From: Subtercola boreus
Lineage (GTDB): Bacteria; Actinomycetota; Actinomycetes; Actinomycetales; Microbacteriaceae
NCBI RefSeq assembly: GCF_003399625.1
Contig: NZ_NBXA01000020.1
Location: forward strand, 62,001 to 126,000
DNA length: 64,000 bases
Direction of reading: 5' to 3'
Part shown: positions 1-64,000 of the stretch, piece by piece
Layout of the letters: the number at the start of each line of letters is the position of its first letter
Position numbering within the stretch: position 1 is the stretch's first letter
Notes under the pieces: model-generated
What the model saw: the letters and a program-made list of their open reading frames with translations, nothing else
The model's database searches: none
Told to the model about the DNA's origin: nothing
Position numbers and translations under genes: made by a program

Positions 1-1
1 G

Positions 2-1063
2 AACAAGGAGTACGCAGGGCACTTCCCTGACCCTCGGATGCACGTCGCAGCGCAGGCACTGCTGGCGCCGAGCAGCCACAACATGCAGCCGTGGACCATC
101 CGACTCGACCCGGCGGACCCCGCCGTGCTCTACCTGTACGCCGACCCCTCCCGGCTGACACCCGCCGTCGACCCGGAGGATCGCCAGACGATGCTCTCAC
201 AGGGCACCTTCCTGTCGTACCTGCGCGTCTCGGCCCTTCATCTGGGATACAGCAGTGACTTCATCCTGTTTCCGCAGGGGGCGTACGACGAGACAGATCT
301 CGCCGGAAGCATGCGCGCCGTCCCCGTTGCGAAGATCACCCTGACGAAATCCCTGTCGACCGAGTCGACTGACTACGGTTCGCTCTTCCTGTCAGACACC
401 AACCGAAGCCCGTACACCCCAGCCCCCGTCACAAAGGATCAGTCAGCAGCACTCACCCGGCTCGCCACCGGCTCAGGGGCGACCCTGAAGATCTTCGACC
501 AGCCAAAAGATCTTGCGGCGTTCGCAGCGTTCGGTACCGAAGGAACCCTCATCGAGACGCAGTACGAGGCGGCGACTACAGAGTTCGACAGGTTGTTCTA
601 CGCCACCGAATCAGCCAAGAACGAGGCGCGATCGGGTTTCGCCGTCGAAGGGCAGGGAACCAGCGGTTTCATGAAATACCTGCTCCAGGGCATGATCACG
701 ATCGACCCTGCACTGAACGATGATGCGACTGGCGCCAAGCGGTCGATCGACTCGACAGCGGCGGCCGTGGCACACACACCGAACTACGCCCTCATCAGCA
801 CGGCTGGCAATACTCGCACCGAGCAGGTTTCGGCGGGCATCCTGTACGGCGATTTCTCGCTCCGGGCTCGCACGCTGGGGCTGGTGATGCAGCCCCTCAG
901 CCAGGTGCTTCAGGAGTACCCGTCGATGTCGGCACCGTACGACGCGATCCGGGCGGAGTACGCACCCGACGGGCAGACGATCCAGATGATGGTGAGACTC
1001 GGCACCAGCACGACCGAATACCCGCAGACCATGCGGCGAGACGTCGACAGTCTCCTCGGCTGA
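2..1063 (+). CDS. Acg-like nitroreductase family protein (5' end outside window)
   Basis: The reading frame is already open at the left edge, so the true start probably lies upstream; the first ATG in the window is at 38. About 353 residues are visible. The N-terminal motif APSSHNMQPW matches the FMN-contact segment of the nitroreductase-like Acg family (Rv2032/Rv3127/Rv3131 type in Mycobacterium tuberculosis), and the length fits that family. Members bind FMN; a physiological substrate is generally not known. In mycobacteria these genes belong to the DosR dormancy regulon together with universal stress proteins, and here the next genes are also universal stress proteins. It converges on the gene at 1079, with only 15 bases between the stops. 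The family call is fairly secure; the function is not. Confidence 0.75.
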   Translation, partial: NKEYAGHFPDPRMHVAAQALLAPSSHNMQPWTIRLDPADPAVLYLYADPSRLTPAVDPEDRQTMLSQGTFLSYLRVSALHLGYSSDFILFPQGAYDETDLAGSMRAVPVAKITLTKSLSTESTDYGSLFLSDTNRSPYTPAPVTKDQSAALTRLATGSGATLKIFDQPKDLAAFAAFGTEGTLIETQYEAATTEFDRLFYATESAKNEARSGFAVEGQGTSGFMKYLLQGMITIDPALNDDATGAKRSIDSTAAAVAHTPNYALISTAGNTRTEQVSAGILYGDFSLRARTLGLVMQPLSQVLQEYPSMSAPYDAIRAEYAPDGQTIQMMVRLGTSTTEYPQTMRRDVDSLLG

Positions 1064-1078
1064 ACTCCAAGCACAGAG

Positions 1079-1996
1079 CTAGGTTGCGCTTGGTGGCCCG
1101 ATGACGATGGTCGGTGCCGGCAGGCTGGCGAGAACACCGTGGCTTGTCGAACCGAGCAGGAGTCGGCGGATGCCGTGCTCTTGGCGGCTGCCGATGACGA
1201 GAAGCGACGCGGATCGCGCTTCGGCCAGAAGCGCCTGTACCGTGTCTGCGTGGCGGAGCACACCGGTCACCGTCAGCGAGGGATACGCGAGACGTATGCC
1301 GTCGGTCGCTGCGTTCAGCACAGCTCCGTTCCGAAGTACCAGTTCGTTGTGCGTACGCGAGTCGATGAACGTTTCCTGCCAGATGGGAGGTTCACTCCAC
1401 ACGGAGACGACTCGTAGGTCAAGGCCGAGAAGTGATGCCTCGGACGCCGCGAACAGTGCGGCCCGCGTGGCAGTTTCCGAGCCGTCGACGGCAGCCATGA
1501 CCCCGTGCCGGACCTGTTCGTCCGGTGCTGGAATCACGGCGACCGGCCCGTAGGCGGTGCTGGCAAGGGTGATGCCGAGCGAATTTCGTGCATGCGACAG
1601 TTCGGACGCTGCCGGGGCGCCGAAGACGAGAACCGTCTGAGGGCCGCTGAGACGGAGGATCTCGTCGTGCACATCACCGTTGGAGACGTGCACGGTGACG
1701 CTGAGCGTCTTGACCTGATACCGAACGTGTTCCGCGGTCGTTTCAAGCAGTTCGGTGGCCGCATCAACCTCGGCCTGCGTGGCGGGATGAGCGTCGTCGT
1801 TTGTCTGTGGGTCGATGACGTGCGCCAGGGTCAACGTGCGGTCGTGCCGGCGCGCATATTCGACAGCCCACGCGGTGGCGGTAGCTCCGGCTCCTCGCTC
1901 GCTTATGCAGAGTACCGTGCGGCGCCCCACGGCGTTCGGTCTCGCGGCAGGGACGGCCGCTTCGACGGGCGCGGGTGGTGAGACGGTATCCATCAT
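1079..1996 (-). CDS. universal stress protein, two UspA domains
   Basis: The protein has 305 residues and two UspA folds in tandem (about 25-160 and 165-300). The C-terminal domain carries a nucleotide-binding-like loop, VIGSRQEHGIRRLLLGS, close to the G-x2-G-x9-G-S/T signature of ATP-binding Usp proteins. The N-terminal copy (VFGAPAASELSHARNSLG) is more degenerate. The ATG at 1996 is preceded by GAGGAG at good spacing; a second ATG follows at once. Tandem Usp proteins are a hallmark of actinobacterial dormancy regulons. A weak DevR-box-like sequence lies at 2011-2025, too close to the start codon for normal activator spacing. Confidence 0.85.
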   Translation of the reverse strand: MMDTVSPPAPVEAAVPAARPNAVGRRTVLCISERGAGATATAWAVEYARRHDRTLTLAHVIDPQTNDDAHPATQAEVDAATELLETTAEHVRYQVKTLSVTVHVSNGDVHDEILRLSGPQTVLVFGAPAASELSHARNSLGITLASTAYGPVAVIPAPDEQVRHGVMAAVDGSETATRAALFAASEASLLGLDLRVVSVWSEPPIWQETFIDSRTHNELVLRNGAVLNAATDGIRLAYPSLTVTGVLRHADTVQALLAEARSASLLVIGSRQEHGIRRLLLGSTSHGVLASLPAPTIVIGPPSAT

Positions 1997-2058
1997 GTGG
2001 CTCCTCAGGTGGGACGGCGGACACGGAGGTCCGTCAGGCGGCTCTTGTGTGTTCCGGC

Positions 2059-2898
2059 TTATGGGTTGGTTGTGACGATGGCAGTTGGTGCAGTGAGGTT
2101 CAGGAGTACATCGTGCACGGTGTGTCCGAGTACGCGGCTTGATGCCCCGTCTTCCCGGCTCTGCCCCAGTACCAGGAGAAGCGCGGAGGTGGATGCTTCA
2201 ATGAGGCCCTCCGCCGTCGGTCGGCGGATGCTCCGCATCCTGGTGGTGAGGGCTGGCTCCGTTGTGCGCACGATGGTTTCCGCCGCCGAGAGGATCTTGT
2301 CGGACCGCAACGATTCGAGCATCGACCTTTTCGCGTGTGCGGAGAACATTTCGTCAGCTATATCGGGCAGGGTCCAACAGTGCACGATCGTCATTTTGCT
2401 GCCCATGGAGACTGCTTCGCGGGCCGCGAAGACAAGAGCTGCCCGGTCGAGTTCAGACGTTGTCACACCGACGACGATGCCGGCGTGCGCATTTCGCCCT
2501 GACCTGGAGGGTACGAAAACGACAGCGCAGTGGGCTGATGCGGCGAGCTGGATGAATCTGGAGACGAAGACCCGCCCCCGTACGAATCCTGTTTTGTGCG
2601 TTCCCATCACAATTGTGGAGGCACCTGATGTGCACTCGATCAGTTCGTTGAGCGCGTCACCGACCCGCAGCTCGGTCGAAACCGTCACGTGGGGTGAGGC
2701 GAGGCGTGCGACAGCAGCATGTTCAGCGAGACGTGCTGATGCAACCGCTGTGGTCTTCCTGTTCTCGGAATCGGCGATCGTCATTACATGGGTGAGCACC
2801 ACTTCGCCGCGGTCTGCGCCACCGTGATCAAGCGCCCACGACGTCGCGGCTCGGCTGGGCCCTGATTCGCTGATGCCGACGATGATGTTGCCGTTCAT
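2059..2898 (-). CDS. universal stress protein, two UspA-like domains
   Basis: I start the gene at the ATG at 2898 (MNGNIIVGISESGPS, 279 residues) because the Usp fold begins at residue 4. The longer open frame upstream runs into the remnant DNA at 3.1 kb and does not look like protein. Two Usp-like halves are visible (about 3-140 and 145-279). The binding loops are poor matches to the ATP signature: VMGTHKTGF in the first half and VLGQSREDG...LGH in the second. Nucleotide binding may therefore be lost or altered. A DevR-box-like site lies at 2975-2989, 77-91 bases upstream of the start. The gene is next to, and divergent from, the DevS/DevR remnants. Confidence 0.75.
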   Translation of the reverse strand: MNGNIIVGISESGPSRAATSWALDHGGADRGEVVLTHVMTIADSENRKTTAVASARLAEHAAVARLASPHVTVSTELRVGDALNELIECTSGASTIVMGTHKTGFVRGRVFVSRFIQLAASAHCAVVFVPSRSGRNAHAGIVVGVTTSELDRAALVFAAREAVSMGSKMTIVHCWTLPDIADEMFSAHAKRSMLESLRSDKILSAAETIVRTTEPALTTRMRSIRRPTAEGLIEASTSALLLVLGQSREDGASSRVLGHTVHDVLLNLTAPTAIVTTNP

Positions 2899-2974
2899 GA
2901 TCACTTTTCTTTCACGACACGCCTGATGGTGCGCTTGCTCCCTTCCAGCTTGAACGCTGACGATCACCATTTGG

Positions 2975-2989
2975 AGAGTCTTTGGTCCT
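2975..2989 (-). promoter_or_regulatory. DevR/DosR-box-like motif upstream of Usp gene
   Basis: Read on the minus strand the sequence is AGGACCAAAGACTCT. It shares GGACC and GACTCT with the site at 14928 and fits the local pattern GGGACC-N3-GRCNCT with one change at the first base. It lies 77-91 bases upstream of the Usp start at 2898, much like the sites before the genes at 5419 and 16698. The call rests on similarity to the other sites in this window and to the known mycobacterial DosR motif. Confidence 0.45.
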
Positions 2990-3085
2990 GATCTTCCCCC
3001 GCAGAGACAACGGAGGCGCAGTACACTCGCACCACCGGGGTCGCTGTCTCCAGTACGGCGCCTTGGGGGTGCTTTCCCCGATGGC

Positions 3086-3360
3086 GGCCTGGAACAGTTC
3101 ATCAACGTCGGCATGACACCAGGAGACATCCAGACGAGAGGCCACCTCCCGGAGGGTCACGGGCCCGGCGCACTGATCGATGACCCGCGGCCCATCCGGC
3201 TGAAGCGGCTCTCAGACGACGCTCGTACTTCCGGTTTCCCGGCCGGGCACCCGCCGATGGGCAGCTTCCTGGGTGTCCCGGTGCGGGTCGCGGTCGTCGC
3301 GGCGTCGCCAGCGCTGGTCAGCTGCGTCGGCGGAGATCACCTCGGCGCTGCTCCCGTTCG
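3086..3360 (+). pseudogene. remnant of DevS/DosT-like GAF sensor histidine kinase
   Basis: One frame reads LEQFINVGM, then GHLPEGHG, LIDDPRPIRL, then GFPAGHPPMGSFLGVPVRV. This is the conserved core of the first GAF domain of DevS/DosT kinases, the heme-binding domain in mycobacteria. Directly afterwards a different frame reads RRRQRWSAASAEITSALL, which matches the helical linker that precedes the second GAF domain. The tail of GAF1, most of GAF2 and the whole kinase core (dimerisation helix, ATPase) are absent. It has no start codon, a frameshift and large deletions, so it cannot encode a working protein. It precedes the DevR remnant in the same orientation. Confidence 0.75.
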
Positions 3361-3448
3361 TACCGGGCGAGCTTGAGCTGGCAGAGCGTCGCAGGCGGGC
3401 TTCGGTCACAGGTTCGTTCACCGTCGAGTCCGTTCCTGGTCGAACCAT

Positions 3449-3726
3449 GTGCAATTGCCGGATGGGAACGGCGTCGACCTCTGCCGTGACCTGCGGTCGG
3501 AGCATCCGGAACTCCGCTGCTGACGGCATTCGACGACGATAATGTCATCGCCGGAGCCGCCGGATATGTATATGAGAGATATCCGTGGAAGTGGTCTGGT
3601 CGATTCGATCCGGGCTGTGGCGGCCTGGCGGGTTCTGCCGAGAAGACGGTGAAGAACTCTGTCTCCGGCCTGCTCAGCGAGGGCGGGCTGCAACGGCGGA
3701 CCCAGGCGGCGGTCTTCGACCTCGAG
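3449..3726 (+). pseudogene. remnant of DevR/NarL-type response regulator
   Basis: Pieces of one DevR-like protein occur in order but in different frames. [20 protein letters not shown] (from 3455) is the region after the phospho-acceptor aspartate. [20 protein letters not shown] (from 3520) is the switch threonine and beta-5 region. DIRGSGLVDSIRAVAAWRVL (from 3578) is the receiver end and linker. AEKTVKNSVSGLL then QRRTQAAVF (from 3637) is the LuxR-type DNA-binding helix-turn-helix. At least three frameshifts or deletions separate them, and the N-terminal receiver half is missing. With the kinase remnant before it, this is a decayed devS-devR pair. A working copy may exist elsewhere in the genome. 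Confidence 0.8.
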
Positions 3727-3791
3727 ACCCGGTCCCGGGAGCTTCGAGAGGGGCGAGCGTCGCCTGTGAATGGTTCGCCGAGAGCAGACCC

Positions 3792-4478
3792 TCAGAGAAG
3801 TACCGGGACGTTTTCGAATCGACTGTAGAACGAGATCAGGGCTCTCCTGTTGCTTGTAGCGTCTGATCTGACCCAGGGCTGGTCATTCAGGAAAGAATGA
3901 TCTGGGGTGAGGATGACGATTGCCGTCTCGGGTCCGCGGCCGCCCCACCCTGTCTGCTCGCTCAGCACCCTGAAAACGCCGGTAGGCAGCGCCTGACGCA
4001 GGGCCTCGATCATCGCGGCCAGAGCGGGCTCGGGCTGCTCGAACAGGGCGAGCTCGACGCAGTTGCGGGCGGCCAACGCAGCCGCCACGTTCTCGACCAC
4101 CGTTCGGGGGTCGCAGGACGGTGCGCTGACGATCAGGGCGGTGCCGACTGGGCGAGGGGTGCTGATCACCAGCTGGCCGAGGATGACTGCGGTGCTGCTC
4201 TCCCCGAGTTCGGTGGAGGTGTGCGCGAAGCTCTCGAACTCGGCTGCGGCCGTATCGCCATGCAGATTCGTCAGGAGCAGCGAGGCAATCCGCCGAAACG
4301 TCGCCTTGAGGTGACTGGCTGAAGTCTGTCGCCACATTGCTTCTGCGTCCTCCACCTGCGGGAAGAGGGCAGGGAAGGGTGTGACCGGTCGGGGCAGGCT
4401 GGTTTGTTTACGGAGCCGGGTCTCACGCATTGGTCGGAGGTTCGTTGCAGTTGCCATGAAAATGTCCCTCAGTGTCAC
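3792..4478 (-). CDS. uncharacterised protein with faint aldehyde-dehydrogenase-like segment
   Basis: The frame encodes 228 residues from an ATG at 4478 (another in-frame ATG lies seven codons downstream). The middle part, APSCDPRTVVENVAAALAAR followed about 25 residues later by LPTGVFRVL, resembles the cofactor-binding segment of aldehyde dehydrogenases, where a proline-rich loop, AAALAAGN and LPPGVFNVV occur at similar spacing. The protein ends before any catalytic Cys or Glu region, so it cannot be a working dehydrogenase. It may be a decayed or repurposed fragment. It lies 33 bases downstream of the SDR gene and is probably cotranscribed with it. The resemblance was judged by eye only. Confidence 0.45.
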   Translation of the reverse strand: MTLRDIFMATATNLRPMRETRLRKQTSLPRPVTPFPALFPQVEDAEAMWRQTSASHLKATFRRIASLLLTNLHGDTAAAEFESFAHTSTELGESSTAVILGQLVISTPRPVGTALIVSAPSCDPRTVVENVAAALAARNCVELALFEQPEPALAAMIEALRQALPTGVFRVLSEQTGWGGRGPETAIVILTPDHSFLNDQPWVRSDATSNRRALISFYSRFENVPVLL

Positions 4479-4511
4479 GTTCAGATAAGAATTGGAATGT
4501 GCAATGCCCGG

Positions 4512-5246
4512 TCAGGCGTGCGGGATACCGGCAGTGAGACCACCGTCGATGACGAACTCGGAGCCGGTCGAATAGCCCGACTCGTCGCTGGCGAGGAAGA
4601 GCACCAGGTGGGACACCTCGACCGGGTCGGCGGCCCGACCGAGTGGGATCTGCAGTTGCGAGGCAGCTATCCCGGCCGTCATCGGTGTGGTGATGAAACC
4701 GGGGTGGATGGAGTTCACCCGAACGCCGGAAGCGCCGACCTCGACGGCCACGGACTTGGTGAGGCCACGGAGAGCGAATTTCGTGGCGACGTAGGCGTGC
4801 AACCCCGGGCTGCCACGAAGTCCCTCGACGGAGGAGATGTTGATGATCGAACCGCTCTTCTGCTCTACGAGGCTGGGGATCACGGCCTGGATGCCGAGGA
4901 ACGCTCCCGTCAGGTTGATGTCGATCGTCTTCTGCCACTGCGTGAGGGGAAAGTCGGTGATCGGGGCTCCGTTGGCGATGCCGGCGTTGTTCACGAGAAC
5001 ATCGATCCGCCCGAATCGGGTGAGGGTCGTTGTCACTGCAGCAGCCCACTCCGCTGGGTCGGTGACATCGAGGTGAACGTACTCCGCGTGCTGGCCGAGC
5101 TCCGAAGCGAGTGCCTGGCCTTCATCGTCGAGGAGATCGCCGATCACAACGGAAGCGCCTTCGCTGACGAGCAGTCGTGCGTGCGCGGCACCCATGCCGC
5201 GGGCGCCTCCGCTAATGAGGGCGACTTTTCCTGAGACACGATCCAT
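4512..5246 (-). CDS. SDR family oxidoreductase (hydroxysteroid-dehydrogenase-like)
   Basis: The protein has 244 residues from the ATG at 5246, with AGGGG upstream; this start places the Rossmann strand at residue 7, as usual for classical SDRs. Cofactor motif GGARGMGAAHARLL, structural motif NNAG and the catalytic Ser-Tyr-Lys set (INISSVEG, then YVATK) are intact. The C-terminal FVIDGGLTAG is typical of 3-alpha/20-beta-hydroxysteroid-dehydrogenase-like members. The substrate cannot be inferred. A DevR-box-like site at 5319-5333 lies between this gene and the divergent Usp gene and could serve both. Confidence 0.85.
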   Translation of the reverse strand: MDRVSGKVALISGGARGMGAAHARLLVSEGASVVIGDLLDDEGQALASELGQHAEYVHLDVTDPAEWAAAVTTTLTRFGRIDVLVNNAGIANGAPITDFPLTQWQKTIDINLTGAFLGIQAVIPSLVEQKSGSIINISSVEGLRGSPGLHAYVATKFALRGLTKSVAVEVGASGVRVNSIHPGFITTPMTAGIAASQLQIPLGRAADPVEVSHLVLFLASDESGYSTGSEFVIDGGLTAGIPHA

Positions 5247-5318
5247 GACTGACCCCTGCGTTTCTGGCGACGCTCTGCCGACAACGACCATGATGACAAT
5301 TCCCGCGACGAGGCTGAC

Positions 5319-5333
5319 AGGGCCGTTGGTCCC
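5319..5333 (-). promoter_or_regulatory. DevR/DosR-box-like motif between SDR and Usp-SOUL units
   Basis: The plus strand reads AGGGCCGTTGGTCCC; the minus strand reads GGGACCAACGGCCCT. It differs from the site at 16784 only in two of the central bases and keeps both conserved half-site ends. It lies in the 172-bp divergent spacer, 86 bases before the Usp start at 5419 and 73 bases before the SDR start at 5246. Confidence 0.6.
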
Positions 5334-5418
5334 GTCCTGGTCGCTCCTTCGGCGAGGCGGCACGCACGGGTGACTTTGTGCCCTACCTCCAGCAGCACGC
5401 AGGGCGAAGACTCAACAC

Positions 5419-5949
5419 ATGACAAAGACACTCCAGAATGCGGAAGCCCCCGAATCCGTGCGTGCCGTCTCGCCAGCCGGACAGACGGCGGCTATGAGCG
5501 TCCGGATTGGGGCACGAATTCTCGTCGCAATCGACGGGTCCGATCAGAGCATCGATGCTCTTCGGCGTGCCGTCCGCCTCGCGGGTTCCCTGAATGCGCC
5601 CGTCCACGGCGTGATCGTCTGGCGTCCCCCGGTTTCGTTCGGCGGTCTCGCCGACTACGAAGGAGCACCAGAAACAGACGCAGCCAGCTCGATGGAGCAT
5701 GTCGTTACCGCCGTCTTCGGCAACACGACCCCGGAATGGTTCACGCAGTCCGTGATTGAGGGCGTTCCCGCGCATGTACTGGTAGCCCAAAGTGTGGGCT
5801 CGCAGATGCTCATCGTCGGCCATCACGGCAACGGCGGCCTGGCCGATCTGCCCTTGGGTTCCGTGAGCGCCGCATGCGCGCTCCGTGCGCACTGCCCGGT
5901 GCTGATCATGCACGACGTGCGTTCGGCTGGGGCAGCGGAATTCAGCTGA
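5419..5949 (+). CDS. universal stress protein, single UspA domain
   Basis: The protein has 176 residues; the Usp fold starts near residue 35 (ARILVAIDGSDQS) and ends with the ATP-binding signature VGHHGNGGLADLPLGSVS. The first 30 residues are unstructured-looking, and an internal ATG at residue 26 could be the true start. It is followed after four bases by the SOUL-domain gene, which suggests a two-gene operon. A DevR-box-like site is 86 bases upstream. Its Usp part closely resembles the C-terminal domain of the fusion gene at 13020. Confidence 0.85.
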   Translation: MTKTLQNAEAPESVRAVSPAGQTAAMSVRIGARILVAIDGSDQSIDALRRAVRLAGSLNAPVHGVIVWRPPVSFGGLADYEGAPETDAASSMEHVVTAVFGNTTPEWFTQSVIEGVPAHVLVAQSVGSQMLIVGHHGNGGLADLPLGSVSAACALRAHCPVLIMHDVRSAGAAEFS

Positions 5950-5953
5950 CACG

Positions 5954-6523
5954 ATGACCGACCAGCAGCCCTACACGATCGTGCGAGACCACGGCGCCTT
6001 CGAGGTGCGCCGATATCCCGGGCACGTGCTCGTCGAAGTCGAGACAGCAGGCACTTTCGAAACGGCCGGCAATCGCGCTTTCGGCCAACTCTTCAGCTAT
6101 CTGAGGGGCGCGAACCAATCGCGGCAGACGCTGGCCATGACGGCGCCGGTGCTGTCATCTGGCCTGCCGACACGGATCGCGATGACAGCACCAATCGTGC
6201 ACCAAGCAGCGAATGCGGGGCCGGGTGCGACCGGGATGCGGCTCGCTTTCGTTTTACCGGAGGGTTTCACGCCTGAGACGGCCCCGCACCCGACGAATCC
6301 GAACGTGCACCTTCGGGCTGTCGCCCCGTGCGTTGCCGCAGCTCTGCGTTTCAGCGGTCGCTGGAGCACAGCCAACTACGACCAGCACCTCAGAAGATTG
6401 CGGTCAGCGCTCAAAACGGAGGGCCTGACAGCGGTCGGTGAGCCCCGATTCGCGCAATTCGATCCCCCATTCCTGCCGTGGTTCCTGCGTCACAACGAAG
6501 TAGTACTCGACATCAAGGCCTGA
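5954..6523 (+). CDS. SOUL family heme-binding protein
   Basis: The protein has 189 residues. The pattern YTIVRDHGAFEVRRYPGHV, AMTAPV, then IAMTAPI and LPEGFTPETAP is characteristic of the SOUL/HBP family, which binds tetrapyrroles. It is translated four bases after the universal stress gene, so the two are likely made together. This gives a heme protein next to decayed heme-sensor kinase sequences and redox genes. It may buffer or carry heme; that role is inferred. Confidence 0.85.
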   Translation: MTDQQPYTIVRDHGAFEVRRYPGHVLVEVETAGTFETAGNRAFGQLFSYLRGANQSRQTLAMTAPVLSSGLPTRIAMTAPIVHQAANAGPGATGMRLAFVLPEGFTPETAPHPTNPNVHLRAVAPCVAAALRFSGRWSTANYDQHLRRLRSALKTEGLTAVGEPRFAQFDPPFLPWFLRHNEVVLDIKA

Positions 6524-6560
6524 GGCGTGCCTCCGATCCGCGTCTGACGACGGAAGCATC

Positions 6561-7258
6561 ATGGCAACGATGAAAGTATGGGCAACAGACGCACGGAAGC
6601 ACATCATCACGTTGGAAGAGCGGGCTATACCTGATCCAGCGCCCACCGAAGTGCTCGTCGCTGTGCTTGCGTGCGGGGTCTGCCGGTCATCAGGTCGTCG
6701 GACGGGTGACCGCGATTGGCTCAGCCGTGCAGTCGTTACGCGCCGGCGACATCGTGGGAGCTGCGTGGCTGCGCAACACGTGCGGTGTCTGTGCCTGGTG
6801 TCGCACCGGCCGGGAGAACCTGTGCCCGACAGCGGAATTCACGGGCTGGGGGTGGCACACTGGGAATCTACGGCTTCGGTTCGAGCGCCCACCTCACGGC
6901 ACAGATGGCTGTCGCGAACGGAATTCAGGTGTATGCGGTGACCCGCGGTGAAGCAAACCGTGACCTCGTCAGCCAGGCTCTTGCCGCGACGACCCGTGGA
7001 GGCACCGTCGTCATCGCGGGCATCCATCTGTCTGAAATTCCGACGCTCAACTACGAGAACAGCCTCTTCTATGAACGAGACCTCCGGACGGTGACCGCCA
7101 ACACTCGCGCAGACGGAATGGCGTTCCTCCGAATCGCGCGTAACCTCGCCCTCTCTCCCCATATCACCACGTACCCGTTCGGCGCCGTCGACGTGGCGCT
7201 TGACGACCTTCGAAGGGGCAGAGCGTCAGGGTCGCTCGTCATCACCGTCAGCGAGTGA
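6561..7258 (+). pseudogene. broken zinc-dependent alcohol dehydrogenase
   Basis: Three frames hold successive parts of one medium-chain alcohol dehydrogenase. MKVWATDA...ACGVCRS (from 6570) is the N-terminal catalytic domain. [16 protein letters not shown] and [17 protein letters not shown] (6680-6830) are the catalytic His region and the four-Cys structural zinc loop. [15 protein letters not shown] through LVITVSE* (6860-7258) is the NAD domain and C-terminus. About 20, 70 and 20 residues are missing between pieces, including the catalytic segment after CGVC. It starts 37 bases after the SOUL gene and once probably belonged to that operon. An intact adh lies at 11979. Confidence 0.85.
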
Positions 7259-7288
7259 GTCCGGCCCGCCTGTCGGGCGAGCCGGACT
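7258..7288. terminator. hairpin between convergent adh remnant and ald
   Basis: Two 13-base arms (AGTCCGGCCCGCC and GGCGAGCCGGACT, one mismatch) enclose a five-base loop exactly between the stop codons of the two convergent units. There is no clear T-run on either side. It is a plausible bidirectional terminator by position and stability. Confidence 0.5.
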
Positions 7289-7296
7289 GGTCATCG

Positions 7297-8883
7297 TCAG
7301 ACGAAGAAGCCGAGCGGTTCGGGGTCGTGGTTGTCGAGCACGTTCTTCACCTCTTGATAGTTGCGGAGGGTCTGCTGGTCGGTCTCCCGGCCATACCCCG
7401 ACTGCTTGTACCCGCCGAAACCCGCACCGGCCGGGTACTGGTGGTAGGTGTTCACCCAGACCCGGCCGGCACGGATGTCCTGGCTGGCCTTGAAGGTGAT
7501 GTCGGTGTCGCGGCTCCAGACGCCTGATCCGAGCCCGTAGATGGTGTCGTTGGCGATCTGGATGGCGTCGTCGTAGTCCGCGAACGGGGCGACGGTGACG
7601 ACGGGGCCGAAGATCTCCTCCTGGAAGACGCGCATGCTGTTCGAACCCTGGAACACGGTCGGTTCGATGAAGTAGCCGCCGGCCAGGTCGCCGCCGAGTT
7701 CGGCCCTGGCGCCGCCGGCAAGAACTCTGCAGCCCTCCTCGGGCCCGAGGGTGAGGTAGCCCGAGATCTTCTCGAGCTGGTCCGCGCTGTTCTGCGGCCC
7801 CATCTCCGTTTCGGTGTCCAGCGGGTCTCCGACCCTGATTCTCTTTACACGCGACACGGCGTCGTCGAGGAACCCGTTCGTCATGAGGTCTTCCTGTAGC
7901 AGCGCCCGGGAGGGGCAGGAGCAGATCTCGCCCTTGTTCAGCGCGAACATCGTGAAACCCTCGATGGCTTTGCGGTAGTAGTCGTCGTGTTCGCGGGCGA
8001 CGTCGTCGAAGAACAGGTTCGGCGACTTTCCGCCGAGCTCCATTGTCGAGGGGATGATGTTCTTGATCGCGTACTGCATGATCTGCCGGCCCGTCGCAGT
8101 CGACCCGGTGAACGCGACCTTGCCGACGCCTTCGTGTTCGACGAGGTGCTGGCCGAGCTTCGAACCGCTGCCGTTCACCACATTGATCGTGCCCGGTGGC
8201 AGCAGGTCTTCGATGAGTTCCATGACATACAGGATCGAGATCGGTGTGGCGCTCGCGGGCTTCAAGACCACGGTGTTGCCGGCGGCAAGGGCGGGGGCGA
8301 GTTTCCAGGCCGCCATCAGGATGGGGAAGTTCCAGGGGATGATCTGGGCCACCACGCCGATCGGCTCGTAGAAGTGGTACGAGACGAGGTTGTTCGTGAG
8401 CTTCTTGATCGTTCCTTCCTGGGTGCGGATGGCGGCGGCGAAGTACCGGAAGTGGTCGATGGCCAGCGGGATGTCGGCGCCGAGGGTCTCCCGCACGGGT
8501 TTGCCGTTCTCCCACGACTCCATCACCGCGATGTCCTCGAGGTGCTGCTCGAGCCGGTCGGCGATCGCGTTCAGAACGGCGGCGCGTTCGGCTGTCGTTG
8601 TCACCGACCAGGTGCTGAAGGCACGCTGGGCCGACCAGACGGCGAGGTCGACATCGGCGATGCCCGAGTGGGCGTATTCCGCGATCGGCAGCCCGGTCGC
8701 AGGCGCGAGGTCCTCGGCGTACTCGCCGTTGATCGGTTTGACCCAGTCGCCGCCGATGAAGTTCTCGTACCGGCTCTTCAGCGGAACGAGGCTCCCGGCG
8801 GTGCCGGGCCGGGTGTACACGGTGCCGACCCTGCCGGGCGTCAGCACTGCTCGGCCGATTCCGACTTCTTCGAGTAATGTCAT
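7297..8883 (-). CDS. NAD-dependent aldehyde dehydrogenase
   Basis: The protein has 528 residues, slightly longer than the usual 500-510 because of an N-terminal extension ([20 protein letters not shown]) before the [12 protein letters not shown] start typical of the family. [29 protein letters not shown] (general-base Glu near 282) and [12 protein letters not shown] (catalytic Cys near 320) are intact. This is the acetaldehyde/ExaC-like subgroup. It follows pntB by 27 bases and is the last gene of the pntAA-pntAB-pntB-ald operon, which ties aldehyde oxidation to pyridine-nucleotide balance. The divergent alcohol dehydrogenase at 11979 could supply acetaldehyde, and the acetate formed could be activated by Acs (20549). 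Confidence 0.92.
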
Positions 8884-8910
8884 GGCTCTCTTCTTTCTCT
8901 GGGGTTCACG

Positions 8911-10329
8911 TCAGGTGGTGACGTACTGCTTCACAGCAACGGTGATGTCGCCGAGCGCCTTTTTGGCGTCGTCGAAGAGCATCCCGGTCTGCGGGAGGGA
9001 GAACAGTTCGTTCGGGATGCCGGCGTAGCCGGGGCTCATCGAGCGTTTGATGACGACTACGGACTTGGCGTGATCGACGTCGAGGATGGGCATGCCGGAG
9101 ACGGCGTTTCCGGTGCGGCGGGCTGCCGGGTTGGTGACATCGTTCGCGCCGACGACGAGCGCGACGTCGCAGGTATCGAAGGCGGGGTTGGCCTCGTCGA
9201 GTTGCAGCATCTGGCTGTAGGGCACGTTGGCCTCGGCCAGCAGCACATTCATGTGCCCGGGCATCCGGCCGGCGACCGGGTGGATGGCGTACTTCACGTC
9301 GATGCCATGGTCGGTGAGCAGTTTCGCGAGCTCGGCCACCTCGTGCTGGGCTTGGGATGCTGCGAGCCCGTAGCCCGGCACGATGATCACGTGGCGGGCG
9401 TAGGCCAGCTGCAGCCCGACGTCGTCTGCCGTCACCTCTCGAACGTTCGAGGTAGCGGATGCGCCAGTGGTAGCAGCAGTGCTGTCGCCGGTTCCGAAGC
9501 CTCCGAGCATGATCGTGAGTACCGACCGGTTCATGGCCTTGGCCATCTGCAGGGTGAGGATCGTGCCCGCCGCACCGACCAGGGCGCCGGCGATGATCAT
9601 CGCCTGGTTGTCGATCACGAAGCCGGCCATCGCGACAGCGAGCCCGGTCAACGCGTTCAGGAGCGAGACGACAACGGGAGCATCCGCCCCACCGATCGGC
9701 AGAACCATGAGAATGCCGAACAGGAGAGCCGCGACGAGCACGACGAGAAGGAGCGGCCACGACGTGGGCTGAAGGACTGTCAGCGCACCGGCGCTGACAA
9801 CGATGACCACCACAATGACGTTCACGATCCGGGCGCCGGGGAATTGAATCGGCTGGCCGGGGATGAGGCCCTGCAGTTTTCCGGCCGCGATGAGGGAGCC
9901 GGAGAGACTCACCGACCCGATGACGATGTCGAGCACGACCGGAACGCTGACAGAGGGAGTGAGACCGCCCGTCAGGTCCCGGCTGAGGAAGTCGGCGAAT
10001 GCCACCGCTGCTGCGGCCCCGCCGCCCACCGCGTTGAAGAGGCTGACAAGTTGAGGGATGTCAGTCATCTTCACCGACCGCGAGCGTATGACACCGAACG
10101 TGCCGCCGATAACGACACCCGCCACCAGGGCGACCCAGCCGAATGGGTTCGAGTTCGAGCTGACGATGGCGTACAGCAGAGTTCCGCCGACGGCCGTGAC
10201 CATGCCACCGGCAGAGAGGAGGTTTCCGCGCCGTGCGGTTCGAGGGGTTCGCATCTGGTGCAGCCCGATAACGAAGAGCACAGCAGCGGCGAGAAAGAAG
10301 AGTCCGGTGAGGAATGCGAACGGCGTCAT
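8911..10329 (-). CDS. pntB: NAD(P)+ transhydrogenase subunit beta
   Basis: The protein has 472 residues, the normal length for PntB. The first about 270 residues are hydrophobic and form the membrane part of the proton channel (dII), including VSLFNAVGGGAAAAVA. The rest is the soluble NADP-binding domain (dIII), with VIIVPGYGLAASQAQHEVAE and VALVVGANDVTNPAAR. The complex couples proton movement to hydride transfer between NADH and NADP+. The start overlaps the end of pntAB by four bases. Confidence 0.95.
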   Translation of the reverse strand: MTPFAFLTGLFFLAAAVLFVIGLHQMRTPRTARRGNLLSAGGMVTAVGGTLLYAIVSSNSNPFGWVALVAGVVIGGTFGVIRSRSVKMTDIPQLVSLFNAVGGGAAAAVAFADFLSRDLTGGLTPSVSVPVVLDIVIGSVSLSGSLIAAGKLQGLIPGQPIQFPGARIVNVIVVVIVVSAGALTVLQPTSWPLLLVVLVAALLFGILMVLPIGGADAPVVVSLLNALTGLAVAMAGFVIDNQAMIIAGALVGAAGTILTLQMAKAMNRSVLTIMLGGFGTGDSTAATTGASATSNVREVTADDVGLQLAYARHVIIVPGYGLAASQAQHEVAELAKLLTDHGIDVKYAIHPVAGRMPGHMNVLLAEANVPYSQMLQLDEANPAFDTCDVALVVGANDVTNPAARRTGNAVSGMPILDVDHAKSVVVIKRSMSPGYAGIPNELFSLPQTGMLFDDAKKALGDITVAVKQYVTT

Positions 10330-10664
10330 GACAACGTCCCGGGGGTGGTCGCCGGCTCTGCGGAGGCCGGTTTCGACGATCGTGTGGCGGGGGTGAACAT
10401 CCGGAGCATCCGGTCGGTGACGACGTACCCGCCGAAGACGTTGGCTGAGGCGAACAGCGCAGCGACGAACGTGAGAATGTACCCGGCCGGAGTGTTCGCG
10501 GCCGCGCCGATGGCGATTGCCCCGGCGATCACGACACCGTGGATGGCGTTTGCGCCTGACATCATCGGCGTGTGGAGGGTCGAGGGGATCTTGCTGATCA
10601 CCTCGAAGCCGACGAGCAGGCTGAGCACGAAGATGGCCAGGTTGCTGAACAGTGTCTCGGTCAT
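10326..10664 (-). CDS. pntAB: NAD(P)+ transhydrogenase subunit alpha 2 (membrane part)
   Basis: The protein has 112 residues and about three membrane spans. The signature KIPSTLHTPMMSGANAIHG is highly conserved in the membrane segment of the alpha subunit. In actinobacteria and some proteobacteria the alpha subunit is split into PntAA and PntAB, as here. It overlaps pntAA and pntB by four bases each, so the three subunits are translationally coupled. Confidence 0.95.
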   Translation of the reverse strand: MTETLFSNLAIFVLSLLVGFEVISKIPSTLHTPMMSGANAIHGVVIAGAIAIGAAANTPAGYILTFVAALFASANVFGGYVVTDRMLRMFTPATRSSKPASAEPATTPGTLS

Positions 10665-11821
10665 GCGTTCACGCTCTCCTGCGGTTCATGGGCTTGGAGC
10701 CGTGGGTTGATGATGCTGCCGTTGTGACAGATCAGCACGGCGGCATGGATGTCGGTGCTGAGGTCGACCTTGACCTGGTTGTCGGTCACGAAGGAGTCGA
10801 GCAGGGCCTGGATGTTGCGGGCGTACATCGCCGATGCGGAGGTCGGCAGATCGGCAGCCAGATCGCCGGCACCGATCACGCTCACGCCGCCGGCGGTTGT
10901 TACCGTTTGTCGATCGACCGACCCGTGCACGTTGCCGCCGAGACTGCTCGCGGCCAGGTCGATGCACACGGAACCCGGCTTGAGAGCTGCCAGGGTCTCG
11001 GCCGATACCAGCAATGGTGGAGTTCGACCGGGTACTTTCGCCGTGGTGATGATGATGTCGAACGCCACGAGTTCCCCTGCCAATTCGGCCTGCTGTGCAC
11101 TGCTCTCGTCTGCAGTGAGTGCCCTCGCGTAACCGCCGGCGGCAGTGCCTTCGGCGATGCTCGAGGTCAGGAAGCGTGCGCCCAGCGATTCCACCTCACC
11201 GCGGGAAGCGGGTCTGACGTCGTACCCGGTCACGACAGCGCCGAGTCGTCTGGCAGTTCCGATAGCCTGCAGCCCGGCCACTCCCGTGCCGATGACGATG
11301 ACACTCGCGGGCCGTGCCGTGCCCGAGGCGGTGATCATCATCGGCAGGTACCTGCCGAAGTGATCGGCGGCCAGAAGGGACGCCTTGTAGCCGGCGGCGC
11401 TCGCCTGGGAACTGAGCGCATCCATCGACTGCGCACGGCTCAGCGTGCGGGGCAATAATTCGAATGCAGCCGCCGTGACACGTGCAGCAGCAAGCGCCGA
11501 GACCAGCCCGGGGTCGTTCAGGGGGTCGAGCAGACCGAGCAGCAGCTGGCCGGCGTGCAGCTGGGCGACGGTGGTCGCATCGGGCGCGTGAAGCACCGCG
11601 AGCACGTCGCATTGCCCGATGATCTCGGCACGGGTCGCGAGGATCGCCCCGGCCTGCCGGTAGGCGGCATCCGGAAAGCTCGCCTGCTCCCCCGCACCGG
11701 GCTCGACCAGAACGTCCCGGTCTGCGCTCTTCAGCCGTGCGACTGTATCCGGGTCAAGGGCGACTCGTCGCTCTCCGGCCGCTGTTTCTTCCAGGACGCC
11801 GATGGTGATGTTCTTCGTCAT
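10661..11821 (-). CDS. pntAA: NAD(P)+ transhydrogenase subunit alpha 1 (NAD-binding part)
   Basis: I start at the ATG at 11821 (MTKNITIGVLEETAAGERRV, 386 residues); the open frame continues upstream but only through the inverted-repeat regulatory sequence. The N-terminal GERRVALDP is the AlaDH/PNT signature. The Rossmann motif GTGVAGLQAIGTARRLGA is followed by GYDVRP, and ITTAKVPGRTPPLL completes the dI domain. The ribosome binding site is weak. It heads the pnt-ald operon, and paired DevR-box-like sites lie 32-94 bases upstream of its start. Confidence 0.93.
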   Translation of the reverse strand: MTKNITIGVLEETAAGERRVALDPDTVARLKSADRDVLVEPGAGEQASFPDAAYRQAGAILATRAEIIGQCDVLAVLHAPDATTVAQLHAGQLLLGLLDPLNDPGLVSALAAARVTAAAFELLPRTLSRAQSMDALSSQASAAGYKASLLAADHFGRYLPMMITASGTARPASVIVIGTGVAGLQAIGTARRLGAVVTGYDVRPASRGEVESLGARFLTSSIAEGTAAGGYARALTADESSAQQAELAGELVAFDIIITTAKVPGRTPPLLVSAETLAALKPGSVCIDLAASSLGGNVHGSVDRQTVTTAGGVSVIGAGDLAADLPTSASAMYARNIQALLDSFVTDNQVKVDLSTDIHAAVLICHNGSIINPRLQAHEPQESVNA

Positions 11822-11852
11822 ACCCCGAGAGTGCGCCCGTGCGCAGACCCGA

Positions 11853-11915
11853 ACCAGTGCCGAAGGTCCCGTGGCAACACTCGCGCCCACGGCCCGCGGG
11901 ACCTTCGGCACTGGT
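11853..11915. promoter_or_regulatory. inverted pair of DevR-box-like motifs between pntAA and adh
   Basis: A perfect 19-base inverted repeat has its left arm at 11853-11871 and right arm at 11897-11915. Each arm contains a 15-base box GGGACCTTCGGCACT (minus strand at 11856-11870, plus strand at 11898-11912). The box centres are 42 bases apart, about four helical turns, so two dimers could bind on one DNA face. The spacer separates the divergent pnt-ald and adh operons and could coordinate both. Arms this long could also form a cruciform or RNA hairpin. Confidence 0.65.
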
Positions 11916-11978
11916 ACCTGCGGGGCGAGTGCCGCGAGGCTGGTGACATCCCAGCCGCGTCATCAGAAGGGTTCCATT

Positions 11979-12989
11979 ATGAAAGCCGCTGTCGTCACCC
12001 AGTTCGGTTCCCCGCTCGAGATCGAGGACCGTGTCGTTCCGGTACCCGGGGTGGGTGAGGTGCTGATCCGTATGGAGACGTGCGGGCTTTGCCACACCGA
12101 CATCCATGCGGCTCACGGGGACTGGCCCGTGAAGCCGACCGTGCCGTTTATTCCGGGGCACGAGGGTGTCGGCATCGTCGAGGCGCTCGGCGCGAATGTG
12201 ACGGGCAGGGTTGTCGGTGAGCGGGTCGCGATCCCGTGGCTTGGTTTCGCGTGTGGTGAGTGCCGTTACTGCATCGATGGTCGGGAGACGCTCTGTGAGC
12301 AGCAGCAGAACAGCGGTTATTCCGTGAACGGTGCCTTCGCCGAGTATGCCGTCGCCAGCGCCCGCTTCGTGATCCCGGTGCCCGACGGTATCAGCGCTCT
12401 GGATGCGGCTCCGCTGACGTGCGCCGGTGTCACGACCTACAAGGCGTTGAAGGTTGCCGGCATCATCCCCACGGAGACCGTCGCGATCTTCGGCATCGGG
12501 GGTCTCGGTCACCTGGCGGTGCAGTATGGACGCATCATGGGCGGCACGGTGATCGGTGTCGACATCGAAGACGAGAAGCTCGATCTTGCCCGGGAGCTCG
12601 GTGCGGAGTTCACGGTGAACGCTTCGACGGTCGATCCTGTGGCGGCGATCGCGGAGCTCGGCGGTGCGGATGTCGCGGTGGTGCTTGCCGCGTCCCCAAA
12701 GGTCTTCGAGCAGGCGTTCGCCTCGCTGAAGCGTGGTGGGCGCCTGATCTGCGTCGCGCTGCCCGCCGAGGGCACCATGAGTATCCCGATCTTCGAGACC
12801 GTGCTGAAGGGCATCTCGATCATCGGGTCGATCGTCGGGACCCGGCAGGATGTCGCGGAGGTGTTCGCTCTGCACCTGGCGGGCAAGACGCGGGTCATCG
12901 CCCAGACCCGCACGCTGGATCAGGTGAATGCGGCGATGGCTGAGGTGCTCTCGAGCACGGTGCCGGCACGTCTCGTCTTCCAGTTCTGA
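11979..12989 (+). CDS. zinc-dependent alcohol dehydrogenase (AdhP-like)
   Basis: The ATG at 11979 is preceded by AGAAGGG and gives the standard N-terminus MKAAVVTQFGSPLEIEDR (336 residues). Catalytic zinc ligands are in CGLCHTDIH and GHEGVG; the structural zinc loop is CGECRYCIDGRETLC; the NAD-binding motif is GIGGLGHLA. All key residues are present. This is the propanol-preferring/ethanol-active AdhP-type subgroup. It is probably cotranscribed with the flavin-Usp fusion gene 30 bases downstream and shares the DevR-box-like pair with the divergent pnt-ald operon. Alcohol to aldehyde (this gene) to acid (ald) to acyl-CoA (acs, prpE-like) is a complete route within the window. Confidence 0.92.
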   Translation: MKAAVVTQFGSPLEIEDRVVPVPGVGEVLIRMETCGLCHTDIHAAHGDWPVKPTVPFIPGHEGVGIVEALGANVTGRVVGERVAIPWLGFACGECRYCIDGRETLCEQQQNSGYSVNGAFAEYAVASARFVIPVPDGISALDAAPLTCAGVTTYKALKVAGIIPTETVAIFGIGGLGHLAVQYGRIMGGTVIGVDIEDEKLDLARELGAEFTVNASTVDPVAAIAELGGADVAVVLAASPKVFEQAFASLKRGGRLICVALPAEGTMSIPIFETVLKGISIIGSIVGTRQDVAEVFALHLAGKTRVIAQTRTLDQVNAAMAEVLSSTVPARLVFQF

Positions 12990-13019
12990 ATTTTCAACAA
13001 CCACCCAAGGAGAAACACC

Positions 13020-13898
13020 ATGGTCATGACAACAGAGGACTTCGACCAGTGGTCACCGCAGGGCCCGGTCACCGAGCTCTCGGTCGAGCACTGCTGGAAC
13101 CTGCTCGACGGGTCGACCTTCGGCCACCTCGGCGTCAGCGTCGACGACCAACCCGAGATCTTCCCCGTCAACTACGTCGCTGATGGGCGCACGATCGTCT
13201 TCAGGACAGCCCGGGGCACGAAGCTCCGCGAGCTCGTCGCGAACAGCGCGGTCGTGTTCGAGGTCGACGCGCAGCTCGAGAACGGTGCCTGGAGCGTGAC
13301 GGTGAAGGGCGCGGCCGAGATGCTCGGGCCGGACACCCCTGTTCCCGCCGCGGCGGACGTGCTTCTGCCCCGCTGGGTTCCGACCGCAGAGTACCTCTAC
13401 GTACGAATCACTCCCACCGACATCCGGGGCCGCCAGTTCGAGCGGCAGCTCCGCCTGATCGTGCCCCCACGCCCCCGTACCACCCGCGTCGTCGTCGGCC
13501 TCGACGGGTCGGAGGCCTCCCTCGATGCGCTCCGCCGGGCCGTTCTCGTCGCCGAGGGCATCGGCGCAACCGTGCAGACGGTTGTCGCCTGGCACACTCC
13601 GAGCTCCGTCGGTACCTTCGGGTACAGCGACTGGACGGCCGAAGCCGACGCCGAACAGATCCGTGACACGGCAACCGAGACGGTCTTCGGCGACGCCCCG
13701 CCCGACTGGCTCACCCCGACGGTGCGGGAGGGCTACCCCGCCCAGGTGCTCATCGACGAGAGCAGGGGCGCGGAGATGCTGATCGTCGGCAGTCGCGGCC
13801 ACGGCGGGTTCGCGGGCCTCCTTCTCGGCTCCGTGAGCACCGCCTGCGCCGAGCACGCGCACTGCCCCGTGCTCATCATGCACGCCCCCGGCTCATGA
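13020..13898 (+). CDS. fusion of flavin split-barrel (pyridoxamine oxidase-like) and universal stress domain
   Basis: The protein has 292 residues after AAGGAG. Residues 1-140 form a PNPOx-like split barrel: FGHLGVSVDDQPEIFPVNYV, a pattern shared with Rv1155/F420- or flavin-binding proteins. Residues 155-292 form a UspA domain with VVGLDGSEASLDALRR and the complete ATP signature VGSRGHGGFAGLLLGSVS. The Usp half is very similar to the protein encoded at 5419. The fusion suggests cofactor binding coupled to a nucleotide-binding module. It is probably in an operon with adh. Domain identities are clear; the biochemical role is unknown. Confidence 0.88.
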   Translation: MVMTTEDFDQWSPQGPVTELSVEHCWNLLDGSTFGHLGVSVDDQPEIFPVNYVADGRTIVFRTARGTKLRELVANSAVVFEVDAQLENGAWSVTVKGAAEMLGPDTPVPAAADVLLPRWVPTAEYLYVRITPTDIRGRQFERQLRLIVPPRPRTTRVVVGLDGSEASLDALRRAVLVAEGIGATVQTVVAWHTPSSVGTFGYSDWTAEADAEQIRDTATETVFGDAPPDWLTPTVREGYPAQVLIDESRGAEMLIVGSRGHGGFAGLLLGSVSTACAEHAHCPVLIMHAPGS

Positions 13899-13915
13899 CC
13901 GCGCCCCGAGAACGA

Positions 13916-14893
13916 TCAGTCGTCTGCCGGAGCGTTCGATTCCGGCGGAATGACGACCACCGGGCAGGTGGCGTGGGCCGCGCACTCGGTGCTCACCGAG
14001 CCGAGGAGGAGCCCGGCGAAGCCGCCGTGGCCGCGGGAGCCCAGAACGAGGAGCCGTGCGTGAGCCGACCGGGCGAGCAGTTCCGATGCGGGCTGTGAGA
14101 GTGCCGCCCGGTGGGTGACCACGACGGCGGGATGACTGGTGAGGAAGACTGCGGTCTCTGCGACGAGATCGCGCTGCACTCGCGCCGTGACCTCGTCGAA
14201 GGAGGGAACGGAGCCGAATTCCTCGCTGAATTGGCGGGGAATGCGGTCGATGCTCCAGGTGCGCACGATCTCGACCCCGCAGCCGAGATCCTCCGCTGCC
14301 CTCAGCGCCCACTGCAGAGCCCTGTCGGCATTCATCGATCCGTCGTGCCCGACGACGACCACGTCGCGTTCGCCAGGCTGCGGTTCGGCATCCGTTCTGC
14401 TGCCGTGACCCGTCGCCGCGCGGGGTGCGTGGAAGACGGCGACGGGGCAGTGGGCATGCTCCGCGCACTGGCTGCTGACCGACCCGAGCAGAAGGCCGGC
14501 GAAGCCGCCGAGACCCCGGCTGCCCACGACGAGGAGTTCGGCCGTCGCGCTCTCGCCGATCAGCACGCGTGCCGCCGATCCCTCGACGACCTGCTGCTCG
14601 TAGCCGTCCGGAGGGGTGTCGCCGAATACTTCCCGGATGGCAGCCGAGAGTCGGCCCTCGGCGTCTTCCCGCGGCGAGAACGTTCCGGGGAACGGGCTGT
14701 ACGAGATCGGGTAGGCCCAGGTGATCAGCGCGCGGAGGGCCAGCCCCCGCCTCCCGGCCAGTTCGCCGGCGTAGCGGAGCGCCTCGACCGACGAGGGTGA
14801 GCCGTCGACACCGACGACGATGCGTGCGGGTCCTGGTGCGGGTGCGGATGCGGATGCGGGTGCGGATGCTGTTCCGGGTGCTGTGGTGTCCAT
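13916..14893 (-). CDS. universal stress protein, two UspA domains
   Basis: The protein has 325 residues. An Ala/Pro/Ser-rich leader of about 20 residues, encoded by imperfect hexamer repeats (14820-14880), precedes two complete Usp domains. Both carry full ATP-binding signatures: VGSRGLGGFAGLLLGSVSSQ near residue 140 and LGSRGHGGFAGLLLGSVSTE near 290. A DevR-box-like site lies 35-49 bases upstream of the start, inside the end of the upstream ABC ATPase gene. The gene follows that ATPase by three bases, so it may be both the last gene of the ABC operon and separately induced. Confidence 0.9.
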   Translation of the reverse strand: MDTTAPGTASAPASASAPAPGPARIVVGVDGSPSSVEALRYAGELAGRRGLALRALITWAYPISYSPFPGTFSPREDAEGRLSAAIREVFGDTPPDGYEQQVVEGSAARVLIGESATAELLVVGSRGLGGFAGLLLGSVSSQCAEHAHCPVAVFHAPRAATGHGSRTDAEPQPGERDVVVVGHDGSMNADRALQWALRAAEDLGCGVEIVRTWSIDRIPRQFSEEFGSVPSFDEVTARVQRDLVAETAVFLTSHPAVVVTHRAALSQPASELLARSAHARLLVLGSRGHGGFAGLLLGSVSTECAAHATCPVVVIPPESNAPADD

Positions 14894-14896
14894 GGC

Positions 14897-15631
14897 TCAA
14901 GCGTCCGCTGTCACCGCCTCGCCGGCCAGAGTCGAAGGTCCCGGAGCCCCCTGGCGGGTCGCAACTCCGTCCACCATCAGGTACGACGTGTCGAAGCGGT
15001 GCAGCTGCTGCTCGTCGTGGGTCACCAACACGGTCGCCGTGTTCTGCTCGATCGTCAGCCGGGTGATGAGGTTCAGGATGCTCGTTCCGCGCGCCTGGTC
15101 CAGGGAACTGGTGGGTTCGTCGATGACGAGCACGGTCGGGTCGTTCATGAGCGCGCGGGCGATGTTGACGCGTTGGCGCTCTCCTCCGGAGAGCATCGCC
15201 GGCATCCTGTCCGCCTGCCGTTCGACCCCGACGGCGGCCAGGAGATCCATCGCATGGGATCGGCCGTGTCTGCGCGATCCCGACCTCTGCCGTCCGGATC
15301 CCAGCCGCTCCATCACCAGCAGCTGCTCGAGCGAGGTCAGCGCAGGCAGCAGGTTCGACTGCTGGAAGACGATTCCGAGGTGATCCCGGCGGAGCGCCGC
15401 ACGCTCGGCGGGTGAAAGCGCGGTCACTTCGACGTCATCGATGCGTACCGACCCGGAGTCTGGCCGGATGAGCGTGGAGATGACCGCCAGCAGGCTCGAC
15501 TTGCCCGAGCCCGACGGGCCGGTGATGCCGACCACGCTCCCCCGGCTGATGGTGAGTGACACGCTGTCGACGGCGACGATCCGGCTGGCCCCGTCGGGGT
15601 AGGTCAGCGTGACGTTCTCGAGCGTGATCAT
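14897..15631 (-). CDS. ABC transporter ATP-binding protein (MacB/LolD-like)
   Basis: I start at the ATG at 15631 (MITLENVTLTYPDGASRIVA, 244 residues), which overlaps the permease stop by four bases. Walker A GPSGSGKSS, signature MLSGGERQRVNIARAL, Walker B VLVIDEPTSS and the H-loop VTHDEQQ are intact. The sequence class is that of MacB/LolD ATPases, which pair with FtsX-type permeases and move lipoproteins, peptides or small molecules using force across the membrane. The partner permease is directly upstream. The substrate is unknown. Confidence 0.9.
   Translation of the reverse strand: MITLENVTLTYPDGASRIVAVDSVSLTISRGSVVGITGPSGSGKSSLLAVISTLIRPDSGSVRIDDVEVTALSPAERAALRRDHLGIVFQQSNLLPALTSLEQLLVMERLGSGRQRSGSRRHGRSHAMDLLAAVGVERQADRMPAMLSGGERQRVNIARALMNDPTVLVIDEPTSSLDQARGTSILNLITRLTIEQNTATVLVTHDEQQLHRFDTSYLMVDGVATRQGAPGPSTLAGEAVTADA
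14928..14942 (-). promoter_or_regulatory. DevR/DosR-box-like motif before Usp gene
   Basis: The minus strand reads GGGACCTTCGACTCT, matching the local pattern GGGACC-N3-GRCNCT. It lies within the last codons of the ABC ATPase gene, 35-49 bases upstream of the Usp start at 14893. That spacing fits activation of a short-leader or leaderless transcript. Confidence 0.5.
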
Positions 15632-16698
15632 CGGTTGCTTCCCAGCGCGGTGAGGGGGTCGGCTCGCGTCACCGAACGAAGAGCGAAAGCGGCGCCCAGC
15701 AGTCCGAGAGCGATCATCGCCACGGCCGGGACCAGGGTGGTGTACCAGGCGAGGATGAACGGCAGAACACTGCCGACGACGGCTCCGAAGCCGGCGGTGG
15801 CGCCGATGCCGACTCCCACCCCGACGACGAGCACGAGGGCCGCCTCGCCGAGCGAGTCGGTGACGAGCATCCGGTTGGAGGCACCCAGGGCCTTCAGGAT
15901 GGCGACGTCGGGCTGTCGTTGCATGCCCCACACGGTGAAGAACGCACCCACGACGAGCGCCGAGATCCCGAACAGCATCGCGACCATGAGCAGCAGGGAT
16001 CCGATCTCCGAGCGAAAGGCGGAGAGCGCCGTCAACGAGCCGAACGGGGTCTGGGAGGTGGTACCGGTCGCTGTGTCGGCCGACGAGAAACCGGCGTCTG
16101 TGCCGTCGACCGCGAGCACGGTGGAGAAGGCACCGGGGTTGCCGGAGGCGCCGGCGCTGGATTGCCAGTCGACCAGTGAGACCCAGGCGACGGCCGTGTG
16201 GGAGTACCAGGTGTCTGCTGTGACGGCGTCGACGACGTATCCGGCGCCTGCCAGAGTGACGGTGTCCCCCACCGCGGCGTGCAGGGTCGACGCAGCCGTC
16301 GCCGGCAGGGTGATGTGGCCGGTCTCTCTCGGCACAGCCGAGCCGAACGACGTGTCGGCGCCGAAGAGGGCGACCGCCACCTGCCGGGAACCCGAGTGGA
16401 GCCGGGTCTGGCTGATACCGACAGGATGCACGGAGCTGATACCGGGAGCCGCCGACCAGGTCGCCGCCTGTGCCGCGGTGATCGTCGAGTCCGAATAGCT
16501 CAGACTGCTGCCGTCGGCCGGAAGAGAGAAGACAATGCGATCTGCGGGCAGTGCCAGCACCGCCGAGATGTTCTGGTTGGCCAGCCCCGCGGTGAGGCCT
16601 GCGAGAAACCCGACGAGCAGGGTGATGAGGGCGACGACCGAGGCGATCAGGATGAATCGGCCCCGGGCGAACCTCAGGTCGCGGAGTGCGACATACAT
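15628..16698 (-). CDS. FtsX-like ABC transporter permease
   Basis: The ATG at 16698 (MYVALRDLRFARGRFILIA) gives 356 residues. One membrane span lies near residues 16-40, then a large extracytoplasmic domain (about 45-230), then three spans near 245-350 (LLLMVAMLFGISALVVGAFF and following). This is the MacB/FtsX layout. It forms a four-base overlap with the ATPase gene. A perfect DevR-box-like site lies 86-100 bases upstream, so the exporter may belong to the stress regulon. Confidence 0.87.
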   Translation of the reverse strand: MYVALRDLRFARGRFILIASVVALITLLVGFLAGLTAGLANQNISAVLALPADRIVFSLPADGSSLSYSDSTITAAQAATWSAAPGISSVHPVGISQTRLHSGSRQVAVALFGADTSFGSAVPRETGHITLPATAASTLHAAVGDTVTLAGAGYVVDAVTADTWYSHTAVAWVSLVDWQSSAGASGNPGAFSTVLAVDGTDAGFSSADTATGTTSQTPFGSLTALSAFRSEIGSLLLMVAMLFGISALVVGAFFTVWGMQRQPDVAILKALGASNRMLVTDSLGEAALVLVVGVGVGIGATAGFGAVVGSVLPFILAWYTTLVPAVAMIALGLLGAAFALRSVTRADPLTALGSNR

Positions 16699-16783
16699 TC
16701 GAACAGGCCCTCCCTCATGACGGACGCCATGCCTCCAGCGAGGAGTGCGTGCATCAACGATGCTGCAGACCGGTTCGCTGCGG

Positions 16784-16798
16784 AGGGCCGAAGGTCCC
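16784..16798 (-). promoter_or_regulatory. DevR/DosR-box-like motif before ABC exporter operon
   Basis: The minus strand reads GGGACCTTCGGCCCT; both half-sites match the local consensus best of all sites seen. It lies in the intergenic space upstream of the permease start at 16698, at 86-100 bases, nearly the same offset as the sites upstream of 2898 and 5419. Confidence 0.6.
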
Positions 16799-16884
16799 GT
16801 GGAGATGACCTGCATCGAGGAGCGAGGCGCGGGAGGCGAGGCGCGGGAAGCGCGACCCGGGCCGCGGGATCCGGGCCGCGGGCT

Positions 16885-17756
16885 TCAGGGTATGAGCGAG
16901 AGGCGCCGCGCCGCGATCACGGCCTCGTACCGGCTGGCCGCGCCGAGCTTGCGCATGGCCGACGCGAGGTAGCTCTTCACCGTGCTCTCCCGCAGCCCGA
17001 GCTGGCCCGCGATGAGACCGTTCCGCTTTCCGAGGGCGACACCCGCCAGCACGTCGAGTTCGCGCGGGGAGAGTTCCGGACGGGTTCCGGATGCATCGCT
17101 CCCCACGACCGGCTCCGACCGCGTTCGCGCGCCGAGGTTCTGCCCGAGCGCATCGAGGCGGGTGGAGAGGGCACGGTCGTCCACGGTTCTGGAGAGGGAA
17201 CGGAGTTCGGCGTAGAGTTCCCGCAGCTCGTCGCGCTCCTGCTGGCCAGGCGGGTCTGCAGCACGAGGCCACCCTCGGTCTCGAGAACGGCGAGGCGCCG
17301 TTCGACCTCGTCGTGCACGGAGTACTCGAATCCGAGCGCTGTCGCCAGGGCCAGCGAGGTGCGGATGACGGGGTCGCCGAGCTGCGTCGCGGTGCGGTGT
17401 GCGCCGTAGACGACGGCCCGGACCGACCCGTTCACCACCACGGGAACGGCGAGCAGGCAGACGATCTGCTCGGCGAGCACTTCGCGGTCGTAACGGTGCG
17501 TGATCGCCGGCGAACCCCGGTACTGGGTCGCCGTCACGGGGCGCCGCTCCGCGATGGCGCGGCCGCCGAGGCCCTCTGTGGGCTCGATGATCAGGCCGTT
17601 CAACGTGCTGCCGCGCGTGCCGACGAAGGCCGTCAGGGGCGCGCCGTCCTTCGTGACGAGGCCGCCGAAGGCGAGGGGGAACTCCGCCCGCAGCGTCAGC
17701 GACTTCAGCGTCTTCTGCAGGAGTTCGAGGTCGTGAGCGGCCGTGCCGATACTCAT
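16885..17756 (-). pseudogene. GAF-LuxR transcriptional regulator, frameshifted
   Basis: The gene starts at 17756 behind a strong AAAGGAGG site. The first frame encodes a GAF-type sensor domain (residues 1-165, with IIEPTEGLGGRAIAERRPVT and LLAVPVVVNGSVRAVVYGAH). Near 17235-17255, just after VLQTRLA, the protein-like sequence jumps frame and continues as GQQERDELRELYAELRSLSR, then the LuxR helix-turn-helix LSPRELDVLAGVALGKRNG and RESTVKSYLASAMRKLGA, ending at 16885. A single-base change would restore one protein of about 290 residues. It could be a true mutation, a sequencing error or, less likely, programmed. It lies between the ABC exporter and the acid-activation operon and may have regulated either. 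Confidence 0.75.
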
Positions 17757-17885
17757 GCTGCTACCTCCTTTGGGCGGTAGTGGAGCACAGCGACGTGCTC
17801 GTAGCCTGCATCGTAGCAGCCGACACGTCGGTCTGCGGGCCCGGCGATCACCGAGATCAGCTGGTCATTTCAAGGGAGAGATGTC

Positions 17886-19910
17886 ATGACGGTCGTCGAC
17901 CAGTACGGGATGGATGTCACGGGCTCACCATTGGATCCGCCTGCGGCGGAGACTTTCGAGGCGGTCTCGGCGCGGGCAGCGGACGACCCCGAGGGGTTCT
18001 GGCTCGACGCCGCACAGGCCGTCGACTGGGACGTCTACCCCACCCGGGCACTCGACAGCTCCGGCGCGCCGCTGTACCGCTGGTTCCCGGATGCCCGCCT
18101 GAACACCTCGTACAACGCCCTCGATCGCCATGTGCTCGCCGGCCGCGGCGACACCACCGCCCTCATCTACGATTCGCCGGTCGTGGCGAAGTCGAAACGC
18201 TACTCGTACAGCGAGTTGCTCGACAAGGTCGCGCGCTGCGCGGGGATGCTCGCCGACGCGGGCGTCGTGGCCGGCGACCGGGTCGTCATCTACCTGCCGA
18301 TGATCCCGCAGGCCGTCGTGGCCATGCTGGCATGTGCGCGGCTGGGGGCGGTGCACTCCGTCGTCTTCGGTGGGTTCGCGGCGAAGGAACTCGCCGCCCG
18401 TCTCGACGACGCCGGAGCGAAGGTCATCATCACGGCCTCGGGCGGAATCGAGCCGAGCCGGGTGGTCGAGTACCTGCCCACCATCGTCGAGGCCCTCGCG
18501 CTGAGCGCACACACCGTGCAGACCGTGATCGTCAAGGATCGACCCGAGGTGCCCGGCGCCGCCCGAGACTACTCCACACCCGGAGCCGTCTGGATCGACT
18601 GGCACGAGCGGATGCTCGGGGCAGAGCCCCACGCGCCGGTCTCCGTCGCCGCCACAGACCCGCTCTACATCCTCTACACGTCGGGGACCACGGGTTCGCC
18701 GAAGGGCGTCGTGCGGGACAACGGCGGCCACGCCGTCGCGATGACCTGGTCGATGAAGAACGTCTACGACGTGCATCCGGGTGAGGTGATGTGGACGGCC
18801 AGCGATGTCGGCTGGGTGGTCGGTCATTCCTACATCGTCTACGGCCCCCTGCTGGCCGGTGCCACAACGGTGCTCTACGAGGGCAAGCCGGTGGGAACCC
18901 CGGATGCTGGCGCGTTCTGGCGCGTGGTCTCCGACTACGGCGTCAAGACGCTGTTCACCTCGCCGACCGCACTCCGCGCCATCCGCAAGGCCGACCCGCA
19001 CGCCCAGCTGGCGAAGGACTACGACCTGACGTGCCTGGATGCACTCTTCCTCGCCGGGGAGCGGCTCGACCCCGACACCTGGACCTGGGCGACCGCGCTG
19101 CTGTCCAAACCGGTCATCGACCACTGGTGGCAGACCGAGACCGGCTGGGCGATCTGCGCGAGCCCGCACGGCATCGAGCGACTCCCCCTGCGTGCCGGTT
19201 CGCCGTCGTTCCCCCTCCCCGGGTACAGCGTCGAGATCGTGGATGATGCCGGCGTCGAAGTCGGGATGCTGAAGGAGGGTCACATCGTGATCCGGCTGCC
19301 GCTGCCGCCCGGCACCCTCACCACGCTCTGGCAGGGCGACCAGCGCTACATCGACGGCTACCTCAGCACGTTCCCAGGCCACTACCTCACCGGCGATTCC
19401 GGCTACGTCGACCGTGAGGGCTACCTCTACGTGATGGGCCGGACCGACGACATCATCAACGTCGCGGGGCACCGCCTCTCGACGGGGTCGATGGAGCAGG
19501 TGCTGGCCGAGCATCCGGCGGTCGCGGAATGCGCCGTGATCGGTGTGCACGATCCCATCAAGGGGCAGAAACCGGCGGGCTTCGTCGTGCTGAAGAGCGG
19601 CTTCTCCATCGACGACGCCGTTCTCGCCATGGAGCTCGTCGCGATGGTGCGCGGCCAGATCGGAGCCGTCGCCGCGTTCAAAGACGTGACCGTCGTCACC
19701 GCCCTGCCCAAGACGCGCTCGGGCAAGATCCTCCGGAAGACCATGCGTCAGATCGTCAACGGCGAGACGTACGTGGTGCCGCCGACCATCGAGAACACCG
19801 AAGCCATCGCCATCATCGTCGATTCGATCCAGCAGAACCCAGCACAGCAGAACCCAGCACAGCAGAACCCAGCACAGCAGAACCCAACACGAAGGAGTGT
19901 CACATCATGA
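17886..19910 (+). CDS. acyl-CoA synthetase, propionyl-CoA synthetase-like (PrpE type)
   Basis: The protein has 674 residues after AAGGGAGAG. The adenylation motif YTSGTTGSPKGVVRDNGGH has the VVRDNGGH continuation typical of PrpE rather than Acs. WWQTETGWAI, GRTDDIINVAGHRLSTG and the acetylatable-lysine motif PKTRSGKILRK (near 610) follow. The tail ends in four QQNPA repeats, absent from typical family members. It activates propionate or a related short acid to the CoA thioester, releasing AMP and pyrophosphate. It overlaps the transporter gene by four bases and heads the prpE-satP-acs-adk operon. Confidence 0.88.
   Translation: MTVVDQYGMDVTGSPLDPPAAETFEAVSARAADDPEGFWLDAAQAVDWDVYPTRALDSSGAPLYRWFPDARLNTSYNALDRHVLAGRGDTTALIYDSPVVAKSKRYSYSELLDKVARCAGMLADAGVVAGDRVVIYLPMIPQAVVAMLACARLGAVHSVVFGGFAAKELAARLDDAGAKVIITASGGIEPSRVVEYLPTIVEALALSAHTVQTVIVKDRPEVPGAARDYSTPGAVWIDWHERMLGAEPHAPVSVAATDPLYILYTSGTTGSPKGVVRDNGGHAVAMTWSMKNVYDVHPGEVMWTASDVGWVVGHSYIVYGPLLAGATTVLYEGKPVGTPDAGAFWRVVSDYGVKTLFTSPTALRAIRKADPHAQLAKDYDLTCLDALFLAGERLDPDTWTWATALLSKPVIDHWWQTETGWAICASPHGIERLPLRAGSPSFPLPGYSVEIVDDAGVEVGMLKEGHIVIRLPLPPGTLTTLWQGDQRYIDGYLSTFPGHYLTGDSGYVDREGYLYVMGRTDDIINVAGHRLSTGSMEQVLAEHPAVAECAVIGVHDPIKGQKPAGFVVLKSGFSIDDAVLAMELVAMVRGQIGAVAAFKDVTVVTALPKTRSGKILRKTMRQIVNGETYVVPPTIENTEAIAIIVDSIQQNPAQQNPAQQNPAQQNPTRRSVTS
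19830..19889 (+). repeat. four tandem 15-bp repeats in the 3' end of the acyl-CoA synthetase gene
   Basis: The unit CAGCAGAACCCAGCA occurs three times exactly and a fourth time with one or two changes. It stays in frame and encodes QQNPA. This looks like a recent slippage expansion that varies the C-terminal tail length just before the coupled transporter start. Confidence 0.95.
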
Positions 19911-20536
19911 CCATCACCGCTGAGAAACCTGTCCTCTCCCCCACCCCCCTGCCCGCCCTGCAGCCGGCTCCAGCCGGCCGCCCGGCGATCGCCGACCCGG
20001 CGGCGCTCGGCCTCGGCGCCTTCGCCCTCACCACCTTCCTGCTGAGTCTCGCCAACTCCGGACTGATGCCCGCCGCCGGTGCAGCGGTTCTCGGCATCGC
20101 CCTCTTCTATGGCGGTATCGCTCAGGTCGCGGCCGGGGTCTGGGAGTTCGCCAAGGGGAACACCTTCGGCGCCACCGCCTTCGTCTCGTACGGCGCGTTC
20201 TGGCTGGCCTTCTGGTGGCTCGAGACGAACCCCGACGTCGCGAAGGCATCGGGCGCTGTCGGTGTCGGCGCCTTCCTGCTGGCCTGGACGATCTTCAGCG
20301 CCTTCATGACGGTGGCCGCCGTCAAGACGAACGGTGTGCTCCTGGCCGTGTTCGTGGTTCTGACGCTGACCTTCGCCGCGCTCACCGTCGGGGAGTTCAG
20401 CGGGCAGACGGTCTTCACCCACCTCGGGGGCTGGCTCGGCCTGGTCACCGCCGCGCTCGCCTGGTACGGCGCGTTCTCGGTCGTCATCAACGCCACCTGG
20501 AAGCGCACTGTGCTCCCCGTGTGGCCGAGCAAGTAG
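19907..20536 (+). CDS. acetate uptake transporter, GPR1/FUN34/SatP (YaaH) family
   Basis: The ATG at 19907 overlaps the preceding stop (ATGA) and gives 209 residues. After a Pro-rich cytoplasmic leader come ADPAALGLGAFALTTFLLSL, close to the NPAPLGL signature of the family, and six hydrophobic spans. Other marks are FYGGIAQVAAGVWEFAKGNT and FVSYGAFWLAFWW. Family members are proton-coupled acetate/succinate channels. Position between two acyl-CoA synthetase genes fits uptake of acetate or propionate for immediate activation. Confidence 0.92.
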   Translation: MTITAEKPVLSPTPLPALQPAPAGRPAIADPAALGLGAFALTTFLLSLANSGLMPAAGAAVLGIALFYGGIAQVAAGVWEFAKGNTFGATAFVSYGAFWLAFWWLETNPDVAKASGAVGVGAFLLAWTIFSAFMTVAAVKTNGVLLAVFVVLTLTFAALTVGEFSGQTVFTHLGGWLGLVTAALAWYGAFSVVINATWKRTVLPVWPSK

Positions 20537-20548
20537 GGCGGCGACACG

Positions 20549-22531
20549 GTGTCGACCATCGTCACTCCAGTGCAGCATCCGGCAGCATTCGAGAACCTCT
20601 CCCGGGAGGATCGCCGGTTCGCGCCCTCTGAGGCGTTCGCCCGCGCGGCCAACGTCGGTGAGGGGGTCTATGCAGAAGCCTCCGCTGACACGGTCGCGTT
20701 CTGGGCTACGCAGGCCGAACGCCTGACCTGGGCGGAGCCGTTCACCGAGGCCCTGGACTGGACGGGCGCACCGTTCGCGAAGTGGTTCGTCGGCGGGAAG
20801 CTCAACGTCGCCGTGAACTGCCTCGACCGGCACGTCGCCGCCGGGCTCGGGGAGCGGGTCGCCTACTACTTCGAGGGCGAACCGGGCGACAGCCGCAGCA
20901 TCACCTACCGCCAGCTCACCTCCGCGGTCTGCCAGGCCGCGAACGTGCTGACGGGGCTCGGCGTGAGACCCGGCGACAGGGTGGCGATCTACATGCCGAT
21001 GATTCCGGAGACGGTCATCGCCATGCTCGCCTGCGCTCGCATCGGTGCCGTGCACACGGTGGTGTTCGGCGGATTCAGCGCGGATGCCCTCAAGACCCGC
21101 ATCCTCGACTGCGACGCCACCGTGGTGATCACGGCCGACGGCGGCTACCGCAAGGGGTCGGTGTCGCCGATGAAGCCGACCGTCGACGCGGCGCTCGAGA
21201 GCTGCCCCGACGTGCGGGCGGTGCTGGTCGTCAACCGGGCGGGGAACGCGGTCGGCTGGTCGCCCGGCCGGGACGTCTGGTGGCACGAGAGTGTCGACGT
21301 GGCGAGCCCCGAGCACGTCGCCCAGGCGTTCGACTCCGAGCATCCGCTCTACGTCATGTACACCTCGGGCACGACCGGCAACCCGAAGGGGATCCTGCAC
21401 ACCTCGGGCGGCTACCTCACCGGGTGCTCGTACACCCAGTGGGAGGTCTTCGACCTGAAGCCCGAGACGGATGTCTCCTGGACCGCCGCGGACATCGGCT
21501 GGGTGACCGGCCACAGCTACATCGTCTACGGGCCGCTCTCGAACGCCACCACGTCGGTGCTCTACGAAGGCACACCCGACTCCCCGCACCAGGGCCGCTG
21601 GTGGGAGATCGTCGACAAGTACCGCGTGACGACGCTGTACTGCGCCCCGACCGCGATCCGCACCTTCATGAAGTGGGGGCACGAGACGCTCGAGGGCTAC
21701 TCGCTCGAGAGTCTCCGCCTGATCGGATCGGTCGGCGAACCCATCAACCCCGAGGCGTACATGTGGTACCGCGAACATGTCGGCCACAACAGGGTGCCGG
21801 TCGTCGACACGTGGTGGCAGACCGAGACAGGCTCGATCATGATCAGCCCGCTGCCGGGCGTCACCCACGGCAAACCGGGTGCGGCGATGAGGGCTCTGCC
21901 CGGGATCGTGGCGGATGTCGTCGACGACGACGGTGCCTCGGTGCCGAACGGAACGGGCGGCTACCTGGTGATCACCGAGCCCTGGCCCTCGATGCTCCGA
22001 ACGATCTGGGGCGACGACGAACGCTACGTCGACACCTACTGGTCGCAGTTCCCCGGGAAGTACTTCGCTGGCGACGGCGCAAAACGCGACGACGATGGGG
22101 ACATCTGGCTGCTCGGCCGGGTCGACGACGTGATGAACGTCTCCGGTCACCGCCTGTCGACCACCGAGATCGAATCGGCGCTCGTGTCAAACCCGAAAGT
22201 GGCTGAGGCGGCCGTCGTCGGGGCCTCGGATGCCATGACCGGCCAGGCCGTCGTGGCCTTCGTGATCCTGCGGAGCGAAGCCGGTGACGGCGGACCCCAC
22301 GTCGTGCACGAGCTGCGGATGCACGTGGCCGACCAGATCGGCAAAATCGCCCAGCCGCGCCAGATCATGATCGTGGCCGAACTGCCCAAGACCCGCTCGG
22401 GAAAGATCATGCGCCGCCTGCTCAGGGACGTCGCAGAGAACCGGCCGGTCGGTGACGTCACCACCCTTGCGGACACCTCCGTGATGACGACGATCGCCGC
22501 CGGGATACCGACAGGAATGCACGATGACTGA
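20549..22531 (+). CDS. acs: acetyl-CoA synthetase
   Basis: The gene starts with GTG at 20549 (AGGGCGG upstream) and encodes 660 residues, normal for Acs. Motifs are YTSGTTGNPKGILHTSGGYL near 270, WWQTETGSIMISPLPG, GRVDDVMNVSGHRLST and the PKTRSGKIMRR lysine site near 615 that is regulated by acetylation in many bacteria. It makes acetyl-CoA from acetate, ATP and CoA, releasing AMP. Its end overlaps adk by eight bases, giving tight coupling to an AMP-consuming enzyme. Confidence 0.95.
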   Translation: MSTIVTPVQHPAAFENLSREDRRFAPSEAFARAANVGEGVYAEASADTVAFWATQAERLTWAEPFTEALDWTGAPFAKWFVGGKLNVAVNCLDRHVAAGLGERVAYYFEGEPGDSRSITYRQLTSAVCQAANVLTGLGVRPGDRVAIYMPMIPETVIAMLACARIGAVHTVVFGGFSADALKTRILDCDATVVITADGGYRKGSVSPMKPTVDAALESCPDVRAVLVVNRAGNAVGWSPGRDVWWHESVDVASPEHVAQAFDSEHPLYVMYTSGTTGNPKGILHTSGGYLTGCSYTQWEVFDLKPETDVSWTAADIGWVTGHSYIVYGPLSNATTSVLYEGTPDSPHQGRWWEIVDKYRVTTLYCAPTAIRTFMKWGHETLEGYSLESLRLIGSVGEPINPEAYMWYREHVGHNRVPVVDTWWQTETGSIMISPLPGVTHGKPGAAMRALPGIVADVVDDDGASVPNGTGGYLVITEPWPSMLRTIWGDDERYVDTYWSQFPGKYFAGDGAKRDDDGDIWLLGRVDDVMNVSGHRLSTTEIESALVSNPKVAEAAVVGASDAMTGQAVVAFVILRSEAGDGGPHVVHELRMHVADQIGKIAQPRQIMIVAELPKTRSGKIMRRLLRDVAENRPVGDVTTLADTSVMTTIAAGIPTGMHDD

Positions 22532-23174
22532 CAACACCGTTGCGCCGCGGCCGGCAGAGGCCCTGGCGTTCCCCGGCACGCCCCGGCGCATCCTCCTGAT
22601 GGGGCCGCCGGGCGTCGGCAAGGGCACGCAGGCGCGCCTCCTCGCCGCACGACTGGGGGTGCCGGCCATCTCCACCGGGGACGTCCTCCGCCGGAACGTC
22701 GAAGAACAGACGCCGCTCGGGCTCCAGGTGGCGGCACTGATCGAGTCGGGCACATACGTGCCCGACGAGACGGTCGACAGGGTGGTCGCCGACCGCCTCG
22801 CAGAACCCGACGCCCGTGACGGCTTCATTCTCGACGGCTATCCGCGCACCGTGGCCCAGGCGCATGCGCTAGACGCCTCGCTGGCGGTGCGCGGCCTGGT
22901 CGTGGAGGCCGTGCTGCTGCTGAGCGTCGGCGAATCCCAGATCAGGGAGAGGCTCGGCGCGCGTGCGGTGATCGAGGGCCGCCCGGACGACACGCCGGAG
23001 GTGATCGCCACCCGGTTGGCCCACTACGCGCGCCAGACGGCGCCGCTCGCGGCCGTCTACGACCGGCAGGGGCTCCTCCGGCGCATCTTCGGCGAAGGCA
23101 CGACGGCAGAGGTCTGCGGTCGCATCAGCCGGAACCTTGGCCACACTCCGCACGACGACTGGTCTGGCGTCTAG
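22524..23174 (+). CDS. adk: adenylate kinase, operon-linked
   Basis: The protein has 216 residues. P-loop GPPGVGKGTQ (about 27-36), AMP-binding ISTGDVLRRNV, DGYPRTVAQA and the arginine segment RPDDTPEVIATRL are present. There are no zinc-ligand cysteines and the LID is short, as in other actinobacterial enzymes. The housekeeping adk usually sits in the ribosomal secY-map region, so this is likely a second, dedicated copy. It overlaps acs and would convert the AMP released by the two acyl-CoA synthetases to ADP. Read-through ends at palindromic repeats at 23218. Confidence 0.9.
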   Translation: MTDNTVAPRPAEALAFPGTPRRILLMGPPGVGKGTQARLLAARLGVPAISTGDVLRRNVEEQTPLGLQVAALIESGTYVPDETVDRVVADRLAEPDARDGFILDGYPRTVAQAHALDASLAVRGLVVEAVLLLSVGESQIRERLGARAVIEGRPDDTPEVIATRLAHYARQTAPLAAVYDRQGLLRRIFGEGTTAEVCGRISRNLGHTPHDDWSGV

Positions 23175-23217
23175 CCGGCGTTGCCCGTCAGGGTGTGTTC
23201 CCGATCACTGTGTGTTC

Positions 23218-23276
23218 CCGGTCACGGCGTGCACACCGTGACAGTGTGCATCCGGTCACGGCGTGCACACCGTGAC
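23218..23276. repeat. two copies of a 25-bp palindromic repeat between convergent genes
   Basis: The 25-base sequence occurs at 23218-23242 and 23252-23276. Each holds a near-perfect palindrome, GTCACGG then YGTGCACR then CCGTGAC. The second copy forms the last codons and stop of the minus-strand gene. Related partial copies (GTGTTCCCG-type) precede them at 23195-23217. Possible roles are a bidirectional terminator or a protein-binding site. Confidence 0.75.
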
Positions 23277-24221
23277 GAGGGCGCGTGCGCTCTGCTCCGC
23301 GCTCCGGGCGGCGTCGACGACGACCTGGTTGCCGGCGCTCGGGTCGCTCGTGTAGGCCTTCAGTTTCGTCACCGCGTCCCGGAGGTCGGCGTCAGCGGCT
23401 TTCGCCGCGGCGACGACAGTCGGGTTCGTCGCCTGGTTCAGACCCTGCTCGAGATCGGTCGCATACGTGTTGATGGCGCCGAGCGTCTTGGCGACGTTGC
23501 CGTCGGCCTGCCGCAGCTTGTTGAGGAGGTCGGCCCGGGCCGTGGCCTTGTCGAGGATCGCGCACGCCTGGGCGGTCGTCTGGGGTCCCGTGCTGCCGTC
23601 GTCGACGATGGTGGCGCAGGAATCCGCGAGTTCCACGAGAGCGAACTGGATCTGGTACTGGCCCTCGAAGATGTTGTCGGTGCCGATGCTCGGGTCGGCG
23701 GTGTAACGGTTCAGAGCGGTGGTCTCCGCATCCAGAGCCTCCATGATGCTCGAGACCTCCATGCTGATGCTTCCACTGGCCAAGGCGTCGAGGCTGGCGT
23801 TTAATGCAGACGACGCGTTCGACACCGTCTCCTTCGACTTCTGGATGTCGGTGGTCGGGTCGTTCAGCACCGTCTCGAATCCGCTCTGGTCGAGGCCCGA
23901 GATGACCGCGCCGACCGTGTTGCACGACGCGGTCGCGGCGAGCTGGTCGGGGGTGAGTGCGGCGGGCCCCGGCCCCGGATCTGCCGAAGGCGACCCGGAG
24001 GTGGGCAGTGCTGCCGGAGGAGTGGCGATCGGGGCGAACACTCCGTGGGCGGCCACGAGGGGAGCGATGACGCCGGCCGCCGAGATGGTGGCGACGACGG
24101 AGCCGACGATGACGACGGCCAGCGCAGCGATGAGCAGCACTCTCCACGGGCGTCGACTCCACAGGGGGCGACGCGCGCGCCCGTCGCGGTGCGGGTCCTC
24201 CTCCGGTGTGGACAGTGGCAT
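23256..24221 (-). CDS. membrane-anchored extracytoplasmic protein of unknown function
   Basis: The protein has 321 residues. A charged N-terminus (about 1-30) is followed by one membrane span, WRVLLIAALAVVIVGSVVAT (about 27-55), and a Pro-rich linker. The outer domain (about 85-321) is mostly helical and contains two Cys (SCNTVG and ADSCATIV) plus later Cys in AQACAIL and VTVCTP. The four cysteines could form two disulfides. Repeated Asp/Ala-rich helices suggest a helical bundle. No family was recognised. It is monocistronic, facing adk. Confidence 0.7.
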   Translation of the reverse strand: MPLSTPEEDPHRDGRARRPLWSRRPWRVLLIAALAVVIVGSVVATISAAGVIAPLVAAHGVFAPIATPPAALPTSGSPSADPGPGPAALTPDQLAATASCNTVGAVISGLDQSGFETVLNDPTTDIQKSKETVSNASSALNASLDALASGSISMEVSSIMEALDAETTALNRYTADPSIGTDNIFEGQYQIQFALVELADSCATIVDDGSTGPQTTAQACAILDKATARADLLNKLRQADGNVAKTLGAINTYATDLEQGLNQATNPTVVAAAKAADADLRDAVTKLKAYTSDPSAGNQVVVDAARSAEQSARALVTVCTP

Positions 24222-24296
24222 GTCTCCCCCATTTCCCGGTCGGAACGCTCTGCCGCCCCGACGCCTCCCCAGCCTACGGTCGCTCGGGGGCCGGAC

Positions 24297-25502
24297 TCAC
24301 CGCGCCGCTCTCCGTACCTCTGCCGGTTCCGCCGCATCGGCGGAGGAGGGCAGCCGGTACCAGCGAGTCAGTGGCAGCACGAAGACGGCGACGACGAGAA
24401 GGCCGAGCACGACCGTTCGGAGGATGCTCCGTTCCGTCGTGAGCCCCATCAGGGCGTACGACGGAAGGTAGACCAGCAGAACAGCGGCGATGCTCAGCCA
24501 GGGCACTACGGTGAGCGCCAGGGAGATGTCGAAGATCCCGGCGCCGATGACCAGTCCGACGTCGTAGTAGTTCTTCGTGGCCGGATCCAGCAGCATCCGA
24601 ACGGCGAACACGATCAAGAAGGCCCCGGCCCACCGCTTCTTCCAGACGGCGACCGCAGCCAGAGCGAACGCCCCGCCGAGCTGCACGTAACGATCCCAGC
24701 CCGGCGTACTGTCGCCCGGAGTGCCGAACAGGCGGAGGGTCGACGCGGGGTCGATGGGGATCGCGAAGCGGAGCGCCGTGAGGGTCTGCGGGTCGCCCAG
24801 GATGAACGGTGCCCAGGCCGCGGCGACGACGACGCCCCAGACCAGGGCGACGGGCAGCCACCGTCGGCGCGGAGCGAGCAGGAGGAGCGCAGCGAGGGGA
24901 ACGGCCCACGGCTTGCAATCCACGGCCAGGGCGAACAGCACGGCAGCCGCAATCGGGTGCCCGGTGCGCAGAAGGCGCAGTCCGATCAGTGCCGCCAACA
25001 GGGCCAGCGCATCGTCGAGATGGCCCCAGTGCACCGCCACCTCCGCCCACACCGGCAGGATCACCAGGCTCGCGAGGAACCACCGACGGTTGCGTTCCGG
25101 CGCATGCCTGCTGGCCCCGGTGAGCGTACGGATCTCCCGGAGGGCGAGCAGCCCGATGCCCGTCATCGCGATCAGGGCGAGGATCTCTCCCGGCTGCTCC
25201 GGGAGCAGCAGGCTGAACGGTGCCGCTGCGACGAAGGCGAGCGGCCCCATCTGCAACTCGGGATGGAGGGCGTAGAGGCTCAGCGGATGACCGCTGACGA
25301 GGGCGCGAGCGCCGGCGCGGAGGAAGTGCCACGACCAGCCGTGCTCGAGCACATGCGCACCCGCCCAGAGTGCCGCCCAGAGGATGAGCGCGGGCCAGGG
25401 CCGGCGGATCATCCGTTCGGCGAGCCCGGCGAGGGTGCGCCAGACAACGGAGCGCCCGGCACGACTCCGCGCAGATCCGGTACCTGCAACGGGTGGGTGC
25501 AT
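24297..25502 (-). CDS. polytopic membrane protein, GT87/DUF2029-like
   Basis: I start at the ATG at 25502 (MHPPVAGTGSARSRAG, 401 residues) because upstream frame content belongs to other genes. Around ten hydrophobic spans are visible. HWGHLDDALALLAALIGLRL followed by AVDCKPWAVPLAALLLL resembles the central region of GT87 (DUF2029) polyprenol-phosphate-mannose-dependent mannosyltransferases. The catalytic Asp expected in an early outer loop is not certain here (YALHPELQMGP occupies that area). It may modify cell-envelope glycans. Family assignment is moderate. Confidence 0.6.
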   Translation of the reverse strand: MHPPVAGTGSARSRAGRSVVWRTLAGLAERMIRRPWPALILWAALWAGAHVLEHGWSWHFLRAGARALVSGHPLSLYALHPELQMGPLAFVAAAPFSLLLPEQPGEILALIAMTGIGLLALREIRTLTGASRHAPERNRRWFLASLVILPVWAEVAVHWGHLDDALALLAALIGLRLLRTGHPIAAAVLFALAVDCKPWAVPLAALLLLAPRRRWLPVALVWGVVVAAAWAPFILGDPQTLTALRFAIPIDPASTLRLFGTPGDSTPGWDRYVQLGGAFALAAVAVWKKRWAGAFLIVFAVRMLLDPATKNYYDVGLVIGAGIFDISLALTVVPWLSIAAVLLVYLPSYALMGLTTERSILRTVVLGLLVVAVFVLPLTRWYRLPSSADAAEPAEVRRAAR

Positions 25503-25621
25503 CGCCTGCTCCTCGTCTGGCCGAACAGGGCCGAGGGCACAACTGTGTCCATGGGGCGATGAAAGGTGGTGCCCCCAATCTAGGAGCCCGGGTCGTTCGC
25601 GTATGCCCCCCGAACGGGCGG

Positions 25622-26476
25622 TCAGCCCGAGACGTCCTTGCGGCTGAACCACCAGGCCGCCCAGGTGCCGAGCACCACCGCCCAGACCAGGCCCGACAGA
25701 ACGGAGTCGGCTACGGGGGCGAGATCCGTGGGCGCGGTCAGGAACTGGCTGAACGCGGTCGAATAGTGCGTCGGCAGGATGATCCGCAGATCCCCGAGGG
25801 TCGGAATGGAGTCCAGCAGCCGCGACAGGATCGACACCAGCACGACTCCCCCGGCAGCGGCCAGCGGACTGTTCGACACCACTGTGAGGAGGGTGCCGAG
25901 GCCCGCTGCCCAGAGGAGTCCGGCGGCGCCGGTCGCGGTGGCGAGACCGAGGCGCCCGATCGAGTCGCCGAGCGCGAGTCGGGGCCCGCCCGGCACCTGG
26001 ATTCCGCCCGGCCCGAACGAGACGAGGCCGACGACGAGCGCGACGACGGTCAGCGCGAGGAGACCCGCGAGCAGGAGCGCCGACGCGACCCCCACCTTCA
26101 CCGCGAGCAGCCGCAGCCGCGGAACCGGGATGGTGAGCAGGTACTTCAGGGTGGAGCGGGAGGCCTCCCCTGCGATCATGTCGCCGTACAGCAGCGCCGC
26201 GATCAGGGTGATGAGAAACCCCTGGGTCAACTGCAGCACGAAGGCCGCGAAGGTGCCGCCGCTCGCCTGGGCGAGCGCGACGAGGGTGGTGGTCTGGGAG
26301 CTGCTGCCGCTGCTGGAGGTCGGCGCTCCCCCGATGAGCAGCGCCAGTCTGACGATCACCGGTATCAGCACGAGGATGAGCAGCACGATGCGCACCCGCC
26401 ACTGGCTGAGCTGGCGGGCAAGCTCGACCCGGAACGGCATGGTGCCCGTGCGGCCGGGCAGCTGGGCGGCGCTCAT
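25622..26476 (-). CDS. ABC transporter permease, ABC-2 type
   Basis: The protein has 284 residues. After MPFRVELARQLSQWRVRIVL come six hydrophobic segments; LKYLLTIPVPRLRLLAVKVG lies after the second span, as in ABC-2 permeases of the NatB/YhaP-like group. The ATG overlaps the stop of the upstream ATPase-hydrolase fusion by four bases. The pair therefore forms one exporter. The substrate is unknown. Confidence 0.85.
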   Translation of the reverse strand: MSAAQLPGRTGTMPFRVELARQLSQWRVRIVLLILVLIPVIVRLALLIGGAPTSSSGSSSQTTTLVALAQASGGTFAAFVLQLTQGFLITLIAALLYGDMIAGEASRSTLKYLLTIPVPRLRLLAVKVGVASALLLAGLLALTVVALVVGLVSFGPGGIQVPGGPRLALGDSIGRLGLATATGAAGLLWAAGLGTLLTVVSNSPLAAAGGVVLVSILSRLLDSIPTLGDLRIILPTHYSTAFSQFLTAPTDLAPVADSVLSGLVWAVVLGTWAAWWFSRKDVSG

Positions 26477-29298
26477 GCCGACGGCTCCGTCGAACCGATG
26501 AGCGAGAAGAAGGCCTCTTCGAGGTGACGACCGCGCTGCAGGTCGGTGACGCCGACCCCGGCGGCGACGAGCGCGGCGACGACCTCTTCGACGGGGTGCG
26601 GGCCGGGCACCACGCGGATGGCGGCCGGTGGATGCTCGTCAGCGCGATCGACGCCGAGAGCACGGAGGGCGGTGAGGGCGGCATCCACCGCGGTGACGCC
26701 GATGACGAGCTCGCTGGCGTCTCCGGCGATCTCGCCCACGGGCCCGGTCGCGACGACCCGCCCGTGCGACATCACGACCACGTGGGAGCAGGTGAGTTCG
26801 ACCTCACCGAGCAGGTGCGAGGACACGATCACCGTTCGGCCGCCTTCCGCATAGCGCCGCAGAACCCCGCGGAGGGCGGTGATTTGCGGCGGATCCAGCC
26901 CATTGGTCGGCTCGTCGAGAATGAGGAGGTCGGGCATCCCGAGCATGGCCTGCGCGATCGCGAGGCGCTGGCGCATGCCCTGGCTGTAGCTGCGCACCGG
27001 CTTGGCGAGGGCGCCGCCGAGGTCGGCAACGGCGAGGGCCGCGTCGAACTGCGCCTCGGCCCGTGGCCGGCCGGTCGCGGCCCAGTACAGTTCGAGGTTG
27101 CGCCGACCCGACAGGTGCGGCAGAAAACCGGGGCCCTCGATGAAACAGCCGACCCGCGCGAGCACCGGGGAACCGGGGCCGATCTCTGCGCCGAACGACG
27201 TCGCTGTGCCGGCATCGGGGCGGATGAGGCCGGCGACCATGCGGAGGGTCGTCGTCTTGCCGGCTCCGTTCTCGCCGAGGAGTCCCAGCACCTGGCCGCG
27301 CTCGACGGTGAACGACACGTCGTCGACGGCGAGGAAGCCGGAACGGAAACGCTTGGTCAGGCCGTGGATGCTGAGCGGAGGCTGTTCGATGAGGGCTGGC
27401 TCCGCAGCGGGCGAGGTGCCACCCGCGCCTCTCCGACCTCGAACGAGTGCCCCGATGACCAGCGCCAGTGCCGCCAGCAGGGTCGCGGCGATCCCGACCA
27501 GTACGCCGGTCGCGGGCTGGCCCTCGCTCTGGTCGACGGCTGCGGCCGTGACGGTCGGCAGGCTGATCGGCCCGTCGAGGGACACCACATAGGCGGCCGG
27601 GCTCGCCTGGCCCTGGAACTGCGAGTCGGTGCTGCGGAGGGTGAGCGTGAGCTGGTCGCCCGGCGTGAAGCTCCACGTTGTGGCCGGCAGGTTCACCGTC
27701 ACGTCGGCACCGCCCTCCGGGAGCGCCACCCGGATCGGCGCGACACCGCCGGGGAGCACGCGCACCGCGTCCCCGGTGCCCACGGAGAGCTGTGCGAACA
27801 GCAGCGCCTCCCCCGAGCCCGAGCCGGAGCCGGACGCCGAGCCCGACGTCTCCTCGCCCGCCGAGGTCGCACCGGGCGCCGGCGTGACCCGCACCCGCAC
27901 ACTGGCGGCCCCCGCCAGCACCAGCGGATCGGTGAACGGCGCGGAGACGAACCGCGCCTGCTCCGCCGGGGAGTTGGCGGCGCCGAGCAGGCCGACCGCC
28001 GTGCGGCCCGCCACGCTGCTGGTGTCAAGACCCGGGAGTCCTGTCACAGAGGCCGGCTGGCCTCCGGGCGGGTTCACGATGGTCTTCTCGGCACCATCCA
28101 GGGCAACCTGCTGCGCTTGACCCGACCCTTCGAGCCCCGGGTAGGCGGCCGACGTGACGGTTGTGCCGAACGCGGTCGCATTCGGCGGAACAGCGTAGCT
28201 GAACGTCGGGGCGACGGGCTCTGCGGCTTTCAGATGGTCGGTGAGCCATGACCGGATGACCGTGTCGGTGCCGCCGATGCCGCCGCCGTCGTGGCCACCG
28301 TTGAACCACTGCACCTGCGCCGGTGCGCCGGCCGCCGCCAGCTGCCGGGCGTTCGCATCGGACTGGTCGAGCCCGAAGAGGTTGTCCTGTAAGCCCTGCA
28401 ACAGGAGGGTCGGTGCATGCATCCCCGACAGGACGGTCGCCGGCGAGGATCGCTCCAGCAGCGCCAGGTCGGCGGCACTCGGCTGCCCGCCGGTGACGAG
28501 GTTCTCGTACAGCGTGCAGAAGGCGGGGGTGAACCGCCCGCACGGGTCGGTGGTGGTGATGCCCGCACCGAAGAGCCGTGTGGCCCAGCCCGACTTGAAG
28601 ACCCGGAGAGCGGATCCGGCGCCTCGCCCAGCCGACAGCGGAACGAGTGCTTGGGCGAGGTCGTTCCAGGTGATGGCCGCGACGACGGTGTCGATCCGCG
28701 GGTCGGTCGCCCCGAGCATCAGCGCCAGTGCTCCCCCGTACGAGCCGCCGACGGCTCCGACCACAGGATCGTCGCCCACCTTCTCGACCGCCGGTTCACC
28801 GGCCAGCACGTCGACGAGGGAGCGGGCATCCGGAACCTCGCCGTCGAGGGAGTCCAGCCCGATCGACCCGCCCGACTGGCCGAAACCACGGGCGGTGTAG
28901 GCGAGAACGACGAAGCCCGCGTCCTGCAGTTCTTTCGCCTCGGGTGCGAGGTCGGTCTTGGTCTGCCCGAATCCGTGCGCGAGCAGCACCGCCGGCGCGG
29001 GTGTCACGGCGGGCGTGTACAGGTCGGTGTCGATCTGGATGTTCGTACTGCTGCCCGGCGCCTCGGGCACGGGCACGAAGAACGAGTGCACCGACGGACT
29101 GGCAGTGGTCGTCGTGACGGCAGCGGTGGCTCTTGCAGCAGCAGGGGCAGCAGTGGCAGGGGCAGCACCCGACAGCAGAGGGGCCAGGACCAGCGCGGCG
29201 ACGACCACGAGGGCCGAGTGCGCCCGGCGGCGACCCGCACGAGCACCCGGCGGCCGATCCCTACGCATCATCCGTGACCTCATCCGTTCTGCCCTCAT
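26473..29298 (-). CDS. secreted-type alpha/beta hydrolase fused to ABC transporter ATPase
   Basis: From the ATG at 29298 the protein has 941 residues; in-frame ATGs at 29283 and 29271 are alternatives, and the open frame further upstream is only repeat DNA. Order: basic region and signal-like segment (about 15-50); S15/CocE-type alpha/beta hydrolase with LLAHGFGQTKTDL near 110 and nucleophile elbow VGGSYGGALAL near 185; a beta-rich C-terminal hydrolase domain to about 590; a membrane span GVLVGIAATLLAALALVIGA near 610-630; an ABC ATPase to the end, with Walker A GENGAGKTT, signature YSQGMRQRLAIA and Walker B LLILDEPTNG. The hydrolase would be outside and the ATPase inside. The permease is the next gene. 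The layout suggests cleavage coupled to transport, for example of an acyl- or peptide-like compound; this is inference. Confidence 0.85.
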   Translation of the reverse strand: MRAERMRSRMMRRDRPPGARAGRRRAHSALVVVAALVLAPLLSGAAPATAAPAAARATAAVTTTTASPSVHSFFVPVPEAPGSSTNIQIDTDLYTPAVTPAPAVLLAHGFGQTKTDLAPEAKELQDAGFVVLAYTARGFGQSGGSIGLDSLDGEVPDARSLVDVLAGEPAVEKVGDDPVVGAVGGSYGGALALMLGATDPRIDTVVAAITWNDLAQALVPLSAGRGAGSALRVFKSGWATRLFGAGITTTDPCGRFTPAFCTLYENLVTGGQPSAADLALLERSSPATVLSGMHAPTLLLQGLQDNLFGLDQSDANARQLAAAGAPAQVQWFNGGHDGGGIGGTDTVIRSWLTDHLKAAEPVAPTFSYAVPPNATAFGTTVTSAAYPGLEGSGQAQQVALDGAEKTIVNPPGGQPASVTGLPGLDTSSVAGRTAVGLLGAANSPAEQARFVSAPFTDPLVLAGAASVRVRVTPAPGATSAGEETSGSASGSGSGSGEALLFAQLSVGTGDAVRVLPGGVAPIRVALPEGGADVTVNLPATTWSFTPGDQLTLTLRSTDSQFQGQASPAAYVVSLDGPISLPTVTAAAVDQSEGQPATGVLVGIAATLLAALALVIGALVRGRRGAGGTSPAAEPALIEQPPLSIHGLTKRFRSGFLAVDDVSFTVERGQVLGLLGENGAGKTTTLRMVAGLIRPDAGTATSFGAEIGPGSPVLARVGCFIEGPGFLPHLSGRRNLELYWAATGRPRAEAQFDAALAVADLGGALAKPVRSYSQGMRQRLAIAQAMLGMPDLLILDEPTNGLDPPQITALRGVLRRYAEGGRTVIVSSHLLGEVELTCSHVVVMSHGRVVATGPVGEIAGDASELVIGVTAVDAALTALRALGVDRADEHPPAAIRVVPGPHPVEEVVAALVAAGVGVTDLQRGRHLEEAFFSLIGSTEPSA

Positions 29299-29312
29299 GC
29301 TAACTCCGGCCT

Positions 29313-29429
29313 CTGACAGCAGCTGACCGAAACTGACAGCGACAGCGACAGGCACTGACAGCGACAGTCGCTGACAGCGACACGCACTGACAGCGACACG
29401 CACTGACAGCGACTGACAGACACTGACAG
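29313..29429. repeat. CTGACAG repeat array between divergent ABC operons
   Basis: The heptamer CTGACAG occurs eight times in 117 bases, starting at 29313, 29333, 29355, 29371, 29387, 29403, 29413 and 29423. Four successive copies are 16 bases apart (unit CTGACAGCGACACGCA) and the last three are 10 apart. It fills the spacer between the hydrolase-ABC gene (start 29298) and the DrrA-like gene (start 29505). It may bind a regulator or be a slippage product. Confidence 0.9.
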
Positions 29430-29504
29430 CGGCGCGGCAGAGACCGGGCCGCACACTCGTTCCAGACGCGCAGCACGACGCGCCTGGCGCAGAGGAGATC
29501 AGGA

Positions 29505-30476
29505 ATGACAGCAGCAATCGAGGCCCGCGGCCTCGTCAAACGTTTCGGCAAGACGAAAGCCCTCGATGGGATCGACCTGACCGTCGAGGAGGGCCGCGTT
29601 CTCGGAGTGCTTGGCCCGAACGGTGCCGGCAAGACGACGGCGGTGCGCATCCTGGCGACGCTGCTGAAGCCGGACGGCGGCACCGCCACCGTCTCGGGCC
29701 TCGACGTCGTGCACCAGGCCACGGCCGTGCGACGGAAGATCGGCCTGACCGGCCAGTTCGCCAGCGTGGACGAAGACCTCACGGGTATGCAGAACCTCGT
29801 GATGGTCGGCCAGCTGCTCGACCTGACGACCCGGCAGGCGAAGATCCGGGCATCCGAACTCCTCGCAGAGTTCGACCTGACCGATGCCGCCGGGCGCCTC
29901 GCGAAGACCTACTCGGGCGGCATGCGGCGCCGGCTCGACCTGTCGGCGTCCCTCATCGGGCGGCCCGCCGTCGTCTTCCTCGACGAACCGACGACGGGGC
30001 TGGATCCGGCGAAGCGCGACGACGTCTGGGACATGATCCGCGCGCTCGTGAAACAGGGCACGACCATCCTGCTGACGACACAGTACCTCGAGGAGGCCGA
30101 CGCGCTCGCGAACGAGATCACCGTCATCGACCACGGCTCGATCATCGCGCACGACACCCCCCAGGGCCTGAAGCGCCAGGTCGGCGGCCAGACGCTGGAG
30201 GTGCGGCCGACGGATGTCGCCTCCCTCCCCCGGGTGCGGGAACTGATGATCCGTTTCGGCACCCGCGAGCCCGAACAACCGGCACCGGATCTGCTGTCGG
30301 TGCCGGTGACCGACGAGTCGGCGCTGACGCAGGTGGTCGCGGCCCTCTCGGCCGAGAACATCTCCGTGTCGGAGCTGTCGCTCCGCCTGCCGAGCCTCGA
30401 TGAGGTCTTCTACTCGCTCACCGGACAGAACAGAACCGCAGCCGACGCCACGACCACGAAAGGAGCGGCCGCCTGA
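29505..30476 (+). CDS. ABC transporter ATP-binding protein, DrrA (daunorubicin resistance) family
   Basis: The protein has 323 residues. Walker A GPNGAGKTT (about 40), Q-loop region GLTGQFASVDEDLTG, signature YSGGMRRRLDLSASL and Walker B VVFLDEPTTGLDP are intact, followed by the DrrA-type C-terminal domain (about 235-310) that contacts the permease. The QFASVDEDLTG segment is characteristic of DrrA-family drug exporters. The stop overlaps the permease start (TGATG). Confidence 0.92.
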   Translation: MTAAIEARGLVKRFGKTKALDGIDLTVEEGRVLGVLGPNGAGKTTAVRILATLLKPDGGTATVSGLDVVHQATAVRRKIGLTGQFASVDEDLTGMQNLVMVGQLLDLTTRQAKIRASELLAEFDLTDAAGRLAKTYSGGMRRRLDLSASLIGRPAVVFLDEPTTGLDPAKRDDVWDMIRALVKQGTTILLTTQYLEEADALANEITVIDHGSIIAHDTPQGLKRQVGGQTLEVRPTDVASLPRVRELMIRFGTREPEQPAPDLLSVPVTDESALTQVVAALSAENISVSELSLRLPSLDEVFYSLTGQNRTAADATTTKGAAA

Positions 30477-31243
30477 TGCTCCGCGACTCCCTCATTCTCG
30501 CCAGACGTTCCGTCGTCAAGATGACGCGGAACCCCGAACAGTTCATCGACGTCACCCTCCAGCCGATCATCCTCACCGTCGTGTTCGTCTTCATCTTCGG
30601 TGGAGCGATCGCCGGCTCCACGGGTGCCTACGTCGAATTCGCCCTGCCCGGCATCATCGTGCAGACCATCATGTTCACCTCTCTCACCATCGGCGTGAAC
30701 CTCAACACCGACATCCAGAAGGGCATCTTCGACCGCTTCCGCTCCCTGCCGATCGCCCGCTCCGCTCCCCTCTTCGGCGCGGTGCTCGGCGACATCGTGC
30801 GCCACTCGATCGCCATCACCGTCACCCTCGTGTTCGGGGCCATCATCGGTTTCCAGTTCCAGACGCCCTGGTGGCACGTGGCGATCGCGATCCTGCTGAT
30901 CATCACGTTCGCCGTGAGCCTGTGTTGGGTCTCTGTGCTGATCGGGATGCTCGCCCGGAGCGCGGGCGCTGTGCAGGGTCTGTCGTTCCTGATCGTCTTC
31001 CCGCTGACCTTCGGCTCGTCGACGTTCGTACCGGCCTCCACCCTGCCGACCTGGCTGCAGGGCTGGGTCGCGATCAACCCCGTGACACATGTGATCGAGT
31101 CGATGCGGGGCCTGCTCACCGGCTCGACCAGTGTGGCCGGCGACACGACGACGGGCCAGATCCTCTGGGTGATCGCTTCCTGCGTCGTGCTCGTCGGAGT
31201 GTTCTTCCCGCCCGCGACGTGGGCGTACCGCAGAAAGATCTAG
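30476..31243 (+). CDS. ABC-2 type permease, DrrB family
   Basis: The protein has 255 residues and six membrane spans. MLRDSLILARRSVVKMTRNP and EGAIAGS-like GGAIAGSTGAYVEFALPGII are typical of DrrB permeases, with FDRFRSLPIARSAPL in the cytoplasmic coupling region. It pairs with the upstream ATPase to export a hydrophobic compound or lipid. Its end overlaps the convergent regulator gene by four bases, and that regulator is a candidate controller. Confidence 0.92.
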   Translation: MLRDSLILARRSVVKMTRNPEQFIDVTLQPIILTVVFVFIFGGAIAGSTGAYVEFALPGIIVQTIMFTSLTIGVNLNTDIQKGIFDRFRSLPIARSAPLFGAVLGDIVRHSIAITVTLVFGAIIGFQFQTPWWHVAIAILLIITFAVSLCWVSVLIGMLARSAGAVQGLSFLIVFPLTFGSSTFVPASTLPTWLQGWVAINPVTHVIESMRGLLTGSTSVAGDTTTGQILWVIASCVVLVGVFFPPATWAYRRKI

Positions 31244-34203
31244 GCGGGCCCCAGCAGGCTTCCCAGCAAATCGACCGCGTTCGGGCGTTCGGGCACTCCG
31301 GTGCGCGGGCGCCCGATTCCGGCGTGCTCCGCCGCCTCCCCGATCGCGATCAGGTCGGGGTGCGTCGCGTCGAAGGCGCCGATCACAGAGGTTGCGAAAT
31401 CCGCCGCCCGCACGGCTGTCGCCACGTCGCCCCGGGCCAGGGCGAGCATGCCGGCACCGATGGCGACGCTGCCGATGATGGGCTGGTCCCGGCTGGAGAG
31501 CGAGCTCTCCGCAGCCGAGCGGAGATGCCGCTCGGCTGCCTCGAAATCTCCGAGCTCCCGCGCCAGCGCCGCCTTGGCCGTCTCGAGAATGGCGGAGATC
31601 TGCCGGGGCAGCCGAGAGTGTGCGACCAGTTCGTCGATCTTCGTGACCCGGATGCCCGCCGACGAGGCGTCACGGAGCGACACATCGAGCACCAGGGCGT
31701 TCAGCTGCGCCTGCAGAATGGCCCGGGGGTCCCCGCCCGCGTCGGTCTCGGCGACACTCCGGTCCACCCGCGCACGGGCCTCGTCGACACGACCGAGCCG
31801 CCAGAGCAACTGGATGCTCAGCCCCTGCTCGCGCGCGAAGTCGGTAGCCGAGGCGATGGTCCGCATCGTCGCGGCGGAGGAGTCTGCGAGTTCGAGCGCC
31901 TCCGCGAGCCGGCCCTTCAGCGTCAGCCATTCGGCGCGCATCCGTTCGGCCAGGGCGCTCCCCCAGCGGTCACCGACCTCCGCGAGCAGGCGCAGGGCGG
32001 TCTCCGATTCGACACCGAGCTCGTCGACAGCACCCCGGTTCTGGGCGGCCCCGGCACGCATGACGTGCAGCATCGCGGTCGGCCAGGTGTCGAGACCGAG
32101 ATCCTCGCCCCGTGGCAGCCGAACGGCGGCGATCCAATCGGGGTCTTCGGCCACTTCCGCGAACGCCAGGAGGCTCGGCCCGATCAACTGCATCAGTTCG
32201 TGGCTGCCGGCCCCCAGTTCGACAGCCCGCAGGGGCTCGAGCAGTTCGTGCAGGCGACCGATCATCCGGGCCGTGTCGAAGTCGTCGTTCTCGTTGCCGG
32301 TGAAGTTCTGCAGCAAGGGAGACATGAGCGAGAGGATCCTGGCCTCGTCCCCCTCCACCGTCGCGGCCGCCTCCGACGCCGTGCGGAGCCACGTCGCGGC
32401 CTCTTCGTTCCGGTCGCGCAGCACCCAGTACCAGAGGCTCACAATCGTCAGGCGCACCAGAACGTCGGGCAGAGGCAGGGCGACGGCGTGGCGGAGGGCG
32501 CTGGCCAGGTTGTCCTCCTCGTCGTCGAACCACGAGACGGCCTCCAGGATGCCAGGGCCCCGGAGCATCCGGTCGAACTCCCCGGCGCGGTGCATCATGT
32601 AGTGGGCCTGGGCGGAACGCGCTCCGGCCACGCTCCCGTCGGCCATCGCCCGTTCGATGCCGTATTCGCGGATGGTCTCGAGCTCCCGGTAGCGTCCGCG
32701 CGAGCGCTGCAGGAGCGAACGGTCAACCAGCGAATCGAAGGCCGAGACATCCGGGAGCCCGAGGGCGGCGGCGAGGGATCGGGCCTCGCCGACACCCACC
32801 CCCGCCGGGTACACCGACAACCCGAGCAGCGCCCGCCGCTCGTCGTCGCCGAGCAGGCTCCAGCTCCAATCGATCATCGCCTTGAGGGTCTGGTGGCGCG
32901 GGATGCCCGTGCGGTAGCCGCCCGTGAGCAGGGTGAACCGGTCGTCGAGCCCGGTCAGGATCTCGCCCGGCTCCATTGTGCGGAGCTTTGCGGCGGCCAG
33001 CTCGATCGCCAGCGGAAGCCCATCCAGGCGCGAGCAGATCCTCGCGGCGAGAACCACTTCGTCGCCCTCGAGCATCCGCCCCCGGGCGGAGAGCGCGCGT
33101 TGGCCGAACAGTTGCACGGCGGCGAAGGAGGCGAGATCAGCGGTGGTCGACGATCCGATCTCCCCGTCGGCCGGGTGCGACAGGGAGCCGAGCGCCACGA
33201 AGGCCTCCCCCGGGACTCCGAGCGGTTCCCGGCTGGTGGCGAGGATGCGAAGGCGCGGGAGGGCCGACAGCAGATCCTGCGACAGCGCCGCCGCCGTGTC
33301 GATCACGTGCTCGCAGTTGTCGAGCACCAGCAGCACGTCCCGCCCGGACAGGGACTCCAGGATGCGCGTGCGACTCGATTCGCCGGTCGTCTCGGCCGTG
33401 CGGAGCTCCCGGCCGGTGGCGGTCAGAACGGCAGCGGTCACCTCGCTCGGACCGACCGGGGCGAGTTCGACGAGCAGGGCGTTCTCGCGGCGAGTGGCGG
33501 TCTCGAGGGCGAGTCGGGTCTTGCCGGCGCCACCGGTTCCGATGATGGTCACCAGGCGGTTGCCCTGCAGCTGTTCGGCGATCATGGCGAGTTCGCGCTC
33601 GCGTCCGACCAGGCTCGTGAGTTGGGCGGGCAGGGCGGCATCCCGGCGCTCCGGGGTGCGCGCGCCTCCGCTCCGGCGGGTTCCACGCAGCTCGACGGCC
33701 CGGCTGTGGTCGCGGGCGAGGTCGCGTACGAACCAGTCGAAGTTCGGCGACGGGATCCACGGCTCGCCCGACCAGAGGGCGAGGGCGCGGAGGGCGAGGG
33801 TGGCTGGTTCTTCGTGCGTGCCCGCGGCGGTGCCCGCAGCCGAGCCGGTGCCCGTGCCCGTGCCTGCCGACTGTGCTGCGGCCGACGCCTCGTCGACCAG
33901 GTCGGTGAAGGCCAGCGCGTCGACGTCGTGGCGCAGAACGCTCAGTCGGTACCCGCCCGCGGTCGACTCGATCGCCCCGTCCGGAAGCTGCGCGCGAAGC
34001 CTCGACACGATGGACTGCAGGGCCGCCTTCGAGTTCTCGGGAGTATCGAGCCCCCACACGTCTTCAGCGATGGCCCGGTAGCTGACGGAGACTCCGGCAT
34101 CCACGGCCAGCCGGAAGAGCACCGCGAGCTGCATGGTTCCGGACACCGTGACGGCCCGACCCTCATGGTCGACCCGCAGGCCACCCAGCAGCACGATTCT
34201 CAC
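31240..34203 (-). CDS. large transcriptional regulator: OmpR-type winged helix plus NB-ARC/AfsR-like NTPase and helical repeats
   Basis: The protein has 987 residues. Residues 1-90 form an OmpR/SARP-like winged helix (VSYRAIAEDVWGLDTPENSK, then LQSIVSRLRAQLP). A short linker with an Ala/Thr/Gly-rich insert and a proline-poor region replaces most of the BTAD domain expected in SARPs. An NTPase follows with Walker A GTGGAGKTRLALETA (near 222), VLLVLDNCEHV and GLPLAIELAAAKLR. The remaining about 500 residues are helical TPR-like repeats. This is the AfsR/LuxR-family-like STAND ATPase layout, which senses a ligand through the repeats. It is convergent with drrAB and divergent from the 34292 gene, so either may be its target. 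Confidence 0.85.
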   Translation of the reverse strand: MRIVLLGGLRVDHEGRAVTVSGTMQLAVLFRLAVDAGVSVSYRAIAEDVWGLDTPENSKAALQSIVSRLRAQLPDGAIESTAGGYRLSVLRHDVDALAFTDLVDEASAAAQSAGTGTGTGSAAGTAAGTHEEPATLALRALALWSGEPWIPSPNFDWFVRDLARDHSRAVELRGTRRSGGARTPERRDAALPAQLTSLVGRERELAMIAEQLQGNRLVTIIGTGGAGKTRLALETATRRENALLVELAPVGPSEVTAAVLTATGRELRTAETTGESSRTRILESLSGRDVLLVLDNCEHVIDTAAALSQDLLSALPRLRILATSREPLGVPGEAFVALGSLSHPADGEIGSSTTADLASFAAVQLFGQRALSARGRMLEGDEVVLAARICSRLDGLPLAIELAAAKLRTMEPGEILTGLDDRFTLLTGGYRTGIPRHQTLKAMIDWSWSLLGDDERRALLGLSVYPAGVGVGEARSLAAALGLPDVSAFDSLVDRSLLQRSRGRYRELETIREYGIERAMADGSVAGARSAQAHYMMHRAGEFDRMLRGPGILEAVSWFDDEEDNLASALRHAVALPLPDVLVRLTIVSLWYWVLRDRNEEAATWLRTASEAAATVEGDEARILSLMSPLLQNFTGNENDDFDTARMIGRLHELLEPLRAVELGAGSHELMQLIGPSLLAFAEVAEDPDWIAAVRLPRGEDLGLDTWPTAMLHVMRAGAAQNRGAVDELGVESETALRLLAEVGDRWGSALAERMRAEWLTLKGRLAEALELADSSAATMRTIASATDFAREQGLSIQLLWRLGRVDEARARVDRSVAETDAGGDPRAILQAQLNALVLDVSLRDASSAGIRVTKIDELVAHSRLPRQISAILETAKAALARELGDFEAAERHLRSAAESSLSSRDQPIIGSVAIGAGMLALARGDVATAVRAADFATSVIGAFDATHPDLIAIGEAAEHAGIGRPRTGVPERPNAVDLLGSLLGPA

Positions 34204-34291
34204 CTCGCAACTCTAATGCGGGTGCGCCGTGGTGACGTTCAGCCTGAGGTTCACCGTTGCGACCGGAGCGTCGATACGTGATGATTTCTCA

Positions 34292-35968
34292 ATGACGTCC
34301 GTGATCAAACACTCCCTCCGCGCCGTGGCGGGTTCCTTCGGGAGTTACCACCCGGCGGGGTGGCACCCGAAGCTGAGCCTCACCCTGCTCGGGCCGTCCT
34401 CCCCCGGCCGCGAACTGGTGTGGACCGTCGCCCGGCCAGACGGTTCGCCCTGGTTCGAGCACCGCGTGCCCGCTCCGGTTCTGGATGATCGAGAGCACAC
34501 CACCGTTGAGCTGGAGCGCTGGCAGGAGGGCGGCGACCTCGACGAGGCGGGCACGGTGGAGTTCACCCTGCGGCTCGTCTCGGTGTTCGACGGGGCCGAC
34601 GAACTGTTGCACGACGGGCGGCTGACCGTGCTGGCGCTGCCCGGGGAGCACCGCTACGCGGTCGACAACGCCCGGGCGCCGGGTCTCGGGCTCGTCGCCC
34701 TCGACACGGCCGACGAACCCGACGCGCCACGGCTCGGTGTGCGGATGTTCGTGGCCGGCGACGTCGAGGTGTGGCGGCTCGAGGCGCACTGCCTCCTCGA
34801 CGGGGTGCGTCTGGGCACAGGATCCGTCGAGACGGCCGACACCGCCACGGCAAATGACGGCCAGATCATGGGCCAGACGATCGCGATCACCTTCGACGGC
34901 GTGCGGGGCTGGAACAACCTCTCGGCGTCAGGCTGGGGCGGCGACTGGCACCTGCTTGACCAGCACGACGGCCGGTACCGGGTGATGCTCGTGTCGGGCT
35001 CCGCCGGGTCGCGCTCCGCAGTGGCCGGTGAGATCGGCTTCGAGGTGAGGAATGGCCGGATCGTGGCCCCCGGCCGGGTCGAACCCGACGTCGGCTTCGG
35101 CGTGGCGATCGTCGTCGGAGAAGGAGCCAGCGCCGGAGACGGCGCCGGAGACAGCGCCGGCGAGTGTTACGGCGACGCCGCTGTCGAGTGTTACGGCGAC
35201 GCCGTGACCGCCTCGGCGACGGCGAGCATCGACGACGCCTACGCGTGCCGTGTCGAGCCGGGGCGACGTGCTGCCGGAGTCGGCGCGGAGGGTGCCAGCG
35301 CGGAGGGTGCCAGCGCGCAGGGCGCGATGGTGCTCGACGACGAGACCGAGGCGCGGCTCGGGGCCTTTGTCGACCGAGCCGAGCGGCTGCTGCAGACCTG
35401 GGAGGTGGAGCTCGCCGCTCCCCCGCCCTACGACTTCGGCCAGATGCTCGCGGCTGAGGCGGTCGGGCGCGAGCGGGCAGGCTGCGACGAGCTGGCGGCG
35501 GCGGTCTCCGGGGTCGACGATTCGCACCGGGTGCTGCTGGCCGGTGAAACGATCGAGCTGGGTGATCTCCGTAAGCGCATCGCCGCTCTCTTCCCCGCGG
35601 CCGAGGCGCGTATCTCTTCGTCCACGGAGGCGGAGGCCGACGAACTCGCCCCCTTCCGGGCGCTCCTCGCCGGCGGCAAGCTCGCTGTGTTCGACGACCA
35701 CCCCGCGGACTCCTTCGTCTACACCACGACGGACCGCCACATCATCGAGACTCCCGAAGAACTCGCCGCGGCCGAGTACTGGTTCTTCGAGGGCCCGCTC
35801 GACGTTCCGAGCAGCGCTCGGGTGGAGGGCATCGAGATCACCGGCAGCATCCAGGGCTGGCGGGTGCTCGGCTGGCACTTCGACACCTCCGGCGCCGTGC
35901 TCGACGAGTTCGAGACGCAGGGGCTCGGGCCGGGCGCCCCGAAGTCGGCCTTCCGGCCGCCTGCCTGA
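34292..35968 (+). CDS. uncharacterised two-part protein with low-complexity linker
   Basis: I choose the ATG at 34292 (MTSVIKHSLRAVAGSFGSYH, 558 residues); the frame is open to a GTG at 34229, and no good ribosome site precedes either, so a leaderless message is possible (TACGTG-like -10 at 34274). Residues 1-270 are beta-rich with a FDGVRGWNNLSASGWGGDWH segment. A linker (about 290-350) carries duplicated GECYGDA and GASAEGA units. A C-terminal part (about 355-558) is helical then beta-rich. No signal peptide or family was recognised. Confidence 0.6.
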   Translation: MTSVIKHSLRAVAGSFGSYHPAGWHPKLSLTLLGPSSPGRELVWTVARPDGSPWFEHRVPAPVLDDREHTTVELERWQEGGDLDEAGTVEFTLRLVSVFDGADELLHDGRLTVLALPGEHRYAVDNARAPGLGLVALDTADEPDAPRLGVRMFVAGDVEVWRLEAHCLLDGVRLGTGSVETADTATANDGQIMGQTIAITFDGVRGWNNLSASGWGGDWHLLDQHDGRYRVMLVSGSAGSRSAVAGEIGFEVRNGRIVAPGRVEPDVGFGVAIVVGEGASAGDGAGDSAGECYGDAAVECYGDAVTASATASIDDAYACRVEPGRRAAGVGAEGASAEGASAQGAMVLDDETEARLGAFVDRAERLLQTWEVELAAPPPYDFGQMLAAEAVGRERAGCDELAAAVSGVDDSHRVLLAGETIELGDLRKRIAALFPAAEARISSSTEAEADELAPFRALLAGGKLAVFDDHPADSFVYTTTDRHIIETPEELAAAEYWFFEGPLDVPSSARVEGIEITGSIQGWRVLGWHFDTSGAVLDEFETQGLGPGAPKSAFRPPA

Positions 35969-35987
35969 CGGCTCGGGCAACGGAGGG

Positions 35988-36377
35988 TCAGAGGGCGCGG
36001 GCGGTGTTGTTCCTCGGCGTGTGAGTCAGCTCGACGAGCCCGAGCTTCTCGAGCAGCGGCGGGAGATACATGCCGAACCGCCCCCGGTAGCCCTTGCGGA
36101 GGCCGTACCAGCCGCCCACCGGGTTGGTGTCCGACCGGCCCCATGCCTCGATACTGCCCGCGGCGGCGTCCTTCGATTCGTCGGCCGCGCCGAGTGGTAC
36201 CCAGTCGCCCTGCTCGAGAAGCCATGCGTGCAGGTCCGTGATGGCCCTGGCCCGGTACGTCAACTGGGTGGATCCGTCCTGGCAGATGAGCTCATTGCCC
36301 TCGATGTGCATCGTGTAGCTGGAGGAGCCGGGCGCCGTCGTCAGCTGCCACGGTTCGCCGGATGTGCCTTCGGTCAT
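35988..36377 (-). CDS. conserved-looking small protein of unknown function
   Basis: The protein has 129 residues, soluble, with no signal peptide. The order is a beta-rich start (TAPGSSSYTMHIEGNELIC), a helical ITDLHAWLLEQGDWVPLG and a basic GWYGLRKGYRGRFGMYLPPL segment followed by LLEKLGLVELTHTPRNN. The compact, well-formed composition and proper codon use indicate a real gene. The segment around DWVPLG...WYGLRKGYRGRFG suggests a small nucleic-acid- or ligand-binding domain, but I cannot name a family. It converges on the gene at 34292 with 19 bases between stops. Confidence 0.65.
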   Translation of the reverse strand: MTEGTSGEPWQLTTAPGSSSYTMHIEGNELICQDGSTQLTYRARAITDLHAWLLEQGDWVPLGAADESKDAAAGSIEAWGRSDTNPVGGWYGLRKGYRGRFGMYLPPLLEKLGLVELTHTPRNNTARAL

Positions 36378-36401
36378 CGTTGAACCCTTCCCCTGCTGAC
36401 T

Positions 36402-36685
36402 CTAGCCACCCCCCGGCGCGCGTGCCGCCCTCCTTTCCGGCGCCTCCTCCCGCCCGCCCCTGCCTACCCGCCGTCCCACCCGCACCCGCCTCGCGGCCAG
36501 GGCGGCGAACGCCACGGCTGCAGACTCATCGAACCGGAGGATGTGGCCGGCGAATTCCTCCTCCAAAAGGTGAGCCAGCGGATGCAGAGTTCTGCGAAGG
36601 AATGCTGGTCGACCCAGGAGATCACCGCCGGTTCGGCGTCTCTTCTCATCAATTCCGAGACCACATTGGTGCCGAGGATGATCAT
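36402..36685 (-). pseudogene. remnant of PIN-domain toxin (FitB/VapC type)
   Basis: From the ATG at 36685 one frame reads MIILGTNVVSELMRRDAEPA, then VISWVDQHSFAEL: a PIN-domain N-terminus in which the first catalytic Asp of the usual LDTNV is Gly. After about 33 residues the match jumps frame to LLEEEFAGHILRFDESAAVA, then FAALAARRVRVGR, which is the second half of FitB/VapC toxins. The middle segment, with a further acidic catalytic residue, is deleted. The product would be inactive. The start overlaps the stop of the antitoxin remnant (ATGA), the usual arrangement. Confidence 0.8.
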
Positions 36686-36825
36686 TCCTCAAATACTCCC
36701 TGACGCGTCTCGTCGGGGAGGCGCGGGGCGATGAATTCGTCTCCTGTGCCAGCGTGGGCGAACGCGGCATGGATCCGCGAGCCGAGACCGATCTGGGACG
36801 TCTGCCGGGCTACGGCCGAGGCGGA
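36682..36825 (-). pseudogene. 3' remnant of FitA-type antitoxin
   Basis: The frame ending with TGA at 36682 reads [20 protein letters not shown], then [18 protein letters not shown]. The [10 protein letters not shown] pattern and the acidic end are typical of the toxin-binding tail of FitA antitoxins. The N-terminal ribbon-helix-helix DNA-binding part is absent. The remnant abuts the aspS promoter region. Confidence 0.65.
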
Positions 36826-36917
36826 GGGGGCCGGGCGACGCAGCCCGAAACCTGCGGTCGGCGCCCGGCTCTACGATGGGAGGGCACCAGATTCTCTCGA
36901 CCCGAAGGACGTTCCCT

Positions 36918-38699
36918 GTGATCCGCACCCACGAAGCCGGCACCCTGCGCGCCGAACATGCCGGCCAGACCGTAGCCCTCGCCGGCTGGGTGGCCAGGCG
37001 CCGGGATCACGGCGGTGTCGCCTTCCTCGACCTGCGTGACGCTTCCGGCATCGTGCAGGTCGTCGTGCGCGATGAGGTCCTGGAGGCATCCGGCGCGCAC
37101 GATCTCCGCGATGAGTACTGCATCCGCATCGACGGCCAGGTGCAGGTCCGCCCCTCGGGCAACACCAATCCGGAGCTGCCGACAGGTGAGGTCGAGGTCT
37201 CTGTGGCCGGCATCGAGATCCTCAACACCTCGGCCCCGCTGCCCTTCCCGATCGACGACCGGGTGAGCGTCGGCGAGGAGACCCGTCTGAAGTACCGGTA
37301 CCTCGACCTCCGCCGCCCCGCGCCAGCAGCGGCCCTCCGCCTGCGTTCCGACGTCAACCGCGTTGCCCGCACCGTGCTCGGCGACCGCGGCTTCGTCGAG
37401 ATCGAGACGCCGACTCTCACCCGCTCGACGCCGGAGGGCGCGCGTGACTTCCTGGTGCCGGCCAGGCTCCGACCGGGCAGCTGGTACGCCCTGCCACAGA
37501 GCCCCCAGTTGTTCAAACAGCTGTTGATGGTGGCCGGTATGGAGAAGTACTTCCAGATCGCACGCTGCTACCGCGACGAGGACTTCCGGGCCGACCGGCA
37601 GCCGGAGTTCACCCAGCTCGACCTCGAGATGAGCTTCGTCGACCAGGACGACGTGATCGAACTGGCCGAGGAGCTCGCACACCGTATCTGGGCACTGGTC
37701 GGGCACGAGACATCCGCACCCTTCCCTCGGATCACCTATCGCGAGGCGATGGACCGATACGGTTCCGACAAGCCGGATCTCCGCTTCGACACACCGCTCA
37801 CCGAGCTCACCGACTACTTCGAAGGCACCGCCTTCCGCGTGTTCCAGGCCCCCTACGTGGGCGCCGTCGTCATGCCGGGTGGCGCCGCCCAGTCGCGCCG
37901 CACGCTCGATGACTGGCAGGAGTTCGCCAAGCAGCGCGGCCACAAGGGGCTCGCCTATGTGCTGGTCGGCGAAGACGGGGAGCTCGGCGGCCCGGTCGTC
38001 AAGAACCTGTCGGAGACGGAGCGTTCGGGCCTGGCGGCCATGGTCGGCGCACAGCCCGGCGACTGCATCTTCTTCGCTGCCGGCACACGGAAGGCCGGCC
38101 AGAGCCTCCTCGGCGCGACCCGACTCGAGATCGGCCACCGCGCCGGGCTCATCGACGAGTCGGCCTGGTCGTTCCTCTGGGTGGTGGATGCTCCGCTCTT
38201 CGAGCCCGCGGGTGACGCTGTCGCGGCGGGCGACGTCGCGGTCGGCGCCGGCGCATGGACTGCCGTGCACCACGCCTTCACCTCACCGAAGCCGGAGTCG
38301 ATCGACACCTTCGACACCGATCCGGGCGAGGCGCTCGCCTACGCCTACGACCTGGTCTGCAACGGCAACGAGATCGGCGGCGGCTCGATCCGCATCCACC
38401 GCCGCGACATCCAGGAGCGGGTCTTCGCCGTGATGGGCCTGAGCACGGAGGATGCGGAGGCGAAGTTCGGGTTCCTGCTCGACGCCTTCGAGTTCGGGGC
38501 TCCGCCGCACGGAGGGATGGCGTTCGGCTGGGACCGCATCTGCGCCCTGCTGTCGGGCGCGTCGTCGATCCGCGAGGTGATCGCGTTCCCGAAGTCGGGT
38601 GGTGGCGTCGATCCACTGACCGAGGCGCCCGCTCCGATCACGCTGCAGCAGCGCCGTGAGGCTGGGGTGGATTCGCCCGCTTCGGCAGCCGCGGTCTGA
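36918..38699 (+). CDS. aspS: aspartyl-tRNA synthetase
   Basis: The GTG at 36918, after GAAGGAC, gives [20 protein letters not shown] (593 residues), the usual actinobacterial length. The order is an OB-fold anticodon domain (1-105), class II motif 1, motif 2 ([20 protein letters not shown]) with [10 protein letters not shown], an inserted GAD domain (about 280-420) and motif 3 ([13 protein letters not shown]). It charges tRNA-Asp, and in actinobacteria lacking AsnRS or GlnRS is often non-discriminating; that cannot be decided here. It appears to be transcribed alone. Confidence 0.97.
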
Positions 38700-38761
38700 T
38701 CGACGGGCCGGAGTGCTCCGGCGGCGGGTTCGGAGTCAGGATCCCGTGAGGATGAGGCCCG

Positions 38762-39232
38762 TCACTTCGACTCGGCCGTTTTGATCTCGGGCACGACCCA
38801 GGATTCGGGCAGCCCGGAGAGCACGTCGAGTGCCTGGCGGAGCCGCGTGCTGGAGGTGTGCATTGTGTACGGGAAGTACACGACTTCGACTCCGACCAGG
38901 GCGAACTCCCTTTCCAGACGCCCCCCCTTGTCGGTGCCGCGCCAGTCGTCTCCCTTGAAGAAGATGTCGAAGCCGACATCCCGCCACGTGTCGAGCTTGT
39001 TGCTCCGCACCTCGGCGCGCGCCTCGTCGACGTAGTCGATGTGGTTCACGATCTCCAAGCGCTCGGCCAGCGGAACGACCGGCCTGATGCCCTTGTTGAG
39101 CTCGAGCATCTCGTCGGAGACGACGCCGGCGATCAGATAGTCGCAACGGTCCTTGGCATGCTTGAGGAGGTTGAGGTGGCCTACGTGGAACAAGTCGTAG
39201 GCGCCGGCTGCATAGCCGATTCGTCGGGTCAT
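38762..39232 (-). CDS. glycerol-3-phosphate cytidylyltransferase-like nucleotidyltransferase
   Basis: The ATG at 39232 gives 156 residues. GAYDLFHVGHLNLLKHAKD holds the HxGH nucleotidyltransferase motif, and HTSSTRLRQAL is the ISSTxxR-like second motif; FFKGDDWRGT is typical of TagD/GCT-type enzymes. TagD makes CDP-glycerol for teichoic acids; related enzymes make other CDP- or ADP-activated alcohols. Location next to the polysaccharide locus, which also has a CDP-alcohol phosphatidyltransferase (57517), fits a role in envelope polymer assembly. Confidence 0.82.
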   Translation of the reverse strand: MTRRIGYAAGAYDLFHVGHLNLLKHAKDRCDYLIAGVVSDEMLELNKGIRPVVPLAERLEIVNHIDYVDEARAEVRSNKLDTWRDVGFDIFFKGDDWRGTDKGGRLEREFALVGVEVVYFPYTMHTSSTRLRQALDVLSGLPESWVVPEIKTAESK

Positions 39233-39344
39233 TGAGTGACTACTTCGGGTTAGTCGACAACGCGCCAAAGGGGCGAAGCTCGAGGCGATTCCGCCGTGCC
39301 GCCCTAGGAAAGCGTCACGCCGCAACTGATCCTTCCGAGCCTAG

Positions 39345-39383
39345 GCCCACGAAAGGGGGCGTGCGAAGCCCCCGTTCGTGGGC
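39345..39383. terminator. strong hairpin at the 3' side of the beta-helix gene
   Basis: Arms GCCCACGAAAGGGGGC and GCCCCCGTTCGTGGGC (one mismatch over 16 pairs) enclose a seven-base loop. The hairpin begins five bases after the stop of the minus-strand gene at 39388. There is no T-run. It would end transcription of the beta-helix gene before the nucleotidyltransferase gene, or shield the mRNA end. Confidence 0.65.
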
Positions 39384-39387
39384 ATTC

Positions 39388-41169
39388 TCAGAAGCGGCCC
39401 ACCCTCTTTGTTCCCGCAGACGTACCGACGGCAGAGGCGACGTCCGTCGGCAGAGCGACGGCTCCGGCACCGGCTGCGGCGATGTCAGCCGACATCTGCG
39501 ACAGCGATTTGCTCGACGTCGTCTCCGAATTCTTGAAGGCCGAACTCTTCGCCAGCATGCTGGCTGCCGTGTCGTAGCGCTTGATCGTCGAATTGTCGCT
39601 CCCACCCCACGCCAGCAGCGTCGACTGCGCCATCGTCGTGCGGTGGTTGAAGAGGTTGCCCGCCACCGTGATCGCCATCGAGTCCGCGGGGATGTGGGTG
39701 ACTCCGTCGAGCGCCCAGATCTGGAAGAACCCGCCGGCCCCGAAGACATTGTTCGCGATGGTGATGTTCTTCGTGATCCAGGGCACTGTCGGGTCGGGGA
39801 TCGCCTGGCGGGGGTCGTGCCCGGCGAACGACGCGGTGGCCTGTCGCCGCTGGTCCTGGTAGATCCGGATGCCGAATTTCGAATTGTTGCCGATGGTGTT
39901 GTTGTAGATCTTCACGTTGCTCGCATCGAAGAGCTGCATGCCGAACTGCTGGTTCGAGACGTCGTTGTTCGCGATGATCGCGTTGCTCGAGATCTCCATC
40001 TGGATGCCCGTGTACTGGTTGCCCGACGAGACGTTGTTCGTCACCGTGGCGTTGTAACAGGATTCATCGAGCCAGATGCCGGAACCGAAGTTGTCGCTGG
40101 TGTTGTTACCGGTGATCGTGATGCCCCGGGTGCGGGTGATCTTGATTCCACCGGAGACGGGGGCCGGTTTGAACTGCTCGGAGTTGTTGCCTGTGACCGA
40201 CGAGTTCTTGATGACCAGACCGTACGAGGCGTTCGCACCGATACCGAGCAGACCGCTCCGGGTGACGGTGACGTGATCGAGAACGACGTTGTTGTTCTCG
40301 ACGTTGATGCCGATCATCGCGCTGTCCTCGACGATCAGCTGGCGCGCGGAGATGTTGATGTTGGCCAGCCGCAGCGCGCTCCGGTTGGCGTAGTCCGTGG
40401 CGTACCGGCGAACACCGAATCCCTGCAGCACGCTCCCGGGGGCCATGACGTAGATCGCCTGCCCGAGCGTGCTCCCGGTCACCTTGTGGCCGGAGGGACT
40501 GCTGCCGATGGTCAGCGTTCTGGCCGATCTGTCGACGGAGAACGTACCGGCGGTGACCTGGGACGCCGAGCCGACCTGCCTCATCGCGACGCCGTCGTAG
40601 AAGACCTGGTCGGGGCGGGCCGCCATCGGGTGGGCCGGATCCACGAACCCGGGGTTGTCTGCCACGCCGTTCATCACACTCGTCGGGGCGAAGGTCCAGT
40701 TCGACACCGTCCAGGTCGTGCCCGAGGCGGCGAATCCCGACAGTGCCGACGACCCGTCGAACCACACGACGTCTTGCAGGTAGGGCTGGATGGTGAGGGG
40801 TTTGTTCGTCGGGATGACCACCGCCTCGTGGTAGACCCCCGCCCGGAGCACGATCGTCCCCCCGCTCTTCGCCCGGCCGATGGCGGCAGCCACGGTCTTC
40901 AGCGGCGCGGAACTCGTTCCGGCGTTCGAATCCTGGCCGGAGGAGACCGAGACGAACAGGGCACCCGAGGGCACGGGGTAGCTCAGGGAACCGAGGGGTG
41001 CGGCGCCCGCGGCGGATGTCGCCGCCTGTGCGCTGACGGGGGAACCGGCCAGCAGCCCCACGGTCAGGAGAAGGGCGGAGAGAAGCGAGAAGAGGAAGAG
41101 GACGCGCGGCCGACGGCCGGGATCCGGGGCGACGAGACGGAGGGGCTCGAGACGGTGGGGCTGAGGCAT
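39388..41169 (-). CDS. secreted right-handed parallel beta-helix protein
   Basis: The protein has 593 residues. A signal peptide is clear (VLFLFSLLSALLLTVGLLAG ending VSAQAA near 50). Then comes the pectate-lyase-like entry SVSSGQDSNAGTSSAPLKTV with GGTIVLRAGVYHEAVVI. Residues about 190-480 hold many coils with Asn ladders (NNVVLDHVTVTRSG, ITGNNTSDNFGSGIWLDESC). Such proteins bind or cleave polysaccharides; catalytic residues cannot be assigned. Adjacent to an exopolysaccharide operon, it is a candidate polysaccharide lyase, epimerase or matrix component. Confidence 0.85.
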   Translation of the reverse strand: MPQPHRLEPLRLVAPDPGRRPRVLFLFSLLSALLLTVGLLAGSPVSAQAATSAAGAAPLGSLSYPVPSGALFVSVSSGQDSNAGTSSAPLKTVAAAIGRAKSGGTIVLRAGVYHEAVVIPTNKPLTIQPYLQDVVWFDGSSALSGFAASGTTWTVSNWTFAPTSVMNGVADNPGFVDPAHPMAARPDQVFYDGVAMRQVGSASQVTAGTFSVDRSARTLTIGSSPSGHKVTGSTLGQAIYVMAPGSVLQGFGVRRYATDYANRSALRLANINISARQLIVEDSAMIGINVENNNVVLDHVTVTRSGLLGIGANASYGLVIKNSSVTGNNSEQFKPAPVSGGIKITRTRGITITGNNTSDNFGSGIWLDESCYNATVTNNVSSGNQYTGIQMEISSNAIIANNDVSNQQFGMQLFDASNVKIYNNTIGNNSKFGIRIYQDQRRQATASFAGHDPRQAIPDPTVPWITKNITIANNVFGAGGFFQIWALDGVTHIPADSMAITVAGNLFNHRTTMAQSTLLAWGGSDNSTIKRYDTAASMLAKSSAFKNSETTSSKSLSQMSADIAAAGAGAVALPTDVASAVGTSAGTKRVGRF

Positions 41170-41306
41170 ATGGCACTCCCAGGAGGTTCGAGTGTCGACA
41201 GAGGGGGGCTCGGCTGAGCCAGAACCCTATCACCCGTTCGGGGTACACCTGCTTTGGGGGCGGCCCGGTTGCGCTATTACCGCCGCTTGCGGTTTAGGGT
41301 GTTCGC

Positions 41307-42686
41307 ATGCCGTTGCGTCTCGAGAGTGCCCTGCGCGCTGAAGGTGCAACCGGGCATCCGGTGCCTCCAGCGGCGTCTTCGCGCGACCCCAGGCGTTGGG
41401 TGAGGTTCCTCGCGATCGGCGCTCTGGTGCTGATCGGGGCCCGTATCTCCCTGCCTCAGGGCATCGAAGTCGGTCACGTCGCCGCGCTCGTGCTCCTGCC
41501 GGTCTGGTTGCCCGTGGTGCGCCGCTACCGGTGGGGGTGGGCTCTGTTCGGCACCGGTGTGCTGGCCGCTCTGTCGGGGATCTGGCTGACCTTCTTCAAC
41601 GCCGGCGACCACAGCACAGACGGATCGCTGTTGACCAGCACGACCGTGCTCCTCGTCGGAGCCCTGCTCGCCATCGGCGTGGTGCTCTGGGCCAGGCGCG
41701 TGCTCCCCGAATCGAGCGTCACGCTCTGGTTCGGCGTCGGGCTCCTGCTGGCCGTCAACCCGGGCAGCCCGCTGTATCCCTCGAATCCCTGGAAGTTCGG
41801 ATTCGCCGTGCCCGTGGCGATCATCGCCCTGTCTCTGGCCCACAAGTCGGGGAGGCGCTGGCTGCAGCTGCTCGTTCTCGGAGCCCTGACGGTGGCGTCG
41901 GGCCTGAACGATTCGCGGTCTGCCTTCGCGATCCTGCTGCTCGCCGCGATCATCGTCGCCTTCCAAGTCATTCCGAAGGGCAAGAACAGGTCGCTCTCGG
42001 CGGTGCGGATGGTGCTCGGGCTCGGCGGACTCACAGCGGTGGTCTACAACCTCGGGCAGGCGCTGATCCTCGACGGCTACCTGGGTGCATCCACCCAGGC
42101 ACGAACCCTGCAACAGGTCGAGACGTCGGGGTCGCTGATCCTCGGCGGTCGCCCGGAGCTGGCAGCCACCTGGGCGCTGTTCCGGCACCAGTGGTGGGGG
42201 TTCGGTTCGGGCACCGTGCCGAGTGTCACCGACATCACCGCGGCCAAGACCGGCATGGCCGCCATCAACTATGCGCCCGACAACGGCTATGTCGAGGTGT
42301 ACCTCTTCGGCGGGCACTACGAACTGCACTCCATCGCGGGTGACTTCTTCGCGCACTTCGGCCTGCCCGGGCTGCTGTTCCTCGTGGTGGTCGTGATCGT
42401 CGCCGTGTGGGGCATTGCCATCAGGATCGCGGACCGCACCGCCACGGGTGTGATCGTGTTCGCGACGGCCACGAGCCTGTGGGGTGTGGGATTCAGCCCG
42501 TTCTACAGCGCGGAGCCCTTGTTCGTGCTGATGCTCGGGATGCTCGCCATCCCCCTCACAGCCCGCCCCACGGGGGACGCCCGGCGAACTGCCCTCCGCC
42601 GGGCGGTGTCCGTTGCCCCGCCCCGGGCGCCGGTGCCGGTCGCCATCCCCGATACCCGTCCCCCGAGAGGCTCCCGTGCCCGCTGA
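41307..42686 (+). CDS. O-antigen ligase/Wzy-like polysaccharide polymerase
   Basis: The protein has 459 residues and about ten to twelve membrane spans. A large loop (about 255-345) with GFGSGTVPSVTDITAAKTGM and APDNGYVEVYLFGGHYELHS lies between later spans. This is the Wzy_C/O-antigen-ligase layout: G-x-G motif plus an Asn/His-containing outer loop. It would polymerise lipid-linked repeat units made by the glycosyltransferases of this locus and flipped by the 52310 protein. The next gene overlaps its last 11 bases. Confidence 0.82.
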   Translation: MPLRLESALRAEGATGHPVPPAASSRDPRRWVRFLAIGALVLIGARISLPQGIEVGHVAALVLLPVWLPVVRRYRWGWALFGTGVLAALSGIWLTFFNAGDHSTDGSLLTSTTVLLVGALLAIGVVLWARRVLPESSVTLWFGVGLLLAVNPGSPLYPSNPWKFGFAVPVAIIALSLAHKSGRRWLQLLVLGALTVASGLNDSRSAFAILLLAAIIVAFQVIPKGKNRSLSAVRMVLGLGGLTAVVYNLGQALILDGYLGASTQARTLQQVETSGSLILGGRPELAATWALFRHQWWGFGSGTVPSVTDITAAKTGMAAINYAPDNGYVEVYLFGGHYELHSIAGDFFAHFGLPGLLFLVVVVIVAVWGIAIRIADRTATGVIVFATATSLWGVGFSPFYSAEPLFVLMLGMLAIPLTARPTGDARRTALRRAVSVAPPRAPVPVAIPDTRPPRGSRAR

Positions 42687-43365
42687 CTCATCCCCCACAC
42701 CCGGCACGTCGGCCTCACCGGAACCGACGAGGCAGAAGCCGAGCCGGTCGCTGGTCATCGGGATCGTGATCGCCATCGTCGTGGCTGTCGTGATCGTCAT
42801 CGCCGTGGTGGTGGCGAGCCTCGGTTCGTCCGCGTCGTCGTCGGGCAGCGCGCCCGACGCCAACTCCCAGGGCGTGGATGCGGGCGGCACACCGCTGCCC
42901 GTGGACGGCGCAGGTGCTCCCTCAGTGGCGGGCCCCACCACCGACCCCCAAGACCCGGCGCAACCCGTCGAACAGGCTCCCGTTCCCCTCGACTCCCCCG
43001 CTGCAGTCGCCGACGGACTCACGGTGAGCATCTCGGAGATCACCTCGGTCGACGGCGTGGCGAACGGTGTGGGCGAGATCGGCGGACCGTCGCTGAAGTT
43101 CACGGTGACGGCCACGAACTCGGGCACGGCTGCTGTGTCGCTCCAGACCGCCGTCGTCGACCTGACGTACGGCGCGAACCAGACACCCTCGAACGAGCTG
43201 GTGAGCGCGAGCGTCCCGCTCCCCGCCGAGGTTGGCGCGGGCCAGGCGGTCACCGGCAGCTACGTCTTCGTCGTACCCGCCGAGGAGCGCGACGCGGTAC
43301 GGATCACCCTCGGCTACCGGGCCGGAAGCCCCGTCGCGGTGTTCGAGGGCGCTGCCCCGAGATAG
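42676..43365 (+). CDS. membrane-anchored protein with DUF4352-like beta-sandwich
   Basis: The GTG at 42676 overlaps the polymerase gene and gives 229 residues. One membrane span (SLVIGIVIAIVVAVVIVIAV, about 22-45) is followed by a Ser/Pro-rich linker (46-105) and a beta-sandwich domain (about 110-229: LTVSISEITSVDGVANG...LKFTVTATNSGTAAVSLQTA) that resembles DUF4352/telokin-like extracytoplasmic domains. Coupling to the polymerase suggests a role at the membrane in polymer assembly. Confidence 0.72.
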   Translation: MPADSSPTPGTSASPEPTRQKPSRSLVIGIVIAIVVAVVIVIAVVVASLGSSASSSGSAPDANSQGVDAGGTPLPVDGAGAPSVAGPTTDPQDPAQPVEQAPVPLDSPAAVADGLTVSISEITSVDGVANGVGEIGGPSLKFTVTATNSGTAAVSLQTAVVDLTYGANQTPSNELVSASVPLPAEVGAGQAVTGSYVFVVPAEERDAVRITLGYRAGSPVAVFEGAAPR

Positions 43366-43418
43366 TCCCGTTCTGGGGGGAGATTAAAGGTTCCCGCCTG
43401 CCCTACATTCGAATCATC

Positions 43419-43438
43419 CGCGAAACCGAATTTTCGCG
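43419..43438. promoter_or_regulatory. small inverted repeat before the giant LamG/PKD gene
   Basis: CGCGAAA and TTTCGCG flank a six-base AT-richer centre, 23-42 bases before the ATG at 43461. It may be an operator or a leader hairpin covering the start region. Support is position and symmetry only. Confidence 0.3.
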
Positions 43439-43460
43439 CACTATCGAATGAGGCACTCCT

Positions 43461-46400
43461 ATGCCGTTGGCGCCCCTGCGCCGGTCGATGGTCGTCCTAG
43501 CGACCGTCGTTGCCGTTGCACTGACTTCCCTGACCGCCGCGCAGTCCGCGCAGGCGGACACTGCCCCCACCGACCCGACAGCGGCGACTTCGCCGCCCAC
43601 GGTGTCGGCGGATGCTCTACCCACCCCCCAGATCAACGGGGTGGTGTGGTCGCAGACCATCATCGGCAACACCGTCTTCGTGGGGGGCAACTTCACCACG
43701 GCGCAGCCGGCCGGGGCTGCAGCGGGGGTGAACACCGTCTCCCGCACCTACCTGCTGTCGTACAACCTGACGACCGGCGTGCTGAACACCGGGTTCGCGC
43801 CCGTGCTGAATGGGCAGGTAAAGGCCGTCACCGGTTCGCCTGACGGCACACGCCTGTACGTCGGAGGTGCCTTCACCACCGTCAACGGAGTGAACCGCTA
43901 CCGCGTGACGGCCCTGGATCCGTCGACTGGTGCTGTGGTCACGTCCTGGGCTCCCGGCACGAACTCCACCGTCAGCGCGATCGTGGCCACCCCGACCGCT
44001 GTCTACCTCGGTGGAACGTTCTCGAGCATCGGCAAGGATGTGCGCAACAAGGTCGGTGCCGTGACGGCCTCGAACGGCACCAACCTGGCGTGGGACCCGA
44101 ATGCCGCCGGCGGCGACGTCACGGCTCTCACCATCTCCCCCGACCGCACGAAGGTCGTCGTCGGCGGCAGCTTCACCTCCCTCGGCGGATCCACGAACCC
44201 CGGTTACGGCCTCGCGTCCACAGACGCGGTCACGGGCCAGATCATCGGCGCGTTCACGGTGAACAACGTCATTCGGAACGGTGGTTCGCAGGCATCCATC
44301 ACCAGTCTCACCTCCGACAGCGACAGCTTCTACGGTTCGGGCTACGTGTTCGGCCAGGGCGGAAACCTCGAGGGATCGTTCCGGGCCGACTGGGCCACGG
44401 GCAACATGGTCTGGATGGAGGACTGCCACGGTGACACCTACTCGGCAGCCTCCACGGGCACAGCGCTCTACATCGCCGGGCACCCGCATTACTGCGGAAA
44501 CATCGCCGGGTTCCAGCAGACGCCGCAGCCGTGGGTCTTCCACCGCGCGCTCGCGTTCAGCAAGTCGGCCACGCAGACCATCACGAGCGACCCGCTCGGC
44601 TACTACAACTTCGCGGGCAACCCCGCGCCCACCCTGCTGAACTGGTACCCCGACTTCAACACCGGCACCTTCACCGGGCAGAGCCAGGGACCGTGGAGCG
44701 TCGCGGCGAACAGCCAGTACGTGGTCTACGGCGGCGAGTTCACCCAGGTGAACGGCAAGCGCCAGCAGGGCCTCACCCGGTTCGCGGTGCGTTCCATCGC
44801 CCCGAACACCCAGGGACCGCTGAACTCCGGTTCCGCGTTCAAGCCCTCTGTCGTCTCCCTCGCCGCAGGCACCGCACGCGTCAGTTTCACAGCGAACGCC
44901 GACCGTGACAATGAGAACCTGACCTACGCGGTCTACCGCAACGGCAACCTGAACACTCCGGTCTACACGACGACGGCGGCATCCTCGGTCTGGAAGATGC
45001 CGAACCTCGGCTTCGTCGACACCGGTCTGACACCGGGCGCCTCCTACAGCTACCGCGTGAGGGCGACGGATCCGCTCGGCAACACCGTGATCGGCGACAG
45101 CGTGAGCGTCACTGTGACGGCCGCGAGCCCGAGCCCCTACACCTCGGCGGTGCAGAACGACACTCCGGCGAGCTTCTGGAGGCTCGGCGAGGCCAGTGGT
45201 ACGAGTGTCTACGACTGGGTCGGATTCAACGACCAGGTCGCCGGCCCGGGCGTGACCCGCGGGGCAGCCGGCGCGATCGGAGGCGACTCGAACACGGCGT
45301 CGACCTTCTCAGGTGACGGCACCGGCTTCTCGTCGACCCAGACGCCCGTCGCTGGACCGCAGACGTTCTCGCTCGAGACGTGGTTCAAGACGACCACGAC
45401 CGCAGGCGGCAAGATCGTCGGCTTCGGTAACTCAAGCACGGGAACGTCGTCGAGTTACGACCGCCACATCTACATGACCACCGACGGCAGGATCAACTTC
45501 GGCGTCTACAACGGCAACACCCAGGTGCTGCAGTCGGCCGGAGCGTTGAACGACGGCCAGTGGCACCAGGTGGTCGGCACGCTGAGCTCCACGGGGATGC
45601 AGCTGTTCGTAGACGGCGTTCGCGTCGGAACACGCAGCGACACCACGTCGGCGCAGCCGTACGACGGCTTCTGGCGGATCGGCGGCGACTCCTCCTGGAG
45701 CGGCTCGAACTTCTTCGCCGGCGACATCGACGATGTGGCGGTCTACAACCAGGTGCTGAACAAGCAGCAGGTCGACGCGCACTTCGTGGCCTCCGGTCGC
45801 ACCTCGCGGCTTCCCCAGCCCCCGGCTGACAACTACGGCAACCGCGTCTACAACGACGCACCGAGTGTGTACTGGCGTCTGAACGACGCGAGTGGCACGG
45901 TTGCGGCCGATGCCAGCCAGGGTCTTGACCCCGGCGTGATCTCGGGCGGCGTGACGACCGGCGCGGCGGGAGCCCTTGCAGGCAACCCCGACAAGGCGTT
46001 CTCGTTCGACGGCCAGAGCGGAATGGTGGCCACCTCGGCGCGCATCGCCAACCCGCAGACCTACTCGATCGAGGCGTGGTTCAACACCACCACGACCGTG
46101 GGCGGCAAGATCATCGGCTTCGGCAGCAACCAGACAGGAACCTCCGGCAGCTACGACAGGCACGTCTACCTGCAGGACAACGGGCAGCTGGTGTTCGGCA
46201 CCTACACGGGCCAGTTGAACACCATCACAACACCGGGTTCCTACAACGACGGCATCTGGCACCTGGTGACGGCCTCGCAGTCGAGCGACGGCCTGAAGCT
46301 CTACGTCGACGGCCAGCTGATCGGAACCAACCCGCAGACGCAGGCACAGCCCTACGACGGCTACTGGCGGATCGGTGGTGACAACACCTGGGGCTCCTCG

Positions 46401-48188
46401 AGTGCGTTCCTGAACGGCCGGATCGACGAGGCCGCGGTGTACGACAACGCGCTCAGCGCGGCGACGGTCGCCCAGCACTACTCGCTCGGCACCACCGGCG
46501 CCGTGAACCAGGCACCGACGGCATCGTTCAGCCAGGCGACGGCAGACCTTGCCGCCACCTTCGACGGGACCGGATCGGCCGATCCCGACGGAACGGTCGC
46601 CTCCTACGCCTGGGACTTCGGCGACAGCCAGAGTGCAACCGGTGCGACAACCTCGCACACCTACGCTGCGGCCGGCACCTACACGGTGTCCCTCACGGTC
46701 ACCGACAACAAGGGTGCGACCGGTGTCTTCACCAACGCCGTGACGGTGACAGCCCCACGGGTGAACGTGGCCCCGACGGCGTCGTTCACCAGCTCGGTCA
46801 CGAACCTCGCCCTCACGGTCGACGGAACGGGATCGGCTGACACCGACGGAACACTCACCTCGTACGCCTGGGCGTTCGGCGACGGATCCACGGCCACGGG
46901 TGCGAACCCGCCCGTGCACACCTACGCCGCCGCCGGAACGTACACGGTGAAGCTCACGGTGACCGACAACGACGGCGCGACCGGGGTCTCGCAGACCACG
47001 GTGACCGCTGTCGCTGCCCCGCCGCCGAACGTTCCGCCGACCGCCTCGTTCGCCGCAACGCCGACGGACCTGAGTGTTGCCTTCGACGCCTCCGGCTCGG
47101 CAGACAGTGACGGCACCATTGCATCGTATGCGTGGAGCTTCGGAGACGGCCAGACCGCAACCGGCCCGACCCCGACGCACGTGTACGCCTCGGCGGGCAC
47201 GTACTCGGTGAAGCTCACGGTCACCGACAACAAGGGCGCGACGGGCGTCTCCACCGGTTCCGTGATGGTCACGGCTCCGCCGCCCGCCAACGTTCCGCCG
47301 GTCGCCGCGATCGACTCCACGGTCTCGAATCTCACCGCGAACTTCAGCGGTGCGGCATCCACCGACTCCGACGGCACCATCTCGTCGTACGCCTGGACCT
47401 TCGGAGACGGCCAGACCGGCTCGGGCAAGACGGTGTCGCACGGCTACGGCACGGCGGGCACCTACACTGCGACGCTGGTCGTGACCGACAACTCCGGTGC
47501 AACGTCGACCGCCACGCAGTCCGTGACGGTCACGAACCCGCCGGCGATGCCGTTCGCGCTCGACTCCTTCACCCGCACTGTGGCGAACGGGTTCGGAACG
47601 GCCGATGTGGGGGGCGCCTGGACCAAGTTCGGTACAGCATCCGACCTCGCCGTGAACAACGGCAGTGCGGTGTTCCGGCTCGGAGCGGCCGGCTCGCAGA
47701 CAGGTGCCTACCTGAACAGCGTCTCGCAGGCCGACACCGACCTGAGAGTGCAGTTCAGTCTGGACAAGATCGCCACCGGCGGCGGTACCTACCTGTACGC
47801 CGTGGGTCGCAAGACCGCGACGAACAACGAGTACCGCGCGGCGATCCGCCTGAAGAACAATGGCACGGCTGCCGTCTCGCTGACAGCACTCCAGGGTTCC
47901 GCCACGGCGACCACGCTGGCCAGTGAGGTGGTCGTGCCCGGCAGCATCGTGGCCGGCACCAAGCTGAGCCTCCGCCTGCAGGTGACCGGTACGAGCCCGA
48001 CCACCATCAAGGCGAAGGTCTGGCCGGCCGGCACGACCGAACCGACGGCCTGGACCGTACAGGCGACCGACAGCTTTGCCGGGCTCCAGGCTCCGGGTGG
48101 CATCGGCCTGCTGAGCTACGTCTCCGGCACGGCGACCAACGCACCGCAACAGGTCACCGTGCAGGAGCTGAGTGCCTTCAAACCGTGA
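43461..48188 (+). CDS. giant secreted protein: beta-propeller-like repeats, Fn3, two LamG, four PKD, C-terminal ConA-like domain
   Basis: The protein has 1575 residues with a signal peptide ending near 33 (SLTAAQSAQA). Residues about 55-460 carry YVGGAFTTVNGV-type repeats (delta-60/propeller-like). Residues 470-555 are Fn3-like. Two LamG/ConA-like domains follow (about 556-785 and 791-1010; QTFSLETWFKTTTTAGGKIV and QTYSIEAWFNTTTTVGGKII). Four PKD repeats (about 1014-1360) each hold YAW.FGDG and TYTV.LTVTDN motifs. A last beta-sandwich (1361-1575, FTRTVANGFGTADVGGAWTK) ends the protein with no LPxTG anchor. It is likely a glycan-binding matrix or adhesion protein of the polysaccharide locus. 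Confidence 0.9.
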   Translation: MPLAPLRRSMVVLATVVAVALTSLTAAQSAQADTAPTDPTAATSPPTVSADALPTPQINGVVWSQTIIGNTVFVGGNFTTAQPAGAAAGVNTVSRTYLLSYNLTTGVLNTGFAPVLNGQVKAVTGSPDGTRLYVGGAFTTVNGVNRYRVTALDPSTGAVVTSWAPGTNSTVSAIVATPTAVYLGGTFSSIGKDVRNKVGAVTASNGTNLAWDPNAAGGDVTALTISPDRTKVVVGGSFTSLGGSTNPGYGLASTDAVTGQIIGAFTVNNVIRNGGSQASITSLTSDSDSFYGSGYVFGQGGNLEGSFRADWATGNMVWMEDCHGDTYSAASTGTALYIAGHPHYCGNIAGFQQTPQPWVFHRALAFSKSATQTITSDPLGYYNFAGNPAPTLLNWYPDFNTGTFTGQSQGPWSVAANSQYVVYGGEFTQVNGKRQQGLTRFAVRSIAPNTQGPLNSGSAFKPSVVSLAAGTARVSFTANADRDNENLTYAVYRNGNLNTPVYTTTAASSVWKMPNLGFVDTGLTPGASYSYRVRATDPLGNTVIGDSVSVTVTAASPSPYTSAVQNDTPASFWRLGEASGTSVYDWVGFNDQVAGPGVTRGAAGAIGGDSNTASTFSGDGTGFSSTQTPVAGPQTFSLETWFKTTTTAGGKIVGFGNSSTGTSSSYDRHIYMTTDGRINFGVYNGNTQVLQSAGALNDGQWHQVVGTLSSTGMQLFVDGVRVGTRSDTTSAQPYDGFWRIGGDSSWSGSNFFAGDIDDVAVYNQVLNKQQVDAHFVASGRTSRLPQPPADNYGNRVYNDAPSVYWRLNDASGTVAADASQGLDPGVISGGVTTGAAGALAGNPDKAFSFDGQSGMVATSARIANPQTYSIEAWFNTTTTVGGKIIGFGSNQTGTSGSYDRHVYLQDNGQLVFGTYTGQLNTITTPGSYNDGIWHLVTASQSSDGLKLYVDGQLIGTNPQTQAQPYDGYWRIGGDNTWGSSSAFLNGRIDEAAVYDNALSAATVAQHYSLGTTGAVNQAPTASFSQATADLAATFDGTGSADPDGTVASYAWDFGDSQSATGATTSHTYAAAGTYTVSLTVTDNKGATGVFTNAVTVTAPRVNVAPTASFTSSVTNLALTVDGTGSADTDGTLTSYAWAFGDGSTATGANPPVHTYAAAGTYTVKLTVTDNDGATGVSQTTVTAVAAPPPNVPPTASFAATPTDLSVAFDASGSADSDGTIASYAWSFGDGQTATGPTPTHVYASAGTYSVKLTVTDNKGATGVSTGSVMVTAPPPANVPPVAAIDSTVSNLTANFSGAASTDSDGTISSYAWTFGDGQTGSGKTVSHGYGTAGTYTATLVVTDNSGATSTATQSVTVTNPPAMPFALDSFTRTVANGFGTADVGGAWTKFGTASDLAVNNGSAVFRLGAAGSQTGAYLNSVSQADTDLRVQFSLDKIATGGGTYLYAVGRKTATNNEYRAAIRLKNNGTAAVSLTALQGSATATTLASEVVVPGSIVAGTKLSLRLQVTGTSPTTIKAKVWPAGTTEPTAWTVQATDSFAGLQAPGGIGLLSYVSGTATNAPQQVTVQELSAFKP

Positions 48189-48198
48189 GGCGCGCCAT

Positions 48199-49230
48199 AT
48201 GAAGAACAGTTTCATCGTGCAGCAGTCGTTCCCCGTCCCCCGCCCGACCACGAATCCGTACCTGGTGATGCTCGCCCAGAGCATCGACTCCATCGCAGGA
48301 GTCAGCGTTCGGAACTTCTCGTGGCGGGGGGCGCTGTTCGGCCGGTACGACGTGTTCCACGTGCACTGGCCGGAGATCCTGGTCTCCGGCCACAGTCCGC
48401 TGAAGGCCCTGGCGCGCCAGGGCCTCACCGCCCTGCTGCTGCTGAGACTCCGGATGACGCGAACGCCCATCGTGCGTACGCTGCACAACCTCGAACTGCC
48501 CTCCGGCATCTCGCGGCGTGAGCGGGCGCTCCTTCGCCAGTTCGAACGCCAGACGACACTGTGGATCCGGCTGAACCCCGAGACTCCGGTGCGGGATGAC
48601 CCGGAGTACGCCCTCATCCCGCACGGCCACTACCGGGACTGGTTCGAGCACTACCCCGTGGCCGAACCCGAACCCGGCCGCATAGCCTACTTCGGCCTGA
48701 TCCGTCGGTACAAGGGCGTCGATGCGCTCATCGACGCCTTCCGGGCGCTGCCGGGCGACGTCACACTCCAGGTGTCCGGCCGGCCCTCGACGCCGGAACT
48801 CGCCGACGACCTCCGCAGACGCGCTGCCGGTGACGAGCGGATCGGTCTCACGCTCCAGTTCCTCGACGATGCCGAGTTGGTGCAGACGGTCAGCCGCGCG
48901 AGTCTCGTCGTGCTTCCCTACACCGAGATGCACAACTCCGGCGGGGCCCTGACCGCTCTCTCGCTGAACCGGCCGGTGCTCCTGCCGGCCAACCCGGTGA
49001 ACCAACGCCTCGCCGCGGAGGTCGGCTTCGGCTGGGTCCACCAGTACACCGGGGAACTCACGGCAACGGTTCTGGCCGAGACGCTTCGCCAGGTCGAGAA
49101 CCACCGCCCTGTCGAACCACCCCGGCTCGGTGCTCGCGACTGGCGTGACGCGGGTCTCCGGCACTACTCCGCGTACCTGGCCGCCAGCCAGGCCGTCACC
49201 CGTCGCCAACTCGAACACGCGGGGGGCTGA
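48199..49230 (+). CDS. glycosyltransferase, GT4/GumI-like
   Basis: I start at the ATG at 48199 (MKNSFIVQQSFPVPRPTTNP, 343 residues) behind GAGG, 10 bases after the giant gene's stop. The N-terminal half has DVFHVHWPEIL; the C-terminal GT-B half has IAYFGLIRRYKGVDALIDAF and LPYTEMHNSGGALTALSLNR. The HVHWPE pattern and FG..R.YKG loop are shared with GumI-like mannosyltransferases. It probably adds one sugar of the repeat unit from a nucleotide-sugar donor. Confidence 0.8.
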   Translation: MKNSFIVQQSFPVPRPTTNPYLVMLAQSIDSIAGVSVRNFSWRGALFGRYDVFHVHWPEILVSGHSPLKALARQGLTALLLLRLRMTRTPIVRTLHNLELPSGISRRERALLRQFERQTTLWIRLNPETPVRDDPEYALIPHGHYRDWFEHYPVAEPEPGRIAYFGLIRRYKGVDALIDAFRALPGDVTLQVSGRPSTPELADDLRRRAAGDERIGLTLQFLDDAELVQTVSRASLVVLPYTEMHNSGGALTALSLNRPVLLPANPVNQRLAAEVGFGWVHQYTGELTATVLAETLRQVENHRPVEPPRLGARDWRDAGLRHYSAYLAASQAVTRRQLEHAGG

Positions 49231-49269
49231 CGGATGGCCCGCTCAGGTGGTTCCCGCGCCGACCCCCGG

Positions 49270-50259
49270 TCAGGCCCGGCGGTACTCCTCGTAGGAATAG
49301 CCCCAGGCGCCGCCGATCATCCCTGCTCCCCGGGCCAGGGTGCGCGTTCCCCGGGCTCGGTGCGCGAGCGAGCCGAGCAGGATGCCGGCCACGATCTGGC
49401 CGGTACCCGCGGCGGCCCGCAGGGCACCCCTCAGCGTCAGTTCGACCTGAGCCGCGAGCCTCTTCGGGCTGCGTCGCTGAAGCAGCATCAGGGTCGTGAC
49501 GCTCCAGCTGTTCCCGCTCGAGAAGGCACGCAGCACCACCCACTTCTTCGTCACCCTGTTGCGTGGCACCACATCGACGACTCCGGCCCCCGCCGCCCAG
49601 AACATGCGCCCGCCGCCCGCGACGATCTGGCGGGTGAACAGGGTGTCCTCCCCGCCGATCACCCCGAGGGTGGTGTCGAAGCGCAGACCGAGCGAATCGG
49701 TGAAGGCCAGGTCGAGCAGGAGGTTGTTCGTGGCGGCCACGGTGATGGGCGTCCCGTCGGCCAGGCGCCGGCGTTCGAAGTACCGGCCGGCCACGACCCA
49801 GGGGCCGGGTTCGACCTCGTAGTCCGAGACCACGGGCCCCGCCACGGCGGCGGCCCCCGTTCGCTCCTGAACGTCGAGCAGAGAGCGGAGCCAGTGTTCG
49901 GTGGGGCGCTCGTCGTCGTCGATGAACACGAGGAGGTTCGCTCCGCGGGCCTCCTCGAGCGCCCTGTTGCGTGCGGCGGCGATGCCGGGCGTGGGTTCGT
50001 GCACGTAGCGCACCAGCGCACGATCGTCGCCCGGCATCCTGCCCACGGCGACTTCGACGGTGTTCTGCGCGGAGCCGGCAGGGTCGTTGTCGATGACCAG
50101 TACCGTGCCGGCCACCCCCTCGCGCGCGTCGTGCAGCTGGGCGACCAGCATCGGCAGGATGCCTGCCAGATCGAGCGGTCTCCTGAAGGTCAGCACAGCG
50201 ACGACCAGTGTTCTCGACGCGGGTTGCCCGGTCATTCCGTGTGCGTTCATCCCCGTCAT
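49270..50259 (-). CDS. glycosyltransferase family 2 protein
   Basis: The ATG at 50259 (GGAAG nine bases upstream) gives 329 residues; later ATGs at 50250 and 50235 are possible. The GT-A fold shows VVAVLTFRRPLDLAGILPML, VIDNDPAGSA, AAARNRALEEARG and the DxD-like motif FIDDDERP. A C-terminal amphipathic or hydrophobic region (about 260-320) probably associates with the membrane. The EDTLFTRQIVAGGG segment contains the catalytic-base-like ED. It faces away from the 50286 gene; the spacer is only 26 bases. Confidence 0.87.
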   Translation of the reverse strand: MTGMNAHGMTGQPASRTLVVAVLTFRRPLDLAGILPMLVAQLHDAREGVAGTVLVIDNDPAGSAQNTVEVAVGRMPGDDRALVRYVHEPTPGIAAARNRALEEARGANLLVFIDDDERPTEHWLRSLLDVQERTGAAAVAGPVVSDYEVEPGPWVVAGRYFERRRLADGTPITVAATNNLLLDLAFTDSLGLRFDTTLGVIGGEDTLFTRQIVAGGGRMFWAAGAGVVDVVPRNRVTKKWVVLRAFSSGNSWSVTTLMLLQRRSPKRLAAQVELTLRGALRAAAGTGQIVAGILLGSLAHRARGTRTLARGAGMIGGAWGYSYEEYRRA

Positions 50260-50285
50260 TATCCCGTCTTCCAAGGAGTCACGGT

Positions 50286-51260
50286 ATGAGTTCGTCATCT
50301 TTCTCCCAGCTTGCGATCGTGGTGGTGAACTACGGGTCGACGAGCCTGCTCGAAGCGAACCTCGCTCCTCTCACCCGGCGCCAGCCGGAGCTGACCGTCG
50401 TGATCGTCGACAACTTCTCGACCGAAGAGGAGCGCACGCGGCTCATCGCGCTGGCCGCTCGCGAGAACTGGAACACCGTGCTGCCGACCGGCAACACCGG
50501 CTTCGGCGGCGGAATGAATCGCGGGGTGCTCCATGCCGAACAGCTCGGTGCGAAGCTCCTGCTTCTGTTGAACCCCGACGTCGAGATCGCGGAGAAGGCG
50601 CTCGAACTCCTCACCGAGGCCGGTCTCGCCGACGGCGACACGCTCTACTCCCCGCAGATCCTCCGCCCCGATGGTTCGGTGTGGTTCAACGGCTCCGATC
50701 TCTACCTCAACGACGGGCGGATCCGCTCGGCCCGCCGCCGCACGGCCGGCAGTCTGGTCGCCATCGAACCGTGGCTGAGCGGAGCATGCCTGCTGCTGAC
50801 CCGGGAACTCTGGAACTCGACGGGGGGCTTCGACGAACAGTACTTCCTCTACTGGGAGGACGTCGACTTCTCGCACCGGGTGGCCAGGGCCGGGGGAAGA
50901 CTGCAGGTGGTCACGGAGGCCATCGCCGTGCATGCCGAAGGCGGTACTCACGAGGGCGGCGGCTATTCGCATGCCGGTGAACCCAAGTCGAACACCTACT
51001 ATTACTACAACATCCGGAACCGCCTGCTCTTCGCGGTGCGTCACCTCGATGACCAGGGACTCGTCCGCTGGTCGGGTCTGACCCGCACCATCGCCTGGGA
51101 GGTGCTGCAGCAGGGCGGGCGGCGCCAGTTCACCCGCTCGCTGTCTCCGCTGTTCGCCGCCTTCCGCGGCATGCGGGACGGACGGCGACTCGTCAAAGAG
51201 GAGTTGCGGTCGAGACGCCGTCGAGCGCTGGCGCTGGGGCGGGACGCTGCAGCCCGGTGA
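50286..51260 (+). CDS. glycosyltransferase family 2, rhamnosyltransferase-like
   Basis: The ATG at 50286 after AAGGAG gives 324 residues. Motifs are LAIVVVNYGSTSLLEANLAP, VDNFSTEE, NTGFGGGMNRGV, LLNPDVEI (DxD position) and GGFDEQYFLYWEDVDFSHRV, the ED catalytic region. This pattern is typical of WbbL-like rhamnosyltransferases. Its last 68 bases overlap the convergent gene at 51193. Confidence 0.87.
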   Translation: MSSSSFSQLAIVVVNYGSTSLLEANLAPLTRRQPELTVVIVDNFSTEEERTRLIALAARENWNTVLPTGNTGFGGGMNRGVLHAEQLGAKLLLLLNPDVEIAEKALELLTEAGLADGDTLYSPQILRPDGSVWFNGSDLYLNDGRIRSARRRTAGSLVAIEPWLSGACLLLTRELWNSTGGFDEQYFLYWEDVDFSHRVARAGGRLQVVTEAIAVHAEGGTHEGGGYSHAGEPKSNTYYYYNIRNRLLFAVRHLDDQGLVRWSGLTRTIAWEVLQQGGRRQFTRSLSPLFAAFRGMRDGRRLVKEELRSRRRRALALGRDAAAR

Positions 51261-52317
51261 AGGCCGCCAGTTCCCGCACCATCTGGGAGCTCGTGAGCCC
51301 CGTCTCGACAGCCCGGCGCCCGGCGAGGCCGAACTCCCGGGCGAGGGATGGGTCGGCCAGCAGCTGCAGAACGCGCTCTGCCATGGCCGGGGCGTCGCCC
51401 ACGGGTGTCAGGAATCCCGTCTGCTGGTCGAAGACGTAGTCGTCGATCCCCGGTGTGTCGGTCATCACGACAGGCCGGGCCGTGGCCATGGCTTCGAGAC
51501 TCACCGTCATTCCGGAGGCGTGCAGGTTCGGGCGGGTGGCGATCGCCACCACGCTGGCACGGGCGTAGAGCGCCGCCAGTTCCCGGTGGCTCACCCGAGC
51601 GACCTTCGTCACACCGTCGGGCGCGGGCAGGCTGCTGGAGGTCTGCACAAAGATCTCGGTGTCCGGAGCCCGACGGTGCACGGTTGCGAGGGCCTCGAAC
51701 AGGGTGGCCGTGTCACGGTCCCTGTCGCCGCCCACGCTCAGCACGAAGGGCCGTTCTGCCTGTGGTGCGGGCGTGAAGAATCCGGCGTCCACACCGAACC
51801 GGAAGAAGCCGACAGGGGGCCCATCGTCCCCGACCAGCCGTTGAACGGCCTCCTGCTGGGCGCGGCTGATGACCCAGAGACCGTTCATCGCCCGGAGCAC
51901 CTGGCGGATCGTCCCGATGTCCGAGCCGTGCGCCAGCATGTCGGTGACCCAGATCACTCCGCTGTACATCTCGTCGGCCGGGTGTTCGAGGAGCATCCGC
52001 CTGGCTGCGTTCTCGTCCCAGGTGAGACCGAGATTCCGGTGCGATCCGGGCGGCCGGGGCCGGGTGGTGGCGGGGCGGTTCCTGCCGGGCAGTCGCCCGC
52101 GCAGGCGGTTCCGCAGAACGGATGCCCGGGAGGGCTCCCGCGCCGCGACAGCGCTGAGGCTGCCGGTGTAGTGCCTCAGCTCGTCGAGCCCATAGGGCCA
52201 GAAACCGGGCACTTCGCCGGCCAGGTGACGCTTCTCCCAGGAGGGGACGTCCCGCTCCGTCGGAAAGACGAACTGCACGGTGCTCTCCGGCCCGACCGGC
52301 ATCGTCTGCTCAGGCAT
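51193..52317 (-). CDS. glycosyltransferase family 4 protein
   Basis: I start at the ATG at 52317 (MPEQTMPVGPESTVQFVFPT, 374 residues), overlapping the flippase stop by eight bases. GT-B features are FFRFGVDAGFFTPAPQAERP, FVLSVGGDRDRDTATLFEAL, VSHRELAALYARASVVAIAT and ASGMTVSLEAMATARPVVMT. It is the last gene of the minus-strand operon that begins at 59525. Its 3' end runs 68 bases into the convergent rhamnosyltransferase-like gene. Confidence 0.85.
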   Translation of the reverse strand: MPEQTMPVGPESTVQFVFPTERDVPSWEKRHLAGEVPGFWPYGLDELRHYTGSLSAVAAREPSRASVLRNRLRGRLPGRNRPATTRPRPPGSHRNLGLTWDENAARRMLLEHPADEMYSGVIWVTDMLAHGSDIGTIRQVLRAMNGLWVISRAQQEAVQRLVGDDGPPVGFFRFGVDAGFFTPAPQAERPFVLSVGGDRDRDTATLFEALATVHRRAPDTEIFVQTSSSLPAPDGVTKVARVSHRELAALYARASVVAIATRPNLHASGMTVSLEAMATARPVVMTDTPGIDDYVFDQQTGFLTPVGDAPAMAERVLQLLADPSLAREFGLAGRRAVETGLTSSQMVRELAAFTGLQRPAPAPALDGVSTATPL

Positions 52318-53680
52318 GTTCACTCTCCCGTTCGGGTTCTGTGGAGACATCCTGCACCAGCCGGCGCCTCCGGGCCACATCACGGGAGACGTACCAGAGG
52401 TTCGGAACCACCTGGCAGACGAGCACCGCCGCCGACGAGCCGACCACCGGGCCGGCGGCGCCGATGATGCCGATCAGCCACCAGGACAGGCCGATGTTCA
52501 CGGGGATCATCACCAGCACAGGCACGACCTGGAAGACGAGCCCGCGCTTGTCGGTCATGTACATGCCGATCGGGTACTTCGCCGCCTGGAGTCCCACGAA
52601 GACGACGAACGCGAGCAGCAGCCAGCCGCCCAGATGGATCTGCCCGCCCGAGACGAAGTTCGCGAGCATCGGGGACAGCGCGGCCAGCACCCCGCCCATC
52701 AGCAGCCCGCCGACAAGGAACCAGAGGGTGGGCACGGCCGGGGACTCGACCCGGTTGGCGCTCCGGGCCGCCGCGTAGACCGGCCAGAGCGCGAGGCCTG
52801 CCGCCGCAATCGTCTGCAGCACGATGCCGAAGAGCTGTGAGGCGAGGTTGTACTCGGCCAGCTGCTCGACGGTGCCGAGGTGACTGAGCAGCAGCCGACC
52901 GGTCTGCATGGCGATGGGCAGCGCCACCATCTGCACGAGCATCGGCCAGGCGAGACCGAGCGCCGAGACGCCGCGGTAGCTCCGAACGTGCGGGATCTCG
53001 CGGATCGCTGCCCCCACCTGGGGTTTGAGCGCGCGGGCCGCCACGATGAGGCAGATCACCGAGACGAGGGCGTTCGCGATGTAGGACACGACGGCGAGGT
53101 AGGTGCCGGCGGGAACCATGAGCACGACGAACGCGCCCACTACGAGGAACATGAAGGGCGCGACGACGGCTTGGCTCGCCACCTGGGTGGTGGTCTTCTT
53201 CAGGCCGACGAGGATGCGCTGGCCCACCGTCAGGGGGATGACGAGTCCGAAGACGGCGATGCAGAGGAAGGCCGCGACGTCTCCCCCACCCGGCATCAGG
53301 CCCTTGCCGAGCAGCAGGGGCCACCAGCCGGCCAGCGTGATGATGGCGCCGATCGTCACCATGATGCCGCCGGAGACGATCAGGATGCGGAAGGCCGTGA
53401 CGATGGTGCGCCGCACGTAGTCGTCGGTGCGCGGGGCAGCGGAACCTGCGACGGCGTTGATCACCACGGCCGCGATGCCGAGGTCGGCGAAGGGCAGCAG
53501 GGTCGGGAAGCTCGAGAGCAGCCCGTACTGCGCATAGGCATCCACGCCGAAGTTCTGGATGATCATCCGGCTGGTGATGATGCCGAGGATCCCGGCGATC
53601 GCCATCACGCCGACCTTGGCGGCGGCCGCGCTTCCGACCAGCGAGAAGGTGCCGCCGCGGGCGACCCCCCGCAGGCGCAT
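52310..53680 (-). CDS. polysaccharide flippase, Wzx/MATE-like
   Basis: The protein has 456 residues with twelve to fourteen membrane spans. GTFSLVGSAAAAKVGVMAIA at the start and LFGIVLQTIAAAGLALWPVY in the second half are typical of the oligosaccharide flippase group. It would move lipid-linked repeat units outward for the polymerase encoded at 41307. The start overlaps the stop of the upstream glycosyltransferase by one base. Confidence 0.87.
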   Translation of the reverse strand: MRLRGVARGGTFSLVGSAAAAKVGVMAIAGILGIITSRMIIQNFGVDAYAQYGLLSSFPTLLPFADLGIAAVVINAVAGSAAPRTDDYVRRTIVTAFRILIVSGGIMVTIGAIITLAGWWPLLLGKGLMPGGGDVAAFLCIAVFGLVIPLTVGQRILVGLKKTTTQVASQAVVAPFMFLVVGAFVVLMVPAGTYLAVVSYIANALVSVICLIVAARALKPQVGAAIREIPHVRSYRGVSALGLAWPMLVQMVALPIAMQTGRLLLSHLGTVEQLAEYNLASQLFGIVLQTIAAAGLALWPVYAAARSANRVESPAVPTLWFLVGGLLMGGVLAALSPMLANFVSGGQIHLGGWLLLAFVVFVGLQAAKYPIGMYMTDKRGLVFQVVPVLVMIPVNIGLSWWLIGIIGAAGPVVGSSAAVLVCQVVPNLWYVSRDVARRRRLVQDVSTEPERESEHA

Positions 53681-54825
53681 CAGCTGTATTCCCGCACGAG
53701 GTCGGTGATCGTCGGGGTGCGGGAGAACATCCAGTCGTCGGCTGCGAGACGGCCGTCGCGTGAGGGCAGACTGTCGAGGATCTCCGACACGGGCCGGTTG
53801 TCGTCGAGCATCTGAACGATGGCCACGGCGAGTTCGGGGCTTGAGGCCGGATCGGCGACGACGGTGTGGTCGTGGGCCATCAGCCAGTCGGCGAGACCGG
53901 TCTGCTCCGTCGTGACGATCGAGAGCCCGTGCGAGAGACCTTCGACGATCGGGAGTCCGACCTGCTCGCGCCAGGTGGCCGAGGGCTGGGAGGGCAGAAC
54001 GAGCACCCGGGCCTCATCGAGCGCCTCAGCGATGCGTTCACGACCCGGATCGATCTCGACGGTGATGCCCTCGAACAGGCGGGCCACGGCGAGCACGCTC
54101 TCCTCGAGCAGTCCCTTGCCCATGATGGTGAGGGTCGCGCCGGGTCGGAGTCCTGTCACGTACGGCCACGCCTCCAGCAGCACCCGGATGCCCTTCCGCT
54201 CACTGAACGCGCCCACGAAGATCACCCGTCCGTCGATACGCCGGCTCGAGGTCGCGGTCGGGACCGGAGCAGGGAGCGCTGGGATCAGCAGGGCGTTCGA
54301 GCGGATGTTCACGTCGCCGAGAACACTCTGGTAGGTCTGCTGGGCGGCACTCGTCCCGAACGCGGCACGATCGACCCTGTCCCAGACGTGCCGGGCCAGC
54401 ATCCGTTCGATCCGTCGTCGAAGCCTGGTGCGGGGTCGTTGGGCGGGTCCGTCGGCGAAGGGGTCGGAGTTTCCGATCGCGTAGGTGACGACGGTGGTAC
54501 GCCCGCCGCCGAGGAGTCGCCTCACCCGCAGCGCGAAGAGCGCCAGGGAGGTGGAGGCGAGGCTCGACAGCATCAGGGGTTCGTTGATCTCGAGCGTCTC
54601 GATGGAGGATCGGCCGATCAGGAGTGCGCCGCTCAGCGGACCCACCCGAACGAGGTCGAGCCCCTCCGCCAGGCCGTCCTCGAAGTCGTACCGCTTGACG
54701 CGGTAGAGGATCGAGGCAGGCTGGAGGTCACGGGCACGCTCGAGGTGCGCCGTGCGGATGGATTCGTAGAGTCGCACCCGCAGCTGCAGGGCGGGCTTTC
54801 GGAGCACGTGGTTGTCCGGGGTCAT
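53680..54825 (-). CDS. glycosyltransferase family 4-like protein
   Basis: The protein has 381 residues. The N-terminal half is atypical and basic; the C-terminal half is a clear GT-B domain with RVIFVGAFSERKGIRVLLEA, LTIMGKGLLEESVLA and WREQVGLPIVEGLSHGLSIV followed by TTEQTGLADWL. Start and stop both overlap neighbouring genes, so it is translationally coupled between the Wzc-like gene and the flippase. Confidence 0.85.
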   Translation of the reverse strand: MTPDNHVLRKPALQLRVRLYESIRTAHLERARDLQPASILYRVKRYDFEDGLAEGLDLVRVGPLSGALLIGRSSIETLEINEPLMLSSLASTSLALFALRVRRLLGGGRTTVVTYAIGNSDPFADGPAQRPRTRLRRRIERMLARHVWDRVDRAAFGTSAAQQTYQSVLGDVNIRSNALLIPALPAPVPTATSSRRIDGRVIFVGAFSERKGIRVLLEAWPYVTGLRPGATLTIMGKGLLEESVLAVARLFEGITVEIDPGRERIAEALDEARVLVLPSQPSATWREQVGLPIVEGLSHGLSIVTTEQTGLADWLMAHDHTVVADPASSPELAVAIVQMLDDNRPVSEILDSLPSRDGRLAADDWMFSRTPTITDLVREYS

Positions 54826-56291
54826 GGCACGGGTCGCAGCTCTGCGAAGGGTGCGACAGCCGACTCCGAGGGCTTCGGCAGGGCTTCGGTGTGCGGCTTC
54901 TCGTCGGGCGTCTTCTCGTCGGCGGTCGGGCTGACCATCTTCGTCACGTCGCTGCTGTAGTACTCATCCCGCGCCTTCGGCTTCGTCTGGTTCAGCACGA
55001 TGCCGATGGTTCGTGCCCGCACACCCGAGAGGGCGGCCAGAGCGTCGGTGAGGCGCTGGCGGGTGGTGGAGTTGTAGAGCGACACCACGAGGGCGCCATC
55101 TGTCATGTGCGTCAGCGTGAGGGCATCCGAGGCCGGGAGCAACGGCGGGGTGTCGACGATCACGAAGTCGTAGTCGGCGATCACCGTCTGCAGCAGACGC
55201 GCCATCGACGTCGAACCGAGCAACTGGTTCGGGTTCGGCGGAATGGTGCCCGAGGTCAGGATGTCGACGTTCGGAGCCCAGGGCTGGATGACGTCTTTGA
55301 GGTCGGCCGAACCGACGAGCACGCTCGTCAGGCCCGCAGCGCCCTCGATCTGGGCGTAGGTGGCGATGGAGGGTCGACGGAGGTCCGCATCGATCAACAG
55401 CACCCGGATCGACCGTTCGGCCATGGCGAGGGCGATGTTGATCGCCATGGTCGACTTGCCCTCCCCCGGCATTGCGGAGGTGACGACGATGGAGCGGATC
55501 GGGTTGTCGACGTCGGCGAACTCGAGGTTCGTGCGCACACGCCGGTAGTCCTCGGCGAGCAGGCTGTGGGGCGCCATCCGCATCGTGATCCCGTCTGCCT
55601 GCGGTGAACGCCGACGCCGACGCTCGACGTTGCCGACGACGGGCGTCTCCGTGAGGCGCTCGATGTCCCGGGGCGACCGGATCCGGGTGTCGAAGACGGC
55701 GATGCCGATCGCGTAGAGCACACCGGCTGCGAGTCCGGCGGCCACGCCGCTGATCTCGAGCAGTCGGCGGTTCGGTCCCACGGGGTTGACCGCAGGTTGG
55801 GCAGGCGTGACGATGCTCATCGAGATCGAGGGCACATCGGTGGAGTTCTTCGGGGAGAGCCCGATCGCGGCCGACGAGAGCGACGCACCCACGCTGTTCG
55901 CGATGGATGCCGCGAGCTCGGGTGACGAGTCGGTCACGGTGATCTGGATGATCACGGTGTTGAGCGGAGTCTCGGCCTTGATCGCCTTGGCCAGCTTGGC
56001 GGGCGTGGTGTCGAGCCCGAGTTCGGCGATGACCGGCGCGAGCACGGCCGGTGTGGTGGCCAGCTGAGAGTACGACTGCACCAGGTTCTGCGTGTAGGTC
56101 GAGCCCTGCAGCACCTCGCTGGTGGTCTGGCCCTGGGTCGGCGAGACGAAGATCTCGCTCGTCGCCGTGAAGGAATCCGGGAGGGACTCCGCGTAGGCGT
56201 AGGCGACGCCTCCACCCACGACTCCGAGGATGGCGATGACGATCCAGCGCTTGCGGAGAGCTTTCCAGTAATCGTGCGGGTCCATGTTCAT
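54822..56291 (-). CDS. Wzc-like polysaccharide chain-length/tyrosine-kinase protein
   Basis: The ATG at 56291 (a second at 56285) gives 489 residues. A Wzz domain lies between two membrane spans (about 15-35 and 185-207). A BY-kinase domain follows with Walker A SAMPGEGKSTMAINIA near 270, A' VLLIDADLRRP and Walker B VIVDTPPLLPASDA. The usual C-terminal tyrosine cluster is reduced to DEYYSS near 440, followed by a Pro/Glu-rich tail. In actinobacteria this single-protein form controls polymer length and export through autophosphorylation; with few tyrosines that control may differ. Confidence 0.9.
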   Translation of the reverse strand: MNMDPHDYWKALRKRWIVIAILGVVGGGVAYAYAESLPDSFTATSEIFVSPTQGQTTSEVLQGSTYTQNLVQSYSQLATTPAVLAPVIAELGLDTTPAKLAKAIKAETPLNTVIIQITVTDSSPELAASIANSVGASLSSAAIGLSPKNSTDVPSISMSIVTPAQPAVNPVGPNRRLLEISGVAAGLAAGVLYAIGIAVFDTRIRSPRDIERLTETPVVGNVERRRRRSPQADGITMRMAPHSLLAEDYRRVRTNLEFADVDNPIRSIVVTSAMPGEGKSTMAINIALAMAERSIRVLLIDADLRRPSIATYAQIEGAAGLTSVLVGSADLKDVIQPWAPNVDILTSGTIPPNPNQLLGSTSMARLLQTVIADYDFVIVDTPPLLPASDALTLTHMTDGALVVSLYNSTTRQRLTDALAALSGVRARTIGIVLNQTKPKARDEYYSSDVTKMVSPTADEKTPDEKPHTEALPKPSESAVAPFAELRPVP

Positions 56292-57520
56292 CACACCTTG
56301 TTCGTGGTCAGTTGCGCGTCGGGCAACGCAGTCGGTCGGGGACGGATCGCGCCAGGAGCTGCGGCGATCTCGGAGACGAGGAGAGCGATCGTGCCACGGT
56401 ACTCCGCGGGAGAGTGTTTCTGTTCCGCCCGGAGCCGGTCGAGGGAGGCGTCGACTCTGACACTCTCCCACTCCCGGCCGATTGCGGCGAGGGCCTCGGC
56501 GAGGGCTTGCGGATCGCCCGGGGTCACCGAGCGCGAGGAGAGGTACTCCCCCGCCGCCTCGCGGAGTCCGGACGTGTCGCTCACCACGACGGGCCGGGCG
56601 GCGAGCAGGGCCTCCACCGCCGTGTTGCCGAACGGCTCATCGAGGAGGGAGGGCACGACCGCGACGTCCGCGTTCTCGAGGGAGGGCCAGATGTCGCTCC
56701 GGAATCCTCTGAGCTGCACGTGGTCGACCAGACCGAGCTCCCGGATGCGGGCGCCGAGTTCGTTCTCGTAGTCGTGCACTCCGGGAACGGGCGCGCCGAC
56801 GATGTCGAGCGATGCCGCGATGCCGCGGTCCCGGAGTGCGCCCAGCGCCTCGACAGCGACAAGGGCGCCCTTCCGCCTCGAGAGACGCCCGACGAAGAGG
56901 ATGCGCAGTCCCCCGTCGAGCGACTCGCGGGCCGAGCGCGGCGAACCGGGGCCGGGTACGCCGTTGTAGACGACCGAGGTGCGCCGCGCAAGACGGGGGA
57001 AGCTCTGGGCGAGCACCGACACGCTGTACTCGCTGTTCGCGATGAGCCGGGTGGCGAAAGACAGGGGGAAGTTGAGGGCCAGCGCGATGGGGCGGGCGGC
57101 GGATCCCTCGGCCTCGTGGATGTGCGCCAGAACGGGGATGCCCGCCAGTCGGGCGAGTCCGATCCAGAGCGGGATCGTCACGGTGTTGACATAGACAGCG
57201 TCGGGGCGAACGCGGGAGAGCAGGCTGCGCCCGGCCCGGAATCCCCGCGCGCCGGTCGAGAGCAGGGCGAGCATCCCGCGCGCGCTCAGGCCGCTCTTTG
57301 TGAGCACGGGTGTCGCGCAGATCTCGACCGTCGCCCCGGCTGCCGTCAGGGCGGCCTCGAGGGGTCCGTGCTGCGGCAGGGCGACGACAGCGCGCGCGCC
57401 GGCGTGGAGAACAGCTTCGACGCTCTCGAGCAGCACGCGGTCCGAGCCGTAGAGCTCCGAGCTGGGCTGGGCGAACAGGATGGTGCGCCCCGAGAGTTGT
57501 GCGGATCCGGGGTGCGTCAC
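56291..57520 (-). CDS. glycosyltransferase family 4 protein
   Basis: I start at the GTG at 57520, which overlaps the stop of the upstream gene (GTGA), giving 409 residues. GRTILFAQPSSELYGSDRVL is the N-terminal GT-B strand and acceptor loop; ILFVGRLSRRKGALVAVEAL and VVPSLLDEPFGNTAVEALLA are the donor-binding motifs (E-x7-E type). The longer open frame upstream is antisense-like sequence of the next gene. Confidence 0.88.
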   Translation of the reverse strand: MTHPGSAQLSGRTILFAQPSSELYGSDRVLLESVEAVLHAGARAVVALPQHGPLEAALTAAGATVEICATPVLTKSGLSARGMLALLSTGARGFRAGRSLLSRVRPDAVYVNTVTIPLWIGLARLAGIPVLAHIHEAEGSAARPIALALNFPLSFATRLIANSEYSVSVLAQSFPRLARRTSVVYNGVPGPGSPRSARESLDGGLRILFVGRLSRRKGALVAVEALGALRDRGIAASLDIVGAPVPGVHDYENELGARIRELGLVDHVQLRGFRSDIWPSLENADVAVVPSLLDEPFGNTAVEALLAARPVVVSDTSGLREAAGEYLSSRSVTPGDPQALAEALAAIGREWESVRVDASLDRLRAEQKHSPAEYRGTIALLVSEIAAAPGAIRPRPTALPDAQLTTNKV

Positions 57521-58284
57521 GCCGCCACCGTCTCCGGTCGGGCGCTGAGGCTCGCGTCGAGCTCGGTCATGTCGTGGAACCACTTGCGGGACGCCAGCAC
57601 CAGGTGGCCGGCATTCGCCAGGGCCATCAGGCCGTACACGGCGATGAACAGCACAGGGCTGCCCATAAGAGCGAACACGAGGCAGAGGATGCCGTAGTCG
57701 GTCGGGACGACGAGGAGCGAACGGAGCAGCGACGCCCTGCCGCGCGGGGCGGCGGGACCGGTGCGGCCGCGCTTCAGCTGGTCGTTCAGGATCATCGCGA
57801 AGAACGAGACGCAGGCGACGACCGAGTAGACGATCGGGATGAGCAGCAGCCACGGCGTGGTCAGGTCGACATGCAGGAACAGGGTGATGAGAACGGCGAG
57901 GTGCAGCGACGCGATCTTGACTGAGTCGACGACGTGGTCGAGCCACTCACCCGAGAGCGAACCGCCGCCCCGCAGGCGGGCGACCTGGCCGTCGGCCGAA
58001 TCGAAGGCATAACCGATCGCGAGAAGCAGCGCGACGGCGATTCCCGAGATCCACGACACGGGAAGAGCGGCGAGCAGCACGATCCCGGTGAAGGTGAACA
58101 GAGCGCTGATGCCGCTCACCCTGTTCGGCGTGAGTCCCGCCCGGAATGCCCAGGCGGCGAGGTAGCGGCCGACCCTGCGGTTCACGTAGATCGAGTAGGC
58201 CGGAGCACCCGGGGCGGCCTTCTTCTGTGCAGAGGCGAGGCGGCTGACCGTCTGCCGGTAGGTCTCCGTGGAGGCGACGCTCAC
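57517..58284 (-). CDS. CDP-alcohol phosphatidyltransferase family protein
   Basis: The GTG at 58284 overlaps the stop of the upstream glycosyltransferase and gives 255 residues. The family signature D-x2-DG-x2-AR-x8-G-x3-D-x3-D is seen in DSADGQVARLRGGG, then GEWLDHVVDSVK. Six membrane spans follow. In a polysaccharide operon it may transfer a phospho-alcohol from a CDP donor, which could be made by the nucleotidyltransferase at 38762, onto the carrier or polymer. Confidence 0.88.
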   Translation of the reverse strand: MSVASTETYRQTVSRLASAQKKAAPGAPAYSIYVNRRVGRYLAAWAFRAGLTPNRVSGISALFTFTGIVLLAALPVSWISGIAVALLLAIGYAFDSADGQVARLRGGGSLSGEWLDHVVDSVKIASLHLAVLITLFLHVDLTTPWLLLIPIVYSVVACVSFFAMILNDQLKRGRTGPAAPRGRASLLRSLLVVPTDYGILCLVFALMGSPVLFIAVYGLMALANAGHLVLASRKWFHDMTELDASLSARPETVAA

Positions 58285-59525
58285 TGGTCGTCCCCGATCG
58301 GTGCGGACTGGCGGATCGGTGCCGGAATGTTCGTGCGGTACCCGGTCGGAACCTCCCACGGGGTCTCGTTCCGATGGCCGTTGCTCTGGCCGTGCGTCGA
58401 GTAGCCGCGGGCGAGACGCAGGGCGAGTTCCTCGTACCCGGCGCTCACGACATCCCAGTCGTAGGTCTGCTCGGCACGGTCCCGCAACTGCGCGCCGATG
58501 GCATCTGCCCGGGCGGGGTGCGCTTCGGCCGCGACGACGAGCTCGCCGAGCTCCTCTGAGGTGGCGAAGAACTCGCCGTCGTCACCCAGCACCTCGCGGT
58601 TGAAGACGACGTCCCAGGCGAGCACTGCCGTGCCCGCACCCATGGCCCGAAGAAGTGACGGGTTCGTGCCGCCCACGGAGTGACCGTGTGAGTACGTGAG
58701 TGCGTGGGCGTAGAGCTGGTCGAGCTGCTCCTGGTCCCACACTCCCCCGAGCATCCGGATCCGGTCGTCGGATGTCGCGACGGCGGCGATGCGCTCGGTG
58801 TAGGCCGCAGCGTACGGAGCGGAGCCGACGACGACGAGGGGAAGCTTTGCGGCGCTCGCGGCGTAACCGTCGACGATCACATCGACGTGGTTCTCGGGCT
58901 CGAAGCGGGCGACGACCAAGTGGTACCCGCCGGGGGTCAGTCCGAGTTCGGCGAGCTTGTCGGAGGAGGGCTCCCGCAGGATGTTCGCGCCGTAGGTAAG
59001 CAGTTCGGTGGGGATACCGAACTCGTGGTCGTAGTAGTCGGCGATGCCCGCCGCGTCGGCGATGAGCGCATCGGCGTTCTTGACCGCGAGCTCTTCGGCC
59101 TTGCGGTAGTAGCGCTTACCGGTGCTGCTCCACTTGTCGCGCTTCCACTCGAGGCCGTCGACGTGCACGGCGACAGCGGTGCCGCGGGCACGGATGGTCG
59201 AGACGAACGGGGCATTCGCGGCATTGAAGACGAACGCGACATCCTGCCGGCGGGTGAAGAGCATGTGCAGCACAGAGAGAGCCGTGTGGCTGAGCGTCTC
59301 GAGTGTCTTCGACTTCTCGGCTGGAAGGTGCACCAGCTTCATCCCGAGGTAGGTCTTCAGCCGCTCGACCTTGCCGGTCCGGCAGTAGACGGTGACCGTG
59401 TGCCCCTGTGCGACGAGTCGCTGTCCGATCTCCTCGATCGCGGTCTCGAAGCCGCCGTAGGCAGCGGGGACGCCGCGCGTTCCCACCATTGCGATGCGGA
59501 GAGGCCTTGGTTCGCGGTCAGACAT
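58281..59525 (-). CDS. DUF1972 glycosyltransferase, GT4 type
   Basis: The protein has 414 residues. LRIAMVGTRGVPAAYGGFET is the DUF1972 N-terminal hallmark, found in rhamnosyltransferases of the WsaF/Cps2F kind. The GT-B C-terminal half has LVVARFEPENHVDVIVDGYA and HSVGGTNPSLLRAMGAGTAV. It is the first gene of the operon 59525 to 51193, which has seven genes. The leader upstream is about 600 bases and unusually structured. Confidence 0.9.
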   Translation of the reverse strand: MSDREPRPLRIAMVGTRGVPAAYGGFETAIEEIGQRLVAQGHTVTVYCRTGKVERLKTYLGMKLVHLPAEKSKTLETLSHTALSVLHMLFTRRQDVAFVFNAANAPFVSTIRARGTAVAVHVDGLEWKRDKWSSTGKRYYRKAEELAVKNADALIADAAGIADYYDHEFGIPTELLTYGANILREPSSDKLAELGLTPGGYHLVVARFEPENHVDVIVDGYAASAAKLPLVVVGSAPYAAAYTERIAAVATSDDRIRMLGGVWDQEQLDQLYAHALTYSHGHSVGGTNPSLLRAMGAGTAVLAWDVVFNREVLGDDGEFFATSEELGELVVAAEAHPARADAIGAQLRDRAEQTYDWDVVSAGYEELALRLARGYSTHGQSNGHRNETPWEVPTGYRTNIPAPIRQSAPIGDDQ

Positions 59526-59571
59526 GGTTTGTTACCTGTTTCGGGTCACAGGGACGGGAGTTTCGGTGGGG

Positions 59572-59627
59572 AGCTCTCGTGGCTGGGCAGGAGTGTCTCA
59601 CCCCCTGCCCACCCACGCCGGAGAGCT
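59572..59627 (-). other. long hairpin in the polysaccharide operon leader
   Basis: Outer arms AGCTCTC (59572-59578) and GAGAGCT (59621-59627), middle arms GTGG/CCAC and inner arms TGGGCAGG (59584-59591) and CCTGCCCA (59604-59611) stack into one imperfect 56-base stem-loop. It ends 47 bases before the first start codon of the operon. No T-run follows, so it may be a leader structure or a pausing or processing site rather than a terminator. Confidence 0.5.
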
Positions 59628-59708
59628 GTTTCGGCCGACCCCATCAGCGCACACTTCTAGGAAAAGCGGTAGCCGAGGCATCAGCGTCTCTTCGGTCTGG
59701 CCAGATTC

Positions 59709-59730
59709 GGTCGTAGCTAGGATTACGACC
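59709..59730. promoter_or_regulatory. inverted repeat GGTCGTA/TACGACC in the long operon leader
   Basis: Arms at 59709-59715 and 59724-59730 flank GCTAGGAT. The centre resembles a -10 element (TAGGAT) on the plus strand. It lies about 185 bases upstream of the minus-strand operon start. The rest of the 59526-60137 gap is AT-richer than its surroundings and holds no convincing protein gene. Confidence 0.3.
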
Positions 59731-59896
59731 CCGACGCAGCCTGTTTCGGATTGCACTGTTCACACTAGCTTCGCTTCGGGTTTACGAAAAAGCCCCCGTT
59801 CTGGGTGATTCCATGCGTTCGTAATGTTCTGAATCAATTGGGTGAGGCTGAGGAACCGGGCTGACGCTTGAGGCCTGAGTGCGGTAAAGTTTTTCA

Positions 59897-60033
59897 CGGC
59901 AGCTTCGCAGCATTCGGGTTGTAAGAAGTTGTGCTCTCATCGGCGCACTCGAGTTAGCTAGGAACTTTCGAACAGTTGACGCCGCAACGGCGTGACCTGA
60001 CGGCTTTGCCCGGGTCACGCCGTTCTTCTTTTC
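59897..60033 (+). ncRNA. candidate small RNA with its own promoter and terminator
   Basis: No plausible reading frame occupies this stretch, yet it ends in a good plus-strand intrinsic terminator (59986-60033). A possible promoter precedes it: -35 CTGACG (59861-59866), 18-base spacer, -10 TAAAGT (59885-59890). That predicts a transcript of about 137 bases starting near 59897. No known RNA family was recognised. An untranslated antisense leader for the minus-strand operon is another possibility. Confidence 0.35.
59986..60033 (+). terminator. intrinsic terminator
   Basis: AACGGCGTGACC pairs perfectly with GGTCACGCCGTT across a 15-base loop and is followed by CTTCTTTTCCC on the plus strand. The minus-strand side has no T-run, so it acts for plus-strand transcription. 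The nearest upstream plus-strand gene is almost 9 kb away, which implies a transcript starting within the gap. Confidence 0.75.
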
Positions 60034-60137
60034 CCTCCCGTGTCCGGCCGTGATCTCCGGCAGATTCTGGGATCATTCAGTGACGGGTCACAGAAGCCCC
60101 TCACCTGAAGGACATCGACGAAGACTGAGGGGCAATC

Positions 60138-60734
60138 ATGTCGACCACACCCACGAACCCACTGAGGTTCTCCCTGCATACCGAAGACCTCGCGCCGGGG
60201 GTGCTGCGGCACTTCAGAGTCGCGCTCTGGATCGGCGCGGTGCTCTCGGTGCTCGTCGGCATCCTCGTGCTGGCGTGGCCGGGGTCCACCCTCGAGGTGG
60301 TCGCGTTCCTCTTCGGTCTCTACTTCTTCGTGGTCGGGCTGATGCGCCTCTTCGTCGGCATCGTCAATGGCACGCTCTCGCCCGGCATCCGGGTGCTCAG
60401 CGTCATCCTCGGCGTGCTGCTGCTGGTCGCGGGGGTCATCGCGCTCCGGAACCCGTTCGCTTCGCTCACCGTGCTCGGCCTCGTCATCGGCTTCTCCTGG
60501 GTCTTCGAGGGCGTCCTGGCCCTCACCCAGACCGTCAACGACTCGTCGAAGTGGTACGGCACGCTGCTCGGCGTGCTCTCGATCGTGGCCGGCATCGTCT
60601 TCCTGCTCTCGCCGCTCCCGTCGCTCGCCGTGCTGACGGTGTTCGCCGCATGGATCTTCATCGTGCTCGGCATCTTCCAGGCGATGTCAGCCTTCACGCT
60701 CGGGCGCGTCCCGAAGGCGCGCGCCGCGAAGTAG
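60138..60734 (+). CDS. HdeD/DUF308 family membrane protein
   Basis: The ATG at 60138 behind GAGGGG gives 198 residues. A 30-residue cytoplasmic leader is followed by six short hydrophobic spans; LVGILVLAWPGSTLEVVAFL and GVIALRNPFASLTVLGLVIG are two copies of the DUF308 repeat. In E. coli HdeD is an acid-resistance membrane protein; the role in actinobacteria is not known. Confidence 0.88.
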   Translation: MSTTPTNPLRFSLHTEDLAPGVLRHFRVALWIGAVLSVLVGILVLAWPGSTLEVVAFLFGLYFFVVGLMRLFVGIVNGTLSPGIRVLSVILGVLLLVAGVIALRNPFASLTVLGLVIGFSWVFEGVLALTQTVNDSSKWYGTLLGVLSIVAGIVFLLSPLPSLAVLTVFAAWIFIVLGIFQAMSAFTLGRVPKARAAK

Positions 60735-60740
60735 CAGTCG

Positions 60741-61232
60741 TCAGGCGCGACCGGCGAGTTCGTTCCGGATGACCGCTGCCAGGTCATCCGGTTCGATCGT
60801 CTCTGCGGTTGCCTCGAGCTCGGCGACGCACCACCAGCGGTGTGCCTGCATGTCGATGTGTTCCTCGGGGGTCCAGTTGGCGCTCAGCGGCTCGAACTGC
60901 GGGGTGCGGAAGACGAACCACTCCTCGTAGTTCGTCCTGAACACACCCGGTGCTCGTTCGTCGCTGAACTCGCGCGAGCGGATCGGCTGCCCGAGCGCCT
61001 CCACGTCTACCGCGAGGCCCGTCTCCTCGAAGAGTTCCCGCGCTGCGGCCTCCGGATGCGACTCCCCCGGTTCGACGTGGCCGCCCGGCGTGACCCAGCG
61101 TGTCGGGTTTGTCGGGACGGCAGCCTTCGTCAGGAAGAGCAGCACCCGGTCGTCGCTGTCGAACAGCAGCACTCTCGACTTGCTGAAGTCGAATCCGGGG
61201 CGTTCCGACGCCGGCTGGTCGGCGGCGGGCAT
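60741..61232 (-). CDS. NUDIX hydrolase
   Basis: The ATG at 61232 gives 163 residues; the frame upstream belongs to the SDR gene region. The NUDIX box GGHVEPGESHPEAAARELFE, continuing ETGL, matches Gx5Ex7REUxEExGU. It follows RWVTP as in MutT-like pyrophosphatases. The substrate cannot be told. It follows the SDR gene with four bases between them and is likely cotranscribed. Confidence 0.9.
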   Translation of the reverse strand: MPAADQPASERPGFDFSKSRVLLFDSDDRVLLFLTKAAVPTNPTRWVTPGGHVEPGESHPEAAARELFEETGLAVDVEALGQPIRSREFSDERAPGVFRTNYEEWFVFRTPQFEPLSANWTPEEHIDMQAHRWWCVAELEATAETIEPDDLAAVIRNELAGRA

Positions 61233-61236
61233 CCGG

Positions 61237-62010
61237 TCAGTCCGTCTGCTCGGGAGCGAAGCCGGACACGTCGCCGACGTACCGGGTGTGCTTCTCGGGA
61301 ATCGGCTCCACGGCGGCCGCGGCGACCTCGGCCGCGAACTCCGCCACGTTGTAGAGGCGGCCGGCGGACTCCTTGCGGGCACTGATGGCACCGGGGTTCG
61401 CGCGCTCGAGAAGGGTGGCGGTGATGGTGCCCTCGATCATGTCGCCCGACACCACGACGAAGGTGATGCCCGCTTCGTCGAGGCGCGGGATGAGGGCGCG
61501 GAGGGCATCCTCCCCCGCACGCTTCGAGAGCGCGACGGGCTCGTACTCGGGCATCGTCTCCGTGGTGCGGATGAAGTGCGCCTGGTGGCTCGTGACGAAC
61601 ACCACACGGGAGCCGGGCTGCAGCAGCGGCAGAGCGCTGGTGAGCAGGTCGACCTGGGCGTCCCGGTTCAGGGTGAGTGCGTAGTCGGCGGCCATGCCGC
61701 TCTCCATGCCGCCCGAGGCATTCAGCACCAGGATGTCGAGGCCGCCGAGCTCCTCCTGCACGGTCTCGAACATGCGGGCGACGGATGCCGGATCGGTGAG
61801 GTCAGCACCGACGGTGAGGGCGGTCGCACCCTCGGCGCGGAGCTTGTCTGCGAGCTTGTTCGCACGCGCCTCCTTGTTGCGGAAGTTGATGACGACGCTC
61901 GCGCCGGCCTCGGCGAAATAGCTCACCGTGTCGGCGCCGACCCCGCGGCTCGAGCCGGTGACCAGAACCCGCTTGCCCGTCAGGGATCCGGGGGTGAGGG
62001 GGTTTGACAC
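61237..62010 (-). CDS. SDR family oxidoreductase
   Basis: The GTG at 62010, after AGGAG, gives 257 residues. The cofactor motif is GSSRGVGADTVSYFAEAG. LVLNASGG replaces NNAG. The catalytic Tyr of YxxxK appears to be shifted or lost: after VVFVTSHQAHFI the line reads YEPVALSKRAGED, where Tyr and Lys are seven residues apart rather than four. Such SDRs are often annotated as atypical. Activity is therefore uncertain. The divergent NfeD gene starts 157 bases away. Confidence 0.82.
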   Translation of the reverse strand: MSNPLTPGSLTGKRVLVTGSSRGVGADTVSYFAEAGASVVINFRNKEARANKLADKLRAEGATALTVGADLTDPASVARMFETVQEELGGLDILVLNASGGMESGMAADYALTLNRDAQVDLLTSALPLLQPGSRVVFVTSHQAHFIRTTETMPEYEPVALSKRAGEDALRALIPRLDEAGITFVVVSGDMIEGTITATLLERANPGAISARKESAGRLYNVAEFAAEVAAAAVEPIPEKHTRYVGDVSGFAPEQTD

Positions 62011-62166
62011 GTCGTGCTCCTGTCGTCGGTTCGCGGCGGGTGGTGCTGCGAGGGATGGCGCTGATATTGACCCCACGAGACTACCAAGGGAAGACCTGTG
62101 AACTTCGTATCCGCCGAGCGGTCACTGGTAGTTTTGTGAGAGGCAACGACAGCGAAGGAGCGGCTC

Positions 62167-62640
62167 ATGACAGAATTTCTGGCGTCCTACGCGTGGGTGA
62201 TCTGGCTCGCGCTGATTCTGATCTTCCTGGTCGTCGAGACGCTGACGCTCGACCTGCTGTTCGTGATGCTCGCCGTCGGCAGCGCAGGGGGGCTCGTCTC
62301 GCACTTCGCCGGTGCACCGTTCCTGCTCCAGGTGTTGATCGCCGGGGTTCTCGCCCTGCTGCTCATCTTCACCCTGCGGCCACCGTTGCTTCGGCGGCTG
62401 CACCTCGGGGGAGACACGACCCCGAGCGGCATCGAGGCGTTGCTCGGGCTCGAGGGCCAGGTGCTGGTTGCCGTGACGGACACCACCGGCAGCGTGAAGC
62501 TCAGCAACGGCGACACCTGGACGGCGAGGGTCTTCCCGACCGCCATCGACCAGCACCTCCTGCCCGGCCAGCTCGTCTTCGTCAAAGCAATCGATGGGGC
62601 GACTGCACTGGTCGCTCCCGAAAAGAAAGCACTCCTGTGA
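62167..62640 (+). CDS. NfeD-like membrane protein
   Basis: The ATG at 62167 after GAAGGAG gives 157 residues. Three hydrophobic spans (about 8-70) are followed by an OB-fold domain (about 85-150) with GLEGQVLVAVTDTTGSVKL, the NfeD C-terminal hallmark. NfeD proteins pair with stomatin/SPFH proteins in membrane microdomains, and the SPFH gene overlaps its stop by four bases (GTGA). Confidence 0.9.
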   Translation: MTEFLASYAWVIWLALILIFLVVETLTLDLLFVMLAVGSAGGLVSHFAGAPFLLQVLIAGVLALLLIFTLRPPLLRRLHLGGDTTPSGIEALLGLEGQVLVAVTDTTGSVKLSNGDTWTARVFPTAIDQHLLPGQLVFVKAIDGATALVAPEKKALL

Positions 62641-63707
62641 ACGACTTCTCCGTAGGATCCGTCATCGCCATCGTCGTGGTGGTGATCGTCGTCATCTTCG
62701 TGATCACCACCCTGGCCAAAGCCATCCGCATCATCCCCCAGGCCAGCGCCGGTGTCGTCGAGCGGCTCGGCAAGTACCACAAGACGCTCATGCCCGGCCT
62801 GAACCTGCTGGTTCCGTTCATCGACCGGCTCCGCCCGCTGATCGACCTCCGTGAGCAGGTCGTCTCGTTCCCCCCGCAGCCGGTCATCACCGAGGACAAC
62901 CTCGTGGTCTCCATCGACACGGTGGTGTTCTTCCAGGTGACGGATGCCCGGGCCGCGACCTACGAGATCGCGAACTACCTCGGCGCCGTCGAGCAGCTCG
63001 CCACAACCACCCTCCGGAACGTCGTCGGCGGTCTGAACCTCGAAGAGGCGCTCACCTCGCGCGACGAGATCAACAGCAAGCTCCGCATCGTGCTCGACGA
63101 GGCGACCGGCAAGTGGGGCATCCGCGTCGGCCGGGTGGAGCTCAAGGCGATCGACCCGCCCCTGTCCATCCAGGACTCGATGGAGAAGCAGATGCGCGCC
63201 GAGCGGGAGCGCCGCGCCGTCATCCTCACCGCCGAGGGCACGAAGCAGTCCGCCATCCTGTCGGCTGAGGGGCACCGCCAGTCGGCGATCCTGTCGGCCG
63301 AGGGTGATGCCAAGGCCGCGGTGCTGCGCGCCGAGGGTGAGGCGTCGGCGATCACGACGGTGTTCGATGCCATCCACCGCGGCAAGCCCGACCAGATGCT
63401 GCTCGCCTACCAGTACCTGCAGACCCTCCCGAAGCTCGCCGAGGGCAGTGCGAACAAGCTCTGGGTCATCCCGAGCGAGCTCACCGAGGCGCTGAAGGGC
63501 ATCGGGCAGGCGTTCGGCGACCGCGGTGCTGCGATGGCGGCGGCTGCGTCGGCCGGAGTGCCTGCTGCGCCCGCTGCCTCTGCTGCCCCCGCTGCCTCTG
63601 CTGCGCCCGCTGCCTCTGCTGCGCCGGTTGCCTCTGCTGCGCCCGCTGGCCCGGTGGGGTCTGCTGCACCGGCATCGTCGCCCGCCGAGACCACGCCGGG
63701 TGCCTAG
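62637..63707 (+). CDS. SPFH/band 7 (stomatin-like) protein
   Basis: The GTG at 62637 gives 356 residues. One N-terminal membrane span (VIAIVVVVIVVIFVITTLAK) is followed by the SPFH domain (about 30-190: IRIIPQASAGVVERLGKYHK, TTLRNVVGGLNLEEALTSRD). A coiled coil has repeated ILSAEGHRQSA units. The C-terminal about 45 residues are an Ala/Pro/Ser tail made by repeats. It likely forms ring or scaffold assemblies in the membrane with NfeD. Confidence 0.93.
   Translation: MNDFSVGSVIAIVVVVIVVIFVITTLAKAIRIIPQASAGVVERLGKYHKTLMPGLNLLVPFIDRLRPLIDLREQVVSFPPQPVITEDNLVVSIDTVVFFQVTDARAATYEIANYLGAVEQLATTTLRNVVGGLNLEEALTSRDEINSKLRIVLDEATGKWGIRVGRVELKAIDPPLSIQDSMEKQMRAERERRAVILTAEGTKQSAILSAEGHRQSAILSAEGDAKAAVLRAEGEASAITTVFDAIHRGKPDQMLLAYQYLQTLPKLAEGSANKLWVIPSELTEALKGIGQAFGDRGAAMAAAASAGVPAAPAASAAPAASAAPAASAAPVASAAPAGPVGSAAPASSPAETTPGA
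63563..63650 (+). repeat. in-frame 18-bp repeats encoding an AAPAAS tail
   Basis: Four to five imperfect copies of GCTGCCTCTGCTGCGCCC lie near the 3' end of the SPFH gene and encode Ala-Ala-Pro/Ala-Ser runs. This probably arose by slippage and gives a flexible tail. Confidence 0.85.
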
Positions 63708-64000
63708 AGCCGCCACCGGGTACTTCGCTCCGTCGCTCCCCCGGCTGCTCGCGCACCGGGGGCTCGCGACGTCGGCGGTCGAGAACACGCTTCCCGCCTT
63801 CCGGGCGGCGGCGCAGCAGGGTGCGCTCTACGTGGAATGCGACGTACATGCGTCTCTCGACGGCGTCGCCATTGTGGCGCACGACCCCGATCTGAGTCGG
63901 CTGCTCGGCATCTCGTCGTCCATCGGGAGCCTGACGGCAGGGGAGCTCGCCGCGCTCGATCTCGGCGACGGCGTCGGCTTCTGCACGCTGCAGGATGCCC
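63700..64000 (+). CDS. glycerophosphodiester phosphodiesterase (3' end outside window)
   Basis: The GTG at 63700 overlaps the SPFH stop region and opens a frame that is uninterrupted to the edge. LLAHRGLATSAVENTLPAFR holds the HRG and EN motifs of GDPD enzymes, followed by YVECDVHASLDGVAIVAHDP (E-D metal ligands, HDP). It would hydrolyse glycerophosphodiesters to glycerol-3-phosphate and an alcohol. About 100 residues are visible. Confidence 0.88.
   Translation, partial: MPRAATGYFAPSLPRLLAHRGLATSAVENTLPAFRAAAQQGALYVECDVHASLDGVAIVAHDPDLSRLLGISSSIGSLTAGELAALDLGDGVGFCTLQDA

Follow-up and report, generated by a model that had tools for sequence, protein, structure and literature searches.

A predicted DevR/OsdR-type regulon with a start-codon-locked promoter layout in Subtercola boreus

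We detected six DevR-box-like sites upstream of genes in a 64,000-nucleotide stretch of Subtercola boreus DNA (contig NZ_NBXA01000020.1, positions 62,001 to 126,000; hereafter the window). We consider it highly probable (roughly 0.9) that these boxes, and their counterparts elsewhere in the genome, are sites of a phosphorylated DevR/OsdR-type regulator activating low-oxygen or dormancy genes by a class II mechanism, with leaderless transcripts at 9 of 25 sites. Judged from sequence, this would be a regulon of an already known kind, found in another lineage and having a promoter layout locked to the start codon. The sites, their clustering, their -10 spacing, the 34-nt lock and the co-occurrence with devR are directly observed.

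DevR-box-like sites in the window and in the genome

The first-pass annotation had listed six 15-mers, all of which were located, and had placed them 32-100 bases upstream of gene starts, which agrees with the distances measured here. The first (AGGACCAAAGACTCT, 2975..2989, minus strand) lies 76 nt before the ATG (2898) of a gene for a universal stress protein with two Usp domains (usp; 2059..2898, minus strand; PF00582), with a predicted -10 hexamer at 2952-2947. The second (GGGACCAACGGCCCT, 5319..5333, minus strand) occupies the gap between a short-chain dehydrogenase (SDR) gene (4512..5246, minus strand; 84% identical to the copy in the C53 island; ATG 5246, 72 nt) and a divergent usp gene (5419..5949, plus strand; Pfam; ATG 5419, 85 nt), which is followed by a gene for a SOUL haem-binding protein (5954..6523, plus strand; Pfam); its predicted -10 hexamer (5295-5290) is oriented to the SDR gene. 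Two copies of GGGACCTTCGGCACT were found. One (11856..11870, minus strand; predicted -10 hexamer 11833-11828) stands exactly 34 nt before the ATG (11821) of the NAD(P) transhydrogenase alpha subunit gene pntAa (10661..11821, minus strand; PF01262/PF05222), for which a leaderless mRNA is predicted, and the other (11898..11912, plus strand; predicted -10 hexamer 11936-11941) stands 66 nt before the ATG (11979) of a zinc alcohol dehydrogenase gene, adh (11979..12989, plus strand; PF08240/PF00107). Behind pntAa lie the genes of the small membrane subunit, PntAb by position (10326..10664, minus strand; 73% identical to the C53 counterpart), of the beta subunit (8911..10329, minus strand; PF02233) and, on the same strand after the pnt genes, of an aldehyde dehydrogenase (7297..8883, minus strand; Pfam); adh is followed by a gene for a pyridoxamine-oxidase-like and Usp fusion protein (13020..13898, plus strand; PF12900 + PF00582). 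The fifth site (GGGACCTTCGACTCT, 14928..14942, minus strand; predicted -10 hexamer 14905-14900) again lies exactly 34 nt before an ATG (14893), that of a gene for a universal stress protein with two Usp domains (13916..14893, minus strand; Pfam), and a leaderless mRNA is predicted here as well. The sixth (GGGACCTTCGGCCCT, 16784..16798, minus strand; predicted -10 hexamer 16762-16757) is 85 nt from the ATG (16698) of an FtsX-type ABC permease gene (15628..16698, minus strand; PF02687, scan begun at 16770). The GC-based gene caller had set some starts too far upstream, and those named, including that of the permease, were reassigned; the ABC transporter ATPase (14897..15931, minus strand; PF00005) also probably starts lower than the listed 15931, because the listed frame overlaps the permease gene. 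At the window edge, a nitroreductase-like frame with a partial match to Acg (38..1063, plus strand; domain/homology match) has an ATG outside the window, upstream at C20:61864, which follows a box at C20:61815 by 34 nt.

The core proposed in the first-pass annotation, GGGACCNNNGRCNCT, has 5 exact matches in the window against 0.23 expected, a number reached in none of 100 shuffles, and the tightened pattern RGGACYWWHGRCHCT has 6 against 0.01 expected. With two mismatches allowed, the core was not enriched in the window (58 found, 88.8 expected), so the signal is carried by near-exact sites only. The polysaccharide half had been described as free of sites, and beyond window position 17000 only two matches (9.3 and 6.1) scored at least 6 with a weight matrix built from 17 sites, which themselves score 18.6-24.2. 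Across the 4.12-Mb genome, RGGACYWWHGRCHCT has 25 matches against 0 for its backward control, 23 of them in three islands that share paralogous genes; the pattern was tightened on these same sites, and independent tests come from other genomes. The genes behind the boxes include, by position, usp and nitroreductase genes. One site, C1:118832, lies within an Ig-repeat gene; its -10 is presumably a chance match. The first-pass core by itself is noisy genome-wide (17 matches, 9 for the backward control).

The window sites are nearly or exactly identical to published boxes, namely the DosR box, given as GGGACTTNNGNCCCT in PMC6448022, and the OsdR sites AGGGACCTTCGGCCCC and CGGGACCTTCGGCCCT (PMC5069765 Table 1).

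Direction of the box and spacing of the -10 element

The boxes are directional, with the GGGACC half distal and the GRCNCT half toward the gene. An ANNNT -10 hexamer follows about 22 nt past the box at 20 of the 25 own sites (criterion: A at 24 and T at 28 past the box, +-1), including 16 of the 17 of the first set, and ANNNT is kept at 23-25 nt at all six window boxes. The same spacing was found at 25 of 29 sites from a set of 80 devR loci, and within the order at 38 of 60 sites from devR-positive genomes vs 6 of 30 from devR-negative ones (p 1.2e-4). The 60 sites stem from 21 genomes chosen among those with matches, favouring genomes with several (60 of 67 matches became loci), and the 30 from 31 of the 40 devR-negative genomes with matches (30 of 36 matches). 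The -10 is missing at 22 of the 60 devR-positive sites and at 5 of the 25 own sites, the locked site C26:501016 among them. When the 30 devR-negative sites were read away from the gene, the highest ANNNT count was 5 of 30, at offset 25 (mean 0.85), probably by chance.

Since the box lies just upstream of the ANNNT -10, bound DevR would stand at about -42, in place of a -35 element, and would recruit RNA polymerase as in class II activation. The protein in question would be the phosphorylated regulator encoded on C53, or the second devR product on C26, and the activated set would comprise usp, nitroreductase, transhydrogenase, dehydrogenase and ion-pump genes in the three related islands. DevR binding, activation, the transcript starts and an oxygen or redox signal are all predictions of this scheme.

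Regulator and kinase genes, intact and decayed

The best PDB match of the DevR-type NarL response regulator on C53 is M. tuberculosis DevR (3c3w; E 3.6e-70, aligned over 1-213, gap-free). D8, D9, D54, T82, K104, K179, K182 and N183 are identical between the two, so the phosphorylatable Asp54 and the DNA-contact residues are retained. The adjoining DevS-type kinase has a GAF-GAF-HisKA_3-HATPase architecture (Pfam), and its GAF domains match 2vzw (4e-43) and DevS 2y8h (3e-39). His154, within an HPPM motif, is kept, and we take it to be the haem ligand. A second intact devR, 66% identical, is present on C26, where the kinase of the devSR pair is interrupted by an in-frame stop (TAG); the next regulator in the genome is only 42% identical. 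In the window, tblastn revealed a presumably non-functional devS GAF relic in two broken frames (3051..3353, plus strand; main piece with 58 of 77 residues identical to the intact C53 kinase) and a devR relic with broken frames (3449..3735, plus strand), in which a portion of the receiver and the terminal stretch carrying the recognition helix (28 of 33 identical) survive. The devSR pairs of the three islands are thus one intact, one interrupted and one relic. In the C53 and C26 islands a box sits in the usp-devS gap, and in the window one separates usp from the relic; autoregulation of devR was not clearly seen, because these boxes all point to usp.

The relics in the window and the in-frame TAG in the C26 kinase would fit a window island that is a dead copy with disused boxes, the live regulon being confined to the C53 island. 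We regard this as unlikely, given that two intact devR genes elsewhere could act in trans, that the six window boxes have preserved their ANNNT spacing and that the downstream genes keep open frames. A functional window island, regulated in trans, remains our preferred reading, and the relic and interrupted pairs suggest that the regulatory module was multiplied and then partly lost, with the target boxes remaining.

Boxes locked to the start codon

An ATG stands exactly 34 nt past the box at 9 of the 25 own sites vs 7 of 92 others (the unique ones of 93, one being common to the 80-locus devR set and the devR-positive set). At these nine sites, the predicted transcript start would coincide with the A of the ATG or lie next to it. 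In one M. tuberculosis promoter, the DosR site is reported to overlap the -35 and to lie 34 bp ahead of the mapped start (PMC5360333); the lock observed here equals that box-to-start distance, and leaderless mRNAs are therefore predicted, with the box-to-start-codon distance locked at 34 nt. A Shine-Dalgarno-like 4-mer precedes none of the 9 locked starts vs 6 of 9 other assigned starts (18 starts being assignable by eye among the 25 sites). This is not universal, as such 4-mers precede 11 of 55 locked starts in other genera.

Within Microbacteriaceae, the composite box-N34-ATG occurs in 45 of 136 devR-positive vs 2 of 262 devR-negative genomes (p 2e-21); it is missing in 91 of the 136, and its control gave no match among the 398 genomes. 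Among the 55 listed composite matches outside the genus, A24 is present in 44 and T28 in 53, neither being required by the search. Pfam scans of 20 proteins behind the composite gave 9 Usp, 3 BON and 3 pyridoxamine-oxidase-like proteins, and 3 without a Pfam match. These were 20 of the 31 frames from 30 fetched loci; of the frames outside the scan, eight were under 60 codons (L236, L237, L243, L246, one of two in L250, L253, L255 and L259) and three were longer (L245, L263, L264). Among the 60 devR-positive sites of the order, 34 nt was not the commonest ATG distance (3 sites, vs 4 at 52 and 4 at 56), and in the 80-locus devR set it ties with 26 nt. The p-values of this study are optimistic, both because relatedness makes the genomes non-independent and because the 34-nt offset had been noticed before the own-genome test.

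Duplication of entire promoters along with their genes could also have produced a constant distance, as paralogous genes are common to the islands and some promoters recur within the genus, but we find it improbable and reject it as the sole cause of the lock: the sequences between box and ATG share only A24, T28 and, frequently, a C at 34, the lock precedes unrelated genes (usp, pnt, nitroreductase, BON, phosphoketolase), and the locked starts of this genome lack the Shine-Dalgarno-like 4-mer seen before most of the other assigned starts. A leaderless start is the reading that we favour. It is likely that a large part of the Microbacteriaceae DevR dormancy regulon is leaderless, the box setting transcription to begin at the A of the start codon within a rigid 52-nt cassette of box, -10 and ATG. 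In M. marinum, leaderless starts are no commoner in hypoxia (38.4%) than in air (39.8%; PMC8022548), and these figures speak against a general hypoxic leaderless programme.

Distribution of the motif and devR in other genomes

The first-pass core was uninformative across the order, with matches in 266 of 297 genomes and control counts often equal or higher, and a W/W/H-restricted core took its place. With the window genome left out, this tight motif is present in 47 of 71 devR-positive (E <= 1e-60) vs 40 of 225 devR-negative genomes (p 6e-14), and absent from 24 of the 71; the backward control is flat (23 of 71 vs 66 of 225, p 0.66). Loci of 3.6 kb around devR were rejected as a motif test, their flanks being too short (4 matches in 30 loci, 0 controls), and were replaced by the 80 loci, most of about 20 kb, 61 of which have no motif match within the fetched flanks. 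In these 80 loci, only 5 of 23 matches fell in ORF interiors, which make up 78% of the sequence, so an equal frequency in coding sequence, which the first-pass annotation had named as counting against its proposal, is not what is seen. The likeness to the DosR motif noted there is also supported by the DevR-type regulator with its two-GAF kinase, by the published boxes and by the way in which the motif tracks devR.

The support for DevR itself is a co-occurrence signal, and another regulator of the NarL/LuxR family might read the boxes, DevR being a mark of the same lifestyle. The genome has 33 stretches matching DevR at E <= 0.001, some of them only pieces, and close to the last box there is a frame with a LuxR-type HTH. 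We consider this very unlikely, since the boxes have the published DosR/OsdR sequence, DevR retains its DNA-contact residues, motif and composite both track devR at E <= 1e-60, and besides the second devR no regulator in the genome approaches it in identity. The least probable alternative, that the sites are GC-rich chance matches or conserved non-regulatory repeats, would suit the unenriched two-mismatch core and the 17 vs 9 genome-wide count, but is set against the 25 clustered matches with none in the control, and chance matches are contradicted and rejected by the -10 spacing at devR-positive sites and the composite counts, with its fixed ATG spacing, in other genomes.

Comparison with known systems

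DevR binding to the boxes thus being our preferred reading, its closest relatives are the mycobacterial DevR/DosR and the Streptomyces coelicolor OsdR (SCO0204) systems. As in mycobacteria, S. boreus has a DevR-type regulator, a DevS/DosT-type GAF kinase, usp genes and an Acg-like nitroreductase; the mycobacterial proximal DevR box overlaps the -35 (PMC3029386) and the promoters have an ANNNT -10 (PMC6448022), as in the layout described here. The accessible part of PMC12919924 gives no promoter geometry. Position 6 of the mycobacterial box is T, whereas here it is C or T and position 13 is free. A further difference is the three islands with their intact, interrupted and relic devSR, and a candidate one is the leaderless mRNAs predicted at 9 of 25 sites.

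The same GGGACCTTCGGCCC core as in OsdR sites at SCO0167 usp, SCO0216 narG2 and SCO5979 (PMC5069765 Table 1) is found here, and both systems have a usp-rich region around the regulator, with a nitroreductase and an alcohol dehydrogenase among the predicted targets. S. coelicolor belongs to another family, however, and the OsdR consensus AGGGCCGATCGGCCCT is more symmetrical than the boxes here. Set against the OsdR regulon are also the boxes at pnt and adh and, as a candidate difference, the start-codon-locked sites.

Conclusions

These results would add the Microbacteriaceae, as a third actinobacterial lineage, to Mycobacterium and Streptomyces, in which the DevR/OsdR-type low-oxygen regulon was worked out, with a promoter grammar of box, direction, -10 and start that is legible from sequence. 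The 34-nt lock makes a concrete prediction of leaderless dormancy mRNAs, and box-N34-ATG, given its clean control, can serve as a search string. If this is true, the dormancy genes would bypass Shine-Dalgarno initiation and would use the translation route that gains in importance when M. tuberculosis is starved and not growing. Whether leaderless translation contributes to dormancy gene expression in such cells becomes directly testable with the lock.

Box islands and their genes

The first-pass annotation had claimed six 15-base DevR-box-like sites in the window, and all six were found on the strands assigned to them. The core GGGACCNNNGRCNCT gave five exact matches in the window vs 0.23 expected, and the tightened pattern RGGACYWWHGRCHCT matched all six sites vs 0.01 expected; the signal in the window was gone when two mismatches were tolerated in the core. 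The accompanying claim that the polysaccharide half carries no sites was also supported. Using a weight matrix built on 17 sites and considering matches with a score >= 6, the only scores there were 9.3 and 6.1, compared to 18.6 to 24.2 for those 17 sites.

In the whole genome (4.12 Mb, 95 contigs), in which the window corresponds to C20:62001-126000, the tightened pattern has 25 matches and the backward control, i.e., the reversed pattern, none. Three islands hold 23 of these 25 boxes: C20:48.8-78.8k (10 sites), C26:484-513k (8 sites) and C53:4-27k (5 sites). Based on Pfam, the window part of the islands encodes Usp, SDR, SOUL, aldehyde dehydrogenase, NAD(P) transhydrogenase, zinc alcohol dehydrogenase, nitroreductase and ABC/FtsX proteins, and the parts outside it Usp, P-type ATPase, DUF1003, BON, SDR, transhydrogenase and GAF-ANTAR proteins. 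Paralogues common to the islands are 84% (SDR), 70% (PntB), 73% (PntAb) and 77% (P-type ATPase) identical. The nitroreductase at the left edge of the window, which partially matches Acg (2ymv, E 2.5e-9, ~90 residues), has its own box ~185 bases ahead of the window start.

Several sites and neighboring frames were observed besides. Of the two boxes outside the islands, the one at C1:118832 sits inside a Big_9/fn3 repeat gene and is probably a chance match. The other, at C48:13920 (locus L233), lies in the upstream region of a further gene that is pntA-like by eye, but points away from it; an acetate-kinase-like gene, also by eye, is nearby. Two T6-type boxes, C26:484243 (L229) and C26:484622 (L230), are ~17 kb apart from the other sites of the C26 island, close to a frame resembling cytochrome oxidase by eye; neither could be matched to a target gene. 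In the same island, a pyridoxal-dependent decarboxylase adjoins an amino-acid permease (C26:513847-516863), an arrangement resembling a glutamate decarboxylase/antiporter pair. Within the window, two overlapping frames at 6561-7258 (+) resemble, on visual inspection, a disrupted zinc alcohol dehydrogenase gene, and a LuxR-type HTH frame at 16915-17229 (-) is directly upstream of the ABC/FtsX unit.

Regulator and kinase copies

A response regulator of 214 aa is encoded in the C53 island, and among solved structures its best relative is M. tuberculosis DevR (3c3w, E 3.6e-70). Its gene adjoins that of a 582-aa kinase with the domains GAF-GAF-HisKA_3-HATPase, the first GAF of which matches 2vzw (4e-43) and DevS 2y8h (3e-39). 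Residues D54, T82, K104, K179, K182 and N183 of 3c3w are all unchanged in this regulator, and we take T82, K104, K179 and N183 to be residues with functional roles. D54 is described as the phosphorylation site in PMC3029386, and K182 as a DNA-binding lysine in PMC5999986.

On C26, a second devR, 66% identical, follows a devS whose reading frame is interrupted by an in-frame TAG, which could be either a real stop or a sequencing error. This TAG (C26:509181-509183, L021:17181-17183) falls within the first GAF domain and is followed by an open frame and the intact devR. A third pair, located in the window between usp and the next gene, is decayed: devS pieces (GAF domain, 3051-3353, +) and devR pieces (receiver/HTH, 3449-3735, +) remain in broken frames. 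On C53 and C26, a two-domain usp gene and a divergent devS flank one box, and the corresponding box of the window lies between usp and the devSR relic; in all three cases the box is directed to usp, giving no clear sign of devR autoregulation. Weaker sites (GTGACCAAAGACCCT) at C20:48861 and C26:512744, near a primary box, in opposite orientation and with the -10 spacing present, possibly serve the divergent gene.

Promoter geometry

On the gene side of 17 sites of this genome, an A at +24 and a T at +28 from the box, i.e., an ANNNT element, occurred exactly in 10 and within one base in 16, with a mean background of 0.93 exact occurrences per offset. ANNNT is the mycobacterial -10 (PMC6448022). 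In the full set of this genome the -10 was within one base at 20 of 25 sites. The spacing was also found in other genomes: among sites in 80 devR loci it was exact in 21/29 and within one base in 25/29, and it was present at 38 of 60 sites from devR+ genomes (21 genomes hand-picked among those with matches, favoring those with several) vs 6 of 30 from devR- genomes (p 1.2e-4). No ANNNT peak was seen at the same distance on the non-gene side in the own, devR-locus and devR+ sets. As the -10 stands at a fixed distance on the gene side, the box would be placed at about -49 to -35. The box is directional, with the GGGACC half distal and the GRCNCT half proximal to the gene.

At C53:12082 (L015:1501-1515) the box is good and its -10 has the right spacing, but no ORF >= 80 aa starts within ~200 nt downstream of it; its target might be a small ORF or a small RNA. 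In M. tuberculosis, the small RNA DrrS is driven by DosR.

Co-occurrence of the box and devR

In an order-wide survey of 297 genomes, 72 had devR at E <= 1e-60. Leaving out the genome of the window, GGGACCWWHGRCHCT was present in 47/71 devR+ genomes (104 matches) vs 40/225 devR- genomes (47 matches; Fisher p 6e-14), and the backward control in 23/71 vs 66/225 (p 0.66); 24 of the 71 devR+ genomes of the order were without GGGACCWWHGRCHCT. The 80 devR loci (1.48 Mb) contained 23 matches in 19 loci, and none of the control. The contrary outcome named by the first-pass annotation, a motif equally frequent in coding sequence, was not observed, as only 5 of these 23 matches fell in ORF interiors, which cover 78% of the loci according to our own gene caller.

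Box-ATG distance and predicted leaderless starts

At nine of the 25 sites of this genome, including those of pnt, nitroreductase and usp, an ATG stands exactly 34 nt past the box, and eight of these nine also have the -10. The background is ~0.005 ATG per offset, and no other offset had more than one. This offset was first noticed and then tested on the same genome; in other genomes it occurred at 7/92 sites (p 2e-5), and the commonest ATG distance among the 60 devR+ sites was a different one.

Within the Microbacteriaceae, the composite GGGACYWWHGRCHCT-N34-ATG was found in 47 of 398 genomes, i.e., 45/136 devR+ vs 2/262 devR- (p 2e-21), or 38/129 vs 2/258 with the genus of the window left out; the backward control was zero in all rows. 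Of the 11 genomes of that genus, 7 carry devR, and these 7 and no others have the composite. The genome of the window has the most copies (9), followed by one with 7 (G568). Although the pattern required neither base, A24 was present in 44 and T28 in 53 of the 55 matches listed from 40 genomes of other genera. Twenty proteins behind the composite, taken from 31 frames in 30 fetched loci, were scanned, yielding 9 Usp, 3 BON, 3 pyridoxamine-oxidase-like proteins, 1 phosphoketolase and 1 multicopper oxidase, and no match for 3. Since 91 of the 136 devR+ genomes are without the composite, the 34-nt arrangement is frequent but not universal.

With T28 at -7, the transcript would start on the A of the locked ATG. 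In M. tuberculosis, a mapped start was reported to have a DosR site 34 bp upstream, in agreement with the canonical distance (PMC5360333), counted from an end of the site that the passage does not state; the proximal box is reported to overlap the -35 (PMC3029386). Based on the predicted start and this published geometry, the locked genes are predicted to yield leaderless mRNAs. A Shine-Dalgarno-like 4-mer at -16 to -4 was found at 0/9 locked vs 6/9 other assigned starts of this genome.

Relation to known DevR/OsdR systems

As to leaderless translation in cells that do not grow, leaderless mRNAs are reported to rise in starvation in M. tuberculosis (PMC3898074), whereas leaderless starts show no rise under hypoxia in M. 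marinum (PMC8022548). Among the papers listed on DosR/DevR together with leaderless transcripts, and on DevR/DosR in Microbacteriaceae, Arthrobacter, Cryobacterium, Leifsonia or Rathayibacter, none describes this arrangement, judged by title and abstract opening; mycobacterial leaderless DosR targets may already be recorded in published tables.

The proposed resemblance to the mycobacterial DosR motif proved well founded. The box equals OsdR sites published in Table 1 of PMC5069765 and is near the stringent mycobacterial consensus GGGACTTNNGNCCCT (PMC6448022), from which it differs by a C or T at position 6, a W at position 7 and a free position 13. The regulator and the kinase, the kinds of target genes and the promoter geometry all agree with those of the DevR/OsdR regulon. 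Overall, these sites and genes are, on sequence grounds, a further regulon of the DevR/OsdR type, with putative binding and induction.
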